Part shown: positions 1 through 47,046 of the stretch, in pieces | Layout: each line of letters opens with the position of its first letter | Numbering within the stretch: position 1 is the stretch's first letter | DNA from: Giesbergeria sp. | Lineage (GTDB): Bacteria; Pseudomonadota; Gammaproteobacteria; Burkholderiales; Burkholderiaceae_C | Direction: 5' to 3' | DNA: 47,046 nucleotides | Assembly (NCBI GenBank): GCA_023150295.1 | Contig: JAKLLE010000023.1 | Location: forward strand, 1 to 47,046 | Notes under the pieces: model-generated | What the model was told of the DNA's origin: nothing | The model's database searches: none | Seen by the model: the letters and a program-made list of their open reading frames with translations, nothing else | Position numbers and translations under genes: made by a program

Positions 1-1
1 C

Positions 2-124
2 GTCAGCAGTCGCGGCCACAGCAACCCTCGTGGCGTCAAGCGCAAAATGAGTAACTTCAACGTACGCCATCGTGGGGAAAACCTTCATCGAAAGCACCAC
101 CCAACACCGGTGCTTCGTATCTGA
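2..124 (+). mobile_element. IS4-like transposase, C-terminal fragment (cut by window edge)
   Basis: Frame 2 is open from the first base to a TGA at 122-124 and encodes the last 40 residues of a basic protein (NPRGVKRKMSNFNVRHRG and onwards). The Arg/Lys-rich PRGVKRKMS stretch resembles the C-terminus of IS4-family transposases. The start lies outside the window. The stretch from 125 to 200 holds no gene; GTGTC (reverse complement at 188-192) resembles the first bases of the IS-like end at 46854, so the element may finish near 192, but the match is short. Family assignment is from memory of such proteins and was not searched. Confidence 0.55.
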
Positions 125-200
125 ACAGTATTGCGCCTAGCCCTGACCAACAGCCATCGGTTTCAATGTGCCGTCAAGAATGCGATTGACACCCGTGATA

Positions 201-515
201 TCACCAGGTCACATCACGCTCGGCGGCGGCGCTGCGGCGCAGCATGTCGAGCAGGGGGGCGGCGCGCTGGCGCAGGTGTACGGGCTCGGGGCGGTGGTCG
301 ATGCCGTCGCCCTCGTGCTCTTCTTCGGCCTGGGCCAGGGCGTGGTCTTCGGCGGCGATGGCTGCCTCGATGGCGGCGATGGCGGTCGGAATCTGCGCCA
401 CCGTGACGATGCCGCTGGGCCCCGGATCCTTGCCCATGATCTGCACGAGCTGGCGCCCGTTGGGCTCCAGCATGATCACGTCGGCCGTGGCGCGGGATTT
501 GAATTTGTAGAGCAT
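201..515 (-). CDS. DUF1840 domain-containing protein
   Basis: A 104-residue protein beginning MLYKFKSRATADVIMLEPNG, the typical opening of DUF1840 proteins, which are common in Burkholderiales and have no assigned function. The centre (GRQLVQIMGKDPGPSGIVT) is the conserved part; the C-terminal half is a charged helix-rich segment (AAIEAAIAAEDHALAQAEEEHEG). The start was set at 515 because the family always begins MLYKFKS; the longer frame to 587 adds 24 residues that overlap the neighbouring transporter's 3' end. It lies 10 bp downstream of the DMT transporter stop on the same strand, so the two are probably co-transcribed. Confidence 0.85.
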   Translation of the reverse strand: MLYKFKSRATADVIMLEPNGRQLVQIMGKDPGPSGIVTVAQIPTAIAAIEAAIAAEDHALAQAEEEHEGDGIDHRPEPVHLRQRAAPLLDMLRRSAAAERDVTW

Positions 516-525
516 GGCGGGCGGG

Positions 526-1512
526 CTATTGTGTGGTGTCGGGTGCAAGCATACGCCGCGCACCGCCCCTCCCCGGCATGCATGCATACAGGCTTTGCAC
601 CCGCTTCAACAGCTGCGGGCCGTAGAGCAGCAAGGCCAGCGCCGCGCCAATCAAGGGCAGGGCCGCGTACACCCAGCCCGTGAGCCGTTCGCCCCCCAGG
701 GCCACCCCCACCAGCAGCGCCACAGCGGGGTTGACGAAGGAATAGCTCCCCGCCAGTGCGGCCGAGGTGTTTTGCAGCAGCCACAGGTAGGCGTTCAGCG
801 CCACCAGCGTGCCCAGGCCCAGCAGGTACACCCAGGCCATCCAGGAGCGTGCGCTCACATCAGCCAGCGCCCCTACGGGCTCGACCATCAGCGCCACCAC
901 CATGCCCATGGCCCCGCCCGTGAGCCACTGCGCGCCCGAGGCCATGGCCGGTGCGGGCAGCGAGAGCTTGCGCGAGGCGTAGGAGCCGATGCTCCAGCAC
1001 AGCGGCGCGCCAAAGGCCAGCAATGCGCCCAGGCCCGACGCGGAGAAGTCGCCTTCCAGCGCCAGCAGCAAGGCGCCGACCACGCCCAGGGCCAGGCCCA
1101 CCCAACTGGTGGCGGGCACATGCTCGCCGCCCCAGCGCGTCCACAGCGCCAGCCACATGGGCATGGTGGTGACCACCGTGGCCATGAGGCCCGAGCCAAT
1201 ACCCATCTTCTGCGCAAAGCCGATGCAGTTCATGGCAAGGAAGACCATCAGCCCGCCCACCAGCGCGCTGTGGCACCACTGCGCGGCCGTGGGCAGCGCC
1301 TGGCCTTGCGCCAGGGCGATCAGCAGCATCACCACCCCGGCGCACAGGAAGCGGCTGGCGTTCATGAGCAGGGGCGGCATGGTCTCCAGCGCGATGCCCA
1401 GGGCAAAGTAGGTGGTGCCCCAAACCACATAGACCAGCAACAACGCGACCGCAACCGCCAAACCACGGGAAGATTGCGCTTGTGCCCTGAAAAATGTCGG
1501 CATATCCTTCAC
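526..1512 (-). CDS. DMT/EamA family transporter (YedA-like exporter)
   Basis: 328 residues with about ten hydrophobic segments and the two EamA repeats of the drug/metabolite transporter superfamily: the first opens VVWGTTYFALGIALETMPP, the second GALLAFGAPLCWSIGSYASR, ending with LVGVALGGERLTGWVYAALPLIGAAL. Such proteins export amino acids or other small metabolites across the inner membrane; the substrate here is unknown. It is divergent from an Lrp/AsnC regulator only 61 bp away, the usual arrangement for an amino-acid-responsive regulator controlling an exporter (inference). MPTFF, three codons in, is an alternative start. Confidence 0.9.
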   Translation of the reverse strand: MKDMPTFFRAQAQSSRGLAVAVALLLVYVVWGTTYFALGIALETMPPLLMNASRFLCAGVVMLLIALAQGQALPTAAQWCHSALVGGLMVFLAMNCIGFAQKMGIGSGLMATVVTTMPMWLALWTRWGGEHVPATSWVGLALGVVGALLLALEGDFSASGLGALLAFGAPLCWSIGSYASRKLSLPAPAMASGAQWLTGGAMGMVVALMVEPVGALADVSARSWMAWVYLLGLGTLVALNAYLWLLQNTSAALAGSYSFVNPAVALLVGVALGGERLTGWVYAALPLIGAALALLLYGPQLLKRVQSLYACMPGRGGARRMLAPDTTQ

Positions 1513-1516
1513 CTGA

Positions 1517-1549
1517 CCGAAAAATTGATGGAAACCACTCGGTTTTCGG
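1517..1549. promoter_or_regulatory. Inverted repeat between divergent DMT exporter and Lrp regulator
   Basis: The 61-bp divergent gap is AT-rich against a GC-rich background and carries a perfect 7-bp inverted repeat, CCGAAAA (1517-1523) and TTTTCGG (1543-1549), with an overlapping AAAAATT / AATTTTT pair (1520-1526 and 1550-1556). Lrp-family proteins bind degenerate AT-rich palindromes, so this is a reasonable candidate operator for the adjacent regulator. Assignment is inference. Confidence 0.4.
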
Positions 1550-1573
1550 AATTTTTACCGATTCGAGATAGTT

Positions 1574-2065
1574 ATGCAAGCAAATATTCAGACAGACGAG
1601 ATGGATGCCAAAATTATTTCGGCATTGGGCGCCGATGGCCGTCGATCGTACGCCGAAGTGGGTGCCGAGGTGGGCCTCTCGACCGCCGCCGTGCACGAGC
1701 GCGTCAAGAAGATGCTGGACAAGGGCGTGATCCGGCGCTTCTCCATCAGCGTGGACCCCGAGCGCGTGGGCCTGAACTTCACGGCGTTTGTCGCCATCCG
1801 CAACGACGGTGGCATCCACTGCCGCGACGTGGCGCCGCGCCTGCGTGCCATGCCGCAGGTGGAAGAGTTGCACAGCGTGGCGGGCGAGTACGACTTTCTG
1901 GCCAAGGTGCGCACCACGCACGCACGCGCGCTCGAAGATGTGATCTACCAGATCAAGGCCATCGAGGGCGTGGCGCGCACCACCAGCACCGTGGTGCTGA
2001 ACACCGAATTCGAAGACCGGCCGCTGGACCTGGGCTGGATGTCCAAGCTCGACAAGAACGTTTGA
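1574..2065 (+). CDS. Lrp/AsnC family transcriptional regulator
   Basis: 163 residues. The N-terminal winged helix-turn-helix of AsnC type (DEMDAKIISALGADGRRSYAEVG, then VGLSTAAVHERVKKMLDKGVI, residues about 8-60) is followed by a RAM/effector domain (FTAFVAIRNDGG to VARTTSTVVLNTEFEDRPLDLG, residues about 70-155). It should bind DNA as dimers or octamers and sense an amino acid. It is divergent from a DMT exporter, which is probably its target. ATG at 1574 is the only sensible start and the HTH begins 9 residues later. Confidence 0.93.
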   Translation: MQANIQTDEMDAKIISALGADGRRSYAEVGAEVGLSTAAVHERVKKMLDKGVIRRFSISVDPERVGLNFTAFVAIRNDGGIHCRDVAPRLRAMPQVEELHSVAGEYDFLAKVRTTHARALEDVIYQIKAIEGVARTTSTVVLNTEFEDRPLDLGWMSKLDKNV

Positions 2066-2073
2066 CCCCCACC

Positions 2074-2439
2074 ATGCCCCCCATCACCATCTTCCACAAC
2101 CCCCGCTGCGGCACCTCGCGCAACACCCTGGCACTGCTGCGCGAACGCGGCATTGAACCCGAAGTCATCGAATACCTGCACAACCCACCCGACCGCGCCA
2201 CCCTGCTGGCACTGATCGCCGCCACCGGGCAGCCCGCCATCGACCTCGTGCGGAGCAAGGAAGCGCTGTTTGCCGAACTGGGCCTGGACGCGCCGGGCGT
2301 GACCGATGCGCAACTTGTCGATGCCATGCTCGCGCACCCCATCCTGATCAACCGCCCCATCGTGGCCACGCCGCTGGGCACCCGCCTGTGTCGGCCTGCC
2401 GAGCAGGTGCTGGAGATACTGCCCCCGCAGGACACCTGA
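2074..2439 (+). CDS. arsC: Arsenate reductase, glutaredoxin-dependent type
   Basis: 121 residues of the ArsC/Spx family. The catalytic cysteine sits at residue 12 in FHNPRCGTSRNT, and Arg60, Arg94 and Arg107 fall at the same positions as the oxyanion-binding arginines of plasmid R773 ArsC (NRPIVATPLGTRLCRP), so the protein should reduce arsenate to arsenite in the cytoplasm using glutathione and glutaredoxin. It starts 8 bp after the Lrp gene stop. No arsR, arsB or acr3 is nearby, so this is an orphan chromosomal copy and may be co-transcribed with the Lrp gene. Confidence 0.94.
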   Translation: MPPITIFHNPRCGTSRNTLALLRERGIEPEVIEYLHNPPDRATLLALIAATGQPAIDLVRSKEALFAELGLDAPGVTDAQLVDAMLAHPILINRPIVATPLGTRLCRPAEQVLEILPPQDT

Positions 2440-2464
2440 TGCAGCGGCGAACACCGGACAACCC

Positions 2465-3607
2465 ATGAGCGAACCCGCGCGGCTCTGGGACACAGCGCGT
2501 GCGCGTCTGGCCCGAACGCTGGCCCTGCTCGCCTGCCTGGCGCTGGCAGGCTGCGCCCACATCGAGGGGGCGCTGGGCTACTACTGGCAATCGGTACAAG
2601 GCCATGCACGCCTGCTGCAGGCCGCGCGGCCACTGGACGCATGGATTGCCAGCGAGAGCACCCCTGCACCCCTGCGCGCGCGCCTGCAACTGGCGCAGAG
2701 GGCGCGCCAGTTTGCCGTGCAGGAACTGGGCCTGCCCGACAACGCCAGCTACCGCCGCTATGCCGACCTGGGCCGCAGCGCCGCGGTGTGGAACGTGGTG
2801 GCCGCGCCGCCCTACGCGCTGGAGCTGCACCGCTGGTGCTTTCCCATCACCGGCTGCATTGGCTACCGGGGCTACTTCCAGGAGGCCGATGCCCAGGCGG
2901 AGGGCGCACGCCTGGCCGCGCAGGGGCTGGAGGTGGACGTGTACGGCGTGCCCGCCTATTCCACGCTGGGCTACCTGGACTGGGCGGGCGGCGACCCGTT
3001 GCTGAACACCTTCATCGGCTGGCCCGAGGGCGAGTTTGTGCGCCTGCTGTTCCACGAACTGGCGCACCAGGTGGTGTATGCGCAGGGCGACACGCTGTTC
3101 AACGAATCCTTTGCCACCGCCGTGGAGCGCCTGGGCACCGAGCGCTGGCTGGCCACGCAGGCCCGCCCCGAGGTGCGCCAGGCCTTTGCCGCCAGCGAAG
3201 AGCGGCGCCAGGCCTTTCGCGCCCTGACGCGTGCCACGCGAGCACGGCTGGCCGAAATTTATGATCAAAACAAGGCTCCAGCGCAAGACAGGCAAGCGCT
3301 GGAAGCTATGAAATCAGTAGCAATGCAGGACTTTCGCGCCCGGTACGCTGCGCTGCGCGAACGCTGGCTGGCCCAGGGCGCGCGCGTGGAGGGCTATGAC
3401 CGCTGGGTGGCACAGGCCAACAACGCCAGCTTTGCCGCCCAGGCCGCCTACGACGCCTGGGTGCCCGCCTTTGAGGCCTTGTTTGCGCAGCAGGACGGGC
3501 GCTGGAACGCGTTTTATGATGCAGTGCGCAGCCTGGCCGCCTTGCCGCAGAGCGAGCGCCATGCGCGCCTGCAGGCCCTGCTGCCACCACCCCACCAAGG
3601 AGACTGA
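2465..3607 (+). CDS. Predicted lipoprotein aminopeptidase (COG4324 family)
   Basis: 380 residues. The N-terminus has a basic stretch, a hydrophobic core and a lipobox (LACLALAGC), so it is probably exported and lipid-anchored. A zinc-metallopeptidase HExxH motif is visible (LLFHELAHQVVYAQGDTLFNESFATAVE), with a downstream Glu likely as third ligand, as in the predicted aminopeptidases of this family. Substrate is unknown. Residues about 265-287 (EIYDQNKAPAQDRQALEAMK) are encoded by a copy of the dispersed palindromic repeat (3257-3324), inserted in frame in a predicted helical region after the catalytic site. The start at 2465 gives a good signal sequence. Confidence 0.88.
   Translation: MSEPARLWDTARARLARTLALLACLALAGCAHIEGALGYYWQSVQGHARLLQAARPLDAWIASESTPAPLRARLQLAQRARQFAVQELGLPDNASYRRYADLGRSAAVWNVVAAPPYALELHRWCFPITGCIGYRGYFQEADAQAEGARLAAQGLEVDVYGVPAYSTLGYLDWAGGDPLLNTFIGWPEGEFVRLLFHELAHQVVYAQGDTLFNESFATAVERLGTERWLATQARPEVRQAFAASEERRQAFRALTRATRARLAEIYDQNKAPAQDRQALEAMKSVAMQDFRARYAALRERWLAQGARVEGYDRWVAQANNASFAAQAAYDAWVPAFEALFAQQDGRWNAFYDAVRSLAALPQSERHARLQALLPPPHQGD
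3257..3324 (-). repeat. Dispersed palindromic repeat, copy 1 (inside aminopeptidase CDS)
   Basis: Read on the minus strand it runs TTGCTACTGATTTCATAGC, then TTCCAGCGCTTGCC, a variable centre, TTGCGCTGGAGCC and TTGTTTTGAT, matching the other six copies in order and spacing. It lies wholly inside the aminopeptidase gene, keeps the frame open, and is visibly more AT-rich than the flanking coding DNA. The encoded segment shares the reading frame used by copy 5 in the chaN gene. Confidence 0.75.
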
Positions 3608-3611
3608 ACCC

Positions 3612-3950
3612 ATGTCCGTGATCCACATCCACCGCCACCACCACCTGGGCCTGGAGGAAGCCCGCAAGGTCGCCTTCCTGTGGGCGGAGCAGGCCGAGGA
3701 GAAGTTCGACATGGAATGCGCCTACGAAGAGGGTGACGATCTCGACACCGTGTACTTCAACCGCGCCGGGGTCAAGGGCACGCTGCAGGTGCAGCACGAC
3801 CAGTTCGAGTTGCGCGCCGAACTGGGCTTTCTGCTCGGCTCCTTCAAGGGCCGCATCGAGCAGGAAATCACCCAGCAGCTCGACACCCTGCTGCACCCCG
3901 CCGAGCCGGGCAAGAAGCACAAGCACGCCGCCAAAAAGAAGAAGGGCTGA
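3612..3950 (+). CDS. Polyhydroxyalkanoic acid system (PHA granule region) family protein
   Basis: 112 residues: MSVIHIHRHHHLGLEEARKV, then a charged helix, KGTLQVQHDQFELRAELGFLLGSFKGRIEQEI and a lysine-rich tail (GKKHKHAAKKKKG). This matches the small proteins annotated as putative polyhydroxyalkanoic acid system proteins, thought to associate with PHA granules; molecular role unknown. A strong ribosome binding site (AAGGAG at 3597-3602) precedes the ATG at 3612 and overlaps the aminopeptidase stop, so the two genes are coupled. The histidine-rich N-terminus is normal for the family. Confidence 0.85.
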   Translation: MSVIHIHRHHHLGLEEARKVAFLWAEQAEEKFDMECAYEEGDDLDTVYFNRAGVKGTLQVQHDQFELRAELGFLLGSFKGRIEQEITQQLDTLLHPAEPGKKHKHAAKKKKG

Positions 3951-3971
3951 ACAGCTCAGGGCACAAAGGAC

Positions 3972-3993
3972 AAAGCCCTCCGAAGAGGGCCTT
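3972..3993. terminator. Intrinsic terminator, TTCG tetraloop, between convergent genes
   Basis: GCCCTC (3975-3980), loop CGAA, GAGGGC (3985-3990): a perfect 6-bp stem. On the minus strand the loop is the very stable TTCG and the stem is followed by TTTGTCCTTT, so it should end transcription of the small gene at 4043-4204. On the + strand no T tract follows, so it is weaker for the PHA-region gene. Confidence 0.65.
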
Positions 3994-4042
3994 GCGGGGT
4001 GCGCGGGCTGCGCGCCGCGCGGGTGTGGCGTCAGCCGCCGAC

Positions 4043-4204
4043 TTACTTGTGGCGTTTGCCAGCGTTCTTCTTGCTGCGCGTGTGCGAGCCACGCTCCAGG
4101 CTCACGCGCTGGCCACGGCCAGGGGTGGGCAGCACAACGCCGTTGGGCGTCTTGGGTTGGGGGGTGAACTTGCGGTCGGCTTCGGTAACGATTTTGTTGC
4201 CCAT
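4043..4204 (-). CDS. Small conserved basic protein, 53 aa
   Basis: An ATG at 4204 opens 53 codons ending in TAA at 4043-4045: MGNKIVTEADRKFTPQPKTP, then NGVVLPTPGRGQRVSLERGS, then a basic tail HTRSKKNAGKRHK. Codon use fits the genome and a terminator hairpin with a TTCG loop lies 50 bp downstream, which supports a real gene. The basic, proline-rich, unstructured composition suggests a nucleic-acid- or ribosome-associated role, but I do not recognise a family with a known function. It lies between the PHA-region gene (convergent) and the acyl-CoA-binding protein gene (same strand, 86 bp upstream). Confidence 0.65.
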   Translation of the reverse strand: MGNKIVTEADRKFTPQPKTPNGVVLPTPGRGQRVSLERGSHTRSKKNAGKRHK

Positions 4205-4290
4205 GGCGAGGTCTCTGTCGGTCAGGTTGAAAACCCCGTATTAGGCCACAGACGCCCGGCGGGCACTGGCGGGGTGGTTGGCAAGCGGAT

Positions 4291-4545
4291 TCAGCTCAGG
4301 GATTCAATCAGGTCGATGTACTGCTGCTTGGCCTCGTCCTGCGCCGTGCCTTTGAGGTTGTTCCAGGCATCCCACTTGGCGCGGCCCACCATGTCGGAAA
4401 AGCCGGGCTTCTTCTCGGCGTTGTCGCCTGCGGTGCCCTGCTTGTACAGCGCGTAGATCTTGAGCAGCGTGGCGTTGTCGGGGCGCTCGCTGAGGTTCTT
4501 GGAGTTGGCCACGGCGGCTTCGAAGGCGGCGTTCAGGTCGGACAT
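4291..4545 (-). CDS. Acyl-CoA-binding protein
   Basis: 84 residues, the normal length for ACBP. The four-helix signature residues are present: AAFEAAVANSKNL, NATLLKIYALYKQGTAGDN, and GRAKWDAWNNLKGTAQDEAK, including the Tyr-Lys of YKQ and the Lys-Trp of KWDAW that bind the CoA moiety. It should buffer and carry long-chain acyl-CoA esters in the cytoplasm. It is divergent from a wax-ester/diacylglycerol acyltransferase gene 147 bp away, an acyl-CoA-consuming enzyme, so a shared role in neutral-lipid storage is likely (inference). A small hairpin (CGGGGA ... TCCCCG) lies in the divergent gap. Confidence 0.93.
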   Translation of the reverse strand: MSDLNAAFEAAVANSKNLSERPDNATLLKIYALYKQGTAGDNAEKKPGFSDMVGRAKWDAWNNLKGTAQDEAKQQYIDLIESLS

Positions 4546-4692
4546 GCAGTGCTCCTTGGGTTGGGGTGGGGTAAGAACGGGGATGCCTTCCCCGGCAGGC
4601 GTTGTATCTTACGTTCACACTGCGGCCACAATCGCTGCATTCCTTAGACGACTGCCTCCAATCACCCAACCCAGCCCCTGCTGCCTTCGCCC

Positions 4693-6309
4693 ATGCTGAC
4701 CCGCCTCTCCAACCGCACGCCTTCTGGCACTGCCACCCACACACCGTCCACGCCCGCTGAAGGCACAACCCCATCCCACGGCCTGCCCTTGCCGGACTTG
4801 GCTCTGGACGCCGCCAAGGCCGTGCAAAAGAACGTGCGCCGCGCCGCCACCGGCATGCTGGGCCTGTCGGGCGTGCGCATGAGCAAGGTGGACACCGCCT
4901 GGCTGCGCATGGATTCGCCCAGCAACCTGATGATGATCAACGGTGTGTGGACGGTCTCGCCCGGCATCACGCTGGCGGCGCTGCGCGAACGCGTGCAGGA
5001 GCGCCTGCTGCAGTACCCGCGCTTTCGCCAGCGCGTGGTGGAAGACCCGGCTGGTGCCACCTGGGTGGACGACCAGCGCTTTGACATCGACGCCCATGTG
5101 CAGGCCGCCAAGCTGCCGCGCCGCCGTGGCCAAAGCCCACAGGACGCGCTGCGCCAGTTCGTGGGCGACCTGGCCACCAAGCCGCTGGACCCCAAACGCC
5201 CGCTGTGGCATTTCTACCTCGTCGAGGACTTCACCGGCGACGATGGCCTGCCCAGCAGCGCGCTGGTGGTGCGCCTGCACCACTGCATTGCAGACGGCAT
5301 TGCGCTGATTTCGGTGACCATGTCCATCGTCGATGGCGGCACCGAGCCCCCCAAGCGCCGCAAGAAGGGCCCCGGCGGCGCCGAGGACTGGATTGCCGAC
5401 ACGCTCATCAAGCCCTTCACCGGCATGACCGTGAAGGCCCTGGACCTGGTGGGCGAGAGCGCCGCCAAGTCCCTGCACCTGCTGCTGGACCCGGAAAAGG
5501 CCGTACAGCACGGCCTGGCGGGCTCGGCCGATGCCGCGCGCCTGGGTTACCAACTGGTGAGCGACGCGGCATCGCTGGCCCTGATGCCCGACGACTCGCC
5601 CACCGGGCTCAAGGGCGTGCCTGGCACGCAAAAGCGTGTGGCCTGGTGCCCGCCGCTGCCGCTCGATGAGGTCAAGGCCATTGGCAAGGCGCTCAACTGC
5701 TCGATCAACGACGTGCTGCTGTCCTGCGTGGCCGGGGCCATTGGCAGCTACCTGCGCCACCAGGGCGAAGAAACCGAAGGCAAGGAAATCCGCGCCATGA
5801 TTCCGGTGAACCTGCGCCCCATCGAGGAGGCCTGGAAGCTGGGCAACCACTTCGGCCTGGTACCGCTGGTGCTGCCGATTGGCATCACCAACCCGGTCGA
5901 GCGCGTGTACGAAGTGCGCACCCGCATGGCGGCCCTCAAGGGCAGCACCCAGCCGCTGCTGGCCTTTGGGCTTCTGGCCGTGGCGGGCCTGCTCATCAAG
6001 CCCGCGCAGGACGCGCTGCTCAACCTCTTCAGCCGCAAGACCACGGCCGTCATGACCAACGTGCCCGGCCCGCGCGAGCCCATCTACCTGTGCGGATCGC
6101 GCGTGACGCAGTGCATGTTCTGGGTACCGCAGTCGGGCAACGTGGGGCTGGGCGTGTCGATCCTGAGCTACGGCGGCGGCGTGCAGTTCGGTGTCATCAC
6201 CGACACGCAGTTGTGCCCCGAACCGCAGAAGATCATCGACGCCTTCGCGCCCGAATTTGCCGCACTCTCCACCCTCACCCTCATGCTGCCGTGGGGCGAG
6301 GAAGACTGA
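4693..6309 (+). CDS. Wax ester synthase / diacylglycerol O-acyltransferase (WS/DGAT)
   Basis: 538 residues. The acyltransferase catalytic motif HHxxxDG is at residues 196-202 (RLHHCIADGIAL). Other family marks are PLWHFYLVEDF (about 170-180), CSINDVLLSCVAGAIGSYLR, and NVPGPREPIYLCGSRV near the C-terminus, ending in the usual LPWGEED tail. It should esterify acyl-CoA with fatty alcohols or diacylglycerol to form wax esters or triacylglycerol at the inner membrane. About 60 N-terminal residues precede the conserved domain, which starts near GVRMSKVDTAWLRMD. It is divergent from the acyl-CoA-binding protein gene. Confidence 0.93.
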   Translation: MLTRLSNRTPSGTATHTPSTPAEGTTPSHGLPLPDLALDAAKAVQKNVRRAATGMLGLSGVRMSKVDTAWLRMDSPSNLMMINGVWTVSPGITLAALRERVQERLLQYPRFRQRVVEDPAGATWVDDQRFDIDAHVQAAKLPRRRGQSPQDALRQFVGDLATKPLDPKRPLWHFYLVEDFTGDDGLPSSALVVRLHHCIADGIALISVTMSIVDGGTEPPKRRKKGPGGAEDWIADTLIKPFTGMTVKALDLVGESAAKSLHLLLDPEKAVQHGLAGSADAARLGYQLVSDAASLALMPDDSPTGLKGVPGTQKRVAWCPPLPLDEVKAIGKALNCSINDVLLSCVAGAIGSYLRHQGEETEGKEIRAMIPVNLRPIEEAWKLGNHFGLVPLVLPIGITNPVERVYEVRTRMAALKGSTQPLLAFGLLAVAGLLIKPAQDALLNLFSRKTTAVMTNVPGPREPIYLCGSRVTQCMFWVPQSGNVGLGVSILSYGGGVQFGVITDTQLCPEPQKIIDAFAPEFAALSTLTLMLPWGEED

Positions 6310-6875
6310 GCCTGCACAACGCGCTGGGCGCCTGCGCGCTGGCCTGCATGTCCCTGGCCGCGCGGGCCGAGGTGCAGGAATCCCACGCGCGGGAGCCCTA
6401 CCCCGTGCACGCCCGCCCAGAACAGACGCTGCGCGAGGCGTTGAACGCGGCCACACCCATCACCTCGGGCGGCCAACGCTTTCATGGCTACACGCACTGG
6501 AACGTGCGCTGGAACTTCTGGTGGCAGCAGGACACTGCAGGCCGATGCCGCATCACACGCGTGAGCACCCGGCTGCAGTCGCGCATCCAGATGCCCGAGC
6601 TGGCCACGGGTACGGCGGCGCAGACGGCGGCCTTTGCGCGCTACCACACCGCGCTGTACCAACACGAGCTGGGCCATGTGGAGTTTGGCCGCAAGGCCGC
6701 GCAGGCCATCGACCGCGGCATTGCCGCCCTGCCCCCCGCCCCCGATTGCCCCACGCTGGAGCAGCAAGCCAACGCCCTGGGCCAGCGCCTGCTGGCCGAA
6801 CAGGCGCAGCAGGAGCGCGACTACGACCAACGCACCCGCCACGGCGCCACCCAGGGCGCATTACTCACTGATTAG
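6291..6875 (+). CDS. DUF922 family secreted protein, probable zinc protease
   Basis: About 194 residues with a likely signal peptide (LHNALGACALACMSLAARA, then EVQES) and a DUF922 domain: PITSGGQRFHGYTHWNVRWNF, then RITRVSTRLQSRIQMPEL, then YQHELGHVEFGRKAAQ with a HExxH-type zinc motif. Family members are predicted periplasmic metalloproteases. No ATG precedes the signal peptide; GTG at 6291 gives a basic N-terminus and overlaps the upstream gene by 19 bp, while CTG at 6312 follows GAGGA better, so the start is uncertain. It is translationally coupled to the WS/DGAT gene. Its stop (6873-6875) directly abuts repeat copy 2. Confidence 0.78.
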   Translation: MGRGRLSLHNALGACALACMSLAARAEVQESHAREPYPVHARPEQTLREALNAATPITSGGQRFHGYTHWNVRWNFWWQQDTAGRCRITRVSTRLQSRIQMPELATGTAAQTAAFARYHTALYQHELGHVEFGRKAAQAIDRGIAALPPAPDCPTLEQQANALGQRLLAEQAQQERDYDQRTRHGATQGALLTD

Positions 6876-6938
6876 TTGCTATTATTTTGATAGCTTCAAG
6901 CGCATGAAAGACGGACGCCAGAAGCCAAAATGACTCAA
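6876..6938 (+). repeat. Dispersed palindromic repeat, copy 2 (fills a convergent gene gap)
   Basis: TTGCTATTATTTTGATAGC, TTCAAGCGC, a variable centre, ACGCCAGAAGCCAAAATG and ACTCAA. The stem GCTAT/ATAGC is visible at the left. It begins at the base after the DUF922 stop codon and its right end contains the stop codon of the convergent M14 gene (6935-6937), so it occupies the entire inter-stop gap. Confidence 0.8.
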
Positions 6939-8038
6939 GAACCAAGCCCCTGCACCGCCTGAAACAAGGCCTGGCGTGCCTGGGCAATGACCTGGCCTTT
7001 CCAGGTGTCCGTGTCGGTGTAGAAGGCGTTGCGCATGCGCGCCTTGATCTGCGCGGCCAGCGCGGCATCGGCCTCGGGGTGAAGCTGCAGCCACTGTTCG
7101 GCGCGCAGGGCCTCGATCACTTCCATGACGGGCACGGTGCCGTACTCCAGCGCAATGCCGGTGAACTCGGCCTGTGGGCATTCGTCGTAAATGGCGTTCC
7201 ACATCAGGCCGGTCAGGAAGGCCGAGGTGGAGGAGCCGTCGTAGATCGAGGTCACCGGCGTGCTGCCGCCGCCGTCCCACCAGCGGCGGGCACGCGCCAC
7301 GGCACTGGCGTCGTCGCGGCCCGCGTAGATGCGCTCGCCATGGCCACTGGGGCCCAGGCCGGTGTGCAGGTCGATCCAGCCGATGCGCCGCGCTGCGCCA
7401 CCGTGCGCTCGCAGCACCTGGCGCAGGGTGCGGTGGCTCCAGGTGGGTTCGGTGCCGCCAAAGAACAGGCCCTGCGGGTAGGCATGCTGGCCGCGCGAGA
7501 TGGCGGCCTGCCAGGCCGACTCGCCGTGCGTGGCCAGGTACTGCTGCACGGCCGCCTGGTTGGCCGCGCCCGGCGGCCAGGCGTCGGGGATGACAAGGTG
7601 CGCAATGGCGGCGTAGTCCGTGTTGACGGGCAGGGGCTGGCCGAAGTCCTGGAAGTTGCGGTTGAGGTCCACGTTTTCGTGCGTGACCCGGCGCAGGTGC
7701 GAGAAGCCATAGGGGTTGAGCGCATGCAGGTAGAGCACGGCCACGCCCTGCGCATGCGCCGCCGCGCGCCAATCAGCGTCATGCAGCGCGTACACCTGCA
7801 CGCCGCTGCCGCAAAAGCCCTCCACGCCATGGCAGGCACTGCTGACGATCAGCAGCTTGTCGGCATCCGGCGGGCCATCACGCGCCACGTCCAATGCCAG
7901 CGCTTCGCCCTCGCTGCCGGGCAGCGGGTGCGGGTGCGACTGCAGCGGCAGGCCCGCCGTGGCAGCGGCCTCCAGAAAGCGCGCCCTGGCCTGTGCGTAG
8001 TTGGACGCAAAGGCCTGTACCACGCCCACTGCGCTCAT
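6935..8038 (-). CDS. DUF2817 / M14-like metallopeptidase
   Basis: 367 residues starting MSAVGVVQAFASNYAQARAR. It matches the DUF2817 branch of zinc carboxypeptidases: LLIVSSACHGVEGFCGSGVQ supplies an HxxE zinc motif, NPYGFSHLRRVTHENVDLNRNF is the arginine/asparagine substrate site, IGWIDLHTGLGPSG gives the third zinc ligand, and FTGIALEYGTVP the likely catalytic Glu. It should remove a C-terminal residue from a peptide or amide. ATG at 8038 overlaps the M20 gene stop (ATGA, 8035-8038), so the pair is translationally coupled; longer upstream starts lie inside the M20 gene. Confidence 0.87.
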   Translation of the reverse strand: MSAVGVVQAFASNYAQARARFLEAAATAGLPLQSHPHPLPGSEGEALALDVARDGPPDADKLLIVSSACHGVEGFCGSGVQVYALHDADWRAAAHAQGVAVLYLHALNPYGFSHLRRVTHENVDLNRNFQDFGQPLPVNTDYAAIAHLVIPDAWPPGAANQAAVQQYLATHGESAWQAAISRGQHAYPQGLFFGGTEPTWSHRTLRQVLRAHGGAARRIGWIDLHTGLGPSGHGERIYAGRDDASAVARARRWWDGGGSTPVTSIYDGSSTSAFLTGLMWNAIYDECPQAEFTGIALEYGTVPVMEVIEALRAEQWLQLHPEADAALAAQIKARMRNAFYTDTDTWKGQVIAQARQALFQAVQGLGS

Positions 8039-9246
8039 GCCGCACCTCGGGGCTGGGCCAGCCATTGCTGCGCCAGGCGCACCCAGTAGGTGGCGCCCAG
8101 CGGGATCAGTGCGTCGTTGAAGTCGTAGCTGGGGTTGTGCAGCGTGCACGGGCCGCCGCCGTGGCCCAGCACGCGGTGGTCGCCGTCGCCGTTGGCAATG
8201 AAGCAGTACGCGCCCGGCTTGGCCTGCAGCATGTAGGCAAAGTCTTCGGCGCCCATGGTGGGCTCCTGCGCCACCACCTTGTCGGCACCGACGATGCCCT
8301 CCATCACGCTGCGGGCAAAAGCGGCTTCTGCAGCGCTGTTGATGGTGGGCGGGTAGTTGCGCTGGAAGTGGAATTCACACTGCGCCTCGTGCGCGGCGCA
8401 GGTGTGCTCGGCTACCTGCTGCATGCGCCGCTCGATCAGGTCCAGCGCCTCCAGCGAGAAGGTGCGCACCGTGCCCTGCAGCTCGCAACTGTCGGGCACC
8501 ACGTTGGTGGCCTCGCCCGCGTGCACCATGGTGACCGAGATCACCCCGGCATCCACCGGCTTCTTGTTGCGGCTCACGATGGTCTGAAAGCCCAGCACCA
8601 TCTGGCAGGCAGTGGTGACCGGGTCGATGGTGGTGTGCGGCAGGGCCGCGTGGCCACCCTTGCCGCGCACCACGATGCGGAACTCGTTGGACGAACCCAT
8701 CACCGGCCCCGGACTCACGGCAAAGGTGCCCGCGGGCATGCCGGGCCAGTTGTGCATGCCGAACACGGCCTCCATGGGGAAGCGCTCGAACAGGCCGTCC
8801 TTGATCATCTCGCGCGCGCCGCCGCCGCCCTCCTCGGCGGGCTGGAAGATCAGGTACACGGTGCCGTCAAAGTCGCGGTGCTGCGCCAAGTGCTGCGCAG
8901 CGGCCAGCAGCATGGCGGTGTGGCCGTCGTGGCCGCAGGCGTGCATCTTGCCCGCGTGCTGGCTGGCGTGGGCAAAGGTGTTGAATTCCTGCATGGGCAG
9001 AGCGTCCATGTCGGCGCGCAGGCCGATGGCACGCCCACACGCGCCGCCGTCGCGCCCGTGCACGATGCCTACCACCCCGGTGGTGCCCATGCCCCGGTGG
9101 ATGGGGATGCCCCATTCGGTGAGTTTGGCGGCCACCAGGTCGGCGGTGCGCTGCTCTTCAAAGCACAGTTCGGGGTGGGCATGGATGTCGCGGCGCAGCG
9201 CGGCCATGGCGTCGGCCTGTGCGGCAATGGTGTCTATGACTTTCAT
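8035..9246 (-). CDS. M20 family amidohydrolase (hippurate hydrolase-like)
   Basis: 403 residues. Metal-binding motifs of the M20D group are present: GLRADMDALPMQE, KMHACGHDGHTAML (His and Asp ligands) and FQPAEEGGGGAREMI (catalytic Glu pair), followed by the dimerisation domain (GKGGHAALPHTTIDPV) and TMGAEDFAYML near the C-terminus. Such enzymes cleave N-acyl amino acids such as hippurate or N-acetyl amino acids. It is first in a two-gene operon with the M14-like gene, suggesting sequential peptide or N-acyl-amino-acid breakdown. It is divergent from the molybdopterin oxidoreductase gene with an 88-bp gap. Confidence 0.93.
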   Translation of the reverse strand: MKVIDTIAAQADAMAALRRDIHAHPELCFEEQRTADLVAAKLTEWGIPIHRGMGTTGVVGIVHGRDGGACGRAIGLRADMDALPMQEFNTFAHASQHAGKMHACGHDGHTAMLLAAAQHLAQHRDFDGTVYLIFQPAEEGGGGAREMIKDGLFERFPMEAVFGMHNWPGMPAGTFAVSPGPVMGSSNEFRIVVRGKGGHAALPHTTIDPVTTACQMVLGFQTIVSRNKKPVDAGVISVTMVHAGEATNVVPDSCELQGTVRTFSLEALDLIERRMQQVAEHTCAAHEAQCEFHFQRNYPPTINSAAEAAFARSVMEGIVGADKVVAQEPTMGAEDFAYMLQAKPGAYCFIANGDGDHRVLGHGGGPCTLHNPSYDFNDALIPLGATYWVRLAQQWLAQPRGAA

Positions 9247-9317
9247 GGCGAAGTCCTGTGTTGTCTTCCTTGGAAGCCACAGTCTATCGCCGGTGCAGGC
9301 AGCGCGCAGCCTCGGGC

Positions 9318-9331
9318 TTGATTACCATCAC
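9318..9331. promoter_or_regulatory. FNR/DNR-like box next to the molybdoenzyme start
   Basis: TTGAT-TACC-ATCAC matches the FNR/DNR consensus TTGAT-N4-ATCAA at nine of ten positions. It lies only 3 bp upstream of the assigned ATG at 9335, so it cannot act as a classical activator at -41.5 unless transcription starts inside the annotated gene and a later start codon is used. It could also act on the divergent M20/M14 operon. Confidence 0.35.
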
Positions 9332-9334
9332 GCC

Positions 9335-11398
9335 ATGCTCCACGAAGACCCATCCCGCACTGCCCTGCGCCAGGTGCGCGGCGCCTGTCCGCACGACTGC
9401 CCCGACACCTGCGCCCTGCTCACCACCGTGGAGAACGGCGTGGCCACGCGCGTGCAGGGCAACCCGGCGCATCCGCAGACCGGCGGCGTGCTCTGCGCCA
9501 AGGTCTCCAAATACCCCGAGCGCACCTACCACGCCGAGCGCATCCTCACGCCGCTCAAGCGCAGCGGCCCCAAGGGCAGCGGGCAGTTCACGCCCGTGGG
9601 CTGGGACGAGGCGCTGGCGGACATCGCCGCGCGCCTGGAGGCGATCGCCGCGCGCGACCCGCAGGCCATCCTGCCCTACAGCTACGCCGGCACCATGGGC
9701 CTGGTGCAGGGCGAAAGCATGGACCGGCGCTTCTTCCACCGCCTGGGCGCCTCGTTCCTGGACCGCACCATCTGCGCCACCGCCGGCGGCGAGGGCCTGG
9801 TGCACACGCTGGGCGGCAAGGTGGGCATGAAGGTGGAGTTCTTTGCCGAATCCAAGCTCATCCTCATCTGGGGCAGCAACTCGATTGGCAGCAACCTGCA
9901 TTTCTGGCGTATCGCGCAACAGGCCAAGCGCGACGGCGCCAAGCTCGTGTGCATCGATCCACGCAAGAGCGAAACCGCCGAGAAATGCCACGAGCACATC
10001 CAGCTCCTGCCCGGCACCGACGCGGCGCTGGCACTGGCGCTGATGCACGAACTCATCGCCCACGGCTGGCTTCATCATGACTACATCGCGCGCCACACCG
10101 TGGGCTGGGAAAAACTGCGCGAGCGTGCCCTGCAATGGCCGCCCGAGCGCGCGGCGCAGGTGTGCGGCATTCCGGTGGAGCAGATCCGCCAGCTCGCGCG
10201 CGACTACGGCACCACGCAGCCCGCCGCCATCCGTCTGAACTACGGCATGCAGCGCGTGCATGGCGGCGCCAACGCGGTGCGCGCCGTGGCCTGCCTGCCC
10301 GCGCTCACGGGCGCCTGGCGGCACCGCGCGGGCGGCGTGCTGCTGTCCAGCTCGGGCCGCTTCCCGGTGGACCGCACCGCACTGCAGCGCCCCGACCTGC
10401 TGGCAGGCCGCAGCCCGCGCACCATCAACATGGTGACGATTGGCGACGACCTGTTGCGCGAATCCTCGCCCGCCTTCGGCCCGAAGATCGAGGCCCTGGT
10501 GGTTTACAACAGCAACCCCGTGGCCGTGGCGCCCGAATCGGGCAAGGTGGTGCAGGGCTTCGCGCGCGAGGACCTGTTCACCGTGGTGCTGGAGCATTTC
10601 CAGACCGACACCGCCGACTACGCCGACTACCTCCTGCCCGCCACCACCCAGCTCGAACACTGGGACGTGCACCTGGCCTACGGCCACACCGACGTGCTGC
10701 TCAACCGCCCCGCCCTTGCGCCCCAGGGCCAGGCGCGCAGCAATGCGCGGATCTTCCGCGACCTGGCCGCGCGCATGGGCTTTGCCGAGCCCTGCTTTGC
10801 CGAGAGCGACGAGCAGCTCTGCCGCCAGGCCTATGGCAGCGCCGTGGACTTCGACCTGCTGCTGGAACAGGGCTTTGCCTCCCTGCCCATGCCCGATGCG
10901 CCGTTTGCCGAAGGCGGCTTTCCCACGCCCTCAGGAAAGTGTGAATTCTTCAGCCAGCGCCTGGCCGACCAGGGCCTGGACGGCCTGCCCGACTACCTGC
11001 CCAACCACGAGGCCGCGGGCGGCTCGGCACCGTACCCGCTGGCCATGATCTCGCCGCCGGCGCGCAACTTTTTGAACTCCAGCTTCGTGAACCTGCAAAG
11101 CCTGCGCGACATCGAGGGCCGCCCGCTGCTGGAGATGCACCCGCAGGACGCGGCCGCGCGCAGCATCGAGGACGGCAGCGTGGTGCGCGTGTTCAACGGC
11201 CGCGGCAGCTACCGCTGCCACGCCCATGTGAGCGAGCGCGCCCGGCCCGGCGTGGTCAACGGCCTGGGCATCTGGTGGCGCAAGCTCGGGTTGGACGGCC
11301 ACAACGTCAACCAGCTCACCAGCCAGGCGCTGACCGACCTGGGGCGCGGGCCGACGTTTTATGACTGCCTGGTGGAAGTGGAAGCAGCGGGCGCCTGA
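9335..11398 (+). CDS. Molybdopterin-dependent oxidoreductase (bis-MGD family)
   Basis: 687 residues. The N-terminus carries a 4Fe-4S motif, ACPHDCPDTC (about residues 21-30) with the fourth Cys in GGVLCAKVSKY, followed by bis-MGD-binding regions: GWDEALADIAARLEAI, LIWGSNSIGSNLHFWRI, and a C-terminal dinucleotide-binding domain (NSSFVNLQSLRDIEGRPLLEMH). No Tat signal is seen, so it is likely cytoplasmic. The substrate cannot be read from sequence; relatives include formate dehydrogenase- and thiosulfate/polysulfide reductase-like enzymes. No partner subunits lie nearby. If the FNR-like box is real, the start may be GTG at about 9380, close to the Cys motif. Confidence 0.9.
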   Translation: MLHEDPSRTALRQVRGACPHDCPDTCALLTTVENGVATRVQGNPAHPQTGGVLCAKVSKYPERTYHAERILTPLKRSGPKGSGQFTPVGWDEALADIAARLEAIAARDPQAILPYSYAGTMGLVQGESMDRRFFHRLGASFLDRTICATAGGEGLVHTLGGKVGMKVEFFAESKLILIWGSNSIGSNLHFWRIAQQAKRDGAKLVCIDPRKSETAEKCHEHIQLLPGTDAALALALMHELIAHGWLHHDYIARHTVGWEKLRERALQWPPERAAQVCGIPVEQIRQLARDYGTTQPAAIRLNYGMQRVHGGANAVRAVACLPALTGAWRHRAGGVLLSSSGRFPVDRTALQRPDLLAGRSPRTINMVTIGDDLLRESSPAFGPKIEALVVYNSNPVAVAPESGKVVQGFAREDLFTVVLEHFQTDTADYADYLLPATTQLEHWDVHLAYGHTDVLLNRPALAPQGQARSNARIFRDLAARMGFAEPCFAESDEQLCRQAYGSAVDFDLLLEQGFASLPMPDAPFAEGGFPTPSGKCEFFSQRLADQGLDGLPDYLPNHEAAGGSAPYPLAMISPPARNFLNSSFVNLQSLRDIEGRPLLEMHPQDAAARSIEDGSVVRVFNGRGSYRCHAHVSERARPGVVNGLGIWWRKLGLDGHNVNQLTSQALTDLGRGPTFYDCLVEVEAAGA

Positions 11399-11465
11399 TG
11401 CTATTGTTTCGATAGCTATCCGCGCTTTACCACAGGGCGCCAGAAGCCCATTGGGCTTCTAGCCA
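11399..11465 (+). repeat. Dispersed palindromic repeat, copy 3 (fills a convergent gene gap)
   Basis: TGCTATTGTTTCGATAGC, TATCCGCGC, centre, GGGCGCCAGAAGCC and a strong hairpin AGAAGCCCA-T-TGGGCTTCT (9-bp stem). It lies exactly between the stop of the molybdoenzyme gene (11396-11398) and the stop of the convergent hydrolase gene (11466-11468). The hairpin could terminate both transcripts. Confidence 0.8.
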
Positions 11466-12476
11466 TCAACGCTCGGTCACCACACTCTGCTCAATCGCGC
11501 CGCACAGGCTCAGCCCGTCGCGGCCCTTCATGTCGATGCGCAGGGTGTCGCCCGATTGCAGCCAGGGGCTCAGGGTCTTGGCGCCCTGCAGGGTTTCGAT
11601 CCAGCGCTTTTCTGCCAGACAGCCCACACCGCGGGGCCAGTCGCGGCGGCCCTGGGCGTCCTGCACGGGCGGGTTGCTGACGGGGCCTGCCAGCAGGATG
11701 CTGCCCGCACGCAGTGCGCGTGTGCGGCAGGCCTGGGCGATGAGCTGGCCGAAGTGCAAGCCCATGTCCGGCCCGGCCTCGCACAGGCCCAGCTTGCGGC
11801 CGTTGAGGGCGGTTTGCACCGTCAGGTGCACGCGGCCCTGCGCCCAGGCGGTGCCCAGTTCGTCCGGCGTGACGGCCACCGGGCTGAAGGCAGTGGCCGG
11901 GCGGCTGAGCAGCGGGCCCTTGCCGCGCTCACGCTCCAGCGCTTGCGGGCCACGCAGCACCACGGCGCTGGCCAGCATCAGCAGGCGCACGCCCTCCAGC
12001 GCCTGCTCGGCCGTGCTGGCGCGCGCCACGTCGCCGGTCACCACGGCCAGTGTGGCAGCGGCGTCGATGTCCATGGCGGCACTCTCGACCACGATGTCCT
12101 CGCAGGGCCCTTGCAACGCATCGCTGGCCAGTTGCTCCAGCAGCGGCTCTTGCGTGCTGGCGCCCTGCACGCTGGCAGCGCCCGCCTCCTGCGCCAGCTG
12201 GGCATGGTGCGGGTAGGCCGATGCCTGCAGGCACTGGTAGGCGCGCGGCAGCGGTGCCAGGCAGTGCTGGGGGTCGAAGGGGAAAGCGTGGCGCGCCCGA
12301 CCGGCGTTGAGGCTGTCGTACAGGTCCTGCAACTGGGGCGAGAGGTAGCCCCAGTCGTCCAGCACCTGCTGCAGGCGGTGGGCAATGCCGGTGGCGTAGT
12401 GGGCACTGCCCAGGTCGCGCGAAACAACCACCAACTGGCCGTCGCGGGAGCCGTCCTTGAGGGTGGCGAGTTTCAT
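11466..12476 (-). CDS. Fumarylacetoacetate hydrolase family protein
   Basis: 336 residues of the FAH superfamily, in the two-domain form: an N-terminal region (KLATLKDGSRDGQLVVVSRDL, then HCLAPLPRAYQCLQASAYPHH) and the catalytic C-terminal fold (MDIDAAATLAVVTGDVARAST, then AGSILLAGPVSNPP, ending GDTLRIDMKGRDGLSLCGAI). The family hydrolyses C-C bonds in acyl-pyruvate or fumarylacetoacetate-like compounds, commonly in aromatic catabolism. The start at 12476 (MKLATLKDG) is the usual one; the longer frame runs into the divergent DUF3108 gene and is rejected. No other aromatic pathway gene is adjacent. Confidence 0.9.
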   Translation of the reverse strand: MKLATLKDGSRDGQLVVVSRDLGSAHYATGIAHRLQQVLDDWGYLSPQLQDLYDSLNAGRARHAFPFDPQHCLAPLPRAYQCLQASAYPHHAQLAQEAGAASVQGASTQEPLLEQLASDALQGPCEDIVVESAAMDIDAAATLAVVTGDVARASTAEQALEGVRLLMLASAVVLRGPQALERERGKGPLLSRPATAFSPVAVTPDELGTAWAQGRVHLTVQTALNGRKLGLCEAGPDMGLHFGQLIAQACRTRALRAGSILLAGPVSNPPVQDAQGRRDWPRGVGCLAEKRWIETLQGAKTLSPWLQSGDTLRIDMKGRDGLSLCGAIEQSVVTER

Positions 12477-12560
12477 GGTGCGGTGTAGAGGGTGAAGCGC
12501 GGGCGATTCTATTGCAGCCGCACCGGGGAGACGGCCGTGTGAGGTACGCTCGGGGGTTCC

Positions 12561-13715
12561 ATGATTCCGCGCCGTGCCCTGCTCTTGCTGACCGCTGCCG
12601 TCCTGGGCCTGCACGCGCTGGTGCTGGGGCTGGCGGCGCATTCGGGGCTGCCTGCGGCGGTCAGTCCCGCGCCGGTGGTGTTCCATACGCGCACGGTGGT
12701 GCCTGCCGCGCCTGCGGCGGTGGCAGCCACGGCCGCCCCCCCTGCCGCCCCAGCCCCCGCCCAACCACGCCCTGCGGCGCAGCGCAAGCCACGCCCCAGC
12801 AAGACTGCACCCCCACCGACGGAAACAGGTCTGTCCGACCCTCCACCCGCGGTGGATGTGGCGACGGCACCCGCCCCCACGGCCAGTGCGCCGGACGACA
12901 CCGCATCGCAGCCCTTGCCCCAGGCCGTGGAAACTGTGGCTTCTGCCCCCGACGTGCCGCCCGCCCCCACCCCGCTGGCCGCGGCATCGGACAGCCACGC
13001 ACCCGCACCCCCACCCGGCATTGCCGTGCTGGCCCCTGGGGGAGCGCCCGACGGTGCAGGCGCGCCGCAGGTGCCGGTGCGCCTCCCGCCCCCGGCGCGG
13101 CTGGACTTTGAGGTGCAGGGCCAGGCCAAGCGCCTGCAGTACAGCGCCAGCGCCGAGCTGGTCTGGCAGCACGACGGCCAGCAGTACCAGGCGCGGCAGG
13201 AAATCCGCGTGCTGTTCCTGGGTTCGCGCGCGCAGACCAGTGTGGGCGAGATCACCCCGCTGGGCCTACAGCCCCGGCGCTTTGGCGACCGCTCGCGCAG
13301 CGAAAAGGCGGCGCATTTCGACTTTGCCCAGGGCCAGGTGACCTTCAGCGCCAACAACCCGGCGGCACGCATTGCACCGGGCGCGCAGGACCGGCTCAGC
13401 GTGTTCTTGCAGCTCAGCGCCATGCTGGCCGCCGCGCCACAGGCCTACCCTGCGGGCACGCGCATCCAGGTGCCCACGGTGAGCTCGCGTGCCGCCGATC
13501 TGTGGACCTTCACCATTGGGGACACGGAAACGCTGGACCTGCCGCTGGGCCCGGTGCGTGCCGTGGCGCTGGAGCGCCTGCCGGTGCGCGACTACGACCA
13601 GAAGGCCCAGGTCTGGCTGGCCCCGGAGATGGACTACCTGCCCGTGCGTATCCGCATCACCCAGACCAACGGCGACTATGCCGAGCTGAACCTGCGCAGC
13701 CGCGCGGCCCCCTGA
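12561..13715 (+). CDS. DUF3108 domain-containing protein
   Basis: 384 residues. An N-terminal membrane anchor or signal segment (RRALLLLTAAVLGLHALVLG) is followed by a very Pro/Ala-rich low-complexity linker (residues about 30-170) resembling the periplasmic linker of TonB-type proteins. The C-terminal half is a DUF3108 beta-rich domain (PARLDFEVQGQAKRLQYSAS to LPVRIRITQTNGDYAELNL). It is probably periplasmic or inner-membrane anchored, of unknown function. It is divergent from the FAH-family gene (84-bp gap). Confidence 0.87.
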   Translation: MIPRRALLLLTAAVLGLHALVLGLAAHSGLPAAVSPAPVVFHTRTVVPAAPAAVAATAAPPAAPAPAQPRPAAQRKPRPSKTAPPPTETGLSDPPPAVDVATAPAPTASAPDDTASQPLPQAVETVASAPDVPPAPTPLAAASDSHAPAPPPGIAVLAPGGAPDGAGAPQVPVRLPPPARLDFEVQGQAKRLQYSASAELVWQHDGQQYQARQEIRVLFLGSRAQTSVGEITPLGLQPRRFGDRSRSEKAAHFDFAQGQVTFSANNPAARIAPGAQDRLSVFLQLSAMLAAAPQAYPAGTRIQVPTVSSRAADLWTFTIGDTETLDLPLGPVRAVALERLPVRDYDQKAQVWLAPEMDYLPVRIRITQTNGDYAELNLRSRAAP

Positions 13716-13832
13716 AATACCACGGCCAGCGTGCACGCCGGTACAGTTCGTGGAATACTGGCAGCGCAGGCTCTTGAACTTTGGCGTCTGCACAGCCATC
13801 TCATCCAGGAACGCCAATCAGGGAGAAATCAC

Positions 13833-14123
13833 ATGCACATGCTCTACGATTCGGATTCCTTCGTGGTGGTCCACATGCTGGCCGACACGGGCCTGTCCGT
13901 AGCGGGCAACGACACCACGCCCCCCGAGCCCCAGCTCGTGCGCCACGGCTTCGAGATCGTGGACAAGCGCAGCGGCAAGGAGGTCTATCTGGACGGCTCC
14001 TGGGCCGAGATGTTCCAGCAGCAGATCCAGGCCTGGCAGCGCGAGGCCCCCACCCAGGAGGAGGTGGAGGACACCCTGGACCGCTACACCGGGCTGGCGC
14101 AGAACCCGGTGGTGGTGCACTGA
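13833..14123 (+). CDS. DUF3567 family protein
   Basis: 96 residues. The opening MHMLYDSDSFVVVHMLAD and the segment RHGFEIVDKRSGKEVYLDGS match the small DUF3567 proteins found across Burkholderiales, whose function is unknown. The C-terminus is an acidic helix (PTQEEVEDTLDRYTGLAQ). GGGAGAA at 13821-13827 is a good ribosome binding site for the ATG at 13833; a second Met two codons later is possible. It lies 117 bp downstream of the DUF3108 gene, and its stop is followed directly by repeat copy 4. Confidence 0.85.
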   Translation: MHMLYDSDSFVVVHMLADTGLSVAGNDTTPPEPQLVRHGFEIVDKRSGKEVYLDGSWAEMFQQQIQAWQREAPTQEEVEDTLDRYTGLAQNPVVVH

Positions 14124-14127
14124 GCAC

Positions 14128-14193
14128 CCTATTAGCTATTTTGGCCTCCAGCGCCCGTCCACAGGGCGCCAATAGCTATTAAATTTATAGCAT
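14128..14193 (-). repeat. Dispersed palindromic repeat, copy 4 (fills a convergent gene gap)
   Basis: Read on the minus strand: ATGCTATAAATTTAATAGC, TATTGGCGCCC, TGTGGAC, GGGCGCTGGAGGCC, AAAATAGCTAATAG. The GCGCCC/GGGCGC stem is perfect (6 bp). It lies between the DUF3567 stop (14121-14123) and the convergent hemerythrin stop (14194-14196). It is likely to act as a bidirectional terminator in addition to whatever role the repeat has. Confidence 0.8.
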
Positions 14194-14745
14194 TCAGTAT
14201 GTCGCGCTGCGGCGGCGGCGCATGTCTTGGCCCATGTCCGCCAGCGCCTGCGGGGTGAGCAGCGCGCGGGCGGCGGGGTACACCAGGTCTTCCTCGGTGC
14301 GGATATGGGCGCCATAGCCGCTGGCAAAGCGCTCGAACAGGGCTTCGTCGTCGGGGGTGAAGGCGTCGGTCTGGCCCTGCGCCAGGGCCTGCAGGCGCTC
14401 ACGCGCCGCCTGCCAGTGGGTGTGCATGGCCTGGTGGTCGTCCTGCAGTTGTTGCACGGCGGCGCGCACTTCGGGGGTGCCGTTGTCCAGCAGGGGCGGG
14501 AAGACGTGCATCTCCTCGTCCTCATGGTGCAGCGGCGCGGCGATGTCGAAGTAGCGCAGCACATCGCGCGCGGCCTGGCGCGCCGAGTCGTCGCAACCAT
14601 CGGTGTGCAGGTAGGCGGTCAGCCGGTCCAGCAGGCCCAGGGTGCGCTGCACGCGCTCGTGGCAGGCTTCGAGCATTTCGAACGGCGTGTCAAAGCCCAC
14701 GGCGGGGGCGCCAAAGCCGGGCAAGGGGGTGCGCTGTGCGGCCAT
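14194..14745 (-). CDS. Hemerythrin domain-containing protein
   Basis: 183 residues with the metal-binding pattern of hemerythrins: HERVQRTLGLLDRL, LHHEDEEMHVFPPLL (HxxxE), DDHQAMHTHWQ, and GAHIRTEEDLVYPAA (HxxxE). A di-iron site for O2 or NO is expected; proteins of this type are linked to oxygen sensing, iron storage or repair of nitrosative damage. The C-terminus is basic (DMRRRRSATY). It is the last gene of a co-directional series with the 134-aa protein (4-bp gap), nitroreductase, NnrS and NrdJ, a setting that favours a role in handling NO or O2 during nitrate respiration (inference). Confidence 0.92.
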   Translation of the reverse strand: MAAQRTPLPGFGAPAVGFDTPFEMLEACHERVQRTLGLLDRLTAYLHTDGCDDSARQAARDVLRYFDIAAPLHHEDEEMHVFPPLLDNGTPEVRAAVQQLQDDHQAMHTHWQAARERLQALAQGQTDAFTPDDEALFERFASGYGAHIRTEEDLVYPAARALLTPQALADMGQDMRRRRSATY

Positions 14746-14749
14746 GGCG

Positions 14750-15154
14750 TCACCCGAAATGCACCGGCTCGCCCTGCCGGTTGAAGGGGATGAAGGACCC
14801 CAGCATGCCCTGCTTGATGGCTTCGACCATGTGCTGCAGGGGCTTCTCGGCCTCTTCGCTGGTGGGCACGTGGTTCAGCGTGCCGGACATGGCCGCCACA
14901 AAGACGATCACCCATTCCTGGCCGAACTGCTGCGACTCCTGCGCCAGGGCGTCGAAGCTGGCGATCTCGGCAGGCAGCTTGTCCACACACATGCGCGGCA
15001 CCAGCGCGCCGCCGTGGCCCGCCGCAAAGGCCGTGCGCTGCTCGGCGGTGGCATCGTCGGGCAACTCGACACCGGTGAACACGAACAGCAGGCGCTGGGG
15101 TTCGGGTTGGGCATGCGCGGCGCGCAGCAGGTCGTCAAAGCAGGTGATTTCCAT
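14750..15154 (-). CDS. Conserved 134-aa protein of unknown function
   Basis: 134 residues: MEITCFDDLLRAAHAQPEPQ, then RLLFVFTGVELPDDATAEQR, then GGALVPRMCVDKLPAEI, a hydrophobic strand EWVIVFVAAMSGT, and the C-terminal SFIPFNRQGEPVHFG. Homologues in Comamonadaceae have, as I recall, been labelled 'ribonucleotide reductase subunit alpha', but no RNR motif is present and that label looks wrong, perhaps carried over from position near nrdJ. It is a soluble alpha/beta-type protein. It is preceded by the 13-bp tandem repeat, whose last unit supplies the GGAA ribosome binding site 7 nt before the ATG. Confidence 0.82.
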   Translation of the reverse strand: MEITCFDDLLRAAHAQPEPQRLLFVFTGVELPDDATAEQRTAFAAGHGGALVPRMCVDKLPAEIASFDALAQESQQFGQEWVIVFVAAMSGTLNHVPTSEEAEKPLQHMVEAIKQGMLGSFIPFNRQGEPVHFG

Positions 15155-15240
15155 GGTGGGGTTCCGTGGTGGGGTTCCGTGGTGGGGTTCCGTGGTGGGG
15201 TTCCGTGGTGGGGTTCCGTGGTGGGGTTCCGTGGTGGGGT
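15155..15240 (-). repeat. Perfect 13-bp tandem repeat, six copies plus 8 bp, forming a gene leader
   Basis: On the + strand the unit GGTGGGGTTCCGT occurs six times without error (15155-15232), then GGTGGGGT. In the mRNA sense this is six ACGGAACCCCACC units lying between the nitroreductase stop (15246-15248) and the ATG of the 134-aa gene, which follows the last unit with no spacer. Each unit has a GGAA Shine-Dalgarno-like core. The + strand's GG and GGGG runs could also form a two-layer G-quadruplex. Perfect identity of units suggests recent slippage expansion. Confidence 0.95.
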
Positions 15241-15245
15241 GGTGG

Positions 15246-15869
15246 TCAGGGGGCCTTGGGTGGCTCCAATGTTTGAAGAAAAGCGTCGGTCTGCGGGCGC
15301 ACCCGCGTGCCCTTGCGTGCCAGCACGGTGCCCAGGCTCACACAGCACAGCGCGTGCTCCTGCGGGCCCAGGCCCAGCAGGCTGCGCAGGGCGGTCGATG
15401 GCATCGCCTTGCCGCTGGTGAGCGCCGAGCCAAAGCCCAGCGCCGTAGCCATGAGCAGCACATTCTGCACGGCGCAGCCCGCGCTGAGGATGCGCTCGTG
15501 CAGGCCAATGTCGGCGTCGCCCTTGGCGCCATCGACCACCAGCACCAGCAGCTCGGGGGCGCGGAAGGCTTTTTCGCGCGCTTGCGCGCACTGCTCGGGA
15601 CTGGCCTGCGGGTCGCGCTCCTGCAGGGCGGCGGCAAAAGCCTCGGCCAGCAGGGGGCGCTGCGCGGGCAGCACACGCACCAGGCGCCAGGGCAGCAGTT
15701 GGCCGTGGTCCGGCGCATGTGCAGCCGCGCCCACGATGGTGTGCAGCTGCGCTTCGTCCGGCCCGGGCGCACCCAGGCGCTTGGGCAGCACCGTCTGGCG
15801 CGCCTGCATCAGCGTCGCGGCCATTGCGGGCAGTTCCGCAGGGATGAGGGATGTGGTGGTGGATTCCAT
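15246..15869 (-). CDS. Nitroreductase family protein (YdjA-like)
   Basis: 207 residues of the FMN-dependent nitroreductase fold: an N-terminal RQTVLPKRLGAPGPDEAQLH, then AAAHAPDHGQLLPWRLVRVL (FMN phosphate-binding loop), GCAVQNVLLMATALGFGSALTSGKAM, and LCCVSLGTVLARKG. It should use NAD(P)H to reduce nitro, quinone or related compounds. It is 15 bp downstream of nnrS on the same strand and so part of the nrdJ-nnrS series; its 3' end is followed by the 13-bp tandem repeat. The substrate is unknown. Confidence 0.9.
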   Translation of the reverse strand: MESTTTSLIPAELPAMAATLMQARQTVLPKRLGAPGPDEAQLHTIVGAAAHAPDHGQLLPWRLVRVLPAQRPLLAEAFAAALQERDPQASPEQCAQAREKAFRAPELLVLVVDGAKGDADIGLHERILSAGCAVQNVLLMATALGFGSALTSGKAMPSTALRSLLGLGPQEHALCCVSLGTVLARKGTRVRPQTDAFLQTLEPPKAP

Positions 15870-15884
15870 GCGCAGAAGCCGTTT

Positions 15885-17246
15885 TCAGCCCGGTCGGCCA
15901 TCGGGCCGCAATCGGCCATACCAGGAGCCCAGGCGCAGGCCCCACGCAGCCACCACGGCGGCCCACAGCAGCGCAGCGCCCAGCAGCAGCGCCGTGGACA
16001 GGCGCCCAGGCACGCTGGCCGCCATGCGCAGCAGTGTGGCCAGTTGCAGCAGCCAGAACAAGGACCAGGCCACCGCGTCGGCCACCTGGGCGCGGCCGCT
16101 GTGTCCGCAGGACACGCGTGTGACCATGGCCAGCATCAACGAACCCAGGCAACCCATGGTGAGCGCGTGCAGCGCGCCCAGGCCCAGTGGGGGCATGCCC
16201 TCGATCAACACCAGGCCGCGTGCCAGTCCGGCCAGCACCAGGGCCACGCCCAGCCACAGAAAGCCGATGTGCAGCATGGCCATCATGCGGTTGCGCAGGC
16301 TCTGGGTCAGGCTCCACAGGCGCGCAATCCACAACAGCGCGCCACCTGCGCCGAGTTGCCACAGCGCGTGCGCCCATTGCATGGCGCTGTGACTGCCAGG
16401 CACCCAGGCCTCAAGCCACAGGGCAAGCACCTCGCCCACGGCAGCGCCCCACATCAGCCACAGCAGCCAGAAGGCGAAGCGCCCTTCGATGAAGGGCATG
16501 GCGTGCGAGGTGAAGAACGGAATCATGCGGTGCGCCGCAGTGACGAACACCACCACCATGCAGCCCCACAGCGCCGACAGCACGCAGGTGCGCGCCACAT
16601 CCCAGGCCTGCAGCTCCGTCGCCGCCAGCAAGCCCCACAGGCACAGCAGGCCCCAGCCCAGGGCCAGGCCCACAGCACGCGGGTGCAATTGGTCGGCCTC
16701 GCGGCTGCGCAGCACCATGCGCCAGAAGTGGGCCAGCATCCAGGTCAGCCCGACGACCGCCAACAACACCCCGCCCAGGGCCAGGGTTGCGCTGGCCAGG
16801 GCACCGGCCAGCCACAGCAGCCAGCCCAGCGCCTGCAGCAGCAGCGCGGGGCGCAGCGCGGCCAGCGGTGGCGGCTCCACGCGCAACCATTTGGGCGCGG
16901 CGGTGAACAGGAAACCCGCAAAGAACAGGGGCATGAAGCCGTACACCATGGCGGCTGCGTGCGCCACCGAAGGGGGCAGCGCCGCAGGCAGGGCGGGCAG
17001 CAGACCGGCCTGCGCAGCCTGCACCAGCGCCCACCAGGCGCCAGAAGCCACCAGCAGCACCATGGCCAGGAAGAACCCCAGCCGGTACGGTGCCAGCATC
17101 AGGTAACGCGGGCGCCAGCGGCGGTCCAGCCGCGCCAGCGCCTCGGGGGTCGGTTTGCCGCCTACCGGCCCCAGGGGCTGGAGGGGGCGCTCCTTGTCAC
17201 CCACAGCTTCCCATGTGCCCGCACTGGGTGCAGAGGTCGCAGCCAT
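15885..17246 (-). CDS. nnrS: NnrS family membrane protein
   Basis: 453 residues with about twelve hydrophobic segments. Family marks include [14 protein letters not shown] at the start of the first helix, [37 protein letters not shown], and [26 protein letters not shown]. NnrS is a haem- and copper-containing inner-membrane protein linked to nitric oxide tolerance and denitrification. The ATG at 17246 overlaps the nrdJ 3' end by 50 bp; GTG at 17204 is an alternative with less overlap. It lies in the nitrate-respiration block, as expected for NO stress during nitrite and NO production. Confidence 0.92.
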
Positions 17247-19644
17247 CCTTGCGGATCATGGCGTGCGCGCCGCACTCGGGGCACTTCTTGCCGGCGAGCA
17301 CCGGCATCTGGTTGCCCTGGGCTGCCGTGGCTGCGCCGCCGTCGTGCTCAATGGCGCTGTGCTGCTGGCGCGCGCGGCGGGCCAGGATGTTCTGAATGGC
17401 GTAGGCAATGGCGGCGACTTCGGAGTCGTGCCACTTGGGCACGTGGGTGCCGTCGCTCTTCTGGTAGGTGCCCAGGCGCACCGGGCCACGGTCCCAGGCG
17501 ACCTTGCGCATGTCGGACAGGGCGCGCTCCAGGAAGCCGCCGCGTGCCGCCAGCGACAGCAGACGCATGCTGGACGTGACCCACTGCTGCGACTCGCCGC
17601 TTTGGCCCACGGGCATGAAAAACTCGATGGCGCGATCCACCGTGCCCGTGCCCTCGGCGTTGGGCACCGGCAGGAAGGAGACGATGAGGTACAGGCGCTT
17701 CTGGCCTTCCTGCGTCCAGTACTCGACCTTCTCGGCCACGGCCGACAGGGCGCCGCTGGGGCGGCTTTCGATCACGGTGCGCATCGGATCCACAGGGGCC
17801 GACTCAGGCACGGCCGCTTCGCTTTGTGCAGGCGCAGGCGCGGCGGCGTGGGTCTCCAGCACCGCACCCAGGATGTTGTTGGGCCGGTAGGTGGCCAGGC
17901 CCTTGAGGCGCGCGCGCCAGGCCTGCAGGTACAGACCCTTGAAGTCGTCGTAGGGATAGTCGGCCGGGATGTTCACGGTCTTGGAGATGGCCGTGTCCAC
18001 GTAGGGCTGCACCACCTCCATCATGGCGATGTGGTCCTGTGCGGACATTTCCAGCGCCGAGACAAAGTACTCGGGCAGCTTGTCCACGTCGCCGCCCAGC
18101 TCGCGGTACAGGCGCCAGGAATGGTCTTCCACGGCGTACTCGGCCATGCTGCCGTCGGCCTCGCGCTTGCGGCGCTTGTACATCCAGGAGAACGGCGGCT
18201 CGATTCCGTTGGAGGCGTTGTCGGCAAAGGCCAGGCTGACCGTGCCCGTGGGCGCGATGGACAGCAGGTGGCTGTTGCGAATGCCATGCGTGCGGATCTT
18301 CTTCTTGATGTCGGCAGGCAGGCGGCTGGCGAAAGTGCCTTCCTTGAGGTAGCCGTCGGCGTCGAACTGGGGGAAGGCACCCTTCTCGCGCGCCAGCTCG
18401 ACCGATGCGGAGTACGCCGCATCGCGCATGCCCTCGGCAATGCGCTTGGCCATGGCGCGGCCCTCGTCGCTGTCGTAGCGCAGGCACATCATGGCCAGGG
18501 TGTTGCCCATGCCGGTAAAGCCCACACCGATACGGCGCTTGGCCTTGGCCTCGGCGTCCTGCTGGGCCAGGGGCCAGAAGGTGACGTCGAGCACGTTGTC
18601 CAGCGCACGCACCTGGATGGCCACCGACTTGGCGAAGGCCTCGAAGTCGAACACCGGCACGCCATCAAAACCAAAGGGGTTGCGCACGAAGCGCGTGAGG
18701 ATGATGGGCCCCAGATCGCAGCAGCCATAGGACGGCAGCGGCTGCTCGCCACACGGGTTGGTGGCCGAAATGGTTTCGCAGTAGTTGAGGTTGTTGTCGC
18801 GGTTGATGTGGTCCAGGAACAGGATGCCCGGCTCGGCAAAGTCGTAGGTGGACTTCATGATGGTGTCCCACAGCGCGCGCGCGGGCAGGCACTGGTAGAC
18901 CCACAGGCCGTCGTCACGCTGGTAGGCGCCCTGCTCCATCACGGTGGTGCCCGGCTTGGCGCGGTGCACCAGCTCCCAGGGCTGGTCGTCCAGCACAGCC
19001 TGGATGAAGGCGTCGCTCACGCCCACGGACACGTTGAAATTGTTCCAGCGGCCCGGCGTGCGCTTGGCGGTGATGAAGTCCAGCACATCGGGGTGGTCGA
19101 TGCGCAGCACGCCCATCTGCGCGCCACGGCGGGCGCCCGCGCTCTCCACCGTGGAGCACGATTGGTCAAAGACGTTGATATAGCTGCATGGCCCCGAGGC
19201 CATGGAGTGCGTACCCTTGACCTCGGCGCCGCGCGGGCGGATGCGCGAGAAGTCATAGCCCACACCGCCACCACGGCGCATGGTTTCGGCGGCCTCGCGC
19301 AGGGCTTCGTAGATGCCGGGGAACCCCTCGTCGTCCACGCCCTGGATGCAGTCGCCCACGGGCTGGACGAAGCAGTTGATCAGCGTGGCCTGAATATCGG
19401 TGCCTGCGGCACTCATGATGCGGCCCGCGCCGATGGCGCCAGCGTGCAGGTTGGCCAGGAACAGGGCTTCGTATTTTTCCTGGTCGGCCGGTTTTTCCAC
19501 CGATGCCAGGGCGCGCGCCACGCGCCTGAACAGATCCTCGGCACTGGTTTCACCCGCCTTGAGGTATTTTTCCTTCAGCACATCGAGGCTGATGGGCTGC
19601 GTGGCCGTCACATCCTGTGCGCGGCCCAGGTTTTCTCGCTTCAT
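17197..19644 (-). CDS. nrdJ: Adenosylcobalamin-dependent ribonucleotide reductase (class II)
   Basis: 815 residues. The radical-site motif NPCGE is at residues 296-300; a partner redox cysteine is in INCFV (Cys91) and a second in YGCCDLG (about 309-310). The C-terminus is a zinc-ribbon-like region with [22 protein letters not shown], the mobile dithiol tail. Class II enzymes make dNDP/dNTP without oxygen using vitamin B12, which suits growth under nitrate respiration. An Ala/Pro-rich spacer ([20 protein letters not shown], about 595-615) separates the core from the C-terminal domain. The 228-bp upstream gap contains two strong hairpins. nnrS follows with overlap. Confidence 0.95.
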
Positions 19645-19680
19645 GGTGTGGGTTTCCGTAGGTGGTGCTTGGCGGAGGAT

Positions 19681-19702
19681 CCCGGTGGCCGTCTGGCCCG
19701 GG
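19681..19702 (-). promoter_or_regulatory. Second leader hairpin upstream of nrdJ
   Basis: CCCG and GGCC (19681-19684, 19687-19690) pair with GGCC and CGGG (19695-19702) around a GTCT loop, leaving a 2-nt bulge. Together with the hairpin at 19711-19732 it makes the nrdJ leader highly structured. No B12-box or other cobalamin riboswitch sequence is recognisable. Confidence 0.4.
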
Positions 19703-19710
19703 AAAACGAC

Positions 19711-19732
19711 GCCGCCCAGGAATCTGGGCGGC
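19711..19732 (-). terminator. Strong hairpin with short T run in the nrdJ leader (terminator or attenuator)
   Basis: On the minus strand GCCGCCCAG-ATTC-CTGGGCGGC (perfect 9-bp stem, 4-nt loop) is followed by GTCGTTTTCCC. It is 140 bp past the carbonic anhydrase stop and 67 bp before the nrdJ start. The only AT-rich promoter-like DNA (around 19828-19845) lies upstream of it, so if nrdJ starts there this is an attenuator in its leader; otherwise it ends the nar-carbonic anhydrase transcript. Confidence 0.5.
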
Positions 19733-19872
19733 TCAAGGGTGGCAGTTTAGCGACTTGGAACCATCAGGTTTTGCGGGTTTTCCTGCGCTCCCCCGGCAAG
19801 CCGCGCCAAGGCTTGCTTCAGGCGATTGTAATATTTTGTTACCGCCTCGATGACCCAACGCAAGGCCGGGTT

Positions 19873-20553
19873 TTACGCATCGACCAGCACCTGCCCGTCG
19901 TGTTCGACGTAGGGGTGGTAGGGCCCCGTGCCGCTGGAGGTGGCACGCGACGCGGGCACAAAGTCACCAGTACGTACATCGAACACATGGACTTCACCGT
20001 CCTCGATCACATAGTGCCAGCCGTGCAGGGTGATGCTGCCCTCCTCGACACGCCGACGCACCATGGGGTAGTCCATGAGACGCTCCAATTGCAGCACCAC
20101 GGCGCGCTGCTCGGTGCGGCGCAGGGCTTCGGGCCCAGGCACCACCGGCAGCGCCGCCTCGCGACCCAGATCCAGCCAACGCCGCAGGTTTTGCGCCTCG
20201 GCCGGCACTTCGCCGTACAACGTCTTGATGGCGCCGCAGTGGCTGTGGCCGCAGACGACGATGCGGCTCACCTGCAGGCTGAGCACCGCAAACTCGATGG
20301 CCGCAGCGGTTCCGTGCAGACCATGGGAGCCGTCGTAAGGCGGCACAAAGGCGCCCACGTTGCGCACGATGAACAGCTCGCCAGGCCCCGCCCCCGTCAG
20401 CAGGTAGGGGACAAGGCGCGAGTCCGAACAGCCAATGAACAAGGTGGTCGGGTGCTGCCCGTCCTCCACCAGGGTCTTGAACTGTTCCCGGTACTGCGGG
20501 AACGCATCCTCGTTGAAGCGGCGCAGGCGCGCCAGCAGCTCGTCGTCGGGCAT
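19873..20553 (-). CDS. Beta-class carbonic anhydrase
   Basis: 226 residues. Zinc ligands are Cys42 in FIGCSDSRLVP (with the Asp-Arg dyad Asp44/Arg46), and His103 and Cys106 in VVCGHSHCGAI. It interconverts CO2 and bicarbonate in the cytoplasm. It is 22 bp downstream of the parvulin gene and so likely the last gene of the nar transcript. A role in pH or bicarbonate supply during nitrate respiration is inference. The C-terminus (YHPYVEHDGQVLVDA) is an extension beyond the catalytic core. Confidence 0.93.
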   Translation of the reverse strand: MPDDELLARLRRFNEDAFPQYREQFKTLVEDGQHPTTLFIGCSDSRLVPYLLTGAGPGELFIVRNVGAFVPPYDGSHGLHGTAAAIEFAVLSLQVSRIVVCGHSHCGAIKTLYGEVPAEAQNLRRWLDLGREAALPVVPGPEALRRTEQRAVVLQLERLMDYPMVRRRVEEGSITLHGWHYVIEDGEVHVFDVRTGDFVPASRATSSGTGPYHPYVEHDGQVLVDA

Positions 20554-20575
20554 GGCCGAAACCTTGGCCGGTGCG

Positions 20576-21481
20576 CTATTGCACCAGCGGTGTCTCGGCG
20601 CCTTCGATGTCCACGCCCTCCAGCACGGCAGCGCCTGCCAGCAGTTGCAGGTACTGGCGCAGGGCGTTGGTCCAGGTCTGCTGGCGCAGCGTCAGCGCCA
20701 CCGCTCCCCGCACCTGCTCAAAGCTGGGCTGCTGGCCCGTCTCGCGCTCCAGCACCTCCACCACATGCAGTCCAAAGCGGCTGTGCACCAGGCGCGAGAG
20801 CACGCCGATCTCGGCCCCGCCGAAGACTTCACGCGCAAACTCCGGGGCGCAGTCCGCCCGCGTGAGCCAACCGAGTTCGCCGCCCTCGCTGCCGCTGGGG
20901 CAGTTGGACCATTTGGCCGCTGCCGCACGGAAGGTCTCGCCGCCGTCGTTGGCGCAGCGCAGTTCCAGCAGCAGGGCTTCGGCGCGCAGGCGCAGCTGCT
21001 TGACATCCACGCCCGGCGTGACGGCAAACAGCACATGGCGCATGCGCGCACGTTCACCCTGCATGTACTGCGAGGGATGGGCCTCATGGTAGCGGCGGCA
21101 GGCCTCGTCCGAGGGTTCGGGCACTTGCAGCTCGCGCTCCAGCAGTTGTTCGATGGCGGCTGCAGCGGCGGCACTCGTGGAGCCATCGGTACAGGGCGCA
21201 TCATCTGCCGACAGCAAACCTGCCTGCTGCGCCTCCTGGCGCAGCAGCTCGGTGCAAGCCCGCTGACGCAGGCTCTGCTCATCCAGCACATCACCTGCGG
21301 CATGCAACGCCACACCATTGACCCGGGCCACCGGGCCTTGCGGCTGCGGCGCTGCCAGGGCAGCAGGCGCCGCTACGCTGGCAGCCAGGGTTTCAAACTG
21401 TGCCTGCTGCTCGGGTGTCAGCAACTTGGCGGGCTCCGGGGTGCCCGCGCAACCGCAGCCACCGCTTCCACATCCACTCAT
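20576..21481 (-). CDS. Parvulin-type peptidyl-prolyl isomerase in the nar operon
   Basis: 301 residues. A Cys/Gly-rich start (MSGCGSGGCGCAG, Cys 4, 9, 11) precedes an alpha-helical segment and a PpiC/rotamase domain (about 140-250: RMRHVLFAVTPG, then FRAAAAKWSNCPSGSEGGEL, then LVHSRFGLHVVEVLE). No signal peptide is seen, so it is cytoplasmic. It begins 27 bp after narI, as an apparent fifth accessory gene of the reductase operon; it may help fold or mature NarG/NarH or insert their cofactors (inference). The N-terminal cysteines suggest metal or Fe-S contact. NifM-like proteins are architectural relatives. Confidence 0.88.
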   Translation of the reverse strand: MSGCGSGGCGCAGTPEPAKLLTPEQQAQFETLAASVAAPAALAAPQPQGPVARVNGVALHAAGDVLDEQSLRQRACTELLRQEAQQAGLLSADDAPCTDGSTSAAAAAAIEQLLERELQVPEPSDEACRRYHEAHPSQYMQGERARMRHVLFAVTPGVDVKQLRLRAEALLLELRCANDGGETFRAAAAKWSNCPSGSEGGELGWLTRADCAPEFAREVFGGAEIGVLSRLVHSRFGLHVVEVLERETGQQPSFEQVRGAVALTLRQQTWTNALRQYLQLLAGAAVLEGVDIEGAETPLVQ

Positions 21482-21508
21482 GGGGTTCTCCTTGTTGGCG
21501 TGCAGGTT

Positions 21509-22243
21509 TCAGTGCTGGGGACGACCGCCGGGCTGGTTGTGGCCAGCGGGCAAGTTCAGGCGGCGGGCGCGCACCAGCTGGTAGGGACGCAGCACATAGG
21601 CCAGCGTGCCAAAACCGCTCCACACGTGCACCAGTCGGGTGAACGGGAAGATCAGGAACACGCTCATGCCCAGGAACATGTGCATCTTGAAGATCCAGCC
21701 GGCCTCGGCCAGCAGCTCCACGGCGCCGGAGCGGAAGGTCACGATGCGCTGGCCCCATTCGGCCAGTTTCATCATCATGGAGCCGTCCAGGTGCTGGGCC
21801 GACAGGGGGATGGTGGCCAGGCCCAGCGCAAGCTGGATCCACAGCAGCCACAGCAGCACGATGTCGCTGGTCTTGGACGTGGCGCGGATGCGGGGATCCG
21901 TCAGGCGGCGGTGCAGCAGCAGCGACAGGCCGATGATGCCCATCACGCCAGCGACGCCGCCCACGACCATGGCCATGATCTGCTTGGCGCCCGCACTCAT
22001 GAAGTGTTCATAGAGTGCGTGGGGAGTGAGCATGCCCACAAAGTGGCCAAAGAAGAGCACCAGCACACCGGTGTGGAACAGGTTGCTGCCCCAGCGCAGG
22101 CTGCCCGTGCGCAGGAGTTGGGACGAATCGCTCTTCCAGGTGTACTGGTCGCGATCGAAGCGCACCAGGCTGCCGATGAAGAAAACGGCCAGGCAAATAT
22201 AGGGATAGATGCCGAACAGCAGGGTATCAAGCCAGGCGGTCAT
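21509..22243 (-). CDS. narI: Respiratory nitrate reductase gamma subunit (cytochrome b)
   Basis: 244 residues with five membrane segments. Haem b ligands fall at His57 and His67 (NLFHTGVLVLFFGHFVG) and His188 and His206 (FKMHMFLGMSVFLIFPFTRLVHVW), one residue from the Escherichia coli positions. It anchors NarGH to the inner face of the membrane, oxidises quinol on the periplasmic side and passes electrons to NarH. It overlaps narJ by 4 bp (ATGA), so the two are translationally coupled. Confidence 0.96.
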   Translation of the reverse strand: MTAWLDTLLFGIYPYICLAVFFIGSLVRFDRDQYTWKSDSSQLLRTGSLRWGSNLFHTGVLVLFFGHFVGMLTPHALYEHFMSAGAKQIMAMVVGGVAGVMGIIGLSLLLHRRLTDPRIRATSKTSDIVLLWLLWIQLALGLATIPLSAQHLDGSMMMKLAEWGQRIVTFRSGAVELLAEAGWIFKMHMFLGMSVFLIFPFTRLVHVWSGFGTLAYVLRPYQLVRARRLNLPAGHNQPGGRPQH

Positions 22244-22932
22244 ACGGAGGCTCCTTGGGATGCACGGGGATTACGGACAAAATGCAACGGCTGCGGTTGC
22301 CCAGGCTTGGCCTGGCCGCGGTTGCTGCAACCATCGAAAGCGGCGGGTTCGTCCCAAGACTCATCGATCTCGGGCTCGGGAGCCACGGGCACGGACTGCG
22401 CCTGCTGGCCGGAGACTTCCAGAATGGCGGCCACCACACTGGCATACGGCGTGCCCCGCGCCAGCAGGGCGCTGAACAGCGCATTGAGGATGTGCGCCAT
22501 CTCACCCAGAAAGCTGCGCGCCACTTCGGGGGGCTGCGTGGAGGCAAACTCCAGCACCACCGGCAGATGGTCGGGCAGCTCGCTGGCACTGAAGTGCAGG
22601 CCTGCGCGCTCGTAGGTCTTCATGAGGTCGATGAGGGCGGGCCCCCGGTCGCGCGAATCGCCGTGCACATGCTCGAACAGGTGCAACGAGGTCGAGCGCC
22701 CACGGTCAAATGTCTCGACATAGCGCGCTTCGACCTCGATCGGATCGCTCAGCGCCAGTTGGCGGCACAGGGCCTGCAGCTCGGCCAGGCGCTCGGGGCG
22801 CAGCACCTGCTCGCTCTCCAGGGCCTCGGCCAACTGGGGCAGCACCGCGCGCAGTGTCGCGTCGGGGTAGCCCAGCAGGGCCGCCAACGCTCGCAGCGTC
22901 AGGCGCAGGGTCGGTGTTTTCTTGGAAAACAT
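22240..22932 (-). CDS. narJ: Nitrate reductase molybdenum cofactor assembly chaperone
   Basis: 230 residues, all-helical TorD/NarJ family: TLRALAALLGYPDATLRAVL, YVETFDRGRSTSLHLFEHVHGDSRDRG (the conserved chaperone signature), and HLPVVLEFASTQP. NarJ binds apo-NarG and holds it ready for bis-MGD and Fe-S insertion; it is not part of the final complex. It sits between narH (9-bp gap) and narI (4-bp overlap). The acidic C-terminus (VAPEPEIDESWDEPAAFDG) is typical. Confidence 0.95.
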   Translation of the reverse strand: MFSKKTPTLRLTLRALAALLGYPDATLRAVLPQLAEALESEQVLRPERLAELQALCRQLALSDPIEVEARYVETFDRGRSTSLHLFEHVHGDSRDRGPALIDLMKTYERAGLHFSASELPDHLPVVLEFASTQPPEVARSFLGEMAHILNALFSALLARGTPYASVVAAILEVSGQQAQSVPVAPEPEIDESWDEPAAFDGCSNRGQAKPGQPQPLHFVRNPRASQGASV

Positions 22933-22941
22933 GGCGCGTCC

Positions 22942-24465
22942 TTACAGCGTGGCCTTGATCGGAATCGTGCGCGGCTTCTTGCCACCGAACAGGCTCACGT
23001 CCGAAGCGCCGTCCGAGCACCCGTTGCCAAAGCTGAAGCCGCAGCCACCGCGCAGATCGAAGGCGTTCTCGGCGTACTCGCGGTGGGTGGACGGGATCAC
23101 GAAGCGATCCTCATAGTTGGCAATGGCCATAGTCTGGTACATGTCCTCGGCCTCGTGCTGGGTGATGCCCGCCTGCTTGAGCACATGCAGGTTCTGGCGC
23201 TGCTCCACATGCTTGGCTCGCTGATAGGCACGCATGGCCAGCATGCGCTCCAGCGCACGCACCACGGGCGCGGTGTCCCCTGCGGTGAGCAGGTTGGCCA
23301 GGTACTGCACGGGAATGCGCAGTTGCGACACATCGGGAATTTCGCCATTCACACCCATGTGGCCAGCGTTCGCTGCCGAGGTGATGGGAGACAGCGGCGG
23401 CACGTACCACACCATGGGCAGCGTGCGGTACTCGGGGTGCAGCGGCAGCGCAACCTTCCACTCCACGGCCATCTTGTAGACCGGGCTGTTGCGTGCGGCT
23501 TCCATCCAGTTGTCGGGGATGCCGTCGATGCGGGCCTGGCGGATCACTTCCGGGTCGTTGGGATCCAGGAAGATGTCGAGCTGTGCCTGGTACAGGTCGC
23601 GGTCGCGCTCCACGCTGGCCGCTTCCTGGATGCGGTCTGCGTCGTACAGCAACACGCCCAGGTAGCGGATACGGCCCACGCAGGTTTCAGAGCACACGGT
23701 GGGCTGGCCTGCCTCGATGCGCGGGTAGCAGAAGATGCACTTCTCGGCCTTGCCGGTCTGCCAGTTGTAGTAGATCTTCTTGTACGGGCAACCCGAGATG
23801 CACATGCGCCAGCCACGGCACTTGTCCTGGTCGATCAGCACGATGCCGTCTTCCTCGCGCTTGTAGATCGAGCCCGAGGGGCACGATGCAACGCACGCCG
23901 GGTTCAGGCAGTGCTCGCACAGGCGCGGCAGGTACATCATGAAGGTGTTTTCGAACTGGCCGTAGATGTCCTTCTGGACATCGTCGAAGTTCTTGTCCTT
24001 GCTGCGCTTGCTGAATTCACCCCCCAGGATTTCTTCCCAGTTGGGGCCCCACTCGATCTTCTCCATGCGCTTGCCGGTGATCAGGCTGCGCGGGCGCGCC
24101 GTAGGCGGCGCCTTCATCTCAGGCGCCGACTGCAGGTGGTCATAGTCGAACGTGAAGGGCTCGTAGTAGTCGTCAATCTGCGGCAGGTTGGGGTTGGCGA
24201 AGATGCGCATGAGCATCTTCCACTTGCCGCCCTGGCGCGGGACGATGGAGCCGTCGGGGTTGCGGTTCCAGCCGCCGTTCCACTTGTCCTGGTTTTCCCA
24301 TTCCTTGGGGTAGCCAATGCCGGGCTTGGTCTCGACGTTGTTGAACCAGGCGTATTCCACACCGGGGCGGCTGGTCCAGACGTTCTTGCAGGTGACCGAA
24401 CAGGTGTGGCAGCCAATGCACTTGTCCAGGTTCAGCACCATGCCGATCTGTGCGCGAATTTTCAT
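22942..24465 (-). CDS. narH: Respiratory nitrate reductase beta subunit (Fe-S protein)
   Basis: 507 residues. The first cluster motif has Cys16, 19, 22 and 26 (DKCIGCHTCSVTCKNVW), numbering equal to the Escherichia coli protein. Later motifs are CEHCLNPACVASCPSG and CRGWRMCISGCPYKK, where Trp replaces a Cys to hold the 3Fe-4S cluster, and CIFCYPRIEAGQPTVCSETC. It transfers electrons from NarI haem to NarG in the cytoplasm-facing complex. It lies 27 bp after narG and 9 bp before narJ. Confidence 0.97.
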   Translation of the reverse strand: MKIRAQIGMVLNLDKCIGCHTCSVTCKNVWTSRPGVEYAWFNNVETKPGIGYPKEWENQDKWNGGWNRNPDGSIVPRQGGKWKMLMRIFANPNLPQIDDYYEPFTFDYDHLQSAPEMKAPPTARPRSLITGKRMEKIEWGPNWEEILGGEFSKRSKDKNFDDVQKDIYGQFENTFMMYLPRLCEHCLNPACVASCPSGSIYKREEDGIVLIDQDKCRGWRMCISGCPYKKIYYNWQTGKAEKCIFCYPRIEAGQPTVCSETCVGRIRYLGVLLYDADRIQEAASVERDRDLYQAQLDIFLDPNDPEVIRQARIDGIPDNWMEAARNSPVYKMAVEWKVALPLHPEYRTLPMVWYVPPLSPITSAANAGHMGVNGEIPDVSQLRIPVQYLANLLTAGDTAPVVRALERMLAMRAYQRAKHVEQRQNLHVLKQAGITQHEAEDMYQTMAIANYEDRFVIPSTHREYAENAFDLRGGCGFSFGNGCSDGASDVSLFGGKKPRTIPIKATL

Positions 24466-24492
24466 CGTGTTCTCCTTGTAGCTGGGTGCGGA

Positions 24493-27400
24493 TCAGTGGT
24501 GCGAGGCGGCTTCGGTGCCGGCTTCCTCATCCATCCAGTCCACCCGTTTCATCTTGCGCACCAGCACGAATTCGTCGCGGTTGGTGCCGATGGTGCCGTA
24601 GTAGTTGAAGCCGTAGCTGTACTGCGCGTAGCCGCCGATCATGTGGGTGGGCTTGAGCACCACGCGCGTGACCGAGTTGTGGATACCGCCACGGGTGTTG
24701 GTGATCTCGGAACCCGGGGTGTTCACGATCTTTTCCTGCGCGTGGTACATCAGCACCATGCCGTTGTTCACGCGCTGGCTGACCACGGCACGGGCTGCAA
24801 TGGCACCGTTGGCGTTGAAGAGCTCGATCCAGTCGTTGTCTTCAATCCCTGCGCTCCTGGCGTCGTCCTCGCTGAGCCAGACCACCGGACCACCTCGGTT
24901 GAGCGTGAGCATGTGCAGGTTGTCGCTGTACGTGCTGTGGATGCCCCACTTCTGGTGCGGGGTGATGAAGTTGAGCGCGATTTCCTTGTTGCCGTTGGAC
25001 ATCTTGCCCTCGACCTCATGCAAGGCCTTCAGATTGACTGGCGGACGGTAGCTGCAGAAGCCCTCGCCGAAGTCGCGCATCCAGGGGTGGTCCTGGTAGA
25101 ACTGCTGGCGGCCCGTGAGGGTGCGCCATGGGATCAGCTCGTGCACGTTGGTGTAGCCGGCGTTGTAGCTGACCTTCTCGCTCTCCAGCCCCGACCAGGT
25201 GGGCGAGCTGATGATCTTGCGCGGCTGCGCCTGGATGTCGCGGTAGCGGATTTTTTCGTCCTCGCGGTGCAGGGCCAGGTGCACGTGGTCGCGGCCAGTG
25301 ATCTCCGACAGCGCCTCCCAGGCCTTGCAGGCCACATGGCCGTTGGTCTCGGGGGCGAGTTGCAGCACGACTTCGCAGGCGTCGATGTCGCTGACGATGC
25401 GCGGCATGCCCTGGGTGACGCCCTCCTCGCGCACGCGGCCATTGAGGTCGCCCAGTTGGGCCACTTCGGTCTTGGTGTCCCAGGCAATGCCCTTGCCGCC
25501 GTTGCCCACCTTTTCCATCAGCGGGCCCAGGGCCGTGAAGCGCTTGTACAGGTTCGGGTAGTCGCGCTCGACCACGGCGATCGCGGGTGCAGTCTTGCCG
25601 GGGATGAGGTCGATCTCGCCTTTCTTCCAGTCGCGCACGTCGTAGGGCTGGGCAATTTCCGCCGCGGTGTCGTGCATGATGGGGGTGAGCACCACCTCTT
25701 TTTCCACGCCCAGGTGGCCCACGCTGACCTCGCTGACGGCCTTGGCAAAGCCCTTGTAGATTTCCCAGTCGCTGCGCGCCTGCCAGGCGGGCTCCACCGC
25801 CGTGGACAGCGGGTGGATGAAGGGGTGCATGTCGCTGGTGTTGAGGTCGTTCTTTTCGTACCAGGTGGCCGTGGGCAGCACGATGTCGGAATACAGGCAG
25901 GTGGTGGACAGGCGGAAGTCCAGCGTCACCAGCAAGTCCAGCTTGCCTTCGGGGGCCTGGGCGTGCCAGCGCACTTCTTCGGGCTTGGCCTCATCCTTGC
26001 CCAGGTCCTTGCCCTGCACGCCGTGGGTCGTGCCCAGCAGGTGCTTGAGGAAGTACTCGTGGCCCTTGCCCGAGGAACCCAGGATGTTGGAGCGCCACAC
26101 GAACATGTTGCGCGGCCAGTTGGCGGGGTTGTCGGGGTCTTCACAGCTCATCTTGAGCGAGCCGTCCTTGAGCGACTGCACCACGTAGTCCTTGGCGTCC
26201 ATGCCACGGGCCTGTGCGTCCTTGACCACCTGCATGGGGTTGGTTTCGAGCTGCGGCGCCGAAGGCAGCCAGCCCATGCGCTCGGCACGCACGTTGTAGT
26301 CGATCATGGAGCCGCTGTAGCGGCTCTTGTCCGCCAGCGGCGAGAGCACTTCTTCCATGGCCAGCTTTTCGTAGCGCCACTGGTCGGTGTGGGCATAGAA
26401 GAAGCTGGTGGAGTTCTGCTGGCGCGGTGGGCGGATCCAGTCCAGCGCAAAGGCCAGCGCCGTCCAGCCGGTCTGCGGGCGCAGCTTTTCCTGGCCCACA
26501 TAGTGCGCCCAGCCGCCGCCGCTTTGGCCAATGCAGCCGCACAGCATCAGCATGTTGATGATGCCGCGGTAGTTCATGTCGCAGTGGTACCAGTGGTTCA
26601 TGGCCGCGCCGATGATCACCATGCTCTTGCCATGGGTCTTGTCGGCGTTGTCGGCGAACTGGCGCGCAATGGTGATGACCTGTTCGCGCGGCACACCGGT
26701 GATGCGCTCCTGCCAGGCCGGGGTGTAGGGGCGGTCGGCATCGTAGCCTGCAGCGCCGGTCTCGCCGGGCAGGCCGCGCTGGATGCCGTAGTTGGCTGCC
26801 AGCAGGTCGAACACGGTGGCCACCATCACCTCGCCGGACACACCATCGCCCTGCAGTTGCAGGCGCGTCACCGGCACGGGGCTGACCATGATGTCCTCGC
26901 CCTGGTGCGGGTTGGCCGGGAAGTGCGGGGTCTCTACGCCACCGAAATACGGGAAGGCCACCTGGCCCATCTCATAGGTCTGCGCACCATCTTCCAGCAC
27001 GGAGAGCTTGAGCTTGACCTCGGCATCGTTGCGGGCGTCCTTGTTCTCCAGGTTCCACTTGCCGTGGTCAGGACGGTCCTTGGCACCCCAGCGGAAGCCG
27101 ATGGAGCCATTGGGCAGCACGACCTGGCCGTCCTCGGCGTAGGCCACGGTCTTCCAGTCGGGGTTGTTGCCCTGGTCGAGCTTGCCGGGGAAGTCGCTGG
27201 CACGCACATAACGGTCGGGCACCATGACGGTGCGGCCGTCGGCCAGTTGCTTTTCCTTCAGAACGACCAGCAGCGGCAGGTCGGTGTAGCGGCGCGCGTA
27301 GTCGTCGAAGTAGGCCGAGCGCTTGTCGAAGTAGAACTCCTTGAGGATCACATGCCCCATGGCCATGGCCACGGCAGCGTCCGTCCCCTGCTTGGGGTGC

Positions 27401-28287
27401 ATCCACAGGTCGGCCAGTTTGGCGACCTCGGAATAGTCGGGCGTGACCGCCACGGTCTTGGCACCCTTGTAGCGCACCTCGGTGAAGAAGTGGGCGTCCG
27501 GCGTGCGCGTCTGGGGCACGTTGGAGCCCCAGGCCATGATGAAGGTGGAGTTGTACCAATCGGCCGACTCGGGCACGTCGGTCTGCTCGCCCCAGACCTG
27601 CGGGCTGCTGGGAGGCAGGTCGCAGTACCAGTCATAGAAGCTCATGCACACGCCGCCGATCAGGCTCAGGTAGCGGCTGCCTGCGGCATAGCTGATCATG
27701 GACATGGCCGGAATCGGCGAGAAGCCGATGATGCGGTCCGGGCCGTGCTTCTTGATGGTGTACACGTTGGCGGCGGCGATGATCTGGTTGACCTCGTCCC
27801 AGCTGGAGCGCACGAAGCCGCCCAGGCCGCGCTGCTTCTGCCACTCACGGCGTGCCGGTTCGTTTTCGACGATGGCGGCCCATGCATCCACGGGGCTCTT
27901 GGCCACGGCCATGGCCGCACGCCAGTGCTTGAGCAGGCGCCCACGCACCATGGGGTACTTGACGCGGTTGGCGCTGTACAGGTACCAGGAATAGCTGGCG
28001 CCACGCGCACAGCCACGTGGCTCGTGGTTGGGCAGGTCGGGCCGGGTGCGGGGATAGTCGGTCTGCTGGGTTTCCCAGGTGACGATGCCGCCCTTGACGT
28101 AAATCTTCCACGAGCACGAACCCGTGCAGTTCACCCCGTGGGTCGAGCGCACGATCTTGTCGTGGGCCCAGCGGTCGCGGTAGGCGTCTTCCCAGGTGCG
28201 GTCTTCACCCGTGGCAACGCCATGGTCGCCCGAAAACGGCTCCTGTTCGCGGTTGAAGTAGTTCAGCCGGTCCAGAAAATGGCTCAT
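24493..28287 (-). CDS. narG: Respiratory nitrate reductase alpha subunit (catalytic, Mo-bisMGD)
   Basis: 1264 residues (E. coli 1247). The N-terminus MSHFLDRLNYF is characteristic; FS0 cluster ligands are His50, Cys54, Cys58 and Cys93 (STHGVNCTGSCSW and RGCARGASYSWY), matching E. coli numbering. The bis-MGD region includes MAWGSNVPQTRTPDAHFFTE. It reduces nitrate to nitrite on the cytoplasmic face. The frame is open 58 codons further upstream, but GGAGA lies just before the ATG at 28287 and homology starts there. The narK stop is 49 bp upstream. Confidence 0.97.
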   Translation of the reverse strand: MSHFLDRLNYFNREQEPFSGDHGVATGEDRTWEDAYRDRWAHDKIVRSTHGVNCTGSCSWKIYVKGGIVTWETQQTDYPRTRPDLPNHEPRGCARGASYSWYLYSANRVKYPMVRGRLLKHWRAAMAVAKSPVDAWAAIVENEPARREWQKQRGLGGFVRSSWDEVNQIIAAANVYTIKKHGPDRIIGFSPIPAMSMISYAAGSRYLSLIGGVCMSFYDWYCDLPPSSPQVWGEQTDVPESADWYNSTFIMAWGSNVPQTRTPDAHFFTEVRYKGAKTVAVTPDYSEVAKLADLWMHPKQGTDAAVAMAMGHVILKEFYFDKRSAYFDDYARRYTDLPLLVVLKEKQLADGRTVMVPDRYVRASDFPGKLDQGNNPDWKTVAYAEDGQVVLPNGSIGFRWGAKDRPDHGKWNLENKDARNDAEVKLKLSVLEDGAQTYEMGQVAFPYFGGVETPHFPANPHQGEDIMVSPVPVTRLQLQGDGVSGEVMVATVFDLLAANYGIQRGLPGETGAAGYDADRPYTPAWQERITGVPREQVITIARQFADNADKTHGKSMVIIGAAMNHWYHCDMNYRGIINMLMLCGCIGQSGGGWAHYVGQEKLRPQTGWTALAFALDWIRPPRQQNSTSFFYAHTDQWRYEKLAMEEVLSPLADKSRYSGSMIDYNVRAERMGWLPSAPQLETNPMQVVKDAQARGMDAKDYVVQSLKDGSLKMSCEDPDNPANWPRNMFVWRSNILGSSGKGHEYFLKHLLGTTHGVQGKDLGKDEAKPEEVRWHAQAPEGKLDLLVTLDFRLSTTCLYSDIVLPTATWYEKNDLNTSDMHPFIHPLSTAVEPAWQARSDWEIYKGFAKAVSEVSVGHLGVEKEVVLTPIMHDTAAEIAQPYDVRDWKKGEIDLIPGKTAPAIAVVERDYPNLYKRFTALGPLMEKVGNGGKGIAWDTKTEVAQLGDLNGRVREEGVTQGMPRIVSDIDACEVVLQLAPETNGHVACKAWEALSEITGRDHVHLALHREDEKIRYRDIQAQPRKIISSPTWSGLESEKVSYNAGYTNVHELIPWRTLTGRQQFYQDHPWMRDFGEGFCSYRPPVNLKALHEVEGKMSNGNKEIALNFITPHQKWGIHSTYSDNLHMLTLNRGGPVVWLSEDDARSAGIEDNDWIELFNANGAIAARAVVSQRVNNGMVLMYHAQEKIVNTPGSEITNTRGGIHNSVTRVVLKPTHMIGGYAQYSYGFNYYGTIGTNRDEFVLVRKMKRVDWMDEEAGTEAASHH

Positions 28288-28336
28288 AGGTTTTCTCCAG
28301 TCAGTATGTTTGTTCGTGGGGCGATGAAGGCGGCGG

Positions 28337-29965
28337 TCAGGGGTTCTTGAACTCGGAGTCCTTGCGCAGGTAGAACCACCAGTTGAGCACCAGGCACACG
28401 GCATAGAACACCGCAAAGCCGTAGAAAGCGTTCTGGGGCGTGCCCGCCTTGATTTGTTCACCGATCAGCACCGGTGCGATGAAGGCGCCATAGCCCGCTA
28501 CGGCAGACGTCCAGCCCAGCACCGGGCCGGCCTGGGCGCGGTCGTACATCACGCCGATGGTGCGGAAGGTGGAACCGTTGCCGATGCCGCTGGCCGCAAA
28601 CAGCACGATGAACAAACCCATGAACATGGGGAAATGCTGTTCCGGCGTCGCCGAACCATAAGCCTGCATCATGACGTAACCCACTGCCACAGAGGCCACG
28701 ACCATAACGGCAGAAATGATCTGCGTCACGATCGATCCACCAAATTTGTCGGATATCCAACCCCCGATGGGCCGCACGGCAGCACCCACAAAGGGGCCGA
28801 TCCAGGCGTAGGTGAGGGCTGAGGGGGCGTTGGGGTTCTTCAGCGTGTGCTGCATCACGCCTGCGGCGTCAGGAATGTGCTGGAAACCGAAGATCACCGT
28901 GATGGCCAGTGGCAACGCCATGGAAAAGCCGATGAAGGATCCGAAGGTCACCACATACAGCGCCGTGAGCGACCAGGTGTGCTTGTTGCGGAAGATGGCG
29001 AACTGCTTGGCGACGTTCTCCTTCATGCTGCCGAAGGCAGCGAGCTTCATGACTGTCAGCACCGCCAGAATGTCCAGCGGAATGGCCACCCACATGCTCA
29101 GAATTCCCAGCCCTGTGGGCGCAGGCAGATACAGGTACAGGATGGCGATCGACGGAACAAAGATCAGGGTGTAGAGGTAGGTGATCTTGAGAAACGCGGT
29201 GATCGGATGCCCCGCCGCAGGCGACACTGGCTTGAGGTTGTTCATGCCAAACCAGCACAGGATGGACAGGGGCACCAGCGAAAGTACCCAGGCAAAGCCG
29301 GCGTTCTGGATCCAGGTGGGCGTGCCTGCCGGTATCTTGCCGAAGATCCAGCCGCTGTCCTTGGCCAGCACCATGGGTTCACCACCCAGAGCGCCAAAGA
29401 TCCCCACCGACATCACCAGCGGAATCACGATCTGCATGGTGGTCACACCAAAATTGCCCAGCCCTGCGTTCAAGCCTAGCGCCGTGCCCTGCAGGCGCTT
29501 GGGAAAGAAGGTGCTGATGTTGGACATGCTAGAGGCAAAGTTGCCGCCGCCCACGCCCGACCACAGCGCCATGAGCTGGAACACCCACAGCGGCCACTCG
29601 GGGTGCTGCAGCGCAATGCCGGTGCCGATGGCAGGCGACAGCAGCATGGCCGTGGTCAGGAAGATGGTGTTGCGCCCGCCTGCCAGCCGGATCAGGAAGG
29701 ACGCGGGGATGCGCATGGTGGCCCCCGAGATACCGGCAATGGCTGTCAGCGTGAACAGCTCGGCCTGCGTGAACGGGAAGCCCAGGTTGAGCATCTGCAC
29801 CGTGATGATGCCCCACATACCCCACACGGCAAAGCCGCACAGCAGGGCAGGGATGGAAATCCAGAGGTTGCGGTAGGCCACCTTCTTGCCGGTCTGCTCC
29901 CAGAACTTTTCGTCCTCGGGCTGCCAGTCGTCGATGGTGCGGCCACCTGCGTAAGGGTTGGTCAT
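28337..29965 (-). CDS. narK: Nitrate/nitrite MFS transporter (second NarK, larger form)
   Basis: 542 residues with about twelve membrane helices and an N-terminal cytoplasmic extension (MTNPYAGGRTIDDWQPEDEKF). NNP-family motifs are present: GNFASSMSNISTFFPKRLQGTALGLNAGLGNFG (first nitrate signature, with Arg) and the second signature AASGIGNGSTFRTIGVM. By analogy with NarK2-type proteins it likely exchanges nitrate for nitrite; transport mode is inferred. It starts 12 bp after the first narK and precedes narG. It is longer than E. coli NarK (463), mainly from the N-terminal extension and loop insertions around residues 200-260. Confidence 0.92.
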   Translation of the reverse strand: MTNPYAGGRTIDDWQPEDEKFWEQTGKKVAYRNLWISIPALLCGFAVWGMWGIITVQMLNLGFPFTQAELFTLTAIAGISGATMRIPASFLIRLAGGRNTIFLTTAMLLSPAIGTGIALQHPEWPLWVFQLMALWSGVGGGNFASSMSNISTFFPKRLQGTALGLNAGLGNFGVTTMQIVIPLVMSVGIFGALGGEPMVLAKDSGWIFGKIPAGTPTWIQNAGFAWVLSLVPLSILCWFGMNNLKPVSPAAGHPITAFLKITYLYTLIFVPSIAILYLYLPAPTGLGILSMWVAIPLDILAVLTVMKLAAFGSMKENVAKQFAIFRNKHTWSLTALYVVTFGSFIGFSMALPLAITVIFGFQHIPDAAGVMQHTLKNPNAPSALTYAWIGPFVGAAVRPIGGWISDKFGGSIVTQIISAVMVVASVAVGYVMMQAYGSATPEQHFPMFMGLFIVLFAASGIGNGSTFRTIGVMYDRAQAGPVLGWTSAVAGYGAFIAPVLIGEQIKAGTPQNAFYGFAVFYAVCLVLNWWFYLRKDSEFKNP

Positions 29966-29977
29966 AGAGGTGTCCAG

Positions 29978-31267
29978 TCAGTGTTGTGGAGCCAGGTTCT
30001 GATCCTGGTTGCCCATGTAGTCGGAGCGGCGCACTTCGGTCCAGTACATCCAGATGAGCGAGACCCAGACCACGCCGTACATCAGCATGAAGGCGCTGGA
30101 GCGGATGCCGGTCAGGTCCATGAGCGCGCCAAACATGATGGGCAGGATGAAGCCGCCCATGCCACCGGCCAGGCCCACGATGCCGCTGATGGTGCCGATG
30201 TTGCCGGGGTAGTCGTCGCTGATGTACTTGAACACGCTGGCCTTTCCGAAGGCCCAGGCCACGCCCAGCACGGCCATGATGGTGGTGAACAGGTACACGT
30301 TGAGGCCGATGTGGAAGGTCACGGGGCCGTTGACGGTGGTGACTGTGAAGTCCGTCTGCGGATAGGACAGCAGGAACAGGCAGATCCAGCTCACCCACAT
30401 GACCCACCAGGTCACGCTGTGGGCGCCGTACTTGTCCGACAGCCAGCCGCCAATGGCACGCAGCACACCGCCGGGCAGCGAGAAGCAGGCGGCGAGCAGT
30501 GCGGCCACGCGGATGTCCAGGCCGTACTCGCCCACGTAGTACTGCACCATCCACAGCGCCAGCGCCACGTAGCCACCGAACACGATGCTGTAGTACTGGC
30601 AGTACTTGAGCACCTTGGGGTCTTTGAGCGCCTTGAGCTGGTCCGTGAACTTGACGTTGCTGGACACCAGGTGGGTCGGGTCACTGTGGCTGAACAGCCA
30701 GAACAGCACCAGCGTGCCCAGCATGATGGCGGCATAGACCTGCGGCACCATGGTCCAGCCAAAGGCCACCACCAGCACCGGCGCCACAAACTTGTTGACC
30801 GCTGCGCCCGAGTTGCCCGCACCGTACACGCCCATGGCTGTGCCCTGGCGGTTCTTGGGGAACCAGCGCGCCACATAGGGCGTGCCCACCGAGAAGGTGC
30901 CGCCTGCCAGCCCCACAAACAGGCCGATGGTCAGGAAGTGCCAGTACTCCGTGGCGTAGCTCATGAGCCAGATGGCGGGCACCGTGGTGGCCATGACGGC
31001 CGCCATCACCACACGACCGCCGTACTTGTCGGTCCAGATACCCAGCGGCACGCGCACCAGCGAGCCCGTGAGCACGGGCATGGACATGAGCAGGCCGAAC
31101 TGGGTGGAATTGAGGTCCAGCATCTTCTTGATCGGGATGCCGATCACGCCGAACATCATCCAGACCATGAAGCAGACCGTGAAGGACAGGGTGCTGACGA
31201 TCAGCACCGACCAGGCCTTGCGCATTTTTTGCGGACTGTCGCCCGCGGGGAGCGGAGCTTGTGCCAT
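29978..31267 (-). CDS. narK: Nitrate/nitrite MFS transporter (first NarK, smaller form)
   Basis: 429 residues with about twelve helices. Signatures include GLFVGLAGGTFSVGTPYVARWFPKNRQGTAMGVYGAGNSG, abbreviated here to AGGTFSVGTPYVARWFP, and GLAGGMGGFILPIMFG. It resembles NarK1-type proton/nitrate symporters, complementing the NarK2-type antiporter next to it. The start at 31267 (MAQAPLP) is preceded by AGAGGA at a 9-bp spacing; the frame extends 42 codons further but without a binding site. It is the first gene of the narK-narK-GHJI operon; the 179-bp upstream gap separates it from narL. Confidence 0.93.
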   Translation of the reverse strand: MAQAPLPAGDSPQKMRKAWSVLIVSTLSFTVCFMVWMMFGVIGIPIKKMLDLNSTQFGLLMSMPVLTGSLVRVPLGIWTDKYGGRVVMAAVMATTVPAIWLMSYATEYWHFLTIGLFVGLAGGTFSVGTPYVARWFPKNRQGTAMGVYGAGNSGAAVNKFVAPVLVVAFGWTMVPQVYAAIMLGTLVLFWLFSHSDPTHLVSSNVKFTDQLKALKDPKVLKYCQYYSIVFGGYVALALWMVQYYVGEYGLDIRVAALLAACFSLPGGVLRAIGGWLSDKYGAHSVTWWVMWVSWICLFLLSYPQTDFTVTTVNGPVTFHIGLNVYLFTTIMAVLGVAWAFGKASVFKYISDDYPGNIGTISGIVGLAGGMGGFILPIMFGALMDLTGIRSSAFMLMYGVVWVSLIWMYWTEVRRSDYMGNQDQNLAPQH

Positions 31268-31344
31268 GGGAGCGATTCCTCTCTGTTGTGAGTGGAGGTA
31301 TCGTCCCGCAAGGTCGCCGGTTTGCCCATCCTTCTGCGGACGAG

Positions 31345-31385
31345 GCCAGGCCAAGGCAAAAGAACGAGGGCAGGCGCCAGGCCAA
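31345..31385. promoter_or_regulatory. Direct repeat in the narL-narK promoter gap
   Basis: The 10-bp word GCCAGGCCAA occurs at 31345-31354 and 31376-31385, 31 bp apart (about three helical turns), within the 179-bp gap upstream of the nar structural operon. No clean FNR box (TTGAT-N4-ATCAA) and no perfect NarL heptamer was found there; AGGAGGTA-like GGAGGTA at 31294-31300 is a near match to the reverse NarL heptamer. Function of the repeat is unknown. Confidence 0.35.
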
Positions 31386-31446
31386 CCTCCCAAAGAACTA
31401 TGTGCGCCGCACTCGGGTATTCGCCAAAAGACCCGGCGAGCGGGCG

Positions 31447-32142
31447 TCAGCGCCCGCGGTCGGACGCGTACACCGCCGCCTGCACGCGTGAACTCAGGCC
31501 CAGCTTGCGCAGGATGTGCTGCACATGGATCTTGACGGTGGTTTCCGCAATCTGCAGCGTGCGGGCGATTTCCTTGTTGCTCGCCCCCCGGGCAATTTCA
31601 CGCAGCACCTCTTCCTCGCGCGGCGACAGGGGCGACGCGCCTGCCTCGGGCGCCGGGTCGTGCTCGGCCTGTGCCACCGGCTCTGGCAGCGCGGGCGGCC
31701 CGCCCTGGGCCTGGAAGGCGGCCACAAGCTTGCCCATCAGTTCCTGGCTGACCACGGGCTCGCCCTGGGCGGCACGCCGGATGGCCTGGGCCAGCAGGTC
31801 GCCGTCAATGGTCTTGAGCAGGTAGCCCTGGGCGCCGTTGCGCAGCGCCGTGGCCAGGTCCTGCGCGTCCTCGCTCACGGTGAGCATGAGCACGCGCGAG
31901 CGCGGCGAGAGCGCACGCAGGTCTTTCACTGCGTCGATGCCCAGCACGCCGGGCAGGTGGTTGTCCAGCAGGATCACGTCGGGCTGCAGGCCGGGCACCA
32001 AGCGCAGTGCCTGTGCAGCGTCGGCGGCCTCGCCCACCACGCGCAGGCCGCTGTCCTGCTCCAGCAGCGCAATCAACCCACGGCGGAACAGGGTGTGGTC
32101 ATCGACCACCAGAATCGAAATGGCTGGGGAAGTCACGGTCAT
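31447..32142 (-). CDS. narL: Nitrate/nitrite response regulator NarL
   Basis: 231 residues. Receiver domain with acidic pocket Asp14/Asp15, phospho-acceptor Asp60 (DVILLDNHLPG) and Lys110 (GYLLKTIDG), then a linker and a LuxR-type HTH (about 167-222: SPREEEVLREIARGASNKEI, then TVKIHVQHILRKLGLSSRVQ). It should be phosphorylated by NarX and activate narK-narGHJI in response to nitrate. It overlaps narX by 4 bp (ATGA). The linker (about 135-165, Pro/Ala/Glu-rich) is longer than in E. coli NarL. Confidence 0.94.
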   Translation of the reverse strand: MTVTSPAISILVVDDHTLFRRGLIALLEQDSGLRVVGEAADAAQALRLVPGLQPDVILLDNHLPGVLGIDAVKDLRALSPRSRVLMLTVSEDAQDLATALRNGAQGYLLKTIDGDLLAQAIRRAAQGEPVVSQELMGKLVAAFQAQGGPPALPEPVAQAEHDPAPEAGASPLSPREEEVLREIARGASNKEIARTLQIAETTVKIHVQHILRKLGLSSRVQAAVYASDRGR

Positions 32143-34058
32143 GGGCGGGATAGAGAGGGCACGGCGACAGGTTCAGCGGATTCTTCGGTGCTGGGCGAGG
32201 GCTGCTGGGGCAGTGCAATGCGCACCGTGGTGCCCCGGCCCAGCGCAGACTCGACCTGCACCGTGGCACCGATGCCCTGGGCGCGCTCGCGCATGATGCC
32301 CAGGCCCACGTGCAGGGAATCGGGCGAGCGCTGCTCCTGGGTGTCAAAACCCACGCCGTCGTCCTGCACCTCGAAGCTCCAGGGGTGGCGCTGCACGCGC
32401 ACCTGCACCTGGCGGGCCTGTGCGTGCTTGCGCACGTTGGACAAGGCCTCCTGCACCATGTGCAGCACCTGGATCTGCACATCGGGCGCCAGCGGCAGGC
32501 CGTGGCCGCTGAGCGAGAGCTCGGTGTCGATGCCGGTCTGGTGCTCGAACTTGGACAGCGTGGAACGCAGCGCGCCTTCGATGTCCTCCTGGTTGGCGCG
32601 GGTGCGGAAATGCACCAGCAGCTCGCGCACGTCGGCATAGCACTCGCGCACGCCCACATCCAGCTCGGCCATGCTGCGGTCGCGTGCGGCGGTGTTGCCC
32701 TTGGCCACGGCGTCGCGCAGCAACTGGGTCTGGATCTTGAGGAAGGCCAGCGATTGCGCGATGGAGTCGTGCAGCTCGCGCGCCAGCAGGCTGCGCTCTT
32801 CGGACACGGCCGCCTCGCGCTCCAGCGCGATCGCACGCAAGCCTTCCATGGCGCTGGCCAGGTGGCGCACCAGGGCTTCGAGCAGGTCGCGCATCTCGCT
32901 GCTGAGCTCGGCGCTGGAGCGGAAGAACAGGTTGAGTTCGCCCAGCACGCGGTGCTGCACCATGACCGGAATGGCCACCAGCACCTCGTAGCCCGCCTCG
33001 TGGCAGTGGGGCAGCAGCATGTCCTTCTGGGTGATGATGGGAATCACGCGGGTGCGCGGCTGGTCGCCGATAGGGCCGCACAGGCAGGAACCCGCGTTCA
33101 GGCAATGCTCGCGCTGCGCAATCACCTGGGGCAGGCCGTCGGCGGCCAGGATCACGTAGCGCTCGTTGGCCTCATCGGACCAGCGCACCACGGCCGCGTC
33201 GGCCCCGGCAAGCTTGCGCACCTGCTGCACAAAGCCCTGCGCCAAGGTGGCCAGCGAGCCCGCCTCAGAGGCCATGGCGCTGATCTCGTACAGGGCTGAC
33301 AGTCGCTGGTTCTTGATTTCCACGCTGGCGGTCTTCTCGCGCACCTTGCGCTCCAGGTCTTCGTGCGAGGTCTGCAACGCACTGGCCATGAGGTTGAAGC
33401 CCTCGGCCAACTGGCCGAACTCGTCGTCCGAATCCACCGGCACCCGGGTGCCCAGGTCGCCCTGGCGCACGCGGGCAATGGCCTGCTGCATGCGTGAGAC
33501 CGGCGCCAGCACCAGCAGAAAACTCAGCGCCATGAACACCACGGCCGCCACGATGGCCATGCCCATCATGAAAATCTGGAACACATGCAGCGCCGCCGTC
33601 CAGCGGGCAATCTGGATCTCGATGGCATCGACAAAGCGGTTCACGCCACCCACGAAGGCGTCGGCCTGCGCGACCAGCGTGGCCGATGCGGGCTTGCGCG
33701 GCGCCGTCCAGGCCTCGCGCAGGCCTGCCCACTCGGTGCGGATGTCGTCAAAACGCGCGCGCACGTCGTCGCTCCAGGGCACAAACAGCGGGCGCATGGC
33801 GGTGCCCGAGCGCAGCAGTTCCAGGCTGTCGTCAAAGTCCTTGACCAGCGTCTGCAGCCGGGCGCTGTCCTGCGTTTCCAGCGCCAGCGCCATGCGCACG
33901 GTGTACATGCGCAACCGGCCCGCTTCGTTCACGGCGGCCGCGCCGCCTTCGAGCTTCCAGGTCACCCACAGCGTCAGACCGATGGACACCATGGCCAGGA
34001 ACAGGAAGGCACATCCCGTGGCCATGAGCTTGGTCGTCAAGGTAGGGTGCTGGCGCAT
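32139..34058 (-). CDS. narX: Nitrate/nitrite sensor histidine kinase NarX
   Basis: 639 residues. TM1 at about 11-34 is followed by a periplasmic domain with the P-box that binds nitrate (NEAGRLRMYTVRMAL, residues 44-58), TM2 at about 158-186, a HAMP domain (about 183-235), a GAF-like central module with Cys319, 325, 327 and 352 (REHCLNAGSCLCGPIG), a HisKA_3 domain with phospho-acceptor His430 (LARELHDSIAQSLAFLKIQ) and a HATPase (VQEALSNVRKHAQA, DDGVGFD, GLGIMRERAQGIGA). The start at 34058 was chosen because TM1 begins there; earlier Mets add a non-conserved 33 residues. It shares an 84-bp divergent gap with the chaN-like gene. Confidence 0.94.
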   Translation of the reverse strand: MRQHPTLTTKLMATGCAFLFLAMVSIGLTLWVTWKLEGGAAAVNEAGRLRMYTVRMALALETQDSARLQTLVKDFDDSLELLRSGTAMRPLFVPWSDDVRARFDDIRTEWAGLREAWTAPRKPASATLVAQADAFVGGVNRFVDAIEIQIARWTAALHVFQIFMMGMAIVAAVVFMALSFLLVLAPVSRMQQAIARVRQGDLGTRVPVDSDDEFGQLAEGFNLMASALQTSHEDLERKVREKTASVEIKNQRLSALYEISAMASEAGSLATLAQGFVQQVRKLAGADAAVVRWSDEANERYVILAADGLPQVIAQREHCLNAGSCLCGPIGDQPRTRVIPIITQKDMLLPHCHEAGYEVLVAIPVMVQHRVLGELNLFFRSSAELSSEMRDLLEALVRHLASAMEGLRAIALEREAAVSEERSLLARELHDSIAQSLAFLKIQTQLLRDAVAKGNTAARDRSMAELDVGVRECYADVRELLVHFRTRANQEDIEGALRSTLSKFEHQTGIDTELSLSGHGLPLAPDVQIQVLHMVQEALSNVRKHAQARQVQVRVQRHPWSFEVQDDGVGFDTQEQRSPDSLHVGLGIMRERAQGIGATVQVESALGRGTTVRIALPQQPSPSTEESAEPVAVPSLSRP

Positions 34059-34142
34059 GCGCGCAGTGTACGAGAAGGGGCTGCGCCTCTGGCCCATGCC
34101 CCCACGGCTCCAGGCCACCGGCCGCCGTCGTAGCATGGCGGC

Positions 34143-34982
34143 ATGTGGAACCTGCAAACTCTCCCTCGGGCGGCCCTGCTGCTGACCGCCTTGTTCACGC
34201 TCTCTGGCTGCGCCACGGCGCCGCGCAGCAGCACGGCAGACTCCTGGCCCCAGTCACTGCAGCACCTGCTGCCCACCGAGGTGCTGCTGCTGGGCGAACG
34301 CCACGACGCCCCCCAGCACCAGGACATGCAGCGCCAAACGGTGGAATGGTTGGCCCAGCGTGGCCTGCTGGCGGCGCTGGTGATGGAGATGGCCGAAGCG
34401 GGCCACAGCACCCAGGGCCTGGCCCCGCAGGCCAGCGAAGCGCAGGTGCAGGCCGCCCTGGGCTGGAGCGAGGCGCTCTGGCCCTGGCAGCGCTACGCCC
34501 CGGTGGCCATGGCGGCCGTGCGCGCAGGCGTGCCCGTGCTGGGCGGCAACCTGCCCCGGCGCCAGTTGCGCACCGCGCAAACCGACACCAGCCTCGAAGC
34601 GCTGCTGACCCCCGCCGCCGTGGAGCGCCAGCGCCAGGCCGTGCGCGAGGGGCACTGCGACCTGCTGCCCGAGCCGCGCGTGCCCGGCATGGCCCGCGTG
34701 CAGATGGCGCGCGACCAGTCCCTGGCCCAGACCGCCGCTGCGGCACGCCGCCCCGGCCAGGTCGTGCTGCTCGTGGCAGGTGCAACGCATGTCAAGCGCA
34801 GCCTGGGCGTGCCCGTGCACCTGCCGCAAAATATAGAGACAAAAGTGGTCATAGCGCACGCCGGTATTGCGCAAGCAGCTATCAAAACAGAAGCAGACTG
34901 GTGGCACGCCACCGATGCCCTGCCGCCCGACGACGCCTGCGAGCAGTTGCGCCAGCAGTGGCAAAACAGACTTGCGCGCTAA
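34143..34982 (+). CDS. ChaN family lipoprotein
   Basis: 279 residues. A lipobox ends the signal peptide (LLLTALFTLSGC), so it is an exported lipoprotein. The ChaN/haem-binding fold is recognised from VLLLGERHDAPQHQDMQRQTV, ALVMEMAEAGH, VRAGVPVLGGNLPRRQLR and QVVLLVAGATHVKRSLGVPV. The family binds haem as dimers and may act in iron acquisition. Residues about 229-252 (QNIETKVVIAHAGIAQAAIK) come from repeat copy 5 inserted in frame. The TAA stop (34980-34982) shares its last base with the left end of the 161-bp fold-back element. It is divergent from narX. Confidence 0.87.
   Translation: MWNLQTLPRAALLLTALFTLSGCATAPRSSTADSWPQSLQHLLPTEVLLLGERHDAPQHQDMQRQTVEWLAQRGLLAALVMEMAEAGHSTQGLAPQASEAQVQAALGWSEALWPWQRYAPVAMAAVRAGVPVLGGNLPRRQLRTAQTDTSLEALLTPAAVERQRQAVREGHCDLLPEPRVPGMARVQMARDQSLAQTAAAARRPGQVVLLVAGATHVKRSLGVPVHLPQNIETKVVIAHAGIAQAAIKTEADWWHATDALPPDDACEQLRQQWQNRLAR
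34829..34896 (-). repeat. Dispersed palindromic repeat, copy 5 (inside chaN-like CDS)
   Basis: Read on the minus strand: TGCTTCTGTTTTGATAGC, TGCTTGCGC, variable centre, GTGCGCTATGACC, ACTTTTGTCTC. It is inside the coding region, keeps the frame open, and uses the same strand and codon phase as copy 1 (GCG codon of AGCGC; GCT-ATC/ATG-AAA at the other end). The local AT content is clearly above the flanking gene. Confidence 0.75.
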
Positions 34983-35142
34983 GAGGCTGTGAAATTCCCC
35001 CCCATGCCCGCCTTGCACGCCAAAACACCCCTGCTCGTCGTTGCAAATGCTCGCCATAGCCCAAGCTATGGCTGCGCTTTGCGCCTCGATCAGAAGTGTT
35101 TTCGCGCGCCTTTCGGGCACGGCCGAAAAGTTCACAGCCTCT
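34982..35142. repeat. 161-bp fold-back (MITE-like) element with perfect 12-bp inverted ends
   Basis: Ends AGAGGCTGTGAA (34982-34993) and TTCACAGCCTCT (35131-35142) are perfect inverted repeats. Inside, AAAACAC/GTGTTTT, GCAAA/TTTGC and a perfect 8-bp stem GCCATAGC-CCAA-GCTATGGC (35053-35072) are nested, so roughly two thirds of the 78-bp arms pair in one long hairpin with a 4-nt loop. No coding capacity. A diverged terminal copy, GAGGCTGCGAA, follows at 35143-35153. No target duplication is evident. From memory, similar sequences recur in related genomes; not searched. Confidence 0.8.
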
Positions 35143-35165
35143 GAGGCTGCGAAAATGCACCCCTT

Positions 35166-36017
35166 ATGAATGCTCCCGCCTACATCCTGACCCTCTCCTG
35201 CCCCGACCGCCTGGGGCTGGTGCACGCCGTCTCCGGCTTTCTGCTAGAGCATGGCGGCAACATCGAAGAAGCCGCCCAGTTCAACGACCACGACACGGGC
35301 CTGTTCTTCATGCGCGTGCAGTTTGCCTGCAGCCAGCACGACCACGCCACGCTGCGCGAGCGCCTGGCGACGTTTGCCGAGCCCTTCCAGATGCACTGGC
35401 GCCTGCACGCCACGGCAGAACCCATGAAGACCGTCCTCCTGGTCAGCAAGGAAGGCCACTGCCTCAACGACCTGCTGTTCCGCTGGAAGTCGGGCCTGCT
35501 GCCGGTGGACATCCGCGCCATCATCAGCAACCACCGCGATTTTTACCAGCTTGCCGCCAGCTACAACGTGCCCTTCCACCACATCCCGGTGACGGCCGCC
35601 ACCAAGGCCCAGGTCGAGGCGCGGCAGTTCGACATCATCGAGCAGGAGGGCGCCGAGCTGGTGGTGCTGGCGCGCTACATGCAGATCCTGTCGGACGACC
35701 TGTGCCGCAAGCTCTCCGGGCGCGCCATCAACATCCACCACAGCTTCCTGCCCAGCTTCAAGGGCGCCAAGCCCTATTACCAGGCCCACGACCGGGGCGT
35801 CAAGCTCATCGGCGCCACGGCGCACTACGTGACGGCGGACCTGGACGAAGGCCCCATCATCGAGCAGGACGTGGCCCGCGCCGACCACACCGACACGGTG
35901 GAAGACCTCACCGCCCGCGGGCGCGACACCGAAAGCCAGGTGCTGGCCCGCGCCGTCAAGTGGCACAGCGAGCACCGCGTGCTGCTCAACGGCCACCGCA
36001 CGGTGGTGTTCCGCTGA
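35166..36017 (+). CDS. purU: Formyltetrahydrofolate deformylase
   Basis: 283 residues. An N-terminal ACT domain (ILTLSCPDRLGLVHAVSGFL, residues about 5-85) precedes a formyl-transferase fold with catalytic motif INIHHSFLPSFKGAKPYYQA (Asn, His) and a downstream Asp in TADLDEGPIIEQD. It hydrolyses 10-formyl-THF to THF and formate, balancing one-carbon pools and feeding formate to PurT-type purine synthesis. It lies 23 bp past the fold-back element, which therefore occupies its promoter region. A LysR gene follows 23 bp downstream on the same strand. Confidence 0.96.
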   Translation: MNAPAYILTLSCPDRLGLVHAVSGFLLEHGGNIEEAAQFNDHDTGLFFMRVQFACSQHDHATLRERLATFAEPFQMHWRLHATAEPMKTVLLVSKEGHCLNDLLFRWKSGLLPVDIRAIISNHRDFYQLAASYNVPFHHIPVTAATKAQVEARQFDIIEQEGAELVVLARYMQILSDDLCRKLSGRAINIHHSFLPSFKGAKPYYQAHDRGVKLIGATAHYVTADLDEGPIIEQDVARADHTDTVEDLTARGRDTESQVLARAVKWHSEHRVLLNGHRTVVFR

Positions 36018-36040
36018 GCAGCCCCCGCCAAGGCACACCC

Positions 36041-36955
36041 ATGGCCAACGCAGCACCCCCGTCCTCCCCGGCCCTTGGCAGCGCACTGGCGCGGCGCATC
36101 CCGCCCATCCAGTGCCTGCTGACCTTCGAGGCCCTGGCGCGGCTGCGCAGCGTGACGCTCACGGCCGATGAGCTGTGCGTCACGCCCAGCGCCGTGAGCC
36201 ACCGCGTCAAGCAACTGGAGCAGATCCTGGGCACGCAGCTCTTTGGGCGTGCCGACTTCTCGCTCACCACCGACGGCATCGCCTACCTGGCCCACGTGCG
36301 CGAAGGGCTGAACGCGCTGCAGCGCTTTCCGGGTGTCTCCAGCACACCGGGCAAGCGGCGCCTGCGCATTGCCGTCACGCCCACCTTTGCGCGCGTGGTG
36401 CTCATTCCGCGCCTGCGCCAGTTCACCGAGGTGTACCCCGAGATCGACCTGACGCTGCAAATCTCCATCCCGCTGCTGGACGTGGTGGCCGAGGACGCCG
36501 ACCTGATGGTGCGCTTTGGCACCGGGCGCTACGCCGATGTGGAGCACACCGAGATTGCGCGCGACGTGGTTACCCCCCTGGCCTCGCCCGCCTGGCTGCG
36601 CGAGCACGGCCCCTTCGAGCGCCCCGAGGAGCTGGACCCCGCCACCCTGCTGCGCAGCCCGCTGGAGCCCTGGCGCACCTGGTTTGCCGCCGCCGGGCTG
36701 GACTGGCCAGAGCCCGTTAGTGGCTCGCAGTTCAACGACGTGGGCCTGATGTGCGACGCCGCCGCCGCCGGCATGGGCGTGGCGTTGGTGCGCCTGAAGC
36801 TGGGCGCCCCCTGGATCGAGAACGGCACCCTGGTGCGCCTGTACGACCTGGACGCCCCCAGCCCCCATGGCCACCATCTGTGCTGGCGCACCGGCGCCAT
36901 GGACCGCTGGGAATGCGCTGCCTTTACCGAATGGCTGCACAAGACCATATTCTAA
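36041..36955 (+). CDS. LysR family transcriptional regulator (GcvA-like)
   Basis: 304 residues. The HTH (about 22-75) contains FEALARLRSVTLTADELCVT and PSAVSHRVKQLEQILGTQLF; the effector domain follows (RRLRIAVTPTFARVVLIPRL, then LMVRFGTGRYADVEHTEIAR, then NDVGLMCDAAAAGMGVALVR). It resembles GcvA-type regulators that control one-carbon or amino-acid genes, which would suit its position directly after purU, but the target is unknown. ATG at 36041; the frame continues upstream into purU. Its stop is followed by repeat copy 6. Confidence 0.9.
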   Translation: MANAAPPSSPALGSALARRIPPIQCLLTFEALARLRSVTLTADELCVTPSAVSHRVKQLEQILGTQLFGRADFSLTTDGIAYLAHVREGLNALQRFPGVSSTPGKRRLRIAVTPTFARVVLIPRLRQFTEVYPEIDLTLQISIPLLDVVAEDADLMVRFGTGRYADVEHTEIARDVVTPLASPAWLREHGPFERPEELDPATLLRSPLEPWRTWFAAAGLDWPEPVSGSQFNDVGLMCDAAAAGMGVALVRLKLGAPWIENGTLVRLYDLDAPSPHGHHLCWRTGAMDRWECAAFTEWLHKTIF

Positions 36956-37019
36956 GCAAAATCAGCCTCTAGCGCCCGTCCAATATACGCAAGCAGCTAT
37001 CATAATGATAGCATTCTAG
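36956..37019 (-). repeat. Dispersed palindromic repeat, copy 6 (after lysR stop)
   Basis: On the minus strand: ATGCTATCATTATGATAGC (8-bp stem GCTATCAT/ATGATAGC), TGCTTGCGT, centre, GGACGGGCGCTAGAGGC, TGATTTTGC. It begins at the base after the LysR stop codon (36953-36955), in the gap before glcD. The hairpins could terminate the purU-lysR transcript. Confidence 0.8.
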
Positions 37020-37097
37020 GTCGGCTTGCAGGCGTTTCACAGCGCCCTGCAAAAAGCATCCATGCAGCGGGATGCCGATGGGACTACAGTGGCGCCC

Positions 37098-38588
37098 ATG
37101 AACGCCCCCCTTCCCACTGCCGCCCCCCAGGTACGCGCCGCCCGCCAGGCCGAGGTGGTGCAGGCCTTGCAACAGGTGCTGCCCGCCCAGGCCTTGCTGT
37201 GGCACACCGAGGACACCACCCCCTACGAGTGCGACGGCCTCACCGCCTACCGCCAGCGCCCGCTGGCCGTGTGCCTGCCCGAGACAGAAGCCCAGGTGCA
37301 GGCCGTGCTGCGCACCTGCCACCGCCTGGGCGTGCCCGTGGTGGCACGCGGCACCGGCACGGGCCTGTCGGGCGGGGCCATGCCGCATGCGCTGGGCGTG
37401 ATTCTGTCGCTGGCTCGCTTCAACCGCATCCTGGCGATCGACCCTGCCAGCCGCACCGCGCGCGTGCAGTGCGGCGTGCGCAACCTGGCCATCAGCGAGG
37501 CAGCAGCGCCCCACAACCTGTACTACGCACCCGACCCCAGCAGCCAGATCGCCTGCACCATCGGCGGCAACATTGCCGAAAACTCGGGCGGCGTGCACTG
37601 CCTGAAATACGGCCTGACCGTGCACAACGTGCTGCGCGTGCGCGGCTTCACCGCCGAGGGCGAGGAAGTGGTTTTTGGCAGCGAGGCGCTGGATGCTCCC
37701 GGCTACGACCTGCTGGCCGCCGTGATCGGCAGCGAGGGCATGCTGGCCGTGGCCATCGAGGCCACCGTCAAACTCGTGCCCAAGCCACAGTTGGCGCGCT
37801 GCATCATGGCCAGCTTCGACAGCGTGCGCAAGGCGGGCGACGCCGTGGCTGCGGTCATTGCGGCGGGCATCATCCCCGCCGGGCTGGAGATGATGGACAA
37901 GCCCATGACCGCCGCCGTGGAAGACTATGTGCACGCCGGCTACGACCTCACGGCAGAGGCCATCCTGCTGTGCGAAAGCGACGGCACGCCCGAAGAGGTG
38001 GAAGAGGAAATCGGCCGCATGAGCGCCGTGCTGCAAGGCGCGGGCGCCACCGCCCTGGCCGTGAGCCAGGGCGAGGCCGAGCGCATGCGCTTTTGGAGCG
38101 GACGCAAGAACGCTTTCCCCGCCAGCGGCCGCATCAGCCCCGACTACATGTGCATGGACTCGACCATCCCGCGCAAGCGCCTGGCCGACATCCTGCTGGC
38201 CATCCAGGACATGGAGAAGAAATACGGCCTGCGCTGCTGCAACGTGTTCCATGCGGGCGACGGCAACCTGCACCCGCTGATCCTGTTCGATGCCAACGAT
38301 GCCGACCAGCTGCACCGCGCCGAGCAGTTCGGCGCCGACATCATGAAAACCAGCGTGGCCTTTGGCGGTGCCATCACCGGCGAGCACGGCGTGGGCGTGG
38401 AAAAGCTCGCCAGCATGCGCGAGCAGTTCACCGACGCCGAGCTGGAGCAGATGGAGCGCCTCAAACGCGCCTTCGACCCGCAAGGCCTGCTCAACCCCGG
38501 CAAGGTCATCCCCGCGCCCAACCGCTGCGGCGACATGGGCATGATGAAGGCCCTGGGCGGCGGCAACGCGGCGCTGTCGCGCGCCTGA
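37098..38588 (+). CDS. glcD: FAD-linked oxidase, glycolate oxidase GlcD-type subunit
   Basis: 496 residues. The FAD-binding PCMH domain contains PVVARGTGTGLSGGAMP and IGGNIAENSGGVHCLKYGLT; the C-terminal cap has FHAGDGNLHPLILFD and GAITGEHGVGVEKL, the GlcD/D-lactate dehydrogenase signatures. It should oxidise glycolate or another 2-hydroxy acid. Normally GlcD works with GlcE and GlcF; here lrgA and lrgB follow instead, so either the other subunits are elsewhere or this is a stand-alone D-2-hydroxyacid dehydrogenase. ATG at 37098 was preferred over Mets at 37026 and 37062, since homology starts near VRAARQAEVVQAL. Confidence 0.88.
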   Translation: MNAPLPTAAPQVRAARQAEVVQALQQVLPAQALLWHTEDTTPYECDGLTAYRQRPLAVCLPETEAQVQAVLRTCHRLGVPVVARGTGTGLSGGAMPHALGVILSLARFNRILAIDPASRTARVQCGVRNLAISEAAAPHNLYYAPDPSSQIACTIGGNIAENSGGVHCLKYGLTVHNVLRVRGFTAEGEEVVFGSEALDAPGYDLLAAVIGSEGMLAVAIEATVKLVPKPQLARCIMASFDSVRKAGDAVAAVIAAGIIPAGLEMMDKPMTAAVEDYVHAGYDLTAEAILLCESDGTPEEVEEEIGRMSAVLQGAGATALAVSQGEAERMRFWSGRKNAFPASGRISPDYMCMDSTIPRKRLADILLAIQDMEKKYGLRCCNVFHAGDGNLHPLILFDANDADQLHRAEQFGADIMKTSVAFGGAITGEHGVGVEKLASMREQFTDAELEQMERLKRAFDPQGLLNPGKVIPAPNRCGDMGMMKALGGGNAALSRA

Positions 38589-38612
38589 GGCCCAGCCCGC
38601 AGGCGCCCCACC

Positions 38613-38975
38613 ATGCAGGTGCTCCAGGGCCTGGCCATTGTGCTGACCTTGCAGTCGGTGGGCGAGGCCCTGTCGCGCTGGCTGCACCTACCCTACCCCG
38701 GCCCGGTGATCGGCATGGTGCTGCTGCTGGTCGCGCTGCGCTGGCCTGCCGTGCAGCAGCGCGTGCAGACCGTGGCCCGCTTTCTGCTGGGCCACCTGTC
38801 GCTGCTGTTCGTGCCCGTGGGGGTGGGCGTGGTCACCCAGCTGGGGCTGGTGGCAGAGCACGGCCTGCGGCTGCTGGTGGTGATCGTCGCCTCCACCTGG
38901 ATCGGCCTGGCCGTCACGGCGCTGGTGCTGCGGCGGCTGATGCGCCACACCCCAACCCCAGAGGACCGCGAATGA
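38613..38975 (+). CDS. LrgA/CidA family holin-like protein
   Basis: 120 residues with four hydrophobic helices: LQGLAIVLTLQSVGEALSRW, YPGPVIGMVLLLVALRW (the conserved PGPVIGM motif), FLLGHLSLLFVPVGVGVV and LRLLVVIVASTWIGLAVTAL. LrgA/CidA proteins are small inner-membrane proteins compared with holins; in some bacteria they affect lysis or export of small carboxylates such as pyruvate or glycolate. It overlaps lrgB by 4 bp (ATGA) and follows glcD by 24 bp, hinting that the pair exports or imports a hydroxy acid metabolised by glcD (inference). Confidence 0.92.
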   Translation: MQVLQGLAIVLTLQSVGEALSRWLHLPYPGPVIGMVLLLVALRWPAVQQRVQTVARFLLGHLSLLFVPVGVGVVTQLGLVAEHGLRLLVVIVASTWIGLAVTALVLRRLMRHTPTPEDRE

Positions 38976-39697
38976 CCGACTTCGTGCAACTGTGGGTGTA
39001 CCTGTCGTCCACCCCGCTGTTCGGGCTCAACGCCACGCTGGTGGTCTATGTGCTGGCGCTGGCCTTCTACACCCGCATGGGGCAGGCTCCCTGGGCCAAC
39101 CCGGTGCTGTGGTCCATGCTGGTGCTGGGCACGGGCCTGTGGGCCACGGGCACGGCCTATCCCACCTACTTTGCAGGGGCGCAGTTCATCCACTTCCTGC
39201 TCGGGCCTGCCGTGGTCGCGCTGGCCTGGCCGCTGTGGGAGCGGCGCGCCGCACTGCGCGCGCACTGGGGGCGCTTTACCGTGGCGGCGGTGGTGGGCGG
39301 CGCTGCCGCAGCCGCCAGCGCCGTGGGCCTGGCCTGGGCGCTGGGGCTGCCCACGGAGGTGGTGATGTCGCTGGCGCCCAAGTCGGTGACCGCACCCGTG
39401 GCCATGGGCATTGCCGACAAGGTCGGCGGCATTGCCTCGCTGGCCGCCGTGTTTGCCGTGCTGACCGGGCTGTTGGGCGCCCTCAGCGGCAAGGCCTTGT
39501 TCGCCCTGCTGGGCATAGGCCAGGACGCCACCGGCTGGATGGCACGCGGCTTTGCCCTGGGCACCGCCGCCCACGGCATCGGCGCCGCCCGCGCCCTGCA
39601 GGTGCACCCGGACGCAGGCGCCTGGGCTGCGCTGGCGCTGGGGCTGCAGGTGGTGGTGGCGTCGCTGTTGATCCCGCTGGTGGCGGGTTGGTTTTGA
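38972..39697 (+). CDS. LrgB/CidB family membrane protein
   Basis: 241 residues, about seven membrane segments. The family motifs FIHFLLGPAVVALAWPLWE and EVVMSLAPKSVTAPVAMGIA are clear, with GFALGTAAHGIGAARAL near the C-terminus. It forms a unit with LrgA, whose stop overlaps its start codon. In plants and some bacteria LrgAB/PLGG proteins carry glycolate and glycerate, fitting its place directly after a glycolate oxidase-type gene. The PTEVVMSLAPKSVT region is intact, so it should be functional. Confidence 0.92.
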   Translation: MTDFVQLWVYLSSTPLFGLNATLVVYVLALAFYTRMGQAPWANPVLWSMLVLGTGLWATGTAYPTYFAGAQFIHFLLGPAVVALAWPLWERRAALRAHWGRFTVAAVVGGAAAAASAVGLAWALGLPTEVVMSLAPKSVTAPVAMGIADKVGGIASLAAVFAVLTGLLGALSGKALFALLGIGQDATGWMARGFALGTAAHGIGAARALQVHPDAGAWAALALGLQVVVASLLIPLVAGWF

Positions 39698-39908
39698 AGC
39701 CACAGGCCAAAACGGCCGTCAGGAAAAATCAGCGCGCCAGATGTGCACTGCACGCTGCGCCATCTGGGACTGGCGCAAGTATCAGTTGATTCGCTGCTAC
39801 CTCGTCGTTCAACGCCACTTGCAGGGCATCAAACATGCTGCGGCTGTGGCCGTCCATCGTGCGCCAGAGTACCGAGGATAAAAAGTCTTTGCAGCGTTCC
39901 CAAGCGCC

Positions 39909-40128
39909 TTAGTCGTCCATGGTCAGCACTTTGAGAAAAATCTCGCGGTCTTTCTTGGCGTCATTGCTGGCAGGCATCAGCATGCCTAGGCGCGCACCAG
40001 AATCAAGAGCTTGCGACCCCACCATTTGCCCAGACGGGTCAGCGTCTGCCCGTTGTTGGCCTTGCCTCTTTGTAGGCCTGGGCCGATAGGCGGGCAATGG
40101 GGAACTGGGTTTCGATGACAGTGGGCAT
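39909..40128 (-). pseudogene. Decayed N-terminus of a DUF1156-type (anti-phage-associated) DNA methyltransferase
   Basis: Three adjoining frames join into one N-terminus: MPTVIETQFPIARLSAQAYK (from ATG at 40128), then GQTLTRLGKWWGRKLLILVRA after a missing base near 40065, then GMLMPASNDAKKDREIFLKV-LTMDD after about 7 missing bases near 39988, ending in TAA at 39909-39911. The joined sequence matches, from memory, the start of anti-phage-associated DUF1156 adenine methyltransferases, usually about a thousand residues. The frame past the stop stays open to 39729 (GAWERCKDFLSSVLWRTMDG and onwards) but I do not recognise it. The stretch 39698-39908 holds nothing else. Confidence 0.6.
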
Positions 40129-40130
40129 AG

Positions 40131-40201
40131 GTTGCTTCAAATTTAATAGCTGCTTGCACATATACAGCAAGCGCCATAGGCCAATTTGGCCTAAAAAATC
40201 A
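40131..40201 (+). repeat. Dispersed palindromic repeat, copy 7 (ends on vapC stop)
   Basis: TTGCTTCAAATTTAATAGC, TGCTTGCAC, centre, CAGCAAGCGCCATAGGCC, AATTTGGCC, TAAAAAATCA. Hairpins GCTTG/CAAGC and AGGCCA-ATT-TGGCCT are visible. Its right end includes the vapC stop codon (TCA at 40199-40201), and its left end is the DNA just upstream of the DUF1156 remnant's ATG. Confidence 0.78.
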
Positions 40202-40600
40202 GGTGGCGACGGCCCAGTTGTCCAGCGGCAGGCCGGGCACCTTGGCAAATTCGCGGGTGTTGTTGGTGACGAGCAGGGCCTGCTGGCTCAGGGCGTGCGC
40301 GGCAATCATGGTATCGAGCGCGCCAATGGGGGTGCCACGGCGCTCCAGATTGGCGCGCAGGTCGCCATAGGCCCACACGGCGGCATCGTCAAACGGCAGG
40401 ATGGTGAGTGGGGCCAGAAACATCTCCAGCGCCTGGCGGTTGCGGGCCGAGCCGCTTTTGGCCACGCCAAATGCCAGTTCTGCAGCCACCACGCTGCACA
40501 GCCCCACATCGCCCATGCGGTATTGCTGAAAGCGCGCCAGCACGGCGGGGGGCTTGGCGTTGATGATGTAGATGCAGATGTTGGTGTCGAGCAGGATCAT
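40199..40600 (-). CDS. vapC: PIN-domain ribonuclease toxin
   Basis: 133 residues. PIN-domain acidic residues are in MILLDTNICIYIIN (first Asp), AAELAFGVAKS (Glu), and IGALDTMIAAHAL and LVTNNTREFAKV (last acidic and Asn/Thr), the VapC catalytic set for Mg-dependent RNA cleavage. It should cut tRNA or rRNA when the antitoxin is lost. It overlaps vapB by 4 bp. Family members include VapC/FitB. Its stop codon falls within repeat copy 7. Confidence 0.93.
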   Translation of the reverse strand: MILLDTNICIYIINAKPPAVLARFQQYRMGDVGLCSVVAAELAFGVAKSGSARNRQALEMFLAPLTILPFDDAAVWAYGDLRANLERRGTPIGALDTMIAAHALSQQALLVTNNTREFAKVPGLPLDNWAVAT

Positions 40601-40830
40601 GGGTTGATCTCGTCCCGCTGCTGGGTGTCAGGCTGCTCGCGGGTGAGCACAAAGCCGGGCTCAAAAGCGGCCAGCCCGGCTTGCAGCGTTTGCCAGGGGT
40701 TGTCCGCAGGCAGCAGCAGTACACCGTTGCCAAAGTGCTTCACCACGACTTCAGTGCCGGTGAAGCGGTATTCCTTGGGCAGCCGCACGGCTTGGCTGCG
40801 GCCAGATTGAAAAAGGCGTGCGGTGTCCAT
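40597..40830 (-). CDS. vapB: AbrB-type antitoxin
   Basis: 77 residues. The AbrB/SpoVT swapped-hairpin DNA-binding domain is seen in LFQSGRSQAVRLPKEYRFTG, followed by VVVKHFGNGVLLLPADNPW and an acidic C-terminal tail (TREQPDTQQRDEINP) that should wrap the VapC active site. It binds VapC and represses its own promoter. It is first in the pair. A perfect 10-bp palindrome lies 30 bp upstream. Confidence 0.93.
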   Translation of the reverse strand: MDTARLFQSGRSQAVRLPKEYRFTGTEVVVKHFGNGVLLLPADNPWQTLQAGLAAFEPGFVLTREQPDTQQRDEINP

Positions 40831-40859
40831 GGCGGCCCCCTTGGTTGGTAGATATCAAT

Positions 40860-40869
40860 GGTAGCTACC
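40860..40869. promoter_or_regulatory. Candidate VapB operator palindrome
   Basis: GGTAGCTACC is a perfect 10-bp palindrome 30 bp upstream of the vapB start, with a second half-site GGTAG at 40847-40851. VapB-type AbrB antitoxins bind such palindromes over their own promoters. The stretch 40870-41009 to the end of the lysR gene holds no recognised gene. Confidence 0.4.
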
Positions 40870-41009
40870 TTTGCTGATTCTGTCCAGCACGGAGTCGAAA
40901 GCGAAATATTTGCTATTGATTCAATGCCAGCCGACCTTGCTGGCCAATCGGTTGGAGAGCTTCGTTTTCCCCGGAGGCTGAAACGGTGCTGTTCAACGGC
41001 GCCTGTTCT

Positions 41010-41897
41010 TCATGCATGTGTTCCCAGCCAGGCACTGAACGCCTGCAATGCCTCCGACCCCGGCCGGTGCTGCGGGCGCACGAACCAGTAGCCCTGCGTG
41101 CCGGGCAGTTCCTGCGGGTGCGCCTGCACCAAGCGTCCGGCATCGATGGCCTCCTGCGCCAGCAACAGCGGCACCAGGCCCACGCCCAGACCGGCGACTG
41201 CCGCTGCCATGACCATGGAAAACAGCTCGTGGCGCGGCCCGCGCGAGGCGTGCAGCGTGTAGTGCCAGCCGCGTGCGGCGTACCAGTCGCGCCAGGCGTT
41301 GGCGCGCGAGGCCAGGGTGAGGTGCGGGCAGTGCAGCCAGGCGGCTTCGTCGTGCAGCGCGTGGGCGGCGGCGTACTGCGGGCTGCACACGGGCACGCAA
41401 GGCCCCTCGGGCACCACCATGCAGCCCTGGGTATCGGGCCAGAGCCGGTCGCCGTAGTAGATGGCGGCGTCGAAGCCGCTTTCATCAAACGCAAAGGCCT
41501 CGGAACGCACCGACAGATTGAGTGTGATGCGCGGGTGCAGCGCCGCAAACTGCGGCAGGCGCGGAATGAGCCACTGCGTACAGAAGGTGGACACCACCGC
41601 CAGGTGCAGCACATAGCCTTCTTCGCGCCCCACGCGGATTTCCTGCGTGTCACGCTCGATCTGCTCCAGGTGCAGGCGGATGCGCGCAGCGTAGCTGCGG
41701 CCGGTGTCGGTCAGCAGCAGGCGGCGGCGCGTGCGCAGGAACAGCGTCACGCCCAGGCGCGCTTCGAGCGCCGCCACATGGCGGCTCACCGCGCTGGGCG
41801 TGAGCGCCAGCTCCTCGGCCGCACGCGAAAAGCTCTGCAGCCGCGCCGATGCCTCGAAGGCCTGCAGCACCCCGAGGCTGGGGATGTCCTTGCGCAT
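41010..41897 (-). CDS. LysR family transcriptional regulator (GcvA-like)
   Basis: 295 residues. HTH (about 9-68): LGVLQAFEASARLQSFSRAA, then LTPSAVSRHVAALEARLGVT; the effector domain runs from VLHLAVVSTFCTQWLIPRLP to GYWFVRPQHRPGSEALQAF. It is divergent from the ALDH gene (155-bp gap) and should control that operon with a substrate or product as co-inducer. ATG at 41897 is chosen because the HTH starts 8 residues later; the frame continues upstream but has no homology there. No clear Shine-Dalgarno sequence precedes it. Confidence 0.92.
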   Translation of the reverse strand: MRKDIPSLGVLQAFEASARLQSFSRAAEELALTPSAVSRHVAALEARLGVTLFLRTRRRLLLTDTGRSYAARIRLHLEQIERDTQEIRVGREEGYVLHLAVVSTFCTQWLIPRLPQFAALHPRITLNLSVRSEAFAFDESGFDAAIYYGDRLWPDTQGCMVVPEGPCVPVCSPQYAAAHALHDEAAWLHCPHLTLASRANAWRDWYAARGWHYTLHASRGPRHELFSMVMAAAVAGLGVGLVPLLLAQEAIDAGRLVQAHPQELPGTQGYWFVRPQHRPGSEALQAFSAWLGTHA

Positions 41898-41921
41898 GGC
41901 TTTTTTAATATTCGTAAAACT

Positions 41922-41951
41922 CAACAACCCTGGAGGATAAAGCAGTTGTTG
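41922..41951. promoter_or_regulatory. Inverted repeat in the LysR-ALDH divergent gap
   Basis: CAACAAC (41922-41928) and GTTGTTG (41945-41951) form a perfect 7-bp inverted repeat with a 16-bp spacer, 25-54 bp upstream of the lysR start. LysR proteins bind interrupted palindromes between divergent genes, so it is a plausible binding site. Assignment is inference. Confidence 0.4.
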
Positions 41952-42052
41952 CGTGCACTGAACGCAATTACCATGGACGCCATGCCCTGCCTGCTCCCCC
42001 CTGCATGGGGTGCCGCCGGGGCTCTTTCTTTGTTTCATCTTTCTGGCCGTCC

Positions 42053-43585
42053 ATGACCGTTTCCTCCCGCACCCTTTTCGACACCGTTTTGCAGCAACTG
42101 GGCCTGGATCTGGCCCCCTGGCAAGGCCAGGGCCTGAGCGTGCGCGCACCGCGCGACGGCGCCGTGTACGCCCAGCTCGCCAGCCACACCAGCGCGCAGG
42201 CCCAGGCGCTCATCGAGGGCGCGCACGCCGCCTTCCTGCAGTGGCGCGCCGTGCCCGCCCCCGTGCGCGGCGAACTGGTGCGCCGCCTGGGCCAGAAGCT
42301 GCGCCAGCACAAGGAGGCCTTGGGCCTGCTGGTGTCGCTGGAGGCCGGCAAGGTGCGCTCCGAAGGGCTGGGTGAGGTGCAGGAGATGATCGACATCTGC
42401 GACTTCGCCGTGGGTCTGTCGCGCCAGCTGCACGGCCTGACCATCGCCAGCGAGCGCCCCGGCCACCGCATGATGGAAACCTGGCACCCGGTGGGTGTAG
42501 TCGGCGTGATCTCGGCCTTCAACTTCCCCGTGGCCGTGTGGGCCTGGAACGCCGCGCTGGCCCTGGTGTGCGGCAACGCGGTGGCCTGGAAGCCGTCGGA
42601 AAAGACCCCGCTGTGCGCCATCGCCTGCCACCACCTGCTGCAGCAGACGCTGGATGAGTTTGCCGCCGAGCAGGGCGTGGCCGCCCCCGACGGCCTGGCC
42701 ACGCTGCTGCTGGGCGGGCGCGAGATGGGCGAGCTGCTGGCACGCTCGTCGCGCGTGCCCGTGGTGAGCGCCACCGGCAGCACGCGCATGGGCCGCGCCG
42801 TGGCGGTGGACGTGGCGCAGCGCTTTGGCCGCAGCATTCTGGAGCTGGGCGGCAACAACGCCATGGTGGTGATGCCCAGCGCCGACCTGGAGCTGGCCGC
42901 GCGCGCCATCACCTTCGCCGCCGTGGGCACGGCGGGCCAGCGCTGCACCACGCTGCGCCGCCTCATCGTGCACCGCGACGTGGCCGCACCGCTGCTGGCG
43001 CGCCTGGAAAAGATCTACGCCAGCGTGCGCGTGGGCGACCCGCTGGAGGACGGAGTGCTCGTCGGTCCGCTGGTGGACCGCGCATCGTTCGAGCAAATGC
43101 AGAGCGCCCTGACGCAGGCGCGTGAACAGGGTGGCTCCGTGCAGGGCGGCGAGCGCGAATGCGCCGCCTTGGGCGACGACGCCTGGTACGCCCGCCCGGC
43201 CCTGGTGCGCATGCCCGCGCAAAGCGGCGTGGTGCAGCACGAGACCTTCGCGCCCATCCTTTATGTGCTGACCTGCACCAGCCTGGAAGAAGCCATCGCC
43301 TTGCAGAACGGCGTGCCCCAGGGCCTGTCGTCCGCCATCTTCACCACCGACCTGCGCGAGGCCGAGCGCTTCCTCTCCAGCACGGGCAGCGACTGCGGCA
43401 TCGCCAACGTGAACATCGGCACCTCGGGCGCCGAGATTGGCGGGGCCTTCGGTGGCGAAAAGGAAACCGGCGGTGGCCGCGAATCGGGCTCCGACGCCTG
43501 GAAGGGCTATATGCGCCGCGCGACCAACACCATCAACTACAGCGACGCTCTCCCATTGGCGCAAGGCGTGCGTTTCGACGTCTGA
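42053..43585 (+). CDS. Aldehyde dehydrogenase, ALDH7 type (piperideine-6-carboxylate/aminoadipate semialdehyde DH-like)
   Basis: 510 residues. Catalytic residues: Cys298 (GTAGQRCTTLRR), Glu264 (LELGGNNA), Asn157 (SAFNFPV) and Lys180 (AVAWKPSEKTPL). Family marks of ALDH7 include HPVGVVGVISAFNFPVAVW, ELGGNNAMVVMPSADL and the C-terminal GGAFGGEKETGGGRESGSDAWK. Relatives oxidise 2-aminoadipate semialdehyde (lysine/pipecolate catabolism) or related aldehydes with NAD(P). The next gene is an FAD amine/amino-acid oxidase, as in pipecolate degradation, but a thiamine enzyme follows, so the true substrate is open. It starts an operon divergent from a LysR gene. Confidence 0.93.
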   Translation: MTVSSRTLFDTVLQQLGLDLAPWQGQGLSVRAPRDGAVYAQLASHTSAQAQALIEGAHAAFLQWRAVPAPVRGELVRRLGQKLRQHKEALGLLVSLEAGKVRSEGLGEVQEMIDICDFAVGLSRQLHGLTIASERPGHRMMETWHPVGVVGVISAFNFPVAVWAWNAALALVCGNAVAWKPSEKTPLCAIACHHLLQQTLDEFAAEQGVAAPDGLATLLLGGREMGELLARSSRVPVVSATGSTRMGRAVAVDVAQRFGRSILELGGNNAMVVMPSADLELAARAITFAAVGTAGQRCTTLRRLIVHRDVAAPLLARLEKIYASVRVGDPLEDGVLVGPLVDRASFEQMQSALTQAREQGGSVQGGERECAALGDDAWYARPALVRMPAQSGVVQHETFAPILYVLTCTSLEEAIALQNGVPQGLSSAIFTTDLREAERFLSSTGSDCGIANVNIGTSGAEIGGAFGGEKETGGGRESGSDAWKGYMRRATNTINYSDALPLAQGVRFDV

Positions 43586-43589
43586 TCCC

Positions 43590-44786
43590 ATGATCGCCAA
43601 CCCCCAGGGCGCGCCGATCGCCATCATCGGCGGCGGCGCCATTGGCAGCGCCATTGCCTATTTCCTGACGCAGATGGCGCCAGAGCACCCCGTCGTTGTG
43701 GTCGAACGCGATCCGAGCTATGCGCGGGCTTCGTCGGCGCTGTCGGCCAGCTCGATCCGGCAGCAGTTCTCCAGCCCCATCAACATCGCCATCTCGCAGT
43801 TCGGCATCGAGTTCCTGCGCGACATCGACGCGCGCCTGCAGGTGCATGGCGAGCAGCCCGACATCGGCCTGGTCGAAGCGGGCTACCTGTACCTTGCCAG
43901 CCCGGCGGGCGAGTCCGTGCTGCGCGACAACCATGCGGTGCAGCGCGGCATGGGCGCCGACGTGGCCCTGCTCACACCCGATGCGCTGCGCGAGCGCTTT
44001 CCCTGGTTATGCACGGACGGCGTCTCGCTCGGTTCGCTGGGACTGTCGGCCGAGGGCTGGTTCGACGGCTACAGCCTGCTACAGGCCCTGCGACGCAAGG
44101 CCCAGGCCCAGGGCGTGCGTTATGTGCAGGCCGAGGCGGTGGGCGTGGACACGCAGACCAGCGGCGGCGTGCAGCACATCCGTGCGCTGCGCCTGGCGGA
44201 TGGCCAGCGGCTGGAGTGCTGCGCCATGGTCAACGCCGCAGGCGCCTGGGCACGCCCGGTGGCGCAGTGGCTGGGAATTGACCTGCCGGTGTTTGGCAAG
44301 CGGCGCACGGTGTTCCACTTCACCTGCCCCGAGGCGCTGCCCGGCTGCCCGCTGCTCATCGACCCCTCGGGCATCTGGCTGCGGCCCGAGGGCACCGGCT
44401 TCATCGCGGGCTACGCCCCACCCGAAGACGCAGACCCCGACGATGCACCGCTGGACCCGGACCACGCAGCGTTCGAGGACCATGTCTGGCCCACCTTGGC
44501 CGAGCGCATCCCGGCCTTCGAGGCGCTGCGCCTGCACAGCGCCTGGGCGGGCTACTACGAGATGAACCGCTTCGACCACAACGCCATCCTGGGCCTGCAC
44601 CCGGCTTGCGACAACCTGTACTTCGCCAACGGCTTTTCGGGCCACGGCCTGCAGCAATGCCCGGCCATCGGGCGCGGCCTGGCCGAACTCATCCTCACGG
44701 GCCGCTGGCAAACGCTGGACCTGGAACCCCTGGCCTTCCAGCGCCTTCTCGACCACCGCCCTCTGCTCGAACGCAATGTCATCTGA
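43590..44786 (+). CDS. FAD-dependent amino-acid/amine oxidoreductase (DAO family)
   Basis: 398 residues. The dinucleotide-binding motif IIGGGAIGSAIAYFL is at residues about 10-25, and the C-terminal substrate/FAD region has YYEMNRFDHNAILGLHPACD and YFANGFSGHGLQQCPAIGRG. It resembles sarcosine oxidase, DadA or FOXRED1-like proteins that oxidise secondary or D-amino acids. It starts 4 bp after the ALDH stop and overlaps the next gene by 11 bp, so the three genes form one operon. The product of such an oxidation (an imine/semialdehyde) would be a fitting ALDH7 substrate. Confidence 0.9.
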   Translation: MIANPQGAPIAIIGGGAIGSAIAYFLTQMAPEHPVVVVERDPSYARASSALSASSIRQQFSSPINIAISQFGIEFLRDIDARLQVHGEQPDIGLVEAGYLYLASPAGESVLRDNHAVQRGMGADVALLTPDALRERFPWLCTDGVSLGSLGLSAEGWFDGYSLLQALRRKAQAQGVRYVQAEAVGVDTQTSGGVQHIRALRLADGQRLECCAMVNAAGAWARPVAQWLGIDLPVFGKRRTVFHFTCPEALPGCPLLIDPSGIWLRPEGTGFIAGYAPPEDADPDDAPLDPDHAAFEDHVWPTLAERIPAFEALRLHSAWAGYYEMNRFDHNAILGLHPACDNLYFANGFSGHGLQQCPAIGRGLAELILTGRWQTLDLEPLAFQRLLDHRPLLERNVI

Positions 44787-46476
44787 AACCAGCCCCATCC
44801 TCCACCGCACCGGCGGCCAGATCCTCGTGGACCAGCTCGTGCTGCACGGCGTGCAGCACATCTTCTGCGTGCCCGGCGAGAGCTACCTGGCCGTGCTCGA
44901 CGCGCTGCACGACGCGCCCATCGAATTGACCGTCTGCCGCCAGGAGGGCGGCGCGGCCATGATGGCCGAGGCGCACGGCAAGCTCACCGGGCGGCCCGGC
45001 GTGTGCTTCGTCACGCGCGGCCCCGGCGCCACCAACGCGGCGGCGGGCGTGCACATCGCCATGCAGGACTCCACGCCCATGGTGCTGTTCGTCGGCCAGA
45101 TCGAGCGCGGCGCGCGCGGGCGCGAGGCCTTCCAGGAGGTGGACTACCGCGCCGCCTTCGGGCCGCTCGCCAAGTGGGCTACCGAGGTGGACGATGCGCG
45201 CCGCCTGCCCGAGATCGTGGCGCGCGCCTTCAGCGTGGCCTGCAGCGGGCGCCCCGGCCCGGTGGTGGTGGCGCTGCCCGAGGACATGCTGGTCGAGCGC
45301 ACCGAAGTTTCCGACGCGCGCGCGCTCCAGCCCATAGCGACCGCGCCCGCACCGGCGCAGATGGAGCGCGTGCTGGAGCTGCTGCGCCAGGCCCAGCGCC
45401 CCATGGCCATCGTCGGCGGAAGCCGCTGGGATGCCGAGGCCGTGGCACGCTTCCAGGACTTCGCCACCGCCCACGCCCTGCCCGTGGCCTGCTCGTTCCG
45501 CCGCCAAATGCTGTTCGACCACCAGCACCCCTGCTACGCGGGCGACCTGGGCCTGGGCGTGAACCCTGCGCTGCTGGCGCGCATCCGCGCGGCCGACCTG
45601 CTGCTGCTCGTGGGCGGGCGCCTGTCGGAAGTGCCCTCGCAGGGCTACACCCTGCTGGACATTCCCACGCCGCAGATCCCGCTGGTGCATGTGCACCCCG
45701 ACCCCGATGAACTCGGCCGCGTGTACCAGGCGCAGTTGCCCATCAACGCCACGCCCACGGCCTTCTGCGCCGCGCTGCCCACGCAGGCCGCGCAGGCCGC
45801 GCAGGCGCCCAGCCTGGAGCGCCAGCAGGCCGTGCAGGAAGCCCATGCCGCCTACCTGGCCTGGAGCGACCCGGCACCCATCCGCATCCCCGGCGACCTG
45901 CAGATGGGCGCGGTGATGCAGCACCTGCGCGCGGCGCTGCCGCAAGACACGGTGTTCTGCAACGGCGCGGGCAACTTCGCCACCTGGGTGCACCGCTTCT
46001 GGCCGTTCCGCCAGTTCGGCACGCAGCTCGCGCCCACCAGCGGCAGCATGGGCTACGGCCTGCCGGCCGGCGTGGGCGCGCAGCGCCTGTGGCCCGAGCG
46101 CACGGTGGTGGTGTTCGCGGGCGACGGCGACTTCCTCATGCACGGCCAGGAGTTCGCCACGGCCGTGCAGTACCGGCTGCCGATCATCGTGGTGCTGCTG
46201 GACAACGGCATGTACGGCACCATCCGCATGCACCAGGAGCGCGAGTACCCGCACCGCGTGAGCGGCACGGCCTTGCAAAACCCGGATTTCGCCGCCTACG
46301 CCCGCGCTTTCGGCGGCCACGGCGAACGCGTGGAACGCACCGAGGAATTCGCACCGACATTGGCCCGCCTGCGCCAGCAGGCCCAGGCCACACGCCTGCC
46401 CGTGCTGCTGCACTGCCTGATCGACCCCGAGGCGATCACGCCCACAAGGTCGCTGAGCCAGATACGCGGAGAATGA
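44776..46476 (+). CDS. Thiamine diphosphate-dependent enzyme (acetolactate synthase-like)
   Basis: 566 residues in the three-domain ThDP layout: N-terminal Pyr domain with catalytic Glu in VCRQEGGAAMMAEAHGKLTG (start GGQILVDQLVLHGVQHIFCV), central domain (about 190-330, AIVGGSRWDAEAVARFQ), and PP domain with GDGDFLMHGQEFATAVQYRL and the metal site NGMYGT. It could be a 2-oxo-acid decarboxylase or carboligase; without a small regulatory subunit nearby, true acetolactate synthase is unlikely. It overlaps the FAD oxidase gene by 11 bp. Decarboxylation to an aldehyde would feed the ALDH two genes upstream (inference). Confidence 0.9.
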   Translation: MSSETSPILHRTGGQILVDQLVLHGVQHIFCVPGESYLAVLDALHDAPIELTVCRQEGGAAMMAEAHGKLTGRPGVCFVTRGPGATNAAAGVHIAMQDSTPMVLFVGQIERGARGREAFQEVDYRAAFGPLAKWATEVDDARRLPEIVARAFSVACSGRPGPVVVALPEDMLVERTEVSDARALQPIATAPAPAQMERVLELLRQAQRPMAIVGGSRWDAEAVARFQDFATAHALPVACSFRRQMLFDHQHPCYAGDLGLGVNPALLARIRAADLLLLVGGRLSEVPSQGYTLLDIPTPQIPLVHVHPDPDELGRVYQAQLPINATPTAFCAALPTQAAQAAQAPSLERQQAVQEAHAAYLAWSDPAPIRIPGDLQMGAVMQHLRAALPQDTVFCNGAGNFATWVHRFWPFRQFGTQLAPTSGSMGYGLPAGVGAQRLWPERTVVVFAGDGDFLMHGQEFATAVQYRLPIIVVLLDNGMYGTIRMHQEREYPHRVSGTALQNPDFAAYARAFGGHGERVERTEEFAPTLARLRQQAQATRLPVLLHCLIDPEAITPTRSLSQIRGE

Positions 46477-46508
46477 CCCTGCCACGGTCAGAAGCGCGCA
46501 CCCGACAT

Positions 46509-46525
46509 TTACCGATTGCCGGTAA
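46509..46525. promoter_or_regulatory. Inverted repeat at the higB promoter
   Basis: TTACCG (46509-46514) and CGGTAA (46520-46525) form a perfect 6-bp inverted repeat with a 5-bp spacer; a -10-like TATAAAA follows at 46530-46536 and the higB ATG is at 46546. This is where HigA-type antitoxins bind to repress their operon. Confidence 0.5.
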
Positions 46526-46545
46526 GCGGTATAAAATCTCTCTGC

Positions 46546-46827
46546 ATGGCCATTCTGTCCTTCAACTGCGCAGATACACAGCGCCTGTTCTGCACCGGCA
46601 CAACCCGCCGCTTTGCCAACATCCAAGCCGTGGCAGAAAGAAAACTGGCCCAACTGGATGCGGCGCAGACACTGGATTTTTTGCACAGCCCGCCAGGCAA
46701 CCGTCTAGAAACGCTGACTGGAAACCGGAAAGGCCAACACAGCATCCGCATCAACGACCAGTGGCGGATGTGTTTCGTCTGGACAGACAAAGGTGCTACC
46801 AACGCGGAGATTGTGGATTCCCACTGA
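46546..46827 (+). CDS. higB: RelE/HigB family toxin
   Basis: 93 residues: MAILSFNCADTQRLFCTGTT, RRFANIQAVAERKLAQLDAA, PPGNRLETLTGNRKGQHSIR, INDQWRMCFVWTDKG. This is the HigB/GraT type, a ribosome-dependent mRNA endonuclease with the basic/aromatic cluster (GNRKGQHSIRINDQWRMCF) near the C-terminus. ATG at 46546 follows the operator-like repeat; an upstream Met at 46516 lies within the operator and is rejected. higA normally follows within about 15-40 bp; here GGAGAA at 46839-46844 is followed by IS-like sequence rather than an antitoxin start. Confidence 0.87.
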   Translation: MAILSFNCADTQRLFCTGTTRRFANIQAVAERKLAQLDAAQTLDFLHSPPGNRLETLTGNRKGQHSIRINDQWRMCFVWTDKGATNAEIVDSH

Positions 46828-46850
46828 CCGCCATCGGAAGGAGAAACCAG

Positions 46851-47046
46851 TAGTGTCCGGCTTATTTGATGCTGAAGGGCGGAAACACCAGTATTGATGC
46901 GGGTTTCAGAGGATTCATGGGTGTCCACGATTTGAATTTCGTTTCGCTCATTTGCGATGCTCGCGGGTTTCAACAACCCGGAGTGGCGCATGAATGTGGG
47001 CAAGACGCTGTTCGCACAGGTGATGGAGTTTGTGCCCTGGAAGACC
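46851..47046 (+). mobile_element. Left end of an IS4-like insertion sequence (cut by window edge)
   Basis: From about 46851 (TAGTGTCCGGCTTATTTG) base composition drops and coding ceases; the transposase starts at 46990. The element begins right after the ribosome binding site that should serve higA. A stem-loop CGGGTT-TCAAC-AACCCG (46964-46980) sits 9 bp before the transposase ATG, a common device that blocks read-through translation. The exact left boundary and target duplication cannot be fixed because the other end is outside the window. Confidence 0.55.
46990..47046 (+). CDS. IS4 family transposase, N-terminal fragment (cut by window edge)
   Basis: Nineteen codons from ATG at 46990 read MNVGKTLFAQVMEFVPWKT. 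This matches the typical opening of IS4-family transposases that carry an N-terminal DUF4372 domain (MNxGKTLFAQxMDFLPW pattern). The reading frame runs off the window end. It may be the same element whose C-terminus lies at 2-124, in the same orientation. Confidence 0.7.
   Translation, partial: MNVGKTLFAQVMEFVPWKT

Follow-up and report, generated by a model that had tools for sequence, protein, structure and literature searches.

The window, by which we mean the whole 47,046-nucleotide stretch of the Giesbergeria sp. contig analysed here, contains seven copies (c1-c7) of a short repeat that had been proposed in an earlier note, and all seven are real members of one family: brought into one orientation, they form an ungapped alignment of 68 columns together with another 35 copies of this genome (alignment A2). 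These 35 were chosen by the exact pattern GCTAT-N7-ATAGC, and the five of the 44 such sites that were omitted later matched model R1 at 33.8-52.2 bits. The window copies score 52.6-73.4 bits with R1, all seven being part of its training set. The element has an asymmetric, near-invariant core, ATAGCT-N4-GCGC-N11-GCG.

Three copies fill convergent gaps, as originally described: c2 (6874-6941, plus strand; 61.8 bits) occupies the 59-nt gap between the DUF922 and DUF2817 genes, c3 (11396-11463, plus; 55.2 bits) the 67-nt gap between a molybdopterin oxidoreductase gene and an FAA hydrolase gene, and c4 (14128-14195, minus; 66.1 bits) the 70-nt gap between the DUF3567 and hemerythrin genes. The reported contacts with lysR and vapC are also seen: c6 (36949-37016, minus; 73.4 bits) starts at the stop of the LysR gene (36041-36955), and the end of c7 (40130-40197, plus; 61.9 bits) adjoins the stop of a gene (40199-40600, minus) that encodes a VapC-like PIN domain (PF01850, E 7.9e-21). 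The remaining two copies lie within genes, antisense to them. The first, c1 (3258-3325, minus; 60.3 bits), is in the middle of an aminopeptidase gene (ORF 2465-3607, plus; PF10023, E 4e-126, residues 38-369), and c5 (34831-34898, minus; 52.6 bits) lies in a ChaN-like gene (34143-34982, plus; PF04187 at residues 40-227), its end 84 nt before the gene end. The tie to gene 3' ends that had been claimed for the whole set thus holds for five of the seven copies but not for c1 and c5.

Abundance and placement of the element

The pattern GCTAT-N7-ATAGC occurs at 257 sites in the 3.69-Mb genome, whereas the reversed control pattern has none. A position-specific scoring matrix (PSSM), with the A/T tracts and the tail masked, identified 201 copies in 1.2278 Mb of the same genome, including the 54 on which it had been trained, and none in the same DNA reversed; we estimate the whole-genome number at about 400-600. 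The density in this sample, 16.4 per 100 kb, overestimates that of the genome because the stretches were picked around matches; evenly spaced stretches of two other genomes yield 15.5 (G063) and 13.0 (G004) per 100 kb. Altogether, 315 copies were placed in 2.03 Mb from three genomes. The R1 counts per genome are lower bounds, and the searches of more than 40 genomes were run under stricter filters; 72 of 81 R1 matches (at least 24.7 bits) entered the gene-context analysis, and 58 of 59 in a second set entered later analyses. Full-length matches have a GC content of 28-57%. The occurrence in Comamonadaceae mentioned in the earlier note is borne out, the element being nearly restricted to this family, and so are the high copy number and the palindromic look. 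R1 matches were obtained in 25 genera and none in 35. The element is plasmid-poor, with one copy in 150 kb of a Diaphorobacter plasmid. An Rfam search gave no match at the window copies, and our literature searches found no name for the element.

Few copies are decayed: lowering the PSSM threshold from 16 to 12 raises the number from 201 to 203 (control 0 at both) and a threshold of 6 yields 211 (control 10), although 45 of the 201 score only 16-40. No pair among 193 copies from this genome exceeds 86% identity, so that there is no visible multiplication at present. Nearest-neighbour identity is 0.746, compared to 0.701 in column shuffles, which indicates some subfamily structure.

With genes predicted by our own codon-usage gene finder, not by curated annotation, and copies counted per gene pair (a gap that holds two copies counts twice), there were 60 copies for 225 convergent pairs, 154 for 1238 codirectional pairs and 12 for 221 divergent pairs. 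The bias to gene 3' ends and convergent pairs is strong, but the element is not confined to 3' ends, with 78 of the 315 copies inside predicted genes; these in-gene copies score below the others. A stop codon precedes GCTAT by 1-3 nt in 45 of 115 cases, and for 149 of the 214 codirectional or convergent copies a stop lies no more than 15 nt away or the overlap does not exceed 20 nt. Among the codirectional copies, 88 are in the same orientation as the genes and 66 in the opposite one, so that the sense preference is not significant (p = 0.09). None of 23 tRNA units has a copy within 200 nt, compared to 220 of 854 protein-gene ends (p = 0.002); ordinary stem-T-run terminators follow 16 of the 23. 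Once 58 nt are subtracted, convergent gaps with a copy are as long as those lacking one (p = 0.78), so the copy adds just its own length.

As regards a link to gene expression, genes with a 3' copy show slightly more typical codon use (0.384 vs 0.363 per codon, p = 0.0004) and do not differ in length from genes without one. Two further candidates were rejected. For regular spacing, variance-to-mean ratios per 20 kb were 0.85 (G063) and 0.66 (G004), judged without a formal test, and 0.45 in our own stretches, a value biased by their choice around matches. For a replication-polar (KOPS-like) motif, there was no strand bias by chromosome arm when the 150 matches listed for the complete genome G063 were compared with the GC skew of 20 stretches, judged by bins without a formal test.

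Conservation across relatives and inside genes

Copies recur at orthologous sites across genera. An R1 match is found at the same gene position as c1 in 19 of 30 aminopeptidase loci, our own included. The place orthologous to that of c2 has copies in six relatives (L052, L055, L057, L060, L067, L069), that of c4 in five (L052, L056, L060, L062, L065), that of c6 in three (L053, L064, L066), and the gene orthologous to the c5 host in four (L053, L061, L063, L066); at the c3 place, a copy is present in L060 and absent in G082 and G062. Several window copies are thus inherited at fixed sites.

The in-gene copies provide a built-in control, in which the element sequence is kept apart from the encoded protein. 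At c1, column conservation among 20 of the 30 loci, anchored by the protein alignment and not by element score, correlates with conservation in the family at large (Spearman 0.67, p = 7e-9), with a mean majority frequency of 0.93 in family-conserved columns, 0.62 in variable columns and 0.72 in the flanks; the orthologues are phylogenetically non-independent and codon constraint could contribute to this pattern. In the 18 relatives that carry the copy, GC3 is 0.24-0.48 within the element vs 0.69-0.94 in the rest of the gene, and in 16 of the 18 amino-acid identity is lower within the element than outside it. Where the amino acid is identical, the same codon is kept at 159 of 203 positions in the element vs 2849 of 4136 elsewhere (p = 0.004), a pooled count that excludes L032, which has no R1 match (4 of 10 vs 148 of 229). 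Because the columns conserved in the family are those conserved at c1, selection acts there on the base sequence of the element, and not only on the protein. For c5, selection on the base sequence is supported by the low GC3 of the element compared to the remainder of the gene, 0.38 vs 0.90 in our genome and 0.19-0.48 vs 0.79-0.94 in four relatives, where the same-codon rate is mixed.

Folding, termination and comparison with known repeats

The element can fold, and for its hairpin II the mean over codirectional and convergent copies is about -12 kcal/mol. Set against the conserved secondary structure and the 3'-end bias on which the earlier note made its reading depend, the outcome is mixed: the bias is real, but it is the sequence that is conserved, and pairing in the 315 copies shows no clear covariation, with z from -0.6 to 2.0 for the nine hairpin II pairs and at most 1.9 for hairpin I, where the PSSM threshold could mask weak covariation. 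One pair in a weak third helix (columns 51-61) exceeds the shuffles (z = 3.3, 315 copies), a shuffle test of pairing in 42 copies was null, and RNAalifold gave no useful consensus.

A role in RNA at mRNA ends, as a bidirectional terminator, a 3' exonuclease block or a ribosome-slowing, stop-proximal hairpin of the kind described in E. coli REPs, is possible, and several observations speak for it beyond the abutting stop codons and the placement after protein genes but not after tRNA units. In the sense direction of the element, hairpin II is followed by ATTTT, as in a Rho-independent terminator. Such a terminator-like arrangement is found in 47 of the 88 codirectional sense copies but, of the 35 sense copies inside genes, in only 7 (p = 0.001). 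Of the 66 antisense codirectional copies, 42 are likewise terminator-like on the element's own strand. After hairpin II, in-gene sense copies have 14 T:17 A in the tract position compared to 33 T:7 A in antisense copies (p = 0.002), and in the loop-I tract, which serves as a built-in control, the two groups do not diverge in this way (p = 0.48); this avoidance of the T-tract suggests that the RNA affects transcription. Terminators were called at 62 of the 220 copy-bearing gene ends vs 117 of the 634 others (p = 0.003), most of the calls at copies being the element itself.

Against this role stand, together with the lack of clear covariation and of a significant sense preference, the use of ordinary terminators by the tRNA units, the sequence-constrained copies inside genes, and a separate terminator besides the element at 31 of 219 element-bearing gene ends. 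Sense copies with the T-tract and antisense copies lie at indistinguishable distances from the next gene (p = 0.76). A directional terminator was rejected, given this null result and the failure of the predicted A-type loop in antisense codirectional copies (35 T:23 A), even though the in-gene T-tract result favours it. Unlike a Rho-independent terminator, the element lacks a significant sense preference, clear covariation and placement at tRNA units.

The assignment to the REP/BIME type fits the copy number, the palindromic look and the 3'-end bias, but not the RAYT link, the end tag or the paired clusters. REP and BIME elements occur in either orientation and bind gyrase, IHF or Pol I, and a dedicated RAYT gene lies near its REPs and shares their distribution. 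Like those of E. coli and Pseudomonas, the present repeats are numerous, short, palindromic, chromosomal, placed at 3' ends and found in either orientation; unlike them, they are 68 bp long, have an asymmetric core and no tag, occur singly, show no RAYT link and are constrained at the DNA level inside genes. The search for a RAYT partner was negative: the sole PF01797 gene of the genome has no copy in its 3.3-kb locus, this type of gene is about equally usual where a genome has 15 or more R1 matches (17 of 19) and where it has none (25 of 35), and the 100% complete genome G020 has 66 R1 matches and no PF01797 gene. Paired or clustered alternating copies were not found by eye: the closest two separate copies in the sample of 81 R1 matches lie about 880 nt apart (L004), and for G063, with 150 matches listed, the smallest distance is about 376 nt. 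The GTAG or CGTC end tags of REPs are described in PMC3733652; by eye, neither is present in the consensus or base counts of the element. Many E. coli REPs lie within 15 nt of a stop codon and, when stop-proximal, are said to stall ribosomes, according to the passages of PMC12306157 on these repeats, which gives a precedent for a role as RNA.

Parts of the element have been encountered before. Table 7 of PMC5217627 (2017) lists GCTTAT(N)5AAGCG with 114 copies in Acidovorax ebreus and ATAGCT(N)22CAAAAG with 125 copies in Polaromonas naphthalenivorans. These motifs fit element columns 29-44 and 17-50, with 24 and 3 of the 315 copies, respectively, matching exactly in place, and 56 of 57 GCTTAT(N)5AAGCG sites in our own-genome sample (both strands) lie inside the element. 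The context of the A. ebreus motif given in that table's paper (44 convergent, 4 divergent, 59 co-oriented) points in the same direction as our placement data. In the part of PMC5217627 concerned with them, the motifs are treated separately and unexplained, in-gene copies (5 and 18) are merely counted, and the element with its extent, conservation and family range is undefined. The Beta-proteobacterial repeat element (BRE) is likewise a short, mostly intergenic repeat counted in Comamonadaceae, at 1-29 copies in those listed in PMC3110155; it is about 90 bp long, has a mean GC content of 69% in Bordetella, and is often tandem and variable in number. The present element, single, 68 bp long and of 28-57% GC, differs from BRE in length, GC content and arrangement.

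It is unlikely that the copies are inert relics of a non-autonomous transposon, RAYT-dependent or other, that is tolerated where genes end since an insertion would do least harm at such places. The gap lengths are compatible with such an origin, as are the gene stops within the element, which suggest past insertions, the lower scores of in-gene copies, and the c1 gene in four genera without R1 matches (G001, G005, G007, G008), where it has no match either. Yet an inert sequence would hardly account for the site-specific constraint at c1, the low GC3 kept in c1 and c5, the few decayed copies, the orthologous places across genera and the lack of near-identical pairs, nor does the absence of a RAYT link and of the tags fit it. 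Very improbable is the notion that the element marks gene boundaries as preferred recombination or island landing sites: in G062 a 7.7-kb gene cluster occupies the c2 site, flanked by copies at 6797 and 14605 of L055, and five relatives (G082, G062, G071, G010, G003) have insertions of about 1 to 3.7 kb at c3, but the two flanking copies in G062 differ and each lies at a gene end, so that the island may carry its own copy, a Pfam scan of eight island genes found no integrase, and convergent gaps are good landing sites anyway.

Possible function and significance

The element is probably functional, its letters being kept even inside genes, although any specific job is putative. We tentatively favour an old REP-like element that is now kept as a sequence-specific gene-end site, probably as protein-bound DNA. 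On this reading, the seven copies are members of an old chromosomal family, REP-like and 68 bp long, in Acidovorax and other Comamonadaceae, which, as we infer from the gap lengths, would have spread by insertion long ago. Most likely, each copy would be a BIME-type site, double-stranded DNA read in either orientation by a putative chromosomal protein, the candidate binders being nucleoid proteins and topoisomerases, for example gyrase. Such a site would lie where protein genes cease to be transcribed and where supercoils or polymerases meet. Copies are rare in promoter regions and none is seen after tRNA genes; inside genes they would be tolerated provided that the host transcript is not ended. 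A bolder version, in which a dedicated, Comamonadaceae-specific DNA-binding protein reads hundreds of 68-bp gene-end boundary sites, with selection beating codon preference, and the element is a candidate topological or transcriptional insulator, appears doubtful.

Decades after REP-type repeats became known, PMC12306157 still calls their roles unclear, and part of the difficulty is that function is not easily told apart from insertion and drift. In the present case, two motifs that were unexplained in 2017 are joined as one element, and the functionality of such repeats becomes testable in culturable Acidovorax. The element also suggests an origin for the initial portion of DUF1010, a Pfam family with a member in a class 1 integron, where its gene is flanked by dfrA12 and aadA2.

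Definition, abundance and range of the element

The element is real, widespread and conserved. When oriented alike, the seven copies in the window (c1 to c7) and 35 others from 20 stretches of the Giesbergeria genome align over 68 columns with zero gaps, yielding the consensus nnnTGCTATnAATTTnATAGCTGCTnGCGCTTnnTnnACnnGCGCTAGAGGCnnATTTnnnTnnAAnn; across 56 copies, the conserved stretch extends from near column 2 to near column 70. The pattern GCTAT-N7-ATAGC occurs at 257 sites in this genome, whereas its reversed control is absent. The first 447 kb sampled contain 44 such sites alongside 72 element copies, a ratio that scales to approximately 420 copies per genome; extrapolating from the 16.4 copies per 100 kb in the sampled DNA would yield 600, too high a figure because the stretches had been chosen around hits. 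In two complete genomes of relatives, G063 and G004, evenly spaced stretches totaling 400 kb each harbor 62 and 52 copies, respectively, against zero in the control. Far-decayed copies are few: 45 of 201 copies in the Giesbergeria genome score 16-40, lowering the threshold to 12 adds two, and a threshold of 6 yields 211, compared with 10 in the control.

R1, a search model trained on element copies including those in the window, was run against 60 genomes representing one genus of the family each, Giesbergeria sp. included; 25 have matches, and 19 of these have at least 15. In an order-wide sample of 150 genomes, four have a match, namely, Giesbergeria sp. itself, two members of the same family, and one genome outside it (G210, 78% complete, 2 matches). 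Among 45 stretches, the carriers include Acidovorax, Simplicispira, Diaphorobacter, Extensimonas, Ottowia, Giesbergeria, and a Ramlibacter. A Diaphorobacter plasmid, sampled in three 50-kb stretches, has a single copy in one of them and none in the other two; a fourth stretch, selected because it matched, also has one. An exact pattern occurs in 11 viral-contig stretches.

No published name for the element was found in the literature searched, and fragments of it are already in print. A 2017 motif paper lists GCTTAT(N)5AAGCG from Acidovorax ebreus and ATAGCT(N)22CAAAAG from Polaromonas (PMC5217627); 56 of the 57 occurrences of the former in the Giesbergeria sample fall within the element. The closest known kind is REP/BIME. 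As described in print, BRE (PMC3110155) differs in length, GC content, and arrangement. The search for a RAYT-type partner proposed in the earlier note did not yield one: the single PF01797 gene of Giesbergeria sp. has no element copy in its 3.3-kb locus, and PF01797 is present in 17 of the 19 genomes that have 15 or more R1 matches and in 25 of the 35 that lack them. The single-contig genome of the relative G015 contains 20 PF01797 matches, several equal in score and some split in two; these may represent an IS200/IS605-like family that was active recently.

Placement relative to genes

With genes predicted by a custom gene finder over 2.03 Mb, 315 copies are distributed among codirectional gaps (154), genes (78), convergent gaps (60), divergent gaps (12), and edges (11). 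The expected enrichment at convergent 3' ends is borne out, with 60 copies per 225 convergent pairs compared to 12 per 221 divergent and 154 per 1238 codirectional ones. The tie of all seven window copies to gene 3' ends does not hold for c1 (3258-3325, minus strand) and c5 (34831-34898, minus strand), which lie inside a PF10023 aminopeptidase gene and a ChaN-like gene, respectively; it stands for the other five.

In codirectional gaps of at least 150 nt, 30 of 69 copies overlap the stop codon or are located within 15 nt of it; only 8 come as close to the start of the following gene, and even placement would give 10.6 at one end. Among 115 copies with the left end facing a stop, 45 have the stop codon 1-3 nt ahead of GCTAT, and 9 more genes stop 16 nt within the element, at the TAG of its own ATAGC (as read off the consensus). 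Ribosome stalling is reported for E. coli REPs located no more than 15 nt from a stop codon (PMC12306157). Convergent gaps holding a copy, minus 58 nt, equal copy-free gaps in length (p 0.78); codirectional gaps with a copy are longer than those without (p 0.0001), so the element avoids tight operon joints. The 23 tRNA units examined all lack a copy in the adjoining 200 nt, whereas 220 of 854 protein-gene ends have one (p 0.002); a stem plus T-run is found at 16 of the 23.

DNA site or RNA structure

The element could be a protein-bound DNA site, a candidate reading that we favor tentatively. The earlier note had anticipated a conserved secondary structure; the stems are visible, yet 315 copies show no clear covariation between columns. 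The nine pairs of hairpin II have z of -0.6 to 2.0, hairpin I reaches at most 1.9, and the top value among all pairs tested, 3.3, belongs to the column pair 51-61 in a weak third helix; a test on 42 copies was likewise null. Compared with shuffled sequences, copies in the Giesbergeria genome are slightly better at folding (mean z of -1.4 for sense and -1.6 for antisense). The left arm GCTAT is more variable than ATAGC. Given this variability and the lack of clear covariation, a putative linear recognition sequence fits better than a maintained hairpin.

Inside genes, selection acts on the element sequence itself at c1, with support at c5. A protein search with the c1 gene matched 37 of 60 relatives, and 30 loci were compared (Giesbergeria sp. 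included); in 19 of them, R1 hits the corresponding position of the gene. In the 18 relatives that carry the element, third-codon-position GC is 0.24-0.48 within it, compared to 0.69-0.94 over the remainder of the gene, and identical amino acids use the same codon at 159 of 203 positions in the element vs 2849 of 4136 elsewhere (p 0.004), except that the in-element rate is lower in loci L030 and L040 and about equal in L035 and L041. Compared over 20 of the 30 loci (L022-L041, including L032 that lacks an R1 hit; the other ten have none in the gene), conservation is 0.93 for family-conserved columns, 0.62 for variable ones, and 0.72 for the flanks, with a Spearman correlation of 0.67 with the family profile. 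For c5, the corresponding GC values in four relatives are 0.19-0.48 and 0.79-0.94, and the same-codon result is mixed. The median score of in-gene copies is lower (37.9 vs about 49).

That the element acts as RNA is the other candidate explanation, somewhat less likely than the first. The third tract, which follows hairpin II, is T-rich in most copies (166 T to 47 A over the intergenic classes). Within genes, this tract is 14 T to 17 A in sense copies vs 33 T to 7 A in antisense ones (p 0.002). No comparable shift is seen in the loop-I tract, which is not preceded by the GC-rich stem (19:15 and 26:14); this makes a simple amino-acid explanation less likely. Terminators are called at 62 of 220 gene ends with a copy vs 117 of 634 without (p 0.003); the terminator is the element itself in 55 of 219 ends with a copy and a separate one in 31. 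Yet, intergenic copies between codirectional genes are not significantly biased in orientation (88:66, p 0.09), nor do they differ in how far away the following gene lies. Because of this combination, we read a sense copy with a T-tract as one that can disturb transcription of its host gene, and termination as not the main reason copies are kept.

Site history and the DUF1010 cassette

The element is not visibly mobile at present. None of 193 copies in the Giesbergeria genome is as much as 86% identical to another, and one pair reaches 85%; median nearest-neighbor identity is 0.746 vs 0.701 for column shuffles, hence some subfamily structure. Copies occupy orthologous places for c1, c2 (6874-6941, plus), c4 (14128-14195, minus), c5, and c6 (36949-37016, minus) in the relative G082, for c1 to c5 in G071, and for c1, c4, c5, and c6 in both G010 and G004. 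The third tract is AAAA in 7 of 8 copies of the c2 orthologue set and TTTT in most element copies; thus, sites retain their own history. Copies also get lost, as at c3 (11396-11463, plus), where G082 and G062 give no hit at E 0.001.

Five relatives (L052, L055/L056, L060, L062, L070) have inserted DNA, about 1 to 3.7 kb long, in the c3 gap, a possible insertion hot spot. At c2, G062 has a 7.7-kb cluster (L055 6797-14672) with an element copy on both sides, encoding a two-component system, radical SAM, PqqD, an aminotransferase, and others. A MITE-like inverted repeat (34975-35150; 59-nt arms, 73% complementary) has four more long copies in the genome at 85-90% identity; about seven tandem copies of the 13-bp unit TTCCGTGGTGGGG (98% matches) occupy 15149-15240; and c7 (40130-40197, plus) adjoins a PIN-domain/MazE-type pair (40199-40830), likely a VapBC-like toxin-antitoxin module.

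The consensus matches 1757 plasmid records, nearly all partially, and a gene annotated as DUF1010 underlies 17 of the 30 matches listed. In the class 1 integron of E. coli plasmid pP11b, the DUF1010 gene flanked by dfrA12 and aadA2 encloses a full element copy (L208 1785-1852); this cassette goes by the name gcuF. Giesbergeria sp. has four PF06231 (DUF1010) hits, of which two (C134:35461 and C91:3874) coincide with R1 copies read antisense and the other two lie outside the R1 matches listed. Repeated PF06231 hits near contig starts in G010 (C4:435-1393 and C12:521-1651) are possibly a chromosomal integron cassette array. Given the plasmid matches and the overlaps in Giesbergeria sp., the first part of the PF06231 family looks like a translated element copy, and a relative within the Comamonadaceae is a possible source of the DUF1010 cassette.
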